This document shows, one piece after another, positions 1-34,659 of a stretch of 34,659 nt of DNA. This stretch comes from Sulfurovum sp. GTDB taxonomy: Bacteria > Campylobacterota > Campylobacteria > Campylobacterales > Sulfurovaceae. The notes below the pieces were generated by a model, which did not search any database, had not been told where the DNA came from, and saw only the letters and a list, made by a program, of their open reading frames with translations. The stretch spans positions 1-34,659 of the forward strand of contig JALUYL010000081.1 in the NCBI GenBank assembly GCA_027012955.1. The letters run 5' to 3'. A program made the position numbers and the translations under genes. Within the stretch, counting starts at the first letter, position 1, and every line of letters starts with the position of its first letter.

Positions 1-216
1 TACCTACTTCAATAATATTTTTCAAGATTTACATATATATGTCCAAAACAATATCTCCATTTTTATCAAGTGTTTGGTTTTTGGTTGATTATTTAGAGGG
101 AGGAATCTCTATTTCGTGATTTGGGATATTTCACCAAATGAATTTGAAATAAGGTATAATATTAAGATGTCTAAAACTGGGGTTGTTACTGAATTAGAAA
201 GTAGCGGATCATTCCA

Positions 217-978
217 TTAATCAAGTGTTATCATACTCATAAACCTACCACTACACCTATGCTCTTTTCGGTAAGAAAAGAAGCGTGCGACTTCACAGGC
301 TGTACACATATTTGACATTTCTATATGCTTTTCTTGGATACTAGACTGTAAGAGTTGCATTTTGTTGATAGTGGGTAAATCCAACATATACTTTTCTCCT
401 TTTTTTGTAAAACTCTCTGGGTAGTCAAAAAAATGTTCTGCAACATCTTCGCCTACTTCGTAACAACATCCACCTATAGATGGGGCTATACCTACTAGGA
501 TGTCTTTAGTGTTTACCCCAAAAGTAACTTGCATTTTTTCCACAGTTTTTTGTACGATGTTTTCCTGTGTTCCTTTCCACCCTGCATGAACGGCTGCTAC
601 TACGCGTTGTACTGGGTCAAAAAGCAAGATGGGTACACAGTCTGCTGTCAAGATGTTAAGGACGACATGGGGAACATTGGTCACGAGCGCATCACAGTCT
701 TCTATGGCATCGGTAAGGCTTGTCCACCCCTGTGTTTTTTTAGCAGAGATGACTTTAACATGGCTGCTATGGGTTTGTTGTGCCACAACAAAGTGTAAAG
801 GGTTGTGACTTTTAAGGTGTGTGGCTAAGGTCTGTCTGTTTGTGATGATGCTTTTCTCGTCTTCACCAGTGTGTAGCGCAAGGCTAAAGGTGTAGGGATA
901 TAAGGTTGATTTGGTTGTGACTGCATGTAAGAGTGTGTTGTACTTTTGAAAATGTTTAAACCTATAAAAATCAAGCAT
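217..978 (-). CDS. pgeF: Peptidoglycan editing factor PgeF (YfiH/laccase-domain family)
   Basis: This 253-aa cytosolic protein belongs to the YfiH/DUF152 multicopper-oxidase-like family, now known as PgeF, which removes wrongly incorporated residues from peptidoglycan precursors. Visible family hallmarks are QQTHSSHV near residue 70, the segment TADCVPILLFDP near 112, VHAGWKGT near 130, and the C-terminal segment ending in SYRKEHRCSGRFMSMI. These supply the His/Cys metal-binding residues of the family. Its length is normal. It is transcribed away from rodA, another cell-wall gene, across a 60-bp gap with a perfect palindrome. It lies outside the island and is host backbone. Confidence 0.9.
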   Translation of the reverse strand: MLDFYRFKHFQKYNTLLHAVTTKSTLYPYTFSLALHTGEDEKSIITNRQTLATHLKSHNPLHFVVAQQTHSSHVKVISAKKTQGWTSLTDAIEDCDALVTNVPHVVLNILTADCVPILLFDPVQRVVAAVHAGWKGTQENIVQKTVEKMQVTFGVNTKDILVGIAPSIGGCCYEVGEDVAEHFFDYPESFTKKGEKYMLDLPTINKMQLLQSSIQEKHIEMSNMCTACEVARFFSYRKEHRCSGRFMSMITLD

Positions 979-995
979 GAAACTCCTTAGTCCCT

Positions 996-1014
996 TTTTG
1001 GTATAATACCAAAA
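996..1014. promoter_or_regulatory. Perfect 19-bp palindrome between pgeF and rodA
   Basis: TTTTGGTATAATACCAAAA is a perfect palindrome around a central A. It contains a consensus -10 box TATAAT (1002-1007) reading towards rodA and a similar TATTAT reading towards pgeF. It lies 24 bp before rodA and 17 bp before pgeF. It could be a shared -10 region or an operator for both genes; no -35 was identified with confidence. Confidence 0.45.
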
Positions 1015-1038
1015 TTATTACAAAGAGAGAGGCATCTT

Positions 1039-2175
1039 ATGGAATCATGGTTTGATTTTGACAAACGCATTTTTAAGCATTTTTCTTATTTGCTCATGGT
1101 GCAACTCATTCCTCTTTTTATTATCTCTTCGTATCTTGTCAATGAGATAAATCCTCACCTTTTTAACAAACAAATGATTTATTATTTTATCTCTTTTGTG
1201 GTTTTTCTTGTTTCTGCTTTTATGCCGTGGCGACAGATTATCTGGTGGTTTGTACCTATTTTTTATGTAGGAAACCTTGTTTTATTGGTGGCTGTGGAGT
1301 TCATAGGTAAGAGTATACTTGGGGCACAACGGTGGATAGAACTTCCTGGTACAGGTGTCACTATACAACCCTCAGAATTCATCAAAGTATCGGTCATCAT
1401 GATGCTAGGCTACCTCATTACGCGTAATCCACCTCCTGAAAGAGGCTATGGACTTTTTCAGTTTATCAAACTTTCTATTGTCATCGTAGTGCCTTTTTTA
1501 CTTATAGCAAAAGAACCAGACTTGGGTACGGCATTGGTGTTGCTTATCACAGGGTATGGAGTACTTTTTGTCATAGGCATAAATTGGAAGATATGGACAA
1601 CGATAGTTATAGTTTTAGGACTCACTACACCTTTACTTTACGGACAGTTAAAACCATACCAAAAGAAACGTGTTACCGATTTTATAGGGAAACCGAGTTA
1701 CCATGTCAAACAAGCACTCATCGCCATAGGTTCAGGTGGGTTGGAAGGTAAGACGAAAGAAGACTCTACGCAAACACAGTTGAAGTTCTTACCTGTGTCT
1801 TCAACAGATTTTATCTTTGCATATTTAGGAGAAAGATTGGGCTTTAAAGGCATGATGGTAGTCATAGGATTATACATCTTACTCATTTTCAATCTCCTCT
1901 ACATCTCTGCCAAATACCCTAGTGATTACCTTATAAAAGCCTTTGCCTCTGGCTTGGCTTTTCTGATTTTTGTCTATATGGGAGTGAACATTTATATGGT
2001 CATAGGACTAGCCCCTGTCGTGGGACTTCCTCTACCACTTTTTAGCCATGGTGGTACCTCATTTATCATCTTTGCCGTTATTTTTGGAATTTTGCAAAAT
2101 CTTATTGCTTTTAAAGATTACAGTCGCTATAATTCTGACTCAAAAGTAACGATGCAAACAAAAGATTTTCATTAA
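1039..2175 (+). CDS. rodA: Rod-shape peptidoglycan glycosyltransferase RodA (SEDS family)
   Basis: This 378-aa polytopic inner-membrane protein of the FtsW/RodA/SpoVE (SEDS) family polymerises lipid II during side-wall elongation, working with a class B penicillin-binding protein. Many hydrophobic segments run along the whole length. SEDS signatures are visible: GAQRWIELPGTGVTIQPSEF near residues 93-112, AKEPDLGTALVLL near 156, STDFIFAYLGERLGFKG near 255, and GLPLPLFSHGGTS near 330. Length is typical of RodA. An AGAGAGG ribosome-binding site precedes the ATG. It ends 18 bp before the tRNA used by the island and is host backbone. Confidence 0.92.
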   Translation: MESWFDFDKRIFKHFSYLLMVQLIPLFIISSYLVNEINPHLFNKQMIYYFISFVVFLVSAFMPWRQIIWWFVPIFYVGNLVLLVAVEFIGKSILGAQRWIELPGTGVTIQPSEFIKVSVIMMLGYLITRNPPPERGYGLFQFIKLSIVIVVPFLLIAKEPDLGTALVLLITGYGVLFVIGINWKIWTTIVIVLGLTTPLLYGQLKPYQKKRVTDFIGKPSYHVKQALIAIGSGGLEGKTKEDSTQTQLKFLPVSSTDFIFAYLGERLGFKGMMVVIGLYILLIFNLLYISAKYPSDYLIKAFASGLAFLIFVYMGVNIYMVIGLAPVVGLPLPLFSHGGTSFIIFAVIFGILQNLIAFKDYSRYNSDSKVTMQTKDFH

Positions 2176-2193
2176 TACTTTAGATTCTAATCA

Positions 2194-2270
2194 GGGCTCT
2201 TAGCTCAGCTGGTTAGAGCACTCGGCTCATAACCGAGTGGTCCGGGGTTCGAGTCCCCGAGAGCCCACCA
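2194..2270 (+). tRNA. tRNA with CAT anticodon (Met or lysidine-modified Ile2)
   Basis: A complete 77-nt cloverleaf. The acceptor stem GGGCTCT pairs with AGAGCCC, the D stem is GCTC/GAGC, the anticodon stem CTCGG/CCGAG encloses the loop CTCATAA with anticodon CAT (2228-2230), the T stem is CGGGG/CCCCG, and discriminator A plus CCA are encoded. The fully paired acceptor stem argues against the initiator. The anticodon and variable-region sequence resembles bacterial tRNA-Ile2 (CAT, lysidine) at least as much as elongator tRNA-Met. The 3' part is the integration target of the island and is duplicated at 32645-32692, so after integration this copy keeps a complete gene. Confidence 0.96.
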
Positions 2271-2273
2271 CTT
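2226..2273 (+). repeat. attL: 48-bp direct repeat (3' half of tRNA)
   Basis: This segment runs from the anticodon loop through CCA plus three more bases. It is identical over 48 bp to 32645-32692, in the same orientation. The flanking bases differ at both ends, so the repeat has sharp borders. A tyrosine recombinase gene lies inside the far copy. This is the classical signature of site-specific integration into the 3' end of a tRNA gene. Confidence 0.93.
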
Positions 2274-2981
2274 ACAAACAACGCTTTCAGCGTAATATTA
2301 CCCATTTGTTTAATGTCATATAGATTTATTAATTTAAATTTTTATACCCTATTGCTATAGAAAAACCTAAAAGCTGTAATTTTCCTAAGTAAACTAGTAG
2401 TTCTATTGGTGGACTCCCAATGTTTAGCAGCTTTGGGCCACTGTGCTATTATCGTTCTTTAATCACTAAAAGTTAAAAGAAAAAAGATGGTGCAGTATGG
2501 ATATTATACAACAAACGCTTTAAGTAAAGTGTGTGGGAGTGTAAATTTTATATCGTATGAATATTCGAATACAGAAGAAACATTATATGGAAAATTAAGA
2601 CAGTATTTTGAGAGATGTTTCATGAGCTTGTAAAAAATAAAAAGAGTCTAAAATTAAAGAAGGGCATTCGATAAGTGATTAAATTTATATACTCATATCA
2701 ATAGCACTGAAATATTTGGTAGCATAGATCGTAGTATTTATCAAAGGGCAGAGTGCAGTTTAATCTAATCTGGAATAGTTCCCCGACCCTAGTTAATTCA
2801 ATATCGACCTTGATAACGATTTGTCGTGAGTCAAGTCTCGCCAATAAATTTAATTCGATTCATGCCCCACATTCTAGGTCTGGGTTGTTGATTGAGTAGA
2901 AGGCATAGGAAATTGGTTACTTCTTTATGTTGAATTTGTAAAGGGCTTAATATATAAGAATATAAGGTTTTTTTGGATAAT
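2274..2981. other. Left island end, about 700 bp without a convincing gene
   Basis: Apart from a 48-codon ORF at 2487-2633, nothing recognisable was found here on either strand. An imperfect inverted repeat (around 2780-2791 and 2875-2885) lies near the right side. The stretch may hold recombinase or excisionase arm sites, or decayed genes. Confidence 0.4.
2487..2633 (+). CDS. Possible small ORF of 48 aa or gene remnant
   Basis: An ATG-started reading frame of 48 codons, rich in Tyr, Ser and Glu, beginning MVQYGYYTTNAL and ending RQYFERCFMSL. Only a weak purine-rich stretch (AAAAAAG) lies before the start. It matches no family I recognise. Its amino-acid composition is protein-like, so it may be a decayed N-terminal fragment of a gene lost from the island border. 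It could equally be a chance ORF. Confidence 0.2.
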   Translation: MVQYGYYTTNALSKVCGSVNFISYEYSNTEETLYGKLRQYFERCFMSL

Positions 2982-4241
2982 TTAACTAGCTACTTCTTCA
3001 GTATAAGGTAATTCCAACGCTTGAATGCTCCCAACAGCGGAACCCGCAATCCCACGTATAGACCCATACATCCCAACAGTATTATCCAAGACTTTCGATA
3101 TCTGCTTCTCCCTTTGTTTCCAGATACGTCCCATAGCGCGTTTCTCGACATCAAGATCACTTTGCATCTGGGTAAAGCCCTCAACGATTGCTTCTATCTG
3201 CATGCGGAACTCAGTGGAGGTAAGATAGCCATAAAGAATACTCATTTTGTCACTTTTATTCTCTTGAGACTGCATAGTATGTGACAGTCTGACAATATGT
3301 TCCCGTAAAACAAAGGAAAGTGCTTTAAACTCTTCGTAGGTACAAATCCATACACCATCGACCAATCCCATGCGTTCCATATTCTTTGGCAGTATTTCTG
3401 TCACTAGGACTCCAAGATCAGCACTCTTATCTCTAATGTCAGTCTTGAACTTCTCTATCCAGCTCTTTTGAAACTCTTTGGTACGCTTAGATTCATAGTA
3501 GATAGTACCGCAGTTCTGTATTTCTCGGGTATTGACAGTTTGGATACAATCAGCACCCTTGATGCCTTTTTTTATTTCTTCTATTGTATCAAACGGGAAT
3601 TGTGAACGTAACCACTCTTCTATAGCCAGTTCCTGTACTTCCCCTTGTGATTGCTGGCTTCCTTGTTCAGCTTTACGTCTAGCTTCTTCAAGCTTATGTC
3701 TCAGGTCATTTAGCTGCATCTCTTTCTCTTTGAGTTTAAGCTCAGATTTTTCATGTACAACTTTTTGTATTTTCTCACGTTCTGTTTCCAGTTGTAGACT
3801 TAATGCTTTTTGAGCTTCAAGCTTAGCTCTCTCTTCTATTTCAGAATTCTCCCGCTTGAGTTGTTCTATCTGCGCCTTTGAGCGGTTAAGTTCTTTTACC
3901 TGCTCTGACTTTCTTGCAAGTTCATTCTGCATCAGTGTCATCTGCTCCTGCTGTTCATCGAGTATTTCTGTCTTGATAGATTCACTAAGCTTGATACGTT
4001 CAGCTTTAAGCTGTTGCTGTAAACTCTCTTTGAGCTTTTCATCAAAGTCTTCTTGCTGCTTTTTAAAGGAGACTTCTTTGGCTTTGAGTTGTTCGATGGC
4101 AGTTTTGTATTTCTGTCGATGTTCTGCAACTTCCCCTTGAAACTTCTTTTTCATGTCGTCTTCCATCTGATGATAGAGGATCTCGTTGACATTGACTTGT
4201 GTGCCACAGTTGGGACAGCTGATTTTGGTTTGTGTTGACAT
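2982..4241 (-). CDS. DUF2130 protein: zinc motif, long coiled coil, PD-(D/E)XK-like domain
   Basis: A 419-aa protein. The ATG at 4241 was chosen because AAGGAA lies just before it; a longer in-frame extension to 4331 looks non-coding. Residues 9-12 form a single CPNC zinc-type motif. Residues about 20-215 are a highly charged coiled coil rich in Glu, Lys and Gln. The C-terminal part carries E203, D231 (GADC) and E250-x-K252 (YYESKR), which fits the PD-(D/E)XK nuclease pattern proposed for DUF2130. The cellular role of the family is not established. It is the first gene inside the island, co-directional with the GIY-YIG gene, so a DNA-processing or defence role is possible but only inferred. 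Confidence 0.75.
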   Translation of the reverse strand: MSTQTKISCPNCGTQVNVNEILYHQMEDDMKKKFQGEVAEHRQKYKTAIEQLKAKEVSFKKQQEDFDEKLKESLQQQLKAERIKLSESIKTEILDEQQEQMTLMQNELARKSEQVKELNRSKAQIEQLKRENSEIEERAKLEAQKALSLQLETEREKIQKVVHEKSELKLKEKEMQLNDLRHKLEEARRKAEQGSQQSQGEVQELAIEEWLRSQFPFDTIEEIKKGIKGADCIQTVNTREIQNCGTIYYESKRTKEFQKSWIEKFKTDIRDKSADLGVLVTEILPKNMERMGLVDGVWICTYEEFKALSFVLREHIVRLSHTMQSQENKSDKMSILYGYLTSTEFRMQIEAIVEGFTQMQSDLDVEKRAMGRIWKQREKQISKVLDNTVGMYGSIRGIAGSAVGSIQALELPYTEEVAS

Positions 4242-4324
4242 GGGTAATTCCTTTTTTGGTATTTTTAGTGAGTGTTCAAGACCCTCAAGAGGAGGGCTGT
4301 GCAGGTGGATGATGCTCTGCGTAT

Positions 4325-5245
4325 TTAACAAGCTTTTTTTAGATGGATCTTTGATCTACCAATCTCCCCACCAGGGGAAAGATTGTAGTGTGGATTTTGT
4401 GTGTCCATATATTCCATTTCCAGTGCTGCAAGAAAATGAGGTGTTACATCTGTGTGCTCTTCTAGAATTTCTATTTTAAAAGATTCAAAACCATGATAGT
4501 TCATGGCATTATGCAAATAGCTGCTCCTTCCTTTTATACCTCTTTGCATTCTTCTTGTTTCATCTGTATGTGCCTTAAACCTTCTTTTTGCAGTCATATT
4601 GGTGTAGCCAATATAAATTTTGTTGTTTTTTGTATTGGTTATCTTGTAAATGCAACCATAGGGTTGAGGCTTATCTTTTGTGGTGTGGTTTCTATGTTGC
4701 CTTTGGCTGAGTATTTTATTGGTCTTTTTTTGGTTTTGTTGTTTGTTGCATACTTCACAACCACCTATACGATCTTTTGCTTTTAGGGATCTTGCCAATA
4801 TGGTGAATGGTTTTGATTTGCATTGTTTGCAAATAACCGTAATTTTTGAAGATTCATTTTTGTACTCAGCTTTTACATGAGGAAGACAAAGAGAACCCTG
4901 ATACTTCTTATTGACTATATTTTCAAACTCATCTATCCTTTCTGGAAGGTTTGGATTCCATCTGGTTTCCTGTACGGTTTGTTTTTGCTCATAGCAGATG
5001 GGGCAAGTACCTTTATCATTATCTCCATGAGAGGTATGGGCAAAAGGATAGACCAAAAAAGTGTACTCTTCGACCCCATTAGCTTTGCAGGTATTACATA
5101 TCAAGCGCACGGGAGTACGGTTATTTGAATACTCTTTTTTTGCAATGGAATAGTCGTAAGTGCCTTTCCCGTATTTTTCTTCCCCTAGTTGGACAAACTT
5201 TTTAATTCGTCGTTTTAGTGATTTTCTTTCTCTTTCTTTGTACAT
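4325..5245 (-). CDS. GIY-YIG nuclease with N-terminal zinc-binding repeats
   Basis: A 306-aa protein. The C-terminal domain (about 195-292) is a GIY-YIG nuclease: a GCIYKITN strand (GIY variant) at 197-204, KIYIGYT at 209-215, Arg at 221-222, the catalytic-type Glu at 277 or 279, and HYNLSPGG at 286-293. The N-terminal half holds two Cys-pair modules (C50/C53 with C81/C84, and C139/C142 with C163/C166) embedded in a KYGKGTYDYS-type segment that resembles DUF723-like domains found in homing-type endonucleases. AAGGACT precedes the ATG. It ends 83 bp before the DUF2130 start, suggesting a two-gene operon, and it faces a small HTH gene across duplicated operators. It could be a homing-type, restriction or defence nuclease. 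Confidence 0.8.
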   Translation of the reverse strand: MYKERERKSLKRRIKKFVQLGEEKYGKGTYDYSIAKKEYSNNRTPVRLICNTCKANGVEEYTFLVYPFAHTSHGDNDKGTCPICYEQKQTVQETRWNPNLPERIDEFENIVNKKYQGSLCLPHVKAEYKNESSKITVICKQCKSKPFTILARSLKAKDRIGGCEVCNKQQNQKKTNKILSQRQHRNHTTKDKPQPYGCIYKITNTKNNKIYIGYTNMTAKRRFKAHTDETRRMQRGIKGRSSYLHNAMNYHGFESFKIEILEEHTDVTPHFLAALEMEYMDTQNPHYNLSPGGEIGRSKIHLKKAC

Positions 5246-5290
5246 AATGGAGTCCTTTTCGTTTATTTATAATGTTGTTTCTTACTATAA

Positions 5291-5374
5291 AGTCCATATA
5301 TTATGAACTTGTAAATGAATTATATCCATATAATATGTATTATGTCAAGTCTTTAGTCCATCTTTTATGAACTT
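5291..5374. promoter_or_regulatory. Two 20-bp palindromic operator copies in a divergent promoter region
   Basis: AGTCCATATATTATGAACTT (5291-5310) and AGTCCATCTTTTATGAACTT (5355-5374) match at 18 of 20 positions in direct orientation. Each is an imperfect palindrome (AGTyCAT then ATGrACT, spacer 6 bp). The first lies in the promoter zone of the minus-strand GIY-YIG gene. The second sits just before a consensus -10 box TATAAT (5379-5384) for the plus-strand HTH gene. The layout fits a repressor that controls both directions, most simply the adjacent HTH protein. Confidence 0.6.
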
Positions 5375-5415
5375 TTTGTATAATTCATACATAAAGTATG
5401 AGTTAGGACACCAAT

Positions 5416-5634
5416 ATGACCAATGAAGAATTTGAAAAAATATTAAAAGAGATTGAGTTAACAAAGAAAGAGTTCGCACGTTTAGTAGATGTGTCTTATG
5501 GAGGCGTTGTTAATTGGGGAAGGGCGACACAGTCCATACCAAATTGGGTAGAATCTTGGTTGGAACTCTATAAAGAAAATAGAAAATTTGAGAATCTTAA
5601 AAAGAGTATAAAAGATAGTGGTGCGTGTGGTTAA
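5416..5634 (+). CDS. Small helix-turn-helix DNA-binding protein (72 aa)
   Basis: The segment ELTKKEFARLVDVSYGGVVN (residues 13-32) reads as a helix-turn-helix of the XRE/Cro kind, followed by a tryptophan-rich tail (NWGRATQSIPNWVESWLELY). Small proteins of this kind usually act as regulators of mobile elements. AGGA lies at a suitable distance from the ATG, and a TATAAT -10 box lies 32 bp before the start. Two copies of a palindromic operator fill the region between it and the divergent nuclease genes, so it is the best candidate to bind them. No effector domain is present. Confidence 0.65.
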   Translation: MTNEEFEKILKEIELTKKEFARLVDVSYGGVVNWGRATQSIPNWVESWLELYKENRKFENLKKSIKDSGACG

Positions 5635-5723
5635 TGGGTAAAATCGGTATTTATGTCTGACAAGGAATAGGTACTATGGTTATTTTTATGCTAAAATAAA
5701 CCTAACAATATTCAGGGAACAAT

Positions 5724-6317
5724 ATGAAAATAGCAGACAAAAAAGCGCTTAAACGAGAATCCATTATACAAACAGCTTTACAGCTTTTCTCTACCAATGG
5801 ATTTCATAGAACTACCATACCTGACATCGCTACAAAACTTCAGATGTCAGTGGGAAATTTATATAACTACTTTTCCTCTAAAGATATATTGGCTCAGGAG
5901 ATTATCAAATACACTTCTGAAGCTTTGGGTGAGAAGATACGTGAGGTGAATATGATGGAGGCTACGGCTGAAGAGAAGATACACCAAATCGTTACTATCT
6001 ACTTTACAATGGCAAAAGAGAAGCCTGAGATGATAGAGTATTTTTTACGGGTCTATCTTTCTAACCGTGAGGTTTTTTCTGATGGTTGTGAGGGGATGGT
6101 ATGTGTGTCTGGGTTTATTACAGAGATTATGATTTTCTTTGATGACTGTGTAAGTTCTGGCGAACTTCGTAATCAAGACTTTTTTTCTGCTTTTGGACTC
6201 TTTATGGGGTATTTGGGAGGCATGGTGTTTCTTAAGGGCGAAGAGGTCTTACCGAAAGAGATAGAGTTCTACATAGATGATATTTCCCGAAATATCTATA
6301 ATGCACTAAAAGTATAA
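5724..6317 (+). CDS. TetR/AcrR-family transcriptional regulator
   Basis: A 197-aa protein with an N-terminal TetR HTH: RESIIQTALQLFSTNGFHRT at about 10-29, TIPDIATKLQMSVGNLYNYF at about 30-49, then SSKDILAQEII. The C-terminal half is a helical ligand-binding or dimerisation domain of normal size. Its stop lies 3 bp before the GTG of the group 2 hydrogenase small subunit, so the three genes very likely form one operon. A regulator in this position probably controls hydrogenase genes. The palindromes TGAATA-N2-TATTCA before hydA and before the nickel transporter have the size and symmetry expected of TetR operators, but this pairing is an inference. The inducing signal is unknown. Confidence 0.85.
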   Translation: MKIADKKALKRESIIQTALQLFSTNGFHRTTIPDIATKLQMSVGNLYNYFSSKDILAQEIIKYTSEALGEKIREVNMMEATAEEKIHQIVTIYFTMAKEKPEMIEYFLRVYLSNREVFSDGCEGMVCVSGFITEIMIFFDDCVSSGELRNQDFFSAFGLFMGYLGGMVFLKGEEVLPKEIEFYIDDISRNIYNALKV

Positions 6318-6320
6318 CTT

Positions 6321-7217
6321 GTGCCTAGCCAAAACAAACCAAAACTGCTTTGGCTACAGTCTATTACCTGCAATGGCAATACCCACTCATTTTTAAATCA
6401 TCCAGACCTTTTTTCTATATTGTCTCATTTTGAAATAGTACATCATCCTACCCTAGAGGGAGCGTATACTATGGAAGATGTTATTTCAGGGAGTGTGCCA
6501 TGTGATATACTCATATTGGAAGGTTCATTTATAGAAGAAGGACTCAAGAAAGGTGGAGTAGAAGTATCTGCGCTTATTCATCTCTATGCTGGAAAAGCAA
6601 AACATATCATTTCTGCTGGGACTTGTGCTACATTTGGGGGTATTTTTAAACAAAATAACCCAGATGAAATTTCAGGTTTTTGTTTTGATTTAGAAGAAAA
6701 AACATCAAGATATAGTGCTTATGCTTCTAAACTTATTTCGTTACCAGGGTGTCCTATGCATCCTAAGTGGATGTCCTATGTTTTACTGATGATAGTCAAT
6801 CAAAAGAAGATAGAGGTTGATAATTTGCATCGGCCAGTTGAACTCTATGGTTATACAGTACATACAGGATGTACACGTAATGAATACTTTGAATGGAAGA
6901 TTGACGTGAAAAACTTCGGTCTCAAAGAGGGTTGCCTTTTTTACGAACAAGGATGTCAAGGTCCTTACACGCGCGGCTCTTGTAACAAAATACTTTGGAA
7001 TGATGTAAGCTCTAAAACACGTGCAGGTACACCATGTTTTGGCTGTACGGAACCACACTTTCCTCAAACCTCTTTGTTTGCTACGAAGACTAATATGGGG
7101 ATACCAGCTAAGATGCCTTTGGGTATCCCTAGACGTGCTTACTTAACACTGACGGGTGTGGTGAAAAGTTTTAAGATCAAACGTTTCTCTGAAAAGTTAC
7201 TGGAGTATGACAAATGA
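6321..7217 (+). CDS. [NiFe]-hydrogenase small subunit, cytosolic, group 2-like
   Basis: A 298-aa electron-transfer subunit starting at GTG. There is no Tat signal or membrane anchor, so it should be cytosolic. Iron-sulfur ligand motifs are visible: LLWLQSITCNGN at 9-20, SAGTCATFGG near 92, SLPGCPMHP near 145, HTGC near 181 followed by CLFYEQGC for the distal cluster, and GSCN plus CFGC for the medial cluster. At the proximal cluster the usual C-x-G-C reads C17-N-G-N20, so one Cys is replaced by Asn. It overlaps the large-subunit ATG by 4 bp. The pair best fits group 2, perhaps 2d, as reported from Campylobacterota and Aquificota; the subgroup is tentative. Its role may be H2 sensing or cytosolic H2 oxidation. 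Confidence 0.85.
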   Translation: MPSQNKPKLLWLQSITCNGNTHSFLNHPDLFSILSHFEIVHHPTLEGAYTMEDVISGSVPCDILILEGSFIEEGLKKGGVEVSALIHLYAGKAKHIISAGTCATFGGIFKQNNPDEISGFCFDLEEKTSRYSAYASKLISLPGCPMHPKWMSYVLLMIVNQKKIEVDNLHRPVELYGYTVHTGCTRNEYFEWKIDVKNFGLKEGCLFYEQGCQGPYTRGSCNKILWNDVSSKTRAGTPCFGCTEPHFPQTSLFATKTNMGIPAKMPLGIPRRAYLTLTGVVKSFKIKRFSEKLLEYDK

Positions 7218-8515
7218 AAAAAATACAGATAAAACAACTCATAGAAAAAATAGAAGGTGAAGCAGAACTGGACTTCACATTCAATGATGGTCTAATAGAA
7301 GATGTCAAAATAAACTTTGGATTTTACAGAGGGATAGAAGAGATACTCAGAGGTAAAGCTGCACGTGATGCATTGGTCATAACCCCAAGAGTTTGTGGCA
7401 TATGTAACCATGCCCATCTACTCTCAGCTGTACGAGCCATAGAAAATGGTTATGAAAATAGTGGCGTAAAGATAGCACTCTCTTCCAAAGCCAATGATAT
7501 ACGCGAATTTACCCTTGCCTGTGAACTGATACAAAATCATATTAAGTGGCTCTACATCACCATACTCCCACAACTAGAAGCTTATGTGAATCAACGAAGT
7601 GAAGAGAACTATGCCATTAAAGCTACGTACTTGTCATCTACTATTACTAAAGCGATGGCTATCTTTTCAGGGCAATGGCCACACTCTAGCTATGCCGTAC
7701 CAGGAGGGGTCACCTGTGATCCTACACATTTAGATGTGATGCAGGCACAAAGTCTTGTAGATGAGAGTATTAAGTTTTTTGAACAAGTTGTGACAGGGCT
7801 TAGTTTAGATACCTATTTATCTATAGATTCAGTTTCTAATCTCCATCAAATTCAAGGTGACTTTGGAAAAATGTTGCACCTAATGGGTAGTCATGGATTG
7901 GCAGAGATTGGGCAAAGTCATGACAAGTTTATCGTTTTTGGAGATTGTATACTCTCACAATCTGGAAAATCCATCGTTACCAATGTTTCTAATGTAGATA
8001 CACGTTATGTAGAAGAAAGTAAGCAAAAGGGTACAGTAGCCAAAGCAGTCACCTATAAAAATAGACTTTATGAAGTAGGACCGTTGGCACGTGGTATGGT
8101 AGCAAAAACGCCTATCATTAAAAATTTACATAAACGGTATAAAGATTCACTACTTACGCGTGTGTTTTCACGCATCAATGAAGTAGCACTTTTACTTGAC
8201 TATTCAAAAACACTTTTACATAACCTCCAATTGGATGAACCTTCCTGCACACTTGAATCCAATGTAAAACTGTATGAATTTGAAGGTACAGGTGTGGTAG
8301 AAGCGGCACGTGGTTCACTTATACATAAAACAACAGTCAGGGAAGGGCTTATCACAAACTACGACATCATTACACCCACACAGTGGAATCTCAGTCATGG
8401 TAGCAAAGAAGAACAGGGGATAGCCATTGAAGCAATGGTAGGTTCTAAAAGTATAGAAGAAGCCACTTTTATATTCCGTACTTTTGATGTTTGTTCTGTT
8501 TGCACAGCACAATAA
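7214..8515 (+). CDS. [NiFe]-hydrogenase large subunit, cytosolic, group 2-like
   Basis: A 433-aa catalytic subunit. The N-terminal metal-site motif RVCGICNHAH supplies C61 and C64, with H68. The C-terminal motif DVCSVC supplies C427 and C430. The protein then ends after only Thr-Ala-Gln: the His that normally follows the second CxxC is Gln, and there is no C-terminal peptide to be cleaved. Absence of the extension is also known in regulatory (HoxC/HupV-type) hydrogenases. It starts within the small-subunit stop (ATGA). It still needs the Hyp proteins for its Ni-Fe(CN)2CO centre, but probably not a protease. A sensory role upstream of hydABC is plausible, although no histidine kinase partner is seen in the window. 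Confidence 0.87.
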   Translation: MKKIQIKQLIEKIEGEAELDFTFNDGLIEDVKINFGFYRGIEEILRGKAARDALVITPRVCGICNHAHLLSAVRAIENGYENSGVKIALSSKANDIREFTLACELIQNHIKWLYITILPQLEAYVNQRSEENYAIKATYLSSTITKAMAIFSGQWPHSSYAVPGGVTCDPTHLDVMQAQSLVDESIKFFEQVVTGLSLDTYLSIDSVSNLHQIQGDFGKMLHLMGSHGLAEIGQSHDKFIVFGDCILSQSGKSIVTNVSNVDTRYVEESKQKGTVAKAVTYKNRLYEVGPLARGMVAKTPIIKNLHKRYKDSLLTRVFSRINEVALLLDYSKTLLHNLQLDEPSCTLESNVKLYEFEGTGVVEAARGSLIHKTTVREGLITNYDIITPTQWNLSHGSKEEQGIAIEAMVGSKSIEEATFIFRTFDVCSVCTAQ

Positions 8516-8571
8516 TATAATATTACTTTTTATAATGTTTAAAAATCAACAAAATTACATATTTTATGAAA

Positions 8572-8634
8572 ATTGAATAGTTATTCATTTTTATTTAAGC
8601 TTATTTTTCTTATCATAGTGAATGACTATTCAAT
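8572..8634 (+). promoter_or_regulatory. hydA promoter region with two TGAATA-N2-TATTCA operators
   Basis: TGAATAGTTATTCA (8574-8587) is a perfect palindrome with a 2-bp spacer. TGAATGACTATTCA (8619-8632) is the same motif with one mismatch. The two sites also form an inverted pair with each other (8572-8587 against 8619-8634, 15 of 16). TATCAT (8611-8616), two bases before the second site, is a possible -10 box. The same -10-like box, spacing and palindrome recur before the nickel-transporter gene at 19793-19814. This suggests repression at the transcription start, possibly by the TetR protein at 5724-6317. Confidence 0.65.
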
Positions 8635-8656
8635 TACACTAAAAGAGGAGAGTAGA

Positions 8657-9895
8657 ATGAGTATAGATAAAGAAGAATCCGTAAAAAAACTCTTTACGGC
8701 TGAAAGTGCACAGGTAGACACCAACAAAGGTGATGGCTACTACGATGAATTATATATTCAATGTCAAAAGAGAATTGAGGATTTAAAAAAATTAGAACCT
8801 CTCAACAATAGAAGAGATTTTATGGAGACAGTAACAGAAGAAGGGCTTGAGAGAAGAGACTTTCTTAAGTGGTCTTCTGCAACGACTGCTATGCTGATGC
8901 TTCCTGCGTCATTTACGCCTCTTGTGGCTGAAGCTGCAACACTCATGAACAGGGTGCCTGTCATTTGGATGGAACTAAGTGATTGTGCAGGTAACTCTGA
9001 AGCTCTTTTACGTTCAGACGGACCTAAGATTGATGAAATTGTATTAGACATCATCTCTTTGGAATTCCATGAAACCCTTCAAGCAGCTTCTGGTCACCAG
9101 GCTGAGAAGCAAATGGAAGAAGCGATGGAGCACTTTAAAGGGAAATATCTTCTCTTTGTTGAGGGTGCAATTCCACTAGGTATGAATGGACAATATGGAA
9201 CGATTGGAGCAAAAGGTGAAACTTTTGTAGATCACTTACAACGTGTACAAGAAGGAGCAGCTGCAGTTGTTGCGGTTGGTTCATGTGCTACGTATGGTGG
9301 TATTCCTGCTGCTGCACCAAACCCGACAGATGCTGTTGGGGTTATGGACGTAGTAAAAGGTAAGCCAATTATCAACATCCCAGCATGTCCAGCAAACCCT
9401 TCTAATATGGTAGGGGTGATTTTACACTTTGTACTCACTGGAACTATCCCTGAACTCGATTCACTTTTACGTCCTAAGTTTGCCTTTGGATATCGTATCC
9501 ATGACAACTGTGAAAGACGTGCACACTTTGATGCGGGTGAATATGTAGAAGAGTGGGGTGATGAAGGTGCGAAAAATAACTTCTGTCTCTACAAAATGGG
9601 ATGTAAGGGTCCTATGACATTCAATAACTGTTCTATCATTCGTTATAACGAAGGGGTGAACTGGCCTATTGGTGTAGGACGTGGATGTATCGGTTGTTCT
9701 GAACCAGATTTCTGGGACAAGTATGCCTATGAAAGACCAATGGCAAATGCCAACATTAAAGCACCTACAGGTGGGGTTGAAAAAACCGTTGATGAATTTG
9801 GTTTAGGATTGTTGACAGCAGCAGGTATCGGAATTGGTATCCATGCAGCAGCAAGTGCAATAGCAGGTAAAAGAGAAGATGGAGGAGAATACTAA
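8657..9895 (+). CDS. hydA: Uptake [NiFe]-hydrogenase small subunit HydA (Tat-exported, group 1)
   Basis: A 412-aa protein. The ATG at 8657 was chosen because GAGGAG precedes it; an upstream ATG would run through the operators. It passes electrons from the periplasmic active site to haem b of HydC. A twin-arginine signal RRDFLK (66-71) followed by a hydrophobic stretch and AEA near 93 directs Tat export of the folded dimer. The 65 residues before it are unusually long and contain another RRDF at 52-55. Cluster motifs include VGSCATYGG, NIPACPANP, HDNC, CLYKMGC and GCIGC. The proximal motif is C110-A-G-N113 instead of CxGC. A C-terminal hydrophobic segment (LGLLTAAGIGIGIHAAASAI) anchors it in the membrane. 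It overlaps hydB by one base (TAATG). Confidence 0.93.
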   Translation: MSIDKEESVKKLFTAESAQVDTNKGDGYYDELYIQCQKRIEDLKKLEPLNNRRDFMETVTEEGLERRDFLKWSSATTAMLMLPASFTPLVAEAATLMNRVPVIWMELSDCAGNSEALLRSDGPKIDEIVLDIISLEFHETLQAASGHQAEKQMEEAMEHFKGKYLLFVEGAIPLGMNGQYGTIGAKGETFVDHLQRVQEGAAAVVAVGSCATYGGIPAAAPNPTDAVGVMDVVKGKPIINIPACPANPSNMVGVILHFVLTGTIPELDSLLRPKFAFGYRIHDNCERRAHFDAGEYVEEWGDEGAKNNFCLYKMGCKGPMTFNNCSIIRYNEGVNWPIGVGRGCIGCSEPDFWDKYAYERPMANANIKAPTGGVEKTVDEFGLGLLTAAGIGIGIHAAASAIAGKREDGGEY

Positions 9896-11787
9896 TGCCA
9901 GAATTAAATGAACAAGCAGAAGCCCAAGCAACAGGTGGTGGAGCTGAAGTAACAGAAACTGTAGAGGAAAAAGGTTTTCATAAGACAGATGCAAATGGAA
10001 ACAAACATATTATTGTGGATCCCATTACAAGAATTGAAGGACACCTTAGAATTGAAGCAGTGATTAACTCTGATAATGTCATTGTAGATGCATGGAGTTC
10101 TTCAACGATGTTTAGAGGGATTGAAACTATCTTAAAAGGTAGAGACCCAAGAGACTGTGGTTTAATGGCAATGCGTATTTGTGGTGTATGTACAGGAACG
10201 CATTATCAAAGAAGTATAGAAGCAGTTGAAGATGCATTTAAAATTACCATTCCTAAAAATGCACGTATTGTACGGAACCTTATTCAGGGCTCACTGCAAG
10301 TACATGATCACTTTGTACATTTTTATCATCTTCATGCACTTGACTTTGTGGATGTTGTTGACGCAACTAAAGCAGACCCAGAAGCGACTGCAGCAGAAGC
10401 AGTTAAGTGGGCAAAAGTAGCAGGTACAACACCATATATCTCTGGGGCTACAGCCTATAAAGAGATTCAAGACCGTATCATTAAGTTTGTAAAAGAAGGT
10501 CGTCTTGGTATCTTTGGAAATGGATACTGGGGAAATAATGGTTATAAACTAACACCTGAACAAAATCTTATTGGTGTAGCACATTACCTTAAAGGACTTG
10601 ATGTACAAAGACGTATGTCTAAGATGCATGCACTCTTTGGTGGGAAAAGTCCTCACCCTCAATCTATTGTTGTTGGTGGAGTAACTTGTGTTCAAGATAT
10701 TCAAAATCCTGCACGTATTGCATTGTTCCAAGAGTTACTTCGTGAGACAACTGAATTTGTGAAAAAAGCCTATTTGCCAGATATCTATATGGCAGGAACG
10801 GCGTATGCAAAAGAAGCAACAGATAACGCACAGTCTTTCCATGGTACGTCACATAAAGGTACTCTAGGTAAAGGTGTTGGTGGTTCTGGTGGGGGACTAC
10901 TCTCTTACATGTCTTATGGTGACTTTAGACTTGATGATACAGGATTTTATAGTTCTGAACTTTTCCTCCCTAGAGGACTTGTACTTGATGGTGATATTAC
11001 TAAAGTACATGAATTGGATGAAGCAAAGATTACTGAAGATGTAACACACTCATGGTATGAAGGTACAGGTGCCCCTGAGCATCCGTACGTAGGTACAACT
11101 ATTCCTAAATATACAGGATTAGAGAAAAAAGAAGATGGATATGCGTATCTTAAAACAGATGAGAAATATTCATGGATTAAATCTCCACTCTATAATGGAC
11201 GAAAAGTTGAAGTAGGACCACTCGCACGTATGGTAGTTGGATATGTAAAAGGTGATAAAACTATCACTAAATACGTAGGTGATTTCTTGAAACGTTCTGG
11301 TCTTCCAATTACAGTACTTTTCTCTACTGTGGGTAGAACTGCAGCACGTGCTATTGAGACGGAGATGATTGCAGATGGTATGAAAGACTGGGCAGCAGAG
11401 CTTGCTAAAAATGCAGCTTCTGGTGACTTAAGTACATGGACTGAATTTGATTTTGATGAAGTGAGTAAAGACTGTAAAGGTAGAGGACTTGCTGAAGCAC
11501 CTAGAGGATCTTTAGGACACTGGGTTGTCATTAAAGATGGTAAAGTTAAAAACTACCAAGCTGTTGTTCCTTCTACATGGAATGCAGGTCCGAGAGGACC
11601 AAATGGTGAGATAGGTGCTTATGAAGCATCACTTATTGGTACAAAAGTAGCAAACCCTGAAGAACCATTGGAAATCATACGAACTGTTCATAGCTTTGAC
11701 CCTTGTATTGCTTGTGCAGTGCATGTGGTGGATACAAAAGGTAAGGAGTTGGCTACATATAAAGTCGACCCTACCTGTGCATTCTAG
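9895..11787 (+). CDS. hydB: Uptake [NiFe]-hydrogenase large subunit HydB (group 1, likely 1b)
   Basis: A 630-aa catalytic subunit that oxidises H2 at the Ni-Fe(CN)2CO centre on the periplasmic side. It is carried across the membrane with HydA. About 35 hydrophilic N-terminal residues precede the conserved DPITRIEGHLRIEA. The L1 motif RICGVCTGTH gives C96, C99 and H103. The L2 motif DPCIACAVH gives C604, C607 and H610. Twenty residues follow H610 and are the C-terminal extension expected to be cut off after nickel insertion, probably by HydD. Sequence and gene order fit the Wolinella/Helicobacter membrane-bound respiratory enzymes (group 1b). The stop overlaps the ribosome-binding site of hydC. 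Confidence 0.96.
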   Translation: MPELNEQAEAQATGGGAEVTETVEEKGFHKTDANGNKHIIVDPITRIEGHLRIEAVINSDNVIVDAWSSSTMFRGIETILKGRDPRDCGLMAMRICGVCTGTHYQRSIEAVEDAFKITIPKNARIVRNLIQGSLQVHDHFVHFYHLHALDFVDVVDATKADPEATAAEAVKWAKVAGTTPYISGATAYKEIQDRIIKFVKEGRLGIFGNGYWGNNGYKLTPEQNLIGVAHYLKGLDVQRRMSKMHALFGGKSPHPQSIVVGGVTCVQDIQNPARIALFQELLRETTEFVKKAYLPDIYMAGTAYAKEATDNAQSFHGTSHKGTLGKGVGGSGGGLLSYMSYGDFRLDDTGFYSSELFLPRGLVLDGDITKVHELDEAKITEDVTHSWYEGTGAPEHPYVGTTIPKYTGLEKKEDGYAYLKTDEKYSWIKSPLYNGRKVEVGPLARMVVGYVKGDKTITKYVGDFLKRSGLPITVLFSTVGRTAARAIETEMIADGMKDWAAELAKNAASGDLSTWTEFDFDEVSKDCKGRGLAEAPRGSLGHWVVIKDGKVKNYQAVVPSTWNAGPRGPNGEIGAYEASLIGTKVANPEEPLEIIRTVHSFDPCIACAVHVVDTKGKELATYKVDPTCAF

Positions 11788-11799
11788 GAGGGCTTGATT

Positions 11800-12549
11800 A
11801 TGAAAGCAAAACCAGGATATAGACAGGTTAAGCGAAGAACAGGTGCCCTTAGAATTATTCACTGGACCAATGTGGTAGCTATGATGGTTTCAATCGCTAC
11901 CGGTCTTTACATTGCTGAACCTTATTATCAAACCCTCATTGCGGAGGGTGCAGTCGATAAGTATGTAATGGCATGGAACCGTTGGGGACATTTTATTATG
12001 GCGATTATTTTTGATGTTACATCGATAGTAATAGCATATTTGACATTTTTCTCACGTGTGGATCGCCCGTGGAAAAAGGCGATTCCTAATAAGGAAAACC
12101 TCTCAGAGTTTGTTGAAGTATTTTTGAATCTCATTACACTGAATAAGCGTAAAAAGTTTGATTCAACGCATAATGATAGTTTTAATATTGTCTACTTCTT
12201 TATTTTTCATTTCCTTATGATTTGGATGTTGTTGACAGGTCTTCAAATGTATGTGCATGGATTAGAATCTGGGCTAAGTAGCATTGGAGAATGGTGGCCA
12301 TGGATGTTGCATGCTGTCACTGACTGGACGATTCCTGTGAGTGGATGGATGGTCGGTGGTGGACCAACTGCTTCGCTAATGGATGTACGTATTTCGCATC
12401 ATATTACAATGTGGTTACTTATTACATGGGTTGTTTTTCATATTTATTATCAAGTATGGAGAACAATCTTCTGGAAAGAAGGAGACATTTCTATTATCGT
12501 TGGTGGTAGTAAATATGTCAAAATAAAAGAAGGCGAAGAAGAAGCATAA
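11800..12549 (+). CDS. hydC: HydC, cytochrome b membrane anchor of uptake hydrogenase
   Basis: A 249-aa inner-membrane di-haem cytochrome b that takes electrons from HydA and reduces quinone. The ATG at 11800 is placed 7 bp after AGGAGGG (11786-11792); a TTG two codons upstream is less likely. Several transmembrane segments are visible. Candidate haem ligands are His in RIIHWTN near the start of the first segment, His in RWGHFIM, and the pair HHITMW plus VVFHIYY in the last one. It follows hydB by 12 bp, as in hydABC operons. The end of its coding sequence forms part of a stable hairpin. Confidence 0.93.
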   Translation: MKAKPGYRQVKRRTGALRIIHWTNVVAMMVSIATGLYIAEPYYQTLIAEGAVDKYVMAWNRWGHFIMAIIFDVTSIVIAYLTFFSRVDRPWKKAIPNKENLSEFVEVFLNLITLNKRKKFDSTHNDSFNIVYFFIFHFLMIWMLLTGLQMYVHGLESGLSSIGEWWPWMLHAVTDWTIPVSGWMVGGGPTASLMDVRISHHITMWLLITWVVFHIYYQVWRTIFWKEGDISIIVGGSKYVKIKEGEEEA

Positions 12550-12560
12550 AGCTTCTTCTT
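12536..12560 (+). terminator. Hairpin at the hydC/hydD border
   Basis: AAGAAGAAGC and GCTTCTTCTT form a perfect 10-bp stem around the loop ATAAA, which includes the hydC stop codon. A short run of Ts follows but no long U tract. It may attenuate transcription or trim and stabilise the hydABC mRNA so that hydD is expressed less; full termination is doubtful. Confidence 0.45.
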
Positions 12561-12574
12561 TCTAAAGGCATACA

Positions 12575-13165
12575 TTGGCAGTAGAAAAAATAGCACTTAT
12601 CGGTATAGGAAATATTATGTTTCACGATGAGGGACTAGGTGCATACTTAGTGAAGTATATTGAAGAAAATTATGAAGCACATCCCAATCTAACGATTGTT
12701 GAAGGGGGAACTTTAGGATTTACTTTAATGACATACTATCAGGAGTATGACAAGATTATCGTAGTGGGTACAGGTTCTAAAGAAGGACCTGTTGGTACGA
12801 TAGCTTCTGAAAATGCTGAGCAAGTGATGGCAAATGAATCTGCTACACGTAAAACTGCCAATGAAGTCGAGATTACAATGATGATAGAGATATGCTCCTT
12901 TCATGAGGATATGGGAGAAGTACAGCTTATTACAATGGTACCTCATGATATCATAGAAGTTAAAAATGCAATGACGCCTGAAACATTGGTACATATGCCA
13001 AAGTTGGTAGAAAGTACGTTATCTGAATTGAAAAATTCTGGGATTAGCTTGAAACGAAAAGTATCAGATGAAGTGAGTTTTGCAAAGATTATTCATGCCT
13101 ATGCAAATCCAAAAATATCTGATTTTCATGATATGTCCGCGTTGGTTTTAAATATATTACTTTAG
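12575..13165 (+). CDS. hydD: Hydrogenase maturation endopeptidase HydD (HyaD/HybD family)
   Basis: A 196-aa protease expected to remove the C-terminal extension of HydB after nickel insertion. It starts at TTG, 6 bp after AAAGG. The N-terminal family motif ALIGIGNIMFHDEGLGAY contains the first metal ligand (Glu in HDEG). The His of CSFHEDMGEV near residue 110 matches the third ligand. The Asp of the family, normally just after the second hydrophobic strand (VVDA-like), is missing here: the strand reads IIVVGTGSKEG. In Helicobacter pylori hydD is known to be needed for hydrogenase activity. It follows hydC, as in that operon. Confidence 0.87.
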   Translation: MAVEKIALIGIGNIMFHDEGLGAYLVKYIEENYEAHPNLTIVEGGTLGFTLMTYYQEYDKIIVVGTGSKEGPVGTIASENAEQVMANESATRKTANEVEITMMIEICSFHEDMGEVQLITMVPHDIIEVKNAMTPETLVHMPKLVESTLSELKNSGISLKRKVSDEVSFAKIIHAYANPKISDFHDMSALVLNILL

Positions 13166-13190
13166 ATGTTGTAGTATATATATTCTTATA

Positions 13191-13294
13191 ATTGTTTAGT
13201 CTACAGCCAGATGAGTTGATTTTTACCTTGTCCAGAGTATTGCATTCCTCCTTGAATTTGCATAGCTTTTTTTGCTGGCTGTAGACTAAACAAT
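13191..13294. repeat. Inverted-repeat unit 1 before hydE
   Basis: ATTGTTTAGTCTACAGCCAG (13191-13210) is perfectly inverted at 13275-13294, giving a 20-bp stem around 64 bp. The interior contains TGCATTCCTCCT (13241-13252) followed by TTTGCAT. The same arm sequence occurs again in unit 2, 29 bp downstream. The unit could be a miniature transposable element, a pair of protein-binding sites, or an RNA stem in the leader of hydE. Confidence 0.7.
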
Positions 13295-13323
13295 TTAGGC
13301 AACTGTGATTTATTTAAGATAGT

Positions 13324-13448
13324 ATTGTTTAGTATACAGCCAGATTTTGAGTATTATTGTTTTAATTCTAAAGTTTGATTTATTGAGTTAAAATGCATAC
13401 CTCCTATTTGCATGGAAATAAGCTTCTATCTGGTTGTATAGTAAACAT
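13324..13448. repeat. Inverted-repeat unit 2 before hydE
   Basis: ATTGTTTAGTATACAGCCAG (13324-13343) matches the left arm of unit 1 at 19 of 20 positions. A less exact inverted copy (ATCTGGTTGTATAGTAAACA, 13428-13447) closes the unit just before the hydE ribosome-binding site. The interior again has TGCATACCTCCT (13394-13405) followed by TTTGCAT. The shared arms and shared interior motif show that the two units are related copies, the second partly decayed or diverged. Confidence 0.65.
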
Positions 13449-13464
13449 GAAAACAAGGAAAATT

Positions 13465-15396
13465 ATGTATTTTATCTTAGAGATAGCATTCTCTTCACCT
13501 AAAAATTATATCGCCAATCTTATACGAGCGTATGGGGAACAAAAACAGATAGAAGTTGATGTACTTCAAACCACAGATAAAATTATTATGACATTCAACA
13601 AAGAAGATGAAAAACTAGAAACGTTTTTATTGGGACTTGAAGATATACTTCCTGCTTCACTCTTTTTAGGCAAAGGTAAACACTATTTTTCAGATAATAA
13701 GCCTGCGCTTATGCCCGTGAGTAAAAGTAATTTACCTGTCAACATTGCACCATGTCCTACTTGCCAAAAAGAGATGTTTGATGTGAGTTCAAGGCGTTAT
13801 TATTATCCGTTTACTTCTTGTAATTACTGTGGTTCTCAACACCAGTTTCTTACAAAGTACCCGTATGAACGACTCCATACTACAATGAAGTTTCTTGTTC
13901 CCTGTGAAGCGTGTAAGAACGAATTGAATTTAAATGCTTTACGTAAAGATTATCCGCTTATATCTTGTATTGAATGTGGAATCGGGTTGCGTATGCTGGA
14001 CAAAGAAAGTGAACATATGGCACTGAACAAAGGTGACTACCGCAAACTTTTTGAAGTAGCAGGACGTGCCATTGCTTCAGGAAAAACACTACTGATGAAA
14101 ACAATGCATGGGTACAGAAAGTTTTTTAATCCCAACAATAGTGACATCAAACATATTGGGCTCTCTACACTGCTTATGGCAAGAGCAGAAGGATTTAATA
14201 CCCATCTTATGATGGTTGAGCAAGAGTTTAATGCGTTACTTAGTATTGAACGTCCCCTTCTCAGAGTGGCAACAAAAAGTGATGAAGTAAAAGCACTGTA
14301 TGGTTCATCGGTATTGGTTAAGTACCCTGATGATGGGTTGACGATGCTATTGGCTAAAGAAGTAGTTACTTCAGGGCTTGACTATATCGCCTATATAGAA
14401 TGTGATGGGAATGAAGAGGCGGACTTCTTGGTGGATTTTGATATGCCTATCAATACCCAAAAAGACACCAAAGTATTCATTAATCAAGATACAAAACTTT
14501 TTGTCTCTGGTGAGCGGATCCTTTATCCAACAGAGGTGCAGAGCAATAAAGACAGGGTCACGGTTGCACATGACTTGGCTTGCGTGAAGATAGACAATAA
14601 AAGTATCGTTGACTCACTGGGAGTATTTGACAGTGTAGATACACAAGAACTCTATGTGTTAGAAGGCGAAGATTTTGAAGGTGGACACTCAAACGAACAT
14701 CGTTTTGAACAGTACAAAGCCTCAATGATGTCAGTGCTTGCCGAACATCATAAGGTAGGTCAAAAAGCCATTGGGGTTCATTTTGATGGGAGTCTGCATT
14801 TTTTATATTATAATGGGAAAAACGTGATTGATGCTGTACCACCTATCCCTTTCGAGTCCGATAACCTGTGGGATAAAATATCCACACTAAGAGAAGGTTC
14901 AGACAGGTTGGTAGAGAATTATCAAAAAGCCTACCCTGAAGTCTGGGAGCGTTTAGATAACCTAAAAGGTGATATGGATATCTTTGAAGTGACTGCTATT
15001 ACGCTTGGGCTTGAAGATGAAAGCTTTGAGGGTATCTCTGCTGAGGCACTTAGCTTTTTAGGTAAAGGTGGACTACAGATAGATACCAGAGTCAAAGACA
15101 ACCGTTTTGATAACTATGCCTTTTTAACAAGCATCATGTCTTATCAGTTAGGGGATGTGGAGAACAACTTCATGTGTTACAGTATCTATGAGTCTTTTGG
15201 AGACTACATCGGTGAGATAGTGCCTCAATTGTGTGACAAAGTGGGTAGTAATATCGTTGTACTTACAGGTGAAACCTTTGCCAATCAGTCGCTCTATGGT
15301 AGAATACAAAGAACACTGGGGCAGAAAAATCCTCTAATGAATCAAAATTTCCCTATAGGCAAGGAGAATGCGGTATATGGAGCTTTGTACTTATAA
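13465..15396 (+). CDS. hydE: HydE, divergent HypF paralogue for hydrogenase maturation
   Basis: A 643-aa protein. The ATG at 13465 has AAGGA 5 bp before it; two upstream ATGs lie within the inverted repeat. It aligns by eye with HypF: two zinc-finger pairs (C97/C100 with C119/C122, C147/C150 with C168/C171), shared motifs such as RRYYYPFTSCNYC and TTMKFLVPCEAC, a degenerate YrdC-like part (LLMKTMHGYRKF) and a C-terminal Kae1-like part (AIGVHFDGSLHFLYY, VVLTGETFANQ). The acylphosphatase signature VQGVGFRPF and the KQRPTKP motif are absent, so it probably does not transfer carbamoyl groups itself. Position and order match Helicobacter/Wolinella hydE, known to be required for hydrogenase activity in H. 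pylori. It is unrelated to the HydE of [FeFe]-hydrogenases. Confidence 0.83.
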   Translation: MYFILEIAFSSPKNYIANLIRAYGEQKQIEVDVLQTTDKIIMTFNKEDEKLETFLLGLEDILPASLFLGKGKHYFSDNKPALMPVSKSNLPVNIAPCPTCQKEMFDVSSRRYYYPFTSCNYCGSQHQFLTKYPYERLHTTMKFLVPCEACKNELNLNALRKDYPLISCIECGIGLRMLDKESEHMALNKGDYRKLFEVAGRAIASGKTLLMKTMHGYRKFFNPNNSDIKHIGLSTLLMARAEGFNTHLMMVEQEFNALLSIERPLLRVATKSDEVKALYGSSVLVKYPDDGLTMLLAKEVVTSGLDYIAYIECDGNEEADFLVDFDMPINTQKDTKVFINQDTKLFVSGERILYPTEVQSNKDRVTVAHDLACVKIDNKSIVDSLGVFDSVDTQELYVLEGEDFEGGHSNEHRFEQYKASMMSVLAEHHKVGQKAIGVHFDGSLHFLYYNGKNVIDAVPPIPFESDNLWDKISTLREGSDRLVENYQKAYPEVWERLDNLKGDMDIFEVTAITLGLEDESFEGISAEALSFLGKGGLQIDTRVKDNRFDNYAFLTSIMSYQLGDVENNFMCYSIYESFGDYIGEIVPQLCDKVGSNIVVLTGETFANQSLYGRIQRTLGQKNPLMNQNFPIGKENAVYGALYL

Positions 15397-17608
15397 AGTA
15401 AACATTACAGGTACAGTACAGGGTGTTGGATTTCGTCCTTTTGTTTATGCTTTATCTCAGAGGTATTTGTGTACTGGAACAGTGAGTAACAACGCTAAAG
15501 GAGTAGAAATATTCCTTAACACCGATACCATCACGCTAAAACAATTTCTCATAGCCCTAGAGTATGAGTACCCACCACTTGCATCGATAGATAACATAAC
15601 CCATGAAGAAATATTCTACAAATCTTTTAATGATTTTCAAATCATAGAGACACAAGAAGTAGGAGATGTGACAGTAAACATTCCTCCTGATGTAAGCATT
15701 TGTAGTGAATGTGAAAGAGAGTTATTTGACTCTGAAAATCGTCGCTATGGCTATCCGTTTATTACCTGTACCCATTGTGGGGTACGCTACTCCATCATTT
15801 ATGATTTGCCTTATGACAGGGTAAATACTTCTATGAAGTTTTTTGAAATGTGTAAAGCCTGTAAAGAGGAATACACCAATCCTCTGGACAGACGCTACCA
15901 TGCCCAACCCATTGGCTGTTGGGAGTGTGGACCCGCATTATTGTTGTTTGATAATGTAGGGGTAGCCCTCGTGGCTACCCAAGAGACTATGGTAGAGAAA
16001 GCTGTCCGCCTTTTAGAAAAAGGAAATATCCTTGCAGTCAAGGGAGTAGGTGGCTATCATTTAATGTGTGACGCGACAAATGAAGAGGCTGTTTTAAGGT
16101 TAAGAGAGAGAAAACAACGACCTACCAAACCCTTTGCAGTGATGGTGAAAGATATGGGGATGGCTAGGGAGTTAGGTGAGATTAATGCACTTGAAGAGAA
16201 GCTGTTGATTTCAAAAGAACGTCCTATTGTAATTGTCCGAGAGAGTAGACCTCTACCTACGGGCATTGCTCCTAATCTTTCTCGTATTGGACTGTTTTTA
16301 CCTTACACTCCTTTACATCTACTCATTCTAAACAAGCTCAATCGCCCATTGGTAGCTACTTCTGCGAATGTAACAGATGAGCCTATTTGTACCAACTTAG
16401 AAGACTTGGAAAAATTACAAGGGGTGTACGACTATGTGTTAGAACATAACCGTGACATTGTCAATGGCTGTGATGATTCCGTGGTGATGGTAGTAGGTGA
16501 ACAGGAAGTCATACTTAGACGTGCTAGAGGGTATGCACCTGTGAGCATTAAACTGCCTTTTGCACTAAAACATCATGTATTGGCTATGGGAGCAAACCAA
16601 AAGAGTACCATCGCCATAGGGTTTGATAATCAGGCTATTTTGTCTCCCCACATAGGAGACTTGGATAGTATAGGTTCTGTGGAGTATTATGAAAAAAATA
16701 TAAAGACACTAGAGCGTATGTATGATTTTAAAGCTAATGTGATAGTGCATGACAAGCATCCAAAGTATGAATCAACAAAATATGCTAAAAGATGCTGTGG
16801 CAACAGTACCCTACATGAAGTCCAGCATCATTACGCACACATTTTAGGAGTCATGGCAGAAAAACAGATAAAAGATAAAGTTTTTGGTGTGGCGTTTGAT
16901 GGTACGGGGTATGGTGACGATGGCAACTTATGGGGTGGAGAGTTTATGGTGTGTGACTATGAATGGTATGAGAGAGTAGCACATTTAAAGTACTTCAAAC
17001 TCTTAGGCGGAGCCAAAGCCATCAAAGAGCCTAGACGTGTGGCACTTTCTATACTCTTTGACCTTTATGGTAAAGAAGTACTTACTTTAAAAAACCCTAT
17101 AACAAAAGCTTTTTCAGAAGTAGAACTACGTACTTACTTCACAGCATGGCAAAAAGGACTCAATGCACCCTTAAGCTCCTCAGTAGGGAGACTTTTTGAT
17201 GCTGTTGCTTCATTACTTGGCATCTGTCAAATAATGAGCTTTGAGGGTGAGAGTGGGATGTTACTTGAAGAGTTGTATGATAGTTCAGTAGAAGGACATT
17301 ATAGTTTTGGATACAAAGAGGGGAAGATAGATTTTCTTCCAATGATAGAAGCATTATTAGCTGAGGACAATACTTCTGTTGCTGTCTCAAAGTTCTTTCA
17401 TACATTAGTAGAGATGATAGCTGTTGTGTATGCCCCTTATGATTTACCTTTGGTTCTGAGTGGTGGAGTATTTCAAAATAGAGTGTTTTTAGCGTTGATT
17501 TACGAGAGATTTCCTAAAGCCATCATTTCTAATGCTATTCCTCCGAATGATGGTGGGATTGCTTTGGGGCAGGTGGCAAGTAATTTAAATGTTACTACAG
17601 GAGCGTAA
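15377..17608 (+). CDS. hypF: Carbamoyltransferase HypF (CN-ligand synthesis)
   Basis: A 743-aa cytosolic enzyme that activates carbamoyl phosphate with ATP and passes the carbamoyl group to the C-terminal Cys of HypE. The domain order is complete: acylphosphatase (VQGVGFRPFV at 14-23), two zinc-finger pairs (CSEC/CTHC and CKAC/CWEC), a YrdC-like domain (LAVKGVGGYHLMCDATNE, KQRPTKPFAVM) and a Kae1-like domain (QHHYAHILGVMAE, GVAFDGTGYGDDGNLWGGEF). The ATG at 15377 is preferred because AAGGAG (15361-15366) is 10 bp before it; an ATG three codons upstream would be only 1 bp away. It overlaps the end of hydE by 20 bp, so the two are co-translated. Confidence 0.95.
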   Translation: MELCTYKVNITGTVQGVGFRPFVYALSQRYLCTGTVSNNAKGVEIFLNTDTITLKQFLIALEYEYPPLASIDNITHEEIFYKSFNDFQIIETQEVGDVTVNIPPDVSICSECERELFDSENRRYGYPFITCTHCGVRYSIIYDLPYDRVNTSMKFFEMCKACKEEYTNPLDRRYHAQPIGCWECGPALLLFDNVGVALVATQETMVEKAVRLLEKGNILAVKGVGGYHLMCDATNEEAVLRLRERKQRPTKPFAVMVKDMGMARELGEINALEEKLLISKERPIVIVRESRPLPTGIAPNLSRIGLFLPYTPLHLLILNKLNRPLVATSANVTDEPICTNLEDLEKLQGVYDYVLEHNRDIVNGCDDSVVMVVGEQEVILRRARGYAPVSIKLPFALKHHVLAMGANQKSTIAIGFDNQAILSPHIGDLDSIGSVEYYEKNIKTLERMYDFKANVIVHDKHPKYESTKYAKRCCGNSTLHEVQHHYAHILGVMAEKQIKDKVFGVAFDGTGYGDDGNLWGGEFMVCDYEWYERVAHLKYFKLLGGAKAIKEPRRVALSILFDLYGKEVLTLKNPITKAFSEVELRTYFTAWQKGLNAPLSSSVGRLFDAVASLLGICQIMSFEGESGMLLEELYDSSVEGHYSFGYKEGKIDFLPMIEALLAEDNTSVAVSKFFHTLVEMIAVVYAPYDLPLVLSGGVFQNRVFLALIYERFPKAIISNAIPPNDGGIALGQVASNLNVTTGA

Positions 17609-17611
17609 GAT

Positions 17612-18130
17612 ATGTATATATTGACTAAATTTTTTCAGATTACACTGTTACTATTGCTAAGTTTAATCTTGCATATTATTCCATGGAAACCTTCATGGGT
17701 GATTGAAAATATTGTAAATTTTAGTATCGTAGGATTTTTTGTTCTAGCAGGATATTTGGTTTATCTTATTGTCAAAAAATTGTATGTAACTCAGAAAAAA
17801 AGAAACCTATACAAAAGTGCTGCGTACACATTTTTACTGCTTTCGTATTTGGGGGTTTTTGCCATTGTTCAAATAGGACTTTCGTTTGGAAATAGTAAAT
17901 ATCTTAAAACGTATAAGTTTGAGAATGTAACATTCTACACGTATGAAACTGTTGATGGAGGTACAGAAATTAGCACCAAAGATGTACGTTTCCCTATACG
18001 ATCTGTGCCTATTGCTACCTTTCCCTACGAAATGATGGATTTAATGGAAGATGGTCAAACTATTTATGCAGTTACTGAAGACAAGAAAGTTAAAGTATAT
18101 GATTTAAAAAATAAGGAAAAAGATGACTAG
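17612..18130 (+). CDS. Membrane protein of unknown function
   Basis: A 172-aa protein starting 3 bp after the hypF stop and ending 8 bp inside the next gene, so it belongs to the same transcript. Three hydrophobic segments are visible at about 7-25 (TLLLLLSLILHII), 35-55 (FSIVGFFVLAGYLVYLIV) and 70-90 (TFLLLSYLGVFAIVQIGLSF). A soluble tail of about 80 residues follows, containing KFENVTFYTYETVDGGTEI and a charged lysine-rich end. No family is recognised. Its placement suggests a link to hydrogenase biogenesis or membrane function, but nothing in the sequence proves this. Confidence 0.7.
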   Translation: MYILTKFFQITLLLLLSLILHIIPWKPSWVIENIVNFSIVGFFVLAGYLVYLIVKKLYVTQKKRNLYKSAAYTFLLLSYLGVFAIVQIGLSFGNSKYLKTYKFENVTFYTYETVDGGTEISTKDVRFPIRSVPIATFPYEMMDLMEDGQTIYAVTEDKKVKVYDLKNKEKDD

Positions 18131-18806
18131 AAAGAAAAAAAAGATAGCCATACTAGGTTGTGGCTGGGTAGGCAGTGCGTTAAAAGAAAAACTAGAATCA
18201 CGAGGAAATGAAGTAAATTGCCTCTCACGCGATGTAAATATGGATACACTCGTAGGATTTTATGCTTGCGATGCACTTATTATCGCAGTGCCTCCATCAG
18301 AAGAGTACGTAGATGTTATAGAAGACGCTTATTTCTCTGTCTCACTAAATGAAGCACTCGATACACAAATGATACTGTTAAGTTCTACCTCTTTTTATGA
18401 CGCCAAGAAAATCATAGTTGAAGCAGAAGAATTAGCAAAAATAAAAGACCCAGATACTGTCATTTTAAGACTTGGTGGTTTGATGGGATACGATAGAATA
18501 GCAGGTAAATACACAGCAGGAAAAACTGTAGAAGATGGGGAGACAAATTATGTTCATCGTGATGATGTAGTTGGCATCATAGAGAGTGTGATAGACCAGA
18601 GACTAAAAGCAAAAATATTAAATGTTGTGGCTCCCGTACAGTCTACAAAAAAAGATATATATACAAAAAATAGTGAAGTTTTTGGTTTTGAAAAGACAAA
18701 TTTTACAGAAAACATTGCAAAGGGAAAAGCATTGGATGCCAAAGGAATCGAAATCTTATTGAATTATACTTTTCAAAAACCTAATGTTATGACATTCTGG
18801 GAATAG
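18123..18806 (+). CDS. NAD(P)-binding Rossmann-fold protein (SDR/epimerase-like)
   Basis: A 227-aa cytosolic protein. The N-terminal segment IAILGCGWVGSALKEKLESR (residues 8-27) is a dinucleotide-binding beta-alpha-beta unit with GxGxxG. Later segments (LIIAVPPSEEY, LLSSTSFYD, VILRLGGLMGYDR, NYVHRDDVVGII) follow the pattern of short NAD-dependent epimerase/YeeZ-like proteins. The substrate is unknown. It overlaps the preceding membrane-protein gene by 8 bp and ends 6 bp before the convergent CDGSH gene. It is the last gene of the hydE-hypF run. Confidence 0.75.
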   Translation: MTRKKKKIAILGCGWVGSALKEKLESRGNEVNCLSRDVNMDTLVGFYACDALIIAVPPSEEYVDVIEDAYFSVSLNEALDTQMILLSSTSFYDAKKIIVEAEELAKIKDPDTVILRLGGLMGYDRIAGKYTAGKTVEDGETNYVHRDDVVGIIESVIDQRLKAKILNVVAPVQSTKKDIYTKNSEVFGFEKTNFTENIAKGKALDAKGIEILLNYTFQKPNVMTFWE

Positions 18807-18812
18807 TAGCAT

Positions 18813-19061
18813 TTAATCTAATAAAAAATCCAAATCAAGTTTTTCATGTTTTGCATGTGTCCCATCACAATAAGGGGTACAAGTACTTTTCTTACAGAGA
18901 CAGAGTAAAAACTCAGAATTACGTGTCGCGATAAACTCTTTTGGTGTAAACTCGCTTCCCTTATGACTTCCATCACAGAGCACTCCATCGGCACTTTTAC
19001 CACAAGTACAGAAGTGATAGGTCTTTCCTTTTTCTAAGTAGACTTTTACGGGGTGTTTCAT
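18813..19061 (-). CDS. CDGSH iron-sulfur domain protein with two motifs
   Basis: An 82-aa protein with two CDGSH-type motifs: C-x-C-GKSADGVLCDGSH at about 18-33 and C-x-C-KKSTCTPYCDGTH at about 54-69. Each motif supplies three Cys and one His for a labile [2Fe-2S] cluster, as in bacterial mitoNEET-like proteins. It has no membrane segment and is probably cytosolic. It may act in electron transfer or iron-sulfur handling; a link to hydrogenase clusters is only suggested by position. It is convergent with the Rossmann-fold gene. Confidence 0.88.
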   Translation of the reverse strand: MKHPVKVYLEKGKTYHFCTCGKSADGVLCDGSHKGSEFTPKEFIATRNSEFLLCLCKKSTCTPYCDGTHAKHEKLDLDFLLD

Positions 19062-19078
19062 GGTGTATCCTTTGGATA

Positions 19079-19092
19079 TAGTGTACTTTTTA
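19079..19092. repeat. TAGTGTACTTTTTA, copy 1 flanking the transposase-like gene
   Basis: This 14-mer differs by one base from TAGTATACTTTTTA at 19724-19737, in the same orientation 645 bp away. The copies lie at the two ends of the transposase-like gene. They could be a target duplication, binding sites of the protein, or chance in AT-rich DNA. Confidence 0.4.
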
Positions 19093-19719
19093 TACTTTGG
19101 TATTTTGCTTAAAATTACTGTTAAACCGCCACTCTGCTTCTTTTAGGTAAAAGACAAACTGTTCATCACTCACTCCTTTAAATTTACATATAAAGGTTTC
19201 AAAATAGTCCCAAAACTGCGTGATGGTACTTTGGGCTTTTGTGAGTTTGGCAATCTTGTTGAAGGTGAGATATTTAAGTAGGAGTTTCTCTGATTGTACT
19301 TCTTCATTTTGAAGTAATGAGCGTTTGGCTCTTGGCATCATGATATTGTAGACTTTATTGTCATAACTCATAGTAAGAAAGTGTTGTAGTTTGTATATAT
19401 TATTTTCAACCTTCAAGCTTTTTGGTAGATAAAGATACTCATCGTACCCTGTGACTCTATGGCTGTTGTGTTGGTACATTTCATCTGCGTAGTACGTAAG
19501 GTTTTTTCTAAAGTTTTCATAGTACTTTTGTGCAGTAGCAAAATGCATCCCTGTTTGTTTTGACGCTTCTGTGGCATTGACTCCTTCTACAAAAAGAGTT
19601 TCAAGTCTTTTTTCACGTGCTATCTTTTGGGGACTAAATTTTCTTTTACACTTACTGCATTTACGTTGTTTATCTGCCAATAGATAGGTATATGGGTGTT
19701 CACAATAGATACATTTCAT
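19090..19719 (-). CDS. IS1595/ISXO2-like transposase-derived protein (209 aa)
   Basis: The N-terminus has a zinc ribbon (C3/C6 with C20/C23), followed by an HTH-like stretch (VNATEASKQTGMHFATAQKY). The C-terminal LKEAEWRFNSNFKQ resembles the end of IS1595-type transposases. At 209 aa it is shorter than an active IS1595 transposase, and a convincing DDE/DDN triad is not seen. No terminal inverted repeats of that family were found around it. A near-identical 14-mer flanks the gene on both sides (19079-19092, 19724-19737). It may be a decayed insertion sequence or a co-opted DNA-binding protein. It is divergent from the nickel-transporter gene. Confidence 0.55.
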   Translation of the reverse strand: MKCIYCEHPYTYLLADKQRKCSKCKRKFSPQKIAREKRLETLFVEGVNATEASKQTGMHFATAQKYYENFRKNLTYYADEMYQHNSHRVTGYDEYLYLPKSLKVENNIYKLQHFLTMSYDNKVYNIMMPRAKRSLLQNEEVQSEKLLLKYLTFNKIAKLTKAQSTITQFWDYFETFICKFKGVSDEQFVFYLKEAEWRFNSNFKQNTKV

Positions 19720-19723
19720 ACTT

Positions 19724-19737
19724 TAGTATACTTTTTA
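19724..19737. repeat. TAGTATACTTTTTA, copy 2 flanking the transposase-like gene
   Basis: This is the second copy of the 14-mer, beginning 5 bp upstream of the ATG of the minus-strand transposase-like gene, where it could act as an autoregulatory site. It matches 19079-19092 at 13 of 14 positions. Confidence 0.4.
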
Positions 19738-19792
19738 GTCCTTAAAATAGAGTAGAAAACTATTTTTTAATGAATACTTAATGATTAAATAC

Positions 19793-19815
19793 TATTATAG
19801 TGAATAGATATTCAC
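19793..19815 (+). promoter_or_regulatory. TGAATA-N2-TATTCA operator at the nickel-transporter promoter
   Basis: GTGAATAGATATTCAC (19800-19815) is a palindrome with a 2-bp centre. It starts right after TATTATA, a possible -10 box at 19793-19798. The block of -10 box, AG and palindrome matches the hydA promoter block at 8611-8632 at 18 of 22 positions. An isolated TGAATA half-site lies at 19771. AGGAGG follows, then the transporter ATG at 19832. The match indicates shared control of nickel import, hyp genes and hydABC. Confidence 0.65.
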
Positions 19816-19831
19816 TTTTTTAGGAGGAAGC

Positions 19832-20473
19832 ATGGAATTGTCACTAATTGTTATCTTTTGGTATGGGATACTTCATGCCTTTGGTCCTGACCATCTTACT
19901 GCTATCGCAGACTTTTCGATAGGTAAAAACAAACGCAAAACCATGATGATTACTATTCTTTTTGCCATTGGGCATGGATTGAGTCTTTTTCTCTTTGCAA
20001 AACTTTTAGAAGGGTTGCATATTTCCCATGAGTTACTTGCCTACGGTGATTTAATTTCTGCATCTGTGATTATAGCCATGGGAGTCTATCTGCTTTTTAT
20101 GGTAGCAACACATCGTATACAACTTAGAACACACGTGCATGAAGGCAAAGAACATACACATATCTGGTTTGGAAAATCACATAACCATGAAGATGCTATC
20201 GTAAAAAGTTCATCTTTTACCATGGGTCTTCTTATGGGTGCAGGTGGTGTACGTGGTATGCTTGTCACTTTGGGTGCTGTAGGGAGTGGAAATGTTGATT
20301 TTACAATGATAGGTGCGTTTACTGCTGGGGTACTATTAATTTTTGTAGGGTTTGGTTTCGTCATACTTTACTTTAACAATCACTTTCTTAGCTCACTTAG
20401 CAATGTTAGACGTGCTTTTACGGCTGCAGGTGTAGTGTCACTTGTGGTTGGAACAAATATTTTATTAGGATAG
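19832..20473 (+). CDS. Nickel transporter, NiCoT/RcnA/UreH-like
   Basis: A 213-aa inner-membrane protein with about six hydrophobic segments. The first carries HAFGPDH (H15, D20, H21), matching the H-x4-D-H nickel/cobalt signature of the NiCoT and RcnA/UreH superfamily. A central His-rich loop (THVHEGKEHTHIW, SHNHED) could bind metal. It begins after a strong AGGAGG and a shared hydrogenase operator, and lies 9 bp before hypB, so it most likely supplies nickel for hydrogenase maturation. RcnA relatives export metal, so the direction of transport is inferred from context. Confidence 0.83.
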   Translation: MELSLIVIFWYGILHAFGPDHLTAIADFSIGKNKRKTMMITILFAIGHGLSLFLFAKLLEGLHISHELLAYGDLISASVIIAMGVYLLFMVATHRIQLRTHVHEGKEHTHIWFGKSHNHEDAIVKSSSFTMGLLMGAGGVRGMLVTLGAVGSGNVDFTMIGAFTAGVLLIFVGFGFVILYFNNHFLSSLSNVRRAFTAAGVVSLVVGTNILLG

Positions 20474-20482
20474 GAGAGTTAT

Positions 20483-21310
20483 ATGTGTACAGATTGTGGG
20501 TGTAGTATTAGAGGTATGCAAGAGCATGCAAGTGAAAGTGGACATGCAGGTGAGCATAGTCATGATGGTGGAAAAACATTTCATTCACATGAACATGAGC
20601 ATTCGCACGAACATCAAAAAGCACATGAGCACCTAAATCATAACCCCCAGCTCAATGATGCAAAGACCATCTCTGTGATACAGAAGATACTCGACAAAAA
20701 TGATCAAGAGGCTAACCATAACAGAACACACCTTGAGGAACATGGAATTTTGGGTATTAACCTTATGTCTAGTCCAGGTTCAGGTAAGACAACACTTTTG
20801 GAGTATTTGGCGGATGTTGCAAACTTCAAGTTTGCTGTCGTAGAAGGTGATCTTGAGACAGAACGTGATGCCAATCGCCTAAGAGCCAAAGGCATACACG
20901 CAGAGCAGATACAAACAGGTACTGCCTGCCATTTAGATGCTTTTATGGTACACAAGGGACTACACCATATGCCTTTAGATGAGATAGATATATGTTTTGT
21001 AGAAAATGTAGGAAACCTTGTCTGTCCTGCGAGTTATGATGTGGGGACACATCTCAACATCGTACTTGTCTCCATACCAGAAGGTGAAGATAAGATTGCA
21101 AAGTACCCAGTGATGTTCCGTCAAGCAGACCTCATACTCATTACTAAAACAGACCTGTTACCTCACTTTAAATACGATATGGAACAGGAAAAAGCTGATG
21201 CCAGACGTATCAAGCCCAATGTGGATATTTTAGAAGTAAATGTAAATGATATAGATTCGGTGAAAGCTGTGGCTGAATGGATAGAGTTTAAGCGAAAGAT
21301 GCGCATGTAG
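20483..21310 (+). CDS. hypB: Hydrogenase nickel-insertion GTPase HypB
   Basis: A 275-aa SIMIBI-class GTPase that works with HypA to deliver nickel to the hydrogenase large subunit. The N-terminal MCTDCGC motif (CxxCxC) is the high-affinity nickel site of some HypB proteins. A His-rich stretch (residues about 15-53) adds storage capacity. The GTPase core has a P-loop SSPGSGKTTLLE near 97, VEGDLETERDANR near 125, GTACHLDA with the conserved Cys-His metal site near 147, ENVGNLVCPA near 175, and TKTDLLPH near 220. It is followed by paired hairpins and hypC. Confidence 0.95.
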   Translation: MCTDCGCSIRGMQEHASESGHAGEHSHDGGKTFHSHEHEHSHEHQKAHEHLNHNPQLNDAKTISVIQKILDKNDQEANHNRTHLEEHGILGINLMSSPGSGKTTLLEYLADVANFKFAVVEGDLETERDANRLRAKGIHAEQIQTGTACHLDAFMVHKGLHHMPLDEIDICFVENVGNLVCPASYDVGTHLNIVLVSIPEGEDKIAKYPVMFRQADLILITKTDLLPHFKYDMEQEKADARRIKPNVDILEVNVNDIDSVKAVAEWIEFKRKMRM

Positions 21311-21382
21311 GGTGTTGTACCCTTACAACACCAATAATTTGAGATGTCTAATAAAATGGTGTTGTCGTGGGACAACACCCTA
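21308..21382. repeat. Paired hairpins (REPIN-like) between hypB and hypC
   Basis: Two hairpins share the stem GGTGTTGT/ACAACACC (21311-21332 and 21358-21379), and their outer parts TAGGGTGTTGT and ACAACACCCTA also form a perfect 11-bp inverted pair. This is the symmetry of two REP sequences in opposite orientation. The first arm includes the hypB stop codon. Alternative pairings could influence hypB/hypC mRNA decay or readthrough. Multiple copies elsewhere in the genome would be expected if it is a REPIN. Confidence 0.6.
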
Positions 21383-21405
21383 CGAAAGTAAAAAGAAGGA
21401 AATAT

Positions 21406-21720
21406 ATGTGTTTATCAATCCCAAGTAAAGTAGTAAAAGTCTCAGACGATAAAACCATGTGTACGGTTGATACCATGGGAGTACAGCGTGATGCAAATCT
21501 TATGATGATGGATGACGATGATGTCAAAATAGGTGACTATGTACTTTTGCATATTGGTTTTGTAATGAACAAGATAGATGAAGATGAGGCACTCTCTTCC
21601 ATAGAGACATACAAAGAGATACTGGAAGTCATGGATGAAGAAGATAGGAAACGAGCCATATTGGAAGATGATGAATGTAAGGCTCGCAGTCAGCAGTATG
21701 TTGAAGAGATAAAAAGCTAA
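21406..21720 (+). CDS. hypC: Hydrogenase maturation chaperone HypC
   Basis: A 104-aa chaperone that carries the Fe(CN)2CO moiety between HypD and the large-subunit precursor. The ATG at 21406 was chosen because the protein then starts MCLSIPSKVV, which places the essential Cys at position 2, and AGAAGGA precedes it. An upstream in-frame ATG would lie in the hairpin. VLLHIGFVMNKIDEDEA near 45-60 is the second family block. The acidic C-terminal tail makes it somewhat longer than minimal HypC proteins. With two hydrogenases and only one HypC here, it probably serves both. Confidence 0.94.
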   Translation: MCLSIPSKVVKVSDDKTMCTVDTMGVQRDANLMMMDDDDVKIGDYVLLHIGFVMNKIDEDEALSSIETYKEILEVMDEEDRKRAILEDDECKARSQQYVEEIKS

Positions 21721-21736
21721 TGGCGAGGAGAATATT

Positions 21737-22879
21737 ATGGGTTTAGAACTCAAAAATCTTTATGATGACTTTCGTGATGGTGATACCATCAAAGCCTATG
21801 CGAAGATTATCGCTGAAGATGCAAAGAAGTTAAAAAAGCCTATTAGCATCATGGAAGTGTGTGGTGGGCATACACATACTATTATGAAGTTTGGATTACC
21901 ACAGCTTTTGCCTGCAAATGTCAATTTCATCCATGGACCTGGCTGTCCTGTGTGTATAATGCCTAAAGAGCGTATTGATCATGCCTATGTCTTGGCTATG
22001 CAAGCAGATGTGATACTCGTGACACTTGGAGACATGATAAAAGTACCAGGAAGTAACGGTAGTCTTCAAGATGCTAGAGCTAAAGGGGCAGATGTACGTT
22101 TTGTTTACTCTCCTATGGAATGTATCAAGATAGCAGAGGAAAATCCTGAGAAAAAAGTTATCTTTTTTGCCATAGGTTTTGAGACAACCACTCCCATGAC
22201 TGCTGTACTTGTAGACCAAGTCATCAAGCTAAATATTCCCAACATTTTCTTTCATATTAACCATGTGACAGTACCAGAAGTGATGGTAGAACTCATCGAC
22301 AGTCGTGATGTGCATGTTGATAGTTATAACAACCAAATAGATGCTTTTTTAGGGCCTAGCCATGTGAGTGTCATAAGTGGTTCTAAAATTTACGATAAGT
22401 TTCCTAGAGACTATGGTCGTCCTGTAGTAGTCACAGGGTTTGAACCAGTGGATGCCATGCAAGGCATTAGCATGATAGTTAAACAGTTTGTCGAAGAGCG
22501 CTGTGAACTTGAAGTGCAGTACAAACGTGTAGTAAACCATGATGGAAACCTCAAAGCTCAGGCACTCATAGAACAGTACTTTGAAAAGATGAGTCTTTTT
22601 AGATGGCGTGGACTTGGGAATGTACCAGATTCTGGACTCAAACTAAGAGAGGCATATAAAGCCTATGATGCCGAGGTACTTTACAAAGATGTACTACCCA
22701 TAGCAGAGATAGAAGACCATAAACTTTGCATTTGTGGTGATATACTTCGTGGCATGGCAAAGCCACAAGAGTGTACTATTTTTGGAACAGCCTGTAAGCC
22801 TACAACCCCTATAGGCTCTTGTATGGTGAGTTCTGAGGGGGCTTGTGCTGCATATTATAAATACGGAAATCTCATATGA
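21737..22879 (+). CDS. hypD: Hydrogenase maturation protein HypD
   Basis: A 380-aa [4Fe-4S] protein that, with HypC, is the scaffold for assembling Fe(CN)2CO. Conserved blocks are visible: MEVCGGHTHTIMKFGL near 38-53, HGPGCPVCIMP near 65, GFETTTPMTA near 148, HVSVISG near 212, and the C-terminal cluster-binding Cys-rich region (CICGDILRGMAKPQEC, GTACKPTTPIGSC). Spacing to hypC is 16 bp. Its stop overlaps the hypE start (ATGA). Confidence 0.96.
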   Translation: MGLELKNLYDDFRDGDTIKAYAKIIAEDAKKLKKPISIMEVCGGHTHTIMKFGLPQLLPANVNFIHGPGCPVCIMPKERIDHAYVLAMQADVILVTLGDMIKVPGSNGSLQDARAKGADVRFVYSPMECIKIAEENPEKKVIFFAIGFETTTPMTAVLVDQVIKLNIPNIFFHINHVTVPEVMVELIDSRDVHVDSYNNQIDAFLGPSHVSVISGSKIYDKFPRDYGRPVVVTGFEPVDAMQGISMIVKQFVEERCELEVQYKRVVNHDGNLKAQALIEQYFEKMSLFRWRGLGNVPDSGLKLREAYKAYDAEVLYKDVLPIAEIEDHKLCICGDILRGMAKPQECTIFGTACKPTTPIGSCMVSSEGACAAYYKYGNLI

Positions 22880-23868
22880 CAAAAACAATTACAATCGCTC
22901 ATGGAAATGGTGGAGAAGAGAATAATGAACTTATCAAAAAAATCTTCTATAAAAACTTTGAAAATGATATTTTAGCCAAGAGTGAAGATGCAGCTGTCAT
23001 AGAAGATGGAAAACTTGCCTTTACTACTGACTCATTTACCGTGAGTCCTCTCTTTTTTCCTGGTGGAGATATAGGTAAGCTTGCAGTCTGTGGTACCTGT
23101 AATGACTTAGCCATGATGGGTGCAAAACCTAAGTATATGACTTGTTCAGTCATCATAGAAGAGGGCTTTTCTACAAGAGAGTTAGAAAAAATAGTCAAGT
23201 CTATGAAAACAGAACTAGAGATAAACGGAGCCATCGTTGTGAGTGGAGACACCAAAGTAGTACCCAAAGGTGCAGTCGATAAACTCTTCATCAACACCAC
23301 AGGCATAGGTACCATAGAACATAAAGGTATCACGGCCTCAGGACTAAAAGAGGGCATGAGTATCTTAGTCTCTCGTGATGTAGGTGCACATGGAGCAACT
23401 ATCTTTGCTGCACGTGAAGGCATAGAGTTGGCAAGCTCACTTCAAACAGATTGTGCATCACTATACCCACAAGTAAGAGCCCTCATGGACTCAGGTATCA
23501 ACATTGTAGCCTTACGTGATGCTACCCGTGGAGGAGTAAGTGCTGTACTCAATGAATGGGCAAAAACTTCAGACGTTTGTGTAGAAGTAAGAGAAGAGAG
23601 CATCCCTGTACAAGAAGAGGTCAGAGGTATCTGTGAGATGCTTGGATTTGAAGCCGTTGACCTTGCCAATGAGGGTACATTTGTACTGTGTGTGAATAAA
23701 GAAGATGAGCCTAAAGCTTTGGAGGTGTTGCAGCAAACACATACAACATCAGCCGTCATCGCTACAGTAAGCCAACAACACAAAGGCAGAGTCATACTAA
23801 ACTCCTCTTGGGGAACAAAACGGTTTTTGGATTTGCCTACGGGTGAGTTATTACCTCGGATTTGCTAA
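22876..23868 (+). CDS. hypE: Hydrogenase maturation protein HypE (thiocyanate/CN donor)
   Basis: A 330-aa PurM-like ATPase that dehydrates the carbamoyl group received from HypF to give cyanide for the active-site iron. The N-terminal AHGNGGEENNELIKKIF, DSFTVSPLFFPGGDIGKLAVC, GTCNDLAMMGAKP and VSGDTKVVPKG are ATP-binding blocks of the family. The protein ends in PRIC, the conserved PRxC tail whose Cys is carbamoylated, so it is complete. It overlaps hypD by 4 bp. The stop codon lies inside the promoter of the following vapBC-like pair. Confidence 0.96.
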   Translation: MTKTITIAHGNGGEENNELIKKIFYKNFENDILAKSEDAAVIEDGKLAFTTDSFTVSPLFFPGGDIGKLAVCGTCNDLAMMGAKPKYMTCSVIIEEGFSTRELEKIVKSMKTELEINGAIVVSGDTKVVPKGAVDKLFINTTGIGTIEHKGITASGLKEGMSILVSRDVGAHGATIFAAREGIELASSLQTDCASLYPQVRALMDSGINIVALRDATRGGVSAVLNEWAKTSDVCVEVREESIPVQEEVRGICEMLGFEAVDLANEGTFVLCVNKEDEPKALEVLQQTHTTSAVIATVSQQHKGRVILNSSWGTKRFLDLPTGELLPRIC

Positions 23869-23910
23869 ATTTGTATGTATATGGTATTATACATATAAAT
23901 AATATGTATA
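23862..23910 (+). promoter_or_regulatory. Promoter and inverted repeats before the vapBC-like pair
   Basis: TTGCTA (23862-23867), a 17-bp spacer and TATTAT (23885-23890) form a good sigma-70 promoter that begins over the hypE stop codon. TATGTATA (23874-23881), TATACATA (23888-23895) and TATGTATA (23903-23910) alternate in orientation across it. This fits autoregulation by an antitoxin/toxin complex. It also gives downstream hypX and hypA a promoter separate from the hypBCDE transcript. Confidence 0.55.
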
Positions 23911-23922
23911 AAAGGATATATA

Positions 23923-24168
23923 ATGACTATACGTAAAAACTTTTTATTTGAACAAGAAATAGCAAAACATCTTGAAGAGTTGGCTAAAACAGAGGGTAAG
24001 ACACAAACACAGATAGTGCAAGAGATGACAGAAGAGAGATATAGACAGATACGAAAAAAAAGAAGTCTGGATGCTCTAAAAAAGCTAAAGAATTCACCAG
24101 CCGCGAATATAGGTGATATTGATATACGACAAATACGTATAGAAAAAGCGTTAAAACATGCAGAATAA
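23923..24168 (+). CDS. Putative antitoxin of a VapBC-like pair
   Basis: An 81-aa basic protein. Residues 1-35 (TIRKNFLFEQEIAKHLEELA, then KTEGKTQTQIVQEM) read as a ribbon-helix-helix DNA-binding domain. The C-terminal half is charged and probably binds and blocks the toxin. It overlaps the PIN-domain gene by 11 bp, as toxin-antitoxin pairs usually do. Inverted repeats cover its promoter. The assignment rests on the pairing and fold pattern, not on a named family. Confidence 0.72.
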   Translation: MTIRKNFLFEQEIAKHLEELAKTEGKTQTQIVQEMTEERYRQIRKKRSLDALKKLKNSPAANIGDIDIRQIRIEKALKHAE

Positions 24169-24580
24169 TATCTTTGTAGATACGAATATCGTCATAGATA
24201 TGTGTGACAACAGCAGAGCACTACATGAGAATAGTTTTTCATGTATTACAAACTATTTGGAACAAGATAACTGTGAGATTTTTATCAATAGTGATACGCT
24301 TGCAAATGTATTTTATGTTCTGTCTAATCGTTCTACGCTAAATGAGGTTGAAGTGCTAGATAAAATGATGTTTGTAAATGATATTTTTACATTAGTGTCT
24401 ATTGAATCTGAAGATGTTGTCATGGCATTAGCGTTATGTGCTGATGGTTCTACACCTCATAAAGATTATGAAGATGCTATGCAGTATGTATGTGCTAAAA
24501 AAGTGGATGCTGACTTGATTGTGACTAATGATAAGGGGTTTGTTAGTTTGGATATTAGCATAGCTGGTACAAATGGATAG
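24158..24580 (+). CDS. PIN-domain toxin, VapC-like
   Basis: A 140-aa PIN-domain ribonuclease. The N-terminal NIFVDTNIVIDM gives the first acidic residue (D8). HKDYEDAMQY near 101-110 gives E105/D106, and DLIVTNDKGF near 119-128 gives D125. These fit the metal site of PIN nucleases. VapC relatives cut tRNA or rRNA when the antitoxin is degraded. It overlaps the antitoxin by 11 bp and the Abi-like gene by 8 bp. In an integrated island such a pair can select against loss of the island. Confidence 0.82.
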   Translation: MQNNIFVDTNIVIDMCDNSRALHENSFSCITNYLEQDNCEIFINSDTLANVFYVLSNRSTLNEVEVLDKMMFVNDIFTLVSIESEDVVMALALCADGSTPHKDYEDAMQYVCAKKVDADLIVTNDKGFVSLDISIAGTNG

Positions 24581-25625
24581 TATATTAAATTATGATAGTG
24601 TTGGTAAAGTACTATTTTTATTTATACCTATTCTACTATATTATAAATTGAACGGTCGTAAAAAATTTAAAGATAAATTTAATTCAATTTTTTCAGATAA
24701 TGATGAGCATTTACAAATAACTACAAATTTATTCATTCTCATAGAAATTGCAGTATGGACAATTATTGTTTTTTCTTTTTGGGATATATTCCTAGTTCAC
24801 CAGAATGTGAAAGATTTTGGACAATGGGGTGATTTCTTTGGTGGAGTACTCAATCCCATATTAACTTTTTTAACATTTGTTGGGCTAATGATAACTATCA
24901 TACTTCAACAAATAGAATTAAAAGAGTCAAGAGTAGAATTTAGTAGAACAGCAGATGCTTTAAGTAAACAAGAACAGCATATACAAATCCAAACTTTTGA
25001 AAATACTTTTTTTAAAATGCTTGAATTACATAATAATATTGTTGAAAATTTAAAGTTCAAATATACTGTCCCTATGTCACGGCACAATTATGAAGCATAT
25101 GATGAGAAAGCTAATGGCAGAGAAGTTTTTGAATTGGTTTTTAAGTTTTTATATTCAAATATGGGAACCGAAATAGACCCACTTAATCCATACATTAAGA
25201 GGATTCAAAATAAGAATAATCATATTCTTGGACAATACTTTAGAAACTTATATCAAATACTAAAATTCATCAAAAATCAAGAAGATTTATTAGGTAAAAA
25301 TCTTCAAAACTATGCAAATATTTTGAGAGCACAACTTTCAGCATATGAACTCATTTTTCTTTTTTTAAATTGTTTTGATGGTGTTTCAGATGAAGGACAA
25401 TTTAAAGAGTTGTTGATTGAATATGCGGTTTTACAACATTTTCCAATTAATAAAATAGAAAAAACAGATACTAAGATAAGTTATGAAGATTATATAATCA
25501 AATTATTTTTGTCAAATGGAAGAATTTTTTTCCTTAGGAAAAAAGCATTATCTCAATTTTATAAAAAAGATAAAAGTGCCTTTGATGTAAATAATATAAT
25601 GCTTTCAGAAAGAGTCTTTAATTGA
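24573..25625 (+). CDS. Putative phage abortive infection protein (PutAbiC-like)
   Basis: A 350-aa membrane protein. Hydrophobic segments lie at about 8-24, 49-72 and 88-112, followed by a short coiled coil (QIELKESRVEF to QEQHIQIQ). The cytosolic domain has FENTFFKMLELHNNIVENL, GQYFRNLYQILKFIKNQ and NYANILRAQLSAYELIFLFL, which match the pattern of the putative abortive-infection family. Members are thought to act in phage defence, with mechanism unknown. It is clearly more AT-rich than neighbouring hyp genes and overlaps the PIN gene by 8 bp and hypX by 4 bp. It was probably inserted with the toxin-antitoxin pair. Confidence 0.75.
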   Translation: MDSILNYDSVGKVLFLFIPILLYYKLNGRKKFKDKFNSIFSDNDEHLQITTNLFILIEIAVWTIIVFSFWDIFLVHQNVKDFGQWGDFFGGVLNPILTFLTFVGLMITIILQQIELKESRVEFSRTADALSKQEQHIQIQTFENTFFKMLELHNNIVENLKFKYTVPMSRHNYEAYDEKANGREVFELVFKFLYSNMGTEIDPLNPYIKRIQNKNNHILGQYFRNLYQILKFIKNQEDLLGKNLQNYANILRAQLSAYELIFLFLNCFDGVSDEGQFKELLIEYAVLQHFPINKIEKTDTKISYEDYIIKLFLSNGRIFFLRKKALSQFYKKDKSAFDVNNIMLSERVFN

Positions 25626-27274
25626 AACTCCTCCTCCTAGTCACCGCCTTCAACTCCCAAACCCAAGCAGTCTATACAAGACTGCAAGATAAGGGACATG
25701 AGATGTCTGTATGCTTTGCCATCTCTGAAGTTCAGATGTTAGAGGAGATAGAAGCTTACGAGCCAGAGTTGATACTCTGTCCATTTCTAAAAGCCTATTT
25801 GCCTGCAAGTATCTACGATAACTACCCAACATACATCTTTCACCCAGGACCCAGAGGGGACAGAGGACCTAATGCCTTGGAGTATGCCTTACAAAGTCAT
25901 ACAAAAAAAGAGTGGGGGCTTGTGGTGCTTCGTGCCAATAGTGAGTATGATGGTGGAGACATCTATGCAGAGCAAGACCTTATAGTACGTGATACGTACA
26001 AAGCTTCACTCTATAGACAGGAGATAGTTCAAGCTTCGTTAGATGCTTTAGATGGATTGTTTGAAAACATAGAGAAAGAGAAGTGTGTACCTCAAAAGCT
26101 TAACCCCATACATGAGCATTTTACACAAGCTAAAAGAGTCATAGACTGGCAGAATGATACCACACAGACCATCATCGATAAAATCTACCTCTCTGACTCT
26201 CTGCCTGGTGTGCTAGATGAGATACTTGGGGTTCCCTGCTATCTCTATGGTGTACACAAAGAAGAGAAGTTTAAAGGCAATCCCAAAGAGATACTTGCCA
26301 AGCGTGATGGTGCTATCTGTCTAGGGTGCATAGATGGTGCAGTGTGGATAACACATCTTAAAGAGGTAGGAGGGTTTAAACTTCCTGCTACCTATGTATT
26401 GAAAGAGAAACTGCAAGGCATAAAAGAAGAACGTTTACCTCTTATTTTTGATAAAAGTTATGAAACCTTTTATGAAGTAAGTATGGAGAAACGGGATAAT
26501 GTAGCCTACCTAAGTTTTAATTTTCATAATGGGGCAATGAGTACAGCTCAGTGCATACGACTCAAGTATGCAGTGGAGTATCTAAAAACACAATGTGAAG
26601 TGTTGGTACTCATCGGTGGTATGGACTTTTTTTCAAATGGCATACACCTCAATATACTAGAAGACTCAGCAAAGCAGGGTGAAGATGGTTGGGCAAACAT
26701 TAACGCGATGAATGACCTAGTCTCTGCCATACTCTATGCAGATGAAGTAGTGACTATTGCCTCTTTTGCTCGTAATGCAGGAGCAGGGGGAGTCTTTATG
26801 GGGCTTGCTTGTGACTATGTGGTAGGACGTGAAGGTGTGGTGCTGAACCCTCACTATAAAACTTTGGGGCTTAGTGGAAGTGAATACCACACCTATACAC
26901 TCCCTAAACGTGTGGGAGAAGAAGCGGCACAAGCACTTTTAGATGACTGTTTACCACTTTCTGTGACAAAAGCGAAGTCTTTAGGCATGGTAGATGAAGT
27001 CTTTGCTAGTAAGGATTATTATGAGGCATTGCATACCTATGCTAAAAGTAAATATGATGATGACTTCATCTGGGACAAACAAGATTACTTAGAAGAGAAC
27101 AGAGACAAGATAGAAGCACTCAAAGAGAAAGAACTTGAAGTGATGCACCCAGAATTTTGGGATGAGAAGAGTGACTTTCATACTTTACGACAAGAATTTG
27201 TCTATAAAGTCTGCCCAAGAGAGACTCCCAACAGACTCAAAGTAAAAATACAAAAGGATAAAGTCTATGCATGA
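25622..27274 (+). CDS. hypX: HypX/HoxX, CO-ligand synthesis under aerobic conditions
   Basis: A 550-aa two-domain enzyme. The N-terminal part resembles formyl-THF-dependent transferases (LLLLVTAFNSQTQAVYTRLQ, FHPGPRGDRGPNALEYAL near 77-94). The C-terminal part is an enoyl-CoA hydratase/isomerase-like domain (VLVLIGGMDFFSNGIHLNIL near 334-353, RNAGAGGVFMGLACDYVVGR near 384-403). HypX is known to convert a formyl group, via formyl-CoA, into the CO ligand of [NiFe]-hydrogenases when O2 is present. The TTG start at 25622 overlaps the Abi-like gene stop, and the protein then begins exactly where family members do. Its presence suggests hydrogenase assembly in microaerobic or oxic conditions. Confidence 0.93.
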   Translation: MKLLLLVTAFNSQTQAVYTRLQDKGHEMSVCFAISEVQMLEEIEAYEPELILCPFLKAYLPASIYDNYPTYIFHPGPRGDRGPNALEYALQSHTKKEWGLVVLRANSEYDGGDIYAEQDLIVRDTYKASLYRQEIVQASLDALDGLFENIEKEKCVPQKLNPIHEHFTQAKRVIDWQNDTTQTIIDKIYLSDSLPGVLDEILGVPCYLYGVHKEEKFKGNPKEILAKRDGAICLGCIDGAVWITHLKEVGGFKLPATYVLKEKLQGIKEERLPLIFDKSYETFYEVSMEKRDNVAYLSFNFHNGAMSTAQCIRLKYAVEYLKTQCEVLVLIGGMDFFSNGIHLNILEDSAKQGEDGWANINAMNDLVSAILYADEVVTIASFARNAGAGGVFMGLACDYVVGREGVVLNPHYKTLGLSGSEYHTYTLPKRVGEEAAQALLDDCLPLSVTKAKSLGMVDEVFASKDYYEALHTYAKSKYDDDFIWDKQDYLEENRDKIEALKEKELEVMHPEFWDEKSDFHTLRQEFVYKVCPRETPNRLKVKIQKDKVYA

Positions 27275-27608
27275 ATATAGTGTAGTACAAGCACTTTTAA
27301 ATCAGTGTGAAGAGGTAGCAGCACAAAATGATGCGACCAAGGTCACCAAAGTCATTACCAAGATAGGGGTTATGTCAGGTATAGAAACACATTTGCTACA
27401 AACTGCTTTTGATACTTTTAAAGAAGGGACGATTTGTGCAGAGGCTGAGTTTATACAGAACATACAGAAACTCAAGCTTGAGTGTAAAGAGTGTGGCAAT
27501 GTATTTGAGGTGGATGAAGTGCGTTATTTTTGCGTCGAGTGTGAGAGTCTTAGGGTCAAAGTACTCGATGGGGAAGATATGTACCTCATGAGTTTAGAAA
27601 TGAATTAA
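27267..27608 (+). CDS. hypA: Hydrogenase nickel chaperone HypA
   Basis: A 113-aa nickel metallochaperone partner of HypB. It starts MHEYSVVQALL, giving the conserved His2 and Glu3 that bind nickel. The zinc site is formed by CKEC near 73 and CVEC near 90. Length is typical. It overlaps hypX by 8 bp. Its separation from hypB by the toxin-antitoxin/Abi module means the HypA/HypB partners may be made from different promoters. Confidence 0.94.
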   Translation: MHEYSVVQALLNQCEEVAAQNDATKVTKVITKIGVMSGIETHLLQTAFDTFKEGTICAEAEFIQNIQKLKLECKECGNVFEVDEVRYFCVECESLRVKVLDGEDMYLMSLEMN

Positions 27609-27618
27609 AGGAATAAGT

Positions 27619-28368
27619 ATGCAAGAATATTGGGAATTATATATGAAAAATTTAGAGGGAAAACCAGCCTCTATACAATTTAATGCAGGTATCTCTATGG
27701 AGGTTGATGAGTTACAATACACTTACCCTATAGTTGCATTTGTCAAAGCGAAGCTCAAAGACCCTAAAGAGAATGGATTACTTTCGGAAAATGAAGAACC
27801 AGAGATACTTTTTATGGAAGACAAGCTTGAAGCAGCGATGATAAAGTTTCGTATAGGAAAGTATGTGGGGCGTGTGATAAGTGATGACTATGTGACCTTT
27901 TTGTATTATGTGCAGTTTACCTACAACTGGCCTGACTTCATCGAATTTGCACTGAATGAACATGGCTCATATGAGGTGATAAATGGACACAGTGAAGATA
28001 CTGAGTGGAACTACTACAAAAAATTACTTTACCCTACAGCCAGAGAGTGGCAGCTCATACAAAACCATAAAGTCTGTGACAACCTCAAACAACAAGGTGA
28101 CAGCCTACACTTGGCACGTGCGATAGAGCATAAAATATTTATGCCCTCTGTAGAAAAAAAAGAAGCACTGCAAGAAGCACTTCTTGCCAAAGGGTTTAAG
28201 ATAAAAACAGAGATAGAAAATGAAGATGGTATCAAAGGCTTGGACTTTTATCGTTTGGACAAACCTTTTTATCATGACATAGATGCTATTACACTCAGTC
28301 TTATAGACATTGCTGAAGCACATGATGCACAGTATGATGGCTGGGAAACGAGTGTAGTTAAATCATAA
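27619..28368 (+). CDS. DUF695 plus RraB-like domain protein
   Basis: A 249-aa soluble protein. The first half (about 1-135; YWELYMKNLEGKPASIQFN near the start, YPTAREWQLIQ near its end) resembles DUF695. The second half (about 160-249; FYRLDKPFYHDIDAIT, AHDAQYDGWETSVV) resembles the RraB regulator of RNase E activity. Similar two-domain proteins occur in many bacteria without known function. It follows hypA by 10 bp after AAAGGAATAAGT, so it belongs to the hypX-hypA transcript. Its 3' end overlaps the convergent protease gene by 11 bp. Confidence 0.75.
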   Translation: MQEYWELYMKNLEGKPASIQFNAGISMEVDELQYTYPIVAFVKAKLKDPKENGLLSENEEPEILFMEDKLEAAMIKFRIGKYVGRVISDDYVTFLYYVQFTYNWPDFIEFALNEHGSYEVINGHSEDTEWNYYKKLLYPTAREWQLIQNHKVCDNLKQQGDSLHLARAIEHKIFMPSVEKKEALQEALLAKGFKIKTEIENEDGIKGLDFYRLDKPFYHDIDAITLSLIDIAEAHDAQYDGWETSVVKS

Positions 28369-28891
28369 CCCCTCGTGGATCTTTAGCTCTATCGATAATC
28401 TCTGTGAGTGGGGTAGTGTTCTTTTTTTGTGTATAGCGTATGCCATGCTTAGCAAGGTACTGCAATACCACAGAGACATACCCCTCAAAAGCACCCACAA
28501 TTTCGTCACTCAACCCAAAAGTAAAGGTGACTTCGGCAGGGACTATACCTATAACGATAGCCTCTGGAACCTCTTTACCTTGAAGTTCCATCATATCCAT
28601 ACATTGTAGTATCCCTATCTCATGGGCACCACCATTGTTAAGACCATACCCTGAGATTTCTTGTGCAGGAATAGCATAAATAGAAGCAGGGGTATCGTCA
28701 AGCTGTAGGCAGTCCAGTATGACGATATGATCATTTTCTTCAAGTACATTAAGAAGATGAATTCCTTCAACGCCACCATTGATGATTTGGATATTTGTAT
28801 CAAAAGTATAATTTTCATTCAGATAAGTAGCTGCATACACACCTAATCCATCATCTTTTTGAAGTACGTTTCCTATGCCTATGATTATCAT
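28358..28891 (-). CDS. Second hydrogenase maturation endopeptidase (HyaD/HycI family)
   Basis: A 177-aa protease of the family that cuts [NiFe]-hydrogenase large subunits. The three metal positions are present: Asp in IIIGIGNVLQKDDGLGVY (where many members have Glu), Asp in IVILDCLQLDD, and His in GGAHEIGILQCMDMM. This site looks more complete than that of HydD. The group 2 large subunit in the window has no cleavable extension, so its target is either HydB or a hydrogenase encoded elsewhere. It is transcribed against the hypA operon and ends the hydrogenase part of the island. Confidence 0.88.
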   Translation of the reverse strand: MIIIGIGNVLQKDDGLGVYAATYLNENYTFDTNIQIINGGVEGIHLLNVLEENDHIVILDCLQLDDTPASIYAIPAQEISGYGLNNGGAHEIGILQCMDMMELQGKEVPEAIVIGIVPAEVTFTFGLSDEIVGAFEGYVSVVLQYLAKHGIRYTQKKNTTPLTEIIDRAKDPRGVMI

Positions 28892-29144
28892 ATAAGTCCA
28901 TTTATTTAGTTATTAGATTATAGCTTAATAGGTTTTAGTTTCATGTGGATAGTTAGGAATGCGTTCGATTGGAGAGTGTACAGTGAATTTGGAATATGAT
29001 AAAAGATATATAATTTCTGATATTTTGAGAACTAGATGAGGGAGTATATGTGTCTTCATTTGGGGTAGAACATCAGTAATCTTGCGAATTACAGAAAAAT
29101 TTGCAGAAGAGGAGGAAAAGATGAAACTTTTATACTTCTCAAGT

Positions 29145-29921
29145 TTAGGAGTGTATTTCCTTTTTTAGTCTTTTTATCATATAGGGAACGTAAAATAGAT
29201 TAGATTTGTAATTTGGCTCAGCATCAAGTAAGTCAATATGCTTGAGAAGAAACTCATCTTTTACTTTTAAATAAGTTTTTAGTAAATATTTATTATCTTT
29301 CGTTGTTTTTAAATCTAAGGTTTTCTTTAAGTTAGTATATATAGCCATTTTGTCTGAAAACTTTTGTTTATCTTCATATTTGAAAACCATATAAAGAGCG
29401 GAAAATTTTAGTGCTTGAATAAACTGTCGATTGTTACCAAATGAATCTTGAACTAAGGTCTCAAAATCATCTATGGTATTGCGAAGAACATATTCACTTA
29501 GTTCTTTATTGCATTTTAGAAAAATAAAATTAATAAATTCATCACGTGTAAAGTTCTCAATATCTATATCGGTTAATCTGAATTCACTATCAATCAATTC
29601 TTCTTTATTATGTTGGATCATATATATCATAAAAGTTTTGATAATATTAGTAGAAAAAATATCATCATTATTAGAAGGCATAGTTATATTTTTTCTAAAA
29701 AAGTTTAAAAATTTGAAGTAGAAATCAATAAAAAAATTATGCATTAGAGTAAAATCTTTGATATCTCCAAATAAATTCCAAAAATCTATATGTAATCTTT
29801 CATTGGCCATGGCAAAGCGCACTAATCTTAGTAGCTCAGGTTTCTCATTCTCCCAGTTTCTAATGGTTCTTGAGGTTACATTTATTTTATGTGCGATTTC
29901 TTCTTGAGTGACTTTTTTCAT
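29145..29921 (-). CDS. HTH regulator of the integration module (258 aa)
   Basis: Residues 5-25 (TQEEIAHKINVTSRTIRNWE) are a clear helix-turn-helix. The remaining 230 residues are rich in Phe, Asn, Asp and Lys and match no family I know. The gene is strongly AT-rich, like the integrase, and is divergent from it with 136 bp between. That intergenic region holds the integrase promoter and an ATTCC palindrome, so this protein is a plausible repressor of integrase expression and of its own gene. The ATG has AAGG at a suitable distance. Confidence 0.65.
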   Translation of the reverse strand: MKKVTQEEIAHKINVTSRTIRNWENEKPELLRLVRFAMANERLHIDFWNLFGDIKDFTLMHNFFIDFYFKFLNFFRKNITMPSNNDDIFSTNIIKTFMIYMIQHNKEELIDSEFRLTDIDIENFTRDEFINFIFLKCNKELSEYVLRNTIDDFETLVQDSFGNNRQFIQALKFSALYMVFKYEDKQKFSDKMAIYTNLKKTLDLKTTKDNKYLLKTYLKVKDEFLLKHIDLLDAEPNYKSNLFYVPYMIKRLKKEIHS

Positions 29922-29951
29922 AACTTTCCTTCCCTAATTATAACATAAAAA

Positions 29952-30000
29952 GGAATTTTATTCCTATACTGTTGACAATAAAATATTTTTATACTATACT
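29952..30000 (+). promoter_or_regulatory. Integrase promoter with adjacent ATTCC palindrome
   Basis: TTGACA (29972-29977), a 17-bp spacer and TATACT (29995-30000) make a near-perfect sigma-70 promoter 58 bp before the integrase ATG. GGAATTTTATTCC (29952-29964), a palindrome, lies directly upstream, and another ATTCC copy is at 30030-30034. They are candidate operators for the divergent HTH regulator. Confidence 0.7.
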
Positions 30001-30057
30001 TCCTCTTATATGTATTAAATATGAAATATATTCCTATTATTAATTAAAGGCTGAAGA

Positions 30058-31176
30058 ATGGCAAGACAAAAAAGTAAAAAATATGATGGTGTTTATCAAA
30101 ATAAACTTCAAAATGGTGATGCTAGTTACTATATTGCATACAATGATGAATATGGTAAAAAAATATGGTTAAAAATTGGGAAGAAAAGTCATGGAGTCAA
30201 TGAGGCATTTTGTCATAACAAAAGAAATGAAATAATGTTAAAAGTAAAACTTGGTGAAGACATACCAATAAAAAATAAAAAAAATAAGTCATATATTTTT
30301 AAAGAGGCTTATCAAGATTATATAGAATGGGTAAAGTTAGAAAAAAAAACTTGGAGGAACGATAAAGTATGTTTTGAAATACATCTTGCACCTCATTTGG
30401 GTACTCGCGAAGTAAGTTCTTTAGAAAGTATAGATTTTGAATTTATAAAGTCTAAAAAAATGAGTGAAGGTTTTGCGAATGCTACTGTAAGGGGTATATT
30501 AGCTACCGCAAGACAGATATTTAATTATATTATACGCACTAATAAAATAAAAAATTTTATAAACCCGATTAGTGACGGAAAAGTAAAAATGCCAAAAGTC
30601 AACAATAAAAAGTTAGGTTTTTTTACCTTTGAACAGATTGAAAAAGTATTTTTTGAATTAAAAAAAGAAAGATCACCTCTAAAATATAATCTTACATTAT
30701 TATTACTGCATACTGGTGCACGATTTAGCGAAGTTGCTTCTTTGACTTGGAATGATATAAATTTTGATAATAATCTTATTTATTTTAAGGAAACAAAAGA
30801 CGGCAATGCCCGGCATATAGTTATGACTAGTCCTTTAATAAAATTAATAAATGAGCTCTATAAAAGTAAAAAAAATAATCTTGTTATTGCAGGAAGATTT
30901 GGCGTACAATCACCGGCAATGCCGAAACAGTGGCAAACAATTGTTGATAAGATTGTTCCGAATAATATTGGTGCCGGAAAATATCGTTTAACAACTCATA
31001 GTCTTAGACATACACATGCAAGTTGGCTTGCGATATCTGGAATGGATATAAGGCATATACAGGTGCAACTAGGTCATAGAACTTTGGAAATGACAGAACG
31101 ATACAGTCACTTAATTCCCGACAAGAGATATGAATTAACAAAAGAAGTATTTGATGAGATCGGAAATTTGTTATGA
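30058..31176 (+). CDS. Tyrosine recombinase (island integrase)
   Basis: A 372-aa site-specific recombinase. The N-terminal part (1-180) contains an AP2-like arm-binding stretch and a core-binding domain. The catalytic domain shows R222 (LLLHTGARFSEVASLTW), K247 (KETKDG), H314 and R317 (THSLRHTHASW), H340 (VQLGHRTLEM) and the nucleophile Y349 (ERYSHL). All catalytic residues are present, so it should be active. It lies 1.5 kb inside attR, and the tRNA repeat matches the usual target of this family. It has a strong promoter and is AT-rich compared with the hydrogenase genes. Confidence 0.95.
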   Translation: MARQKSKKYDGVYQNKLQNGDASYYIAYNDEYGKKIWLKIGKKSHGVNEAFCHNKRNEIMLKVKLGEDIPIKNKKNKSYIFKEAYQDYIEWVKLEKKTWRNDKVCFEIHLAPHLGTREVSSLESIDFEFIKSKKMSEGFANATVRGILATARQIFNYIIRTNKIKNFINPISDGKVKMPKVNNKKLGFFTFEQIEKVFFELKKERSPLKYNLTLLLLHTGARFSEVASLTWNDINFDNNLIYFKETKDGNARHIVMTSPLIKLINELYKSKKNNLVIAGRFGVQSPAMPKQWQTIVDKIVPNNIGAGKYRLTTHSLRHTHASWLAISGMDIRHIQVQLGHRTLEMTERYSHLIPDKRYELTKEVFDEIGNLL

Positions 31177-31235
31177 GTAGAACATTGAAAAGTGTGTTTA
31201 GTAACTTAAATAATTCAAGGATAGAGGAATATTAA

Positions 31236-31481
31236 ATGAACGATATGGAAAGAATAATGTATGAATTAATCTTCAATGAATATAAAAAATTATCATTCAA
31301 AAGAGTAGAAACAGCAAAGCTTATAGGTAAAAGTGTTAAAACACTGGATACTATGAGGGGTGAAGGAATGGGTCCTGAGTATTCAAAAAATGATACTCCT
31401 GGAGGAAAAGGTGCCGTTATGTATCCGATTCATTCAATAATAGCATACATACTCAGAGATGATTACAAAAAAACTGCTTAG
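31236..31481 (+). CDS. Small DNA-binding protein, possible excisionase
   Basis: An 81-aa protein just downstream of the integrase. The segment RVETAKLIGKSVKTLDTMRG (about 24-43), followed by YSKNDTPGGKGAVMYPIHSI, resembles the winged-helix layout of small excisionase/MerR-like proteins, where a short helix-turn-helix is followed by a wing containing Gly and Tyr-Pro. It would help direct excision. It ends inside the start of the next ORF (TAGTG). The role is inferred from position and size. Confidence 0.55.
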   Translation: MNDMERIMYELIFNEYKKLSFKRVETAKLIGKSVKTLDTMRGEGMGPEYSKNDTPGGKGAVMYPIHSIIAYILRDDYKKTA

Positions 31482-31723
31482 TGGTCAACATTGGCAATAT
31501 CAAGGAGTATAGAGAAGAGATAGTTTGCGCAAAAATACCATTACGCCAAAAGCCTGTTAAAGTTAAAAAAGTGAAAAAGACTAAAGCTAAACATGGAAGA
31601 CCTAAAAAAGGTGAAGTTCAAGAACCTGTGAAAATCACTGTTTTACAGCAACAACAGCAAATGGATAGTGTCCAAGAGATGCTTAGACTTGCTTCAACAG
31701 ATTGTGGCACAGGAGTCAAATAA
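31481..31723 (+). CDS. Lysine-rich small protein of unknown function
   Basis: An 80-aa reading frame starting at GTG that overlaps the previous stop by one base. The middle is very rich in Lys, with a GRPKKG motif similar to AT-hooks, followed by a Gln run (QQQQQ). These features suggest nucleic-acid binding. No family is recognised. Its tail is overlapped for 56 bp by the next frame. Confidence 0.4.
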   Translation: MVNIGNIKEYREEIVCAKIPLRQKPVKVKKVKKTKAKHGRPKKGEVQEPVKITVLQQQQQMDSVQEMLRLASTDCGTGVK

Positions 31724-32099
31724 AACTCTAAAGGTAATAGAGAAGTATAGATCAGGAGGTAAACTCCATATTAGCGTTGTTGAGGGAGATATCCCTATTT
31801 CTGTCTTTTACTCAGGTGTTAATGTGCATGATAGTGCTCTAGCTCTGATTAAGGAAGAGAAAGATAAGTTCAAGTACTTTAACTTCACCCCTTCTTCTGA
31901 TATCCACCATTACAACCAACTACGTATGGTTGAGAGAGTAAACAAATATCTTAAAGATGACTTTGTATGTAACAAAGATCTATTATCAAGGAGCTACCAA
32001 AGTAGCTTCTGTTCTTGCATTTTGAATTTTATCTATCTACATCCATCAGAGTTTAAAGTTGCTATAACACTCACTAATAAAGGGACAAAAAAGAACTAA
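31668..32099 (+). CDS. Hypothetical protein, last island gene before attR
   Basis: A 143-aa reading frame beginning at GTG inside the preceding gene. The part from about residue 20 (KTLKVIEKYRSGGKLHISVV to NKGTKKN) has normal protein composition. I do not recognise it. The start is uncertain: no good ribosome-binding site precedes the GTG, and the frame overlap leaves room for a shorter product or a frameshifted fusion with the previous gene. Confidence 0.4.
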   Translation: MSKRCLDLLQQIVAQESNKTLKVIEKYRSGGKLHISVVEGDIPISVFYSGVNVHDSALALIKEEKDKFKYFNFTPSSDIHHYNQLRMVERVNKYLKDDFVCNKDLLSRSYQSSFCSCILNFIYLHPSEFKVAITLTNKGTKKN

Positions 32100-32644
32100 A
32101 GTATGAAGGATGTCGCAAAAATGGATTTTAGTAAATTTGATAGAAAATAAGTGAAATGCAGGAAAAATCGTTGGAAGCTTTTTTTAAATATGAAAAAGTA
32201 GTGCTTAGACGATATTGGTTACGTTACAGAATGGGGATTGACTGCAAGTGGCTCTTACGTCTGTGTGTTTTTGAAAAAGCCATAAAATATAGGCTTCATA
32301 CAAATTGTCAATGAAATCTCACTATATTGCCATATATTATTACCACAAGTACTTTGTATTAGCCTGAGCAATGAAGAGGATGAAGGCTCATCTTTTAAAA
32401 ATATAGTTATGTAATTAACTCGAAAATGATTAAATATAATTTTCGTATTTGAGACTCAAATCACAATATAGTAATATCTAAATTTTGCTACTTCATTGCT
32501 ACACATTTTATGCTAATCTGTACTTTTGTTTGGGAAAGTTTGCGCTACTCTGTTTTTACTACACATCCATAAAAAGACTTATGTGCCATTGTTTGCGTAT
32601 CTTTTCTTAACTAAGTGAATCTTTAAAAGTAGATGAAAAACCCC
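32100..32644. other. Right island end, about 540 bp without a gene
   Basis: No convincing coding region is seen on either strand. TTGCTAC occurs twice 11 bp apart (32485-32491 and 32496-32502), with CTACACAT repeated further on. These could be recombinase arm-type sites beside attR, but short motifs in AT-rich DNA can occur by chance. Confidence 0.35.
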
Positions 32645-32692
32645 CTCATAACCGAGTGGTCCGGGGTTCGAGTCCCCGAGAGCCCACCACTT
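32645..32692 (+). repeat. attR: 48-bp copy of the tRNA 3' half
   Basis: Exact duplicate of 2226-2273, from the anticodon loop to three bases past CCA. It lacks the acceptor 5' strand, D arm and 5' anticodon stem, so it is not a functional tRNA. It marks the right junction and is the displaced original 3' end of the host gene. Confidence 0.93.
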
Positions 32693-32881
32693 CACTATCC
32701 CATACAATCCATTAAAACCCAACTAGACCTCTTAAATACGAGCTTTAATACATTTTAATCATCCAATAGCATCCACTACAATCTACCTATCTCCAGATAT
32801 TATGGGGATAACTTTAGGGATAGCTGCTAGAATATAAGAAGTAATCAAAAAAAGTTATCCCTAAAAGTAAGGAGATTCTCG

Positions 32882-32992
32882 ATGGCACGAATGGTTAGAC
32901 CACTCACGGACAAAGAGATAAAAGCATCTAAACCTAAAGAAAAAGAGTACAAACTCTTTGATGGGAGAGCATTATACGATCAGACTAATTAA
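32882..32992 (+). pseudogene. Remnant of a P4-type integrase N-terminus
   Basis: Thirty-six codons starting MARMVRPLTDKEIKASKPKE and continuing through YKLFDGRALYD match the start of the N-terminal DUF4102 domain of P4-like integrases. The frame then stops within a 15-bp direct repeat. AAGGAG lies before the ATG. It lies 190 bp past attR and points away from the tRNA, the usual place and direction of the integrase of an island inserted in that same tRNA. It is best read as the relic of an older insertion; the rest of the gene has been lost. Confidence 0.78.
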
Positions 32993-33010
32993 CAAATCAG
33001 ACTAATTAAC
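32979..33010. repeat. Tandem 15-bp direct repeat after the relic integrase
   Basis: ATCAGACTAATTAAC occurs at 32979-32993 and 32996-33010, separated by two bases. The first copy contains the stop codon of the relic integrase. It may mark the deletion or slippage event that removed the rest of that gene. Confidence 0.7.
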
Positions 33011-33043
33011 TCCTATTTAAAACCCTCTATGTTATACTAAAGT

Positions 33044-34453
33044 ATGACAAAACAAACATTACCTGAACACTTAGTATCAGCTGCAAATATGAAGTTTCTT
33101 TTTCTTGGCAGAGTTGGGCTTTTTACGCAAGATGAGATAGCACGTTTTTTGAAAAAGTATGACATCACTATGACCAAATACTTGGAAGAGGATGTTGTTG
33201 CTATCATAGAACCACTTAATTTAAATCCTGTAGAAAAGGACATCTCTAACGATGCCTATGATGCTAAGATACCCTCATTTAGCCTGGACGCATTTGAAAA
33301 ACTGCTCTCAGAGAGTATCAACGATGATGAACTACTTATGGCGATAAAGCTTACCAATGACCAAGATAGAGTGTTTAGACTGCTAGGTAATGAAAATATC
33401 TCTGAAGAGCTCTTTGTAAAACTTCTTATGATGTATCAGTGGAATGATGATGAAGAGGATAATAGAGAAGACCGTGATACCATTATGTACACACTAAAGC
33501 GTTATATTGACATCAAGCCAAATGAAGCAGACTTGCACTACAGCTACCTAACATTACGCCGTTTGGCTACGGAAGCTACAAATCCTAAGCTCTTACTAGC
33601 GCTTATTGGTTTTCAGAATTTTGAGTTTCTTATACGAGGAAAAGAGAAGGTGACACTGCGTGAGACCATCGCACGTAATGCCTACCTCGATAAAGAGGTC
33701 ATCACCAAGCTTGTTAGTCTTAGAGATAAAAGAGTAGATGTTTCACTGGCAGGAAATGCCACCGTAGAGACAGCACTTCTCCAAACACTCCTAGAAAAAG
33801 AGAACGAGCAGATAAACGAAGCACTTGCTACCAATGCGAATATAGATAATAAAATATTTAAAACACTGCTCACAAAAGAAGACAAAGTGGTACAACTCTT
33901 ACTACTTTCTCAGAAGATAGATGTAGAACATTTAACTTTTATAGATGCTCAAGCATTGGATGAAGCACTGTTATCGACGATAGGTGCCAATGAGCATTTA
34001 GATGCAGAAGTGATAGATACTCTAATACAAAGAGAACATGAGACACTTTTATGTAACCTTGCACAAAATAGAACACTGAGTACCGAACAACTCGAAGCCA
34101 TCTATGAAAAAGGCATGAACGCTACGCTAGTATGTTTGGCTATGAATGCTGCTATGCCTGTATCACTGTTAGAAAAGTTTTACAGTAGCTATGAAGAGAA
34201 GGACGTACAGTTGGCATTAGCCCATAATCCTAGTACCCCAGAGCCTATACTCCGTGCACTTTTTGAGAAAGATGACTTGGAGATACAAAGAGGCATGGCA
34301 TCAAATCCTTCTATCCCTTTGGATATTTTAGATATTCTCAAAGTGGATACGAGATTACAAAATGAGTTGGCGAAGAATCCTATACTCATCAAGGGGTATG
34401 AGACAGTGTTAGATTATGATAAAAAAGCTGTGCAAGTTTTAAAACTGCTATAA
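33044..34453 (+). CDS. Helical repeat protein (LRV/HEAT-like), function unknown
   Basis: A 469-aa protein. From about residue 90 it consists of imperfect helical repeats of 20-25 residues with the pattern LA-N-shortloop-xxLL-LL-D/E, clearest at the C-terminus (QLALAHNPSTPEPILRALF, QRGMASNPSIPLDILDIL, NELAKNPI). They resemble leucine-rich-repeat-variant or HEAT-like scaffolds. Residues 16-50 (MKFLFLGRVGLFTQDEIARF) may be a separate small domain. No enzyme motif is seen; it is likely a protein-binding scaffold. It lies outside the island. A TATACT box lies 12 bp before the ATG without a clear ribosome-binding site, so the start is uncertain. Confidence 0.7.
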   Translation: MTKQTLPEHLVSAANMKFLFLGRVGLFTQDEIARFLKKYDITMTKYLEEDVVAIIEPLNLNPVEKDISNDAYDAKIPSFSLDAFEKLLSESINDDELLMAIKLTNDQDRVFRLLGNENISEELFVKLLMMYQWNDDEEDNREDRDTIMYTLKRYIDIKPNEADLHYSYLTLRRLATEATNPKLLLALIGFQNFEFLIRGKEKVTLRETIARNAYLDKEVITKLVSLRDKRVDVSLAGNATVETALLQTLLEKENEQINEALATNANIDNKIFKTLLTKEDKVVQLLLLSQKIDVEHLTFIDAQALDEALLSTIGANEHLDAEVIDTLIQREHETLLCNLAQNRTLSTEQLEAIYEKGMNATLVCLAMNAAMPVSLLEKFYSSYEEKDVQLALAHNPSTPEPILRALFEKDDLEIQRGMASNPSIPLDILDILKVDTRLQNELAKNPILIKGYETVLDYDKKAVQVLKLL

Positions 34454-34530
34454 TTTGATTAATTTCCTCACATCATATTTGTGGCGTTGTTATTCTCTTC
34501 ATTTTTTTAGAAAAAACGAAGCAAAAAAGC

Positions 34531-34605
34531 GTCGTGACTCTCGAAACGCTACATATTTTTTGCAAGTATGCAAAAAATATGGCTTACAAGGGCGTTCGTC
34601 ACGAC
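34531..34605. repeat. Large nested inverted repeat before the last gene
   Basis: ATATTTTTTGCA (34553-34564) and TGCAAAAAATAT (34569-34580) form a perfect 12-bp stem with a 4-nt loop. Outside it, GTCGTGAC (34531-34538) pairs with GTCACGAC (34598-34605), and CGAAACGC pairs with GCGTTCG apart from one base. The whole could fold into a 75-nt hairpin between two co-directional genes. It may be a terminator, an mRNA leader structure, or a palindromic repeat. Confidence 0.55.
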
Positions 34606-34627
34606 ATTTATTATTGAGAAGGTTTTA

Positions 34628-34659
34628 ATGAAAGCATCAAATATAACAAAAGTAGTAAA
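34628..34659 (+). CDS. Start of a further gene (partial)
   Basis: An ATG preceded by GAGAAGG starts an open frame (MKASNITKVV) that continues past the end of the window. Only ten complete codons are visible, so no function can be given. It follows the large inverted repeat by 22 bp. Confidence 0.45.
   Translation, partial: MKASNITKVV

Follow-up and report, generated by a model that had tools for sequence, protein, structure and literature searches.

A hydrogen-use gene island in the tRNA-Met of a sulphur-vent Sulfurovum bacterium

Introduction

How did a full set of hydrogen-oxidation genes come to lie between two copies of one tRNA end in a sulphur-vent Sulfurovum bacterium? The window, which is the whole stretch of DNA analysed, was an entire 34,659-base contig (C81 of 110) of a Sulfurovum genome that is 75.8% complete. 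A sequence-only reading had described a perfect 48-bp tRNA-derived repeat around about 30.4 kb and had proposed that the enclosed genes, if mobile, could confer hydrogenotrophy in one step. In our analysis, a hydrogen-use gene island sits in tRNA-Met at this locus.

Results

An intact tRNA-Met(cat) gene was located by ARAGORN at 2194-2270 on the plus strand (Rfam RF00005, 72.7 bits). The repeat search bore out the reported repeat: the left copy of the tRNA-Met 3' end (attL, 2226-2273, +), which begins at the anticodon loop, and the right copy (attR, 32645-32692, +) were identical at 48 of 48 positions, with a spacing of 30,419. This was the longest direct repeat reported for the window, where the sole other family had 33 nt at 73% identity. 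A full [NiFe]-hydrogenase locus lay within the enclosed 30.4 kb together with an intact tyrosine recombinase gene, and the stretch showed features of a tRNA-borne island, namely 3'-end repeats at both edges, an intact tRNA at one edge and a complete recombinase inside. The order of rodA and tRNA-Met was preserved in all 40 loci fetched from relatives. No difference was seen in GC content between the island (0.367) and its flanks (0.374 and 0.368). Judged by eye, a cut position similar to that of attL was seen in four relatives.

Between the repeats there were 42 open reading frames of at least 90 residues, of which 28 were scanned with Pfam and the remaining 14 overlapped the chosen genes. The left part carried two cargo genes on the minus strand, encoding a DUF2130 protein (2982-4331, PF09903) and a GIY-YIG nuclease-like protein (4325-5245, PF01541). 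The hydrogenase genes followed on the plus strand, beginning with a TetR-family regulator (tetR, 5724-6317, PF00440) whose position was matched in relatives, the second [NiFe]-hydrogenase-like pair hupS-hupL (6321-8515), the small subunit, large subunit and cytochrome b genes hydA-hydB-hydC (8573-12549) and a HyaD/HybD-like maturation protease (12575-13165, PF01750, TIGR00072). A HypF-like paralogue (13393-15396, +), hypF (15368-17608, +), two proteins of no assigned family (17612-18806, +) and a divergent one (19090-19719, -) preceded a NicO-like nickel transporter (19832-20473, +) and hypB, hypC, hypD and hypE (20483-23868, +). A PIN-domain protein (PF01850) and a putative abortive-infection protein (PF16872; PADLOC AbiP match, 2.5e-10) were located between hypE and hypX (24158-25625, +), followed by hypX (25622-27274, +), hypA (27267-27608, +), an RraB/DUF695 protein (from 27619, +) and a second maturation protease (28358-28891, -); the order of the last two was repeated in relatives. 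The two [NiFe]-hydrogenases, hypA-F, hypX, two proteases, TetR regulator and integrase listed earlier from the sequence were all recovered by Pfam; the nickel transporter was NicO-like with a score below the Pfam cut-off. The details that needed correction were hupL, which lacked the usual DPCxxC, and the right flank described below.

The two hydrogenases differed in their motifs. The hydA small subunit carried a Tat motif (RRDFLK) and the hydB large subunit the pair RICGVC/DPCIAC; an RRxFxK motif was looked for in hupS and not found. DPCxxC and a C-terminal extension are usual in hydrogenase large subunits. The hupL protein had the N-terminal RVCGIC and ended in DVCSVCTAQ, with neither of these. 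The name “uptake hydrogenase” and the behaviour of hydrogenase subgroups belong to the general background on these enzymes. All four PF00374 matches of the source genome (75.8% complete) fell within the window contig, and on this sequence the island is the only known hydrogen-use gene set in that genome.

The gene order tetR-hupSL-hydABC-protease-hypF-nic-hypBCDE-hypX-hypA-rraB-protease matched the Campylobacterota [NiFe]-hydrogenase locus, most closely that of G166, and the loci of other relatives were split, reordered or missing parts. A hydB match was present in 46 of 78 genus genomes, the source genome included and many bins being incomplete, and in 20 of the 40 with a completeness of 90% or more and a contamination of 5% or less. 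The cluster was common and collinear in the genus, in many relatives without the island's integrase or repeats, and among 54 Campylobacterota hydrogenase hypX loci, none had the island integrase near hypX within the sequence stretches examined. The hydrogenase cluster was therefore probably captured by an integrative element and does not always travel with it. A near-identical hydA-D contig in G153 (93.5% DNA identity over the entire 4474 bp) was considered as a recent transfer and rejected as bin contamination: besides its own 78% copy of the overlapping region, G153 has a stretch that is 96% identical to part of another G000 contig (C157 against C103 and C5), which points to a G000-like contaminating strain.

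The sequence-only reading would have lost ground if the hyd and hyp phylogenies had followed the species tree. AU tests on hydB (23 taxa) and hypX (20 taxa) rejected the rodA topology, and tests in the opposite direction gave rejection as well (all p <1e-28); the discordance is measured against rodA, a single host gene and not a species tree. The fetched loci used in the trees covered 27 of 46 matching genomes for hydB and 22 of 35 for hypX. G153, G172 and G167 were excluded before the tests owing to rodA rows that were too short, and G150, G128 and G152, which had no rodA row, lay outside them.

The same reading had predicted an empty site in which rodA, the tRNA and a repeat-protein gene are adjacent. 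None of the rodA-tRNA loci from 40 relatives, which reached 0.3 to 18.8 kb past the tRNA, showed this arrangement. An island-free junction exact at the repeat was present in G087. When the flanks were joined (1039-2273 plus 32693-32969), they aligned with the G087 locus L067 over 1512 bp with zero gaps at 84.1% identity, and with L114 of G160 over 1501 bp with 8 gap openings at 78.2%. No match to the hydrogenase large subunit was found in G087. Nor did all close relatives carry the cluster, the outcome that would have spoken for a resident locus: no hydB match was found in five of the six nearest rodA relatives (G161, G087, G163, G050 and G171, which are 88, 97, 75, 99 and 71% complete), and the sixth, G165, had one.

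The right flank is not simple chromosome. In G087 an older element follows tRNA-Met, and outside the island the window retains an N-terminal remnant (32882-32992, +) of an older Arm-DNA-bind_3 (DUF4102) integrase, with 94% identity to the DNA immediately behind tRNA-Met in G087, where the gene is longer. At the DNA level the right flank was 93.5% identical to G087 versus 80.6% for rodA, which indicates that the flanking element moved on its own. A second join was seen near 32,980: the DNA to the right of 32,969 was non-collinear with G087 and matched a gene on another contig.

The tyrosine recombinase (30058-31176, +, PF00589) was complete and had ARFSE, HSLRH, GHR and ERYSH boxes; the catalytic roles of such boxes and the att terms used here are general background. 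Divergent from it was an XRE-type HTH protein (29145-29921, -; HTH_3 weak, below the cut-off), perhaps a regulator of the integrase, with nine homologues besides itself. The integrase was followed by a small protein (31236-31481, +), a very weak candidate excisionase (Phage_Cox E 0.085, below the cut-off) for which L323 has a 37.5% match on the downstream side of an integrase, and by broken pieces of an IS transposase (31481-32099, +) matching a DDE/DUF772 transposase in G151. A distant recombinase match (28%, a 271-aa protein) near the hydrogenase cluster of G151 was taken as unrelated.

In 15 of 21 loci of integrase relatives, a match to a T-arm plus CCA, which we read as a 3' fragment of a tRNA, lay no more than 500 bp upstream of the integrase gene and on the other strand; in the remaining six it was further off (4) or not found (2). 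Four fragments resembled tRNA-Met, including those of the three closest relatives among the loci read, which were cut at about the same place as the island's. Near the right att site, a motif search identified the integrase-family direct repeat GTAGCAAnnnnGTAGCAAAA (32483-32502, -) as a single match in the window, 142 bp inside attR, with no match in 100 shuffles. It turned up at six further sites in the loci, always a short way upstream of an integrase, was exact in the closest relative read, and lay, as itself or as a variant, 130-133 bp from the tRNA fragment in the three relatives measured; such an att-side repeat was not seen in every relative. The island shares the family trait of a tRNA 3' fragment that begins close to the anticodon loop and has an 11-bp-spaced direct repeat inside it. 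Since the three closest relatives read stand beside tRNA-Met fragments and the family repeat occurs once in the window, near attR, the island's integrase is probably the enzyme that made the insertion.

The position of this integrase was unusual. Members of the family typically start by the att fragment and read away from it, whereas the island's gene is flipped, reads towards attR and lies 1.5 kb from it. It is inverted and sits 2.4 kb from the canonical position of its relatives, which indicates that the integration module was rearranged. A simple att inversion was rejected as the cause of the flip, as neither a tRNA-Met fragment nor an inverted repeat was found upstream (by eye and by repeat search). 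Compared with six relatives, neither the 330 bp upstream of the gene nor the DNA beside attL or attR showed local similarity beyond that of shuffled sequence, and only the short repeat motif carried over between the att regions of the island and those of its relatives.

No relaxase, conjugation or phage structural family was found among the 28 scanned open reading frames, in agreement with the sequence-only reading. The island thus showed neither the conjugation machinery of an ICE nor the structural or packaging genes of a prophage in this set. A scan of viral contigs gave one distant match (23%) and nothing useful.

Discussion

The repeat, the gene content, the island-free junction, the att-side family features and the discordant trees, all read from sequence, are observations. 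On these grounds the locus is very probably a 30.4-kb integrative island in Sulfurovum tRNA-Met(cat), inserted by a tyrosine recombinase and carrying a complete Campylobacterota hydrogen-oxidation locus. The recombinase, presumably the island's own, would have recombined at the anticodon loop and inserted the element in the 3' half of tRNA-Met, with the element's own 3'-end copy restoring an intact gene. The cargo comprises a [NiFe] hydrogenase of Tat type linked to cytochrome b, another pair that is hydrogenase-like, the hyp maturation genes, a nickel transporter and TetR, and the hydrogenase locus was probably captured from a chromosome. Points against this reading are the inverted and displaced integrase, the break in collinearity with G087 right of 32,969, the separate movement of the flanking element, the many relatives whose hydrogenase locus lacks this integrase and these repeats, a GC content like that of the flanks, the use of rodA as the one host gene, and the six of 21 integrase relatives with a distant fragment or none. 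The island may still excise, would move only with outside transfer functions, and could make its host H2-using, perhaps in one step.

Whether excision is still possible is the point on which the closest alternative turns. We regard it as quite possible, leaning slightly against it, that the locus was inserted site-specifically and is now fixed, its integrase having been displaced or replaced later. The flipped integrase separated from the att-side repeat, the IS transposase pieces between it and attR, and the lack of relaxase and conjugation genes among the scanned reading frames are consistent with such a history. However, the two repeats still agree at all 48 positions, the integrase reading frame is uninterrupted and retains its catalytic boxes, and tyrosine recombinases are able to act at a distance. 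In addition, the HTH homologue P0124 and the 71% identical integrase P0003 lie on contigs that are both 2935 bp long, which suggests that the HTH-integrase layout is a conserved variant. The empty canonical integrase site beside 32483, with the integrase 2.4 kb away in the opposite orientation, could also mean that an element with the canonical repeat brought attL and attR and that the present integrase and its HTH partner arrived afterwards on an element of their own. This seems unlikely, because the closest relatives read have tRNA-Met fragments, the closest one with the exact GTAGCAAnnnnGTAGCAAAA, and the direct repeats found around 28.8-33.1 kb did not exceed 24 nt (83%).

A chimeric assembly of the metagenome bin could be suspected from the incomplete source genome in 110 contigs and from the join near 32,970-32,988, which unites DNA on two G087 contigs. 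It is very unlikely, as the joined flanks match G087 gaplessly through the repeat, and a chance chimera is not expected to yield a 48-bp attR that has the family motif roughly as far away as in the relatives. That the cluster is ancestral here, with repeats from an unrelated event, is hardly credible and was already disfavoured. In its favour, many genus members have the cluster in collinear form, and in G157 and G104 it adjoins lac-rodA, across the tRNA from the island's position; against this stand the gapless junction in G087, the discordant hydB and hypX trees, and the same 40 stretches of relatives, none of which had a hydrogenase gene on the downstream side of the tRNA.

As the hydrogen genes lie in a block cut and pasted into a tRNA gene, hydrogen use looks like a portable trait. 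It is conceivable, if rather unlikely, that hydrogen use in vent Sulfurovum is switchable as well: the island would excise and re-insert at tRNA-Met by its own integrase, hitch-hike on conjugative or mobilisable elements of the same tRNA (such as that of G014) and turn a sulphur-only oxidiser into a hydrogen oxidiser in one step. The att-bounded island offers a concrete vehicle for part of the patchy hydrogenase distribution in the genus, and PCR over an att site would allow both acquisition and loss of hydrogenotrophy to be tested. The target and the att-side repeat also define the outline of an integrase family in Campylobacterota, and this outline can guide the search for further cargo islands.

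Hydrogenotrophy islands in other bacteria are already known, and the present island is a new, precisely mapped case. A literature search, judged mostly from titles and hence a weak absence, gave no title about a Sulfurovum hydrogenase island with mapped att sites. According to the available text of PMC2864759, the genomic islands CMGI-2 and CMGI-3 of Cupriavidus metallidurans CH34 likewise carry H2-use genes, together all the hyp/hox genes for growth on H2, and IS1071-mediated excision is suggested as a possible cause of autotrophy loss. These betaproteobacterial islands belong to the Tn4371 family, which by definition has an integrase module and conjugative genes, and CMGI-3 spans 97 kb (PMC2864759), whereas the Sulfurovum island is 30 kb, targets tRNA-Met and has no conjugation gene found. 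Another vent sulphur oxidiser, Hydrogenovibrio sp. SP-41, has two hydrogenases (group 1d and sensory 2b) in a strain-specific 62.6-kb region (cluster II), the last 50.4 kb of which is a predicted genomic island with a genomic context that varies between strains; in the part of that paper available, DNA-mobilisation/modification genes flank the region and no att sites are mapped (PMC6501319). In the available part of PMC9789115, hydrogen-sensing genes are explained by loss or missing assembly rather than transfer, an argument against a general transfer story.

Closer to the present host, the Campylobacterota vent isolate Sulfurospirillum sp. 1612 has the islands GI01 and GI02 (PMC11406935). GI02 holds a formate hydrogenlyase, and no hydrogenase is mentioned for GI01 in the text available (PMC11406935). 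In our comparison, the 49-50% integrase relative beside a tRNA-Met fragment falls inside the published range of GI01. The locus L323 encodes this strain's P0020 as a letter-for-letter match. A 17.7-kb mobilisable element in the genus member G014 (L129), with no match to the window's hydrogenase genes, differs from the island in its usual integrase orientation, MobA/VirD2 relaxase and NikA-like protein, but has the same tRNA-Met, the same start of the att copy and a tyrosine recombinase at its right end.

Insertion of the island at tRNA-Met

A perfect 48-bp repeat at 2226-2273 (attL) and 32645-32692 (attR), which is the 3' part of tRNA-Met(cat), bounded about 30.4 kb of the window, in agreement with the sequence-only reading, and the tRNA gene was intact at 2194-2270. 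All four PF00374 matches of the source genome, which is 75.8% complete, fell within the window, itself an entire contig (C81 of 110). The hydrogen-oxidation set that had been placed between the repeats was found there entire. From the left repeat, the island began with genes for a DUF2130 protein and a GIY-YIG protein, followed in order by tetR, hupSL, hydABC and the first protease gene. Two HypF-type genes came next, then unknowns, a NicO-like transporter gene and hypBCDE; after these lay a PIN gene, an AbiP-like gene, hypX and hypA, then genes for an RraB/DUF695 protein, another protease and an HTH protein. Last before the right repeat were the tyrosine recombinase, a small protein and IS transposase pieces. 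GC content and composition did not distinguish the island from its flanks. The HypF-like protein of 667 aa (13393-15396), directly upstream of full-length HypF, was shared with many relatives, and a perfect 21-nt inverted repeat (13190-13210 and 13275-13295, 64 nt apart) lay between its gene and the first protease. A 35-nt inverted match of 74% connected two intergenic stretches, 19716-19750 and 33013-33047; TATACTAAAGTATGA lay within the latter, and ACTAAAGTATGA occurred additionally at 32095.

The host gene rodA was matched in 76 of 78 genus genomes, and the rodA-tRNA-Met order was kept in all 40 loci fetched from relatives. No hydrogenase gene was found past tRNA-Met in these 40 loci, which extended 0.3-18.8 kb beyond the tRNA (at least 5 kb in 30 of them). 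In the relative G087, tRNA-Met was followed by 325 bp that shared 94% identity with the window from attR rightwards; among the 40 loci, similar tRNA-adjacent DNA of comparable length was otherwise seen only in G160 (86% over 321 bp). When the window flanks were joined at the repeat, they aligned to G087 over 1512 bp with zero gaps (84.1%) and to G160 over 1501 bp with eight gap openings (78.2%), while the match to G161 stopped just past the tRNA. G087 is 97% complete and had no hydB match; among the six nearest relatives by rodA (G161, G087, G163, G165, G050 and G171), hydB was matched in G165 only. The tRNA site of G160 was without the island, and its hydrogenase genes lay on other contigs. 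In G157 (L201) and G104 (L242), a hydrogenase locus stood next to lac-rodA-tRNA-Met on the other side, with differing ends towards lac, which suggests repeated placement of this locus near rodA-tRNA-Met.

The right-hand DNA in G087 was the start of an Arm-DNA-bind_3 integrase, of which the window retained the first part only, and the right flank was 93.5% identical to G087 compared with 80.6% for rodA. An older element therefore occupied tRNA-Met, and the “empty” site of G087 is empty of the island, not of every element. A second breakpoint lay outside the island: the window matched the tRNA-adjacent locus of G087 up to 32969 and another G087 contig (L095) from 32988, with a 15-bp repeat at 32979-32993 and 32996-33010. 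In G024, G033 and G042, which are single-contig genomes, relatives of the gene at this join were separated from rodA by 330-450 kb; the join at ~32,970-32,988 may stem from a rearrangement or from assembly.

The integrase and its attachment side

The tyrosine recombinase carried ARFSE, HSLRH, GHR and ERYSH boxes, consistent with its earlier description as intact. Among 150 family genomes (its own included), the best other full-length match was 46%, in another genus and with two internal stops, and the best within the genus was 34%. A protein search revealed closer integrases at 86%, 71% and 71% on short contigs, and at 61% in Hydrogenimonas thermophila (encoded in L322 of G296). The integrase relatives were read at the DNA level in 21 loci, including L100, and tRNA fragments were called as a T-arm pattern followed by CCA, without a tRNA model. 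Such a match lay on the strand opposite the integrase and at most 500 bp upstream in 15 of the 21, and 0.96-1.45 kb upstream in four, some of which are perhaps whole tRNA genes; none was found in L329 and L339. The fragments resembled tRNA-Met in L322, L323, L324 and L326 (integrases 61 to 45%), where the similarity began at, or about 3 bases before, CTCATAA, the start of the window repeat; elsewhere, judged by eye, the likeness was to Leu, Asn, Phe and further tRNAs.

In the window the repeat GTAGCAAnnnnGTAGCAAAA had a single site, 32483-32502 (-), 142 bp inside attR. Exact copies were present at six further sites in 362 loci, in every case a short way upstream of an integrase. The repeat lay 133 bp from the fragment in L322, and variant repeats lay 130 bp from it in L323 and L326; no repeat of this type was seen upstream of several other integrase relatives. 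Given this shared position, the right end resembles an ordinary end of the integrase family. The integrase itself (30058-31176, +) lay away from the family position, reading towards attR with the HTH gene divergent from it. One HTH-protein homologue was located on a 2935-bp contig, and the contig of one 71% integrase was also 2935 bp; this may point to a variant layout that is conserved, with a local inversion as the alternative.

Origin of the hydrogenase cargo

Many Sulfurovum, Sulfurimonas and Arcobacter-group records showed a largely collinear hydrogenase locus. The hypX loci covered 80 of 116 relatives, and the window integrase type was absent from the 54 from Campylobacterota, within at most 10 kb and often less on each side (20 of the 54 loci are at least 20 kb). 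A comparison of the hydB and hypX phylogenies with that of rodA revealed discordance by the AU test: hydB (23 taxa) and rodA topologies were mutually rejected (p-AU 1.8e-39 and 2.0e-29), as were those of hypX (20 taxa) and rodA (3.9e-59 and 3.3e-73). These tests show discordance and not direction, because rodA is one gene. Pairwise identities, whose pairs are not independent, correlated weakly with rodA for hydB (rho 0.34, 26 genomes including G153) and not significantly for hypX (rho 0.11, 20 genomes). Near-identical genes in G153 give no support to transfer, being bin contamination; contigs C126 and C157 of that bin are from a strain like that of the window.

The hypE-hypX tract (22876-27274, PIN gene included) was 91-92% identical in DNA to G166, a Sulfurovum M17 MAG, compared with 69-85% for the rest of the aligned genes and 75% for the rodA protein; judging by these alignments, it is a recent recombination tract. 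A 20-kb sample of another contig of the source genome had no match above 81% to G166, and the similarity therefore does not look like contamination. The most economical history is that an integrative element captured a hydrogenase locus from a chromosome. The PIN gene between hypE and hypX had a downstream neighbour that varied (the pair spans 24158-25625 in the window and L206 119-1677 in G166): this was an AbiP-like gene in the window and, in G166, a protein kinase gene that gave PD-T4-6/mad6-like matches. PIN was matched in 8 of the 54 Campylobacterota hypX loci, and the pair may be an exchangeable defence cassette within the hyp operon.

Hydrogenotrophy islands have already been published: in Cupriavidus metallidurans the gene sets are on CMGI-2/3 (PMC2864759), and in Hydrogenovibrio SP-41 on a 62.6-kb region (PMC6501319). 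Sulfurospirillum 1612 has islands as well, one of them holding formate hydrogenlyase (PMC11406935). The window island adds to a known class, since the first two are in print; it stands out as small, precisely bounded and equipped with a probable integrase.

Proposed working and mobility

On insertion, strand exchange by the recombinase would take place at the anticodon loop, and tRNA-Met would be made whole by the 48-bp copy that the element brings, both acts being read from their product in the window. The hydrogenase would be matured by the hypA-F and hypX products, the nickel transporter and the two proteases, and hydABC would move electrons from H2 in the periplasm through cytochrome b to the quinone pool, as enzymes of this type do. 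The hupL product (7214-8515) ended in DVCSVCTAQ and had neither DPCxxC nor a C-terminal extension that could be cleaved, in the manner of sensor hydrogenases; with this unusual C-terminus, hupSL may act as a sensor or as a cytoplasmic enzyme.

Among 28 of the 42 island ORFs of at least 90 aa (the other 14 overlap them) and two shorter ORFs, neither a relaxase nor a conjugation gene was matched, and the lack of conjugation genes noted before held within this set. Transfer would depend on outside functions. A 17.7-kb element of G014 (L129 1525-19319) at the same tRNA-Met carried an integrase, a MobA/VirD2 relaxase, a NikA-like protein and an Eco57I-type methylase; elements bearing mobilisation genes therefore do use this site in the genus.
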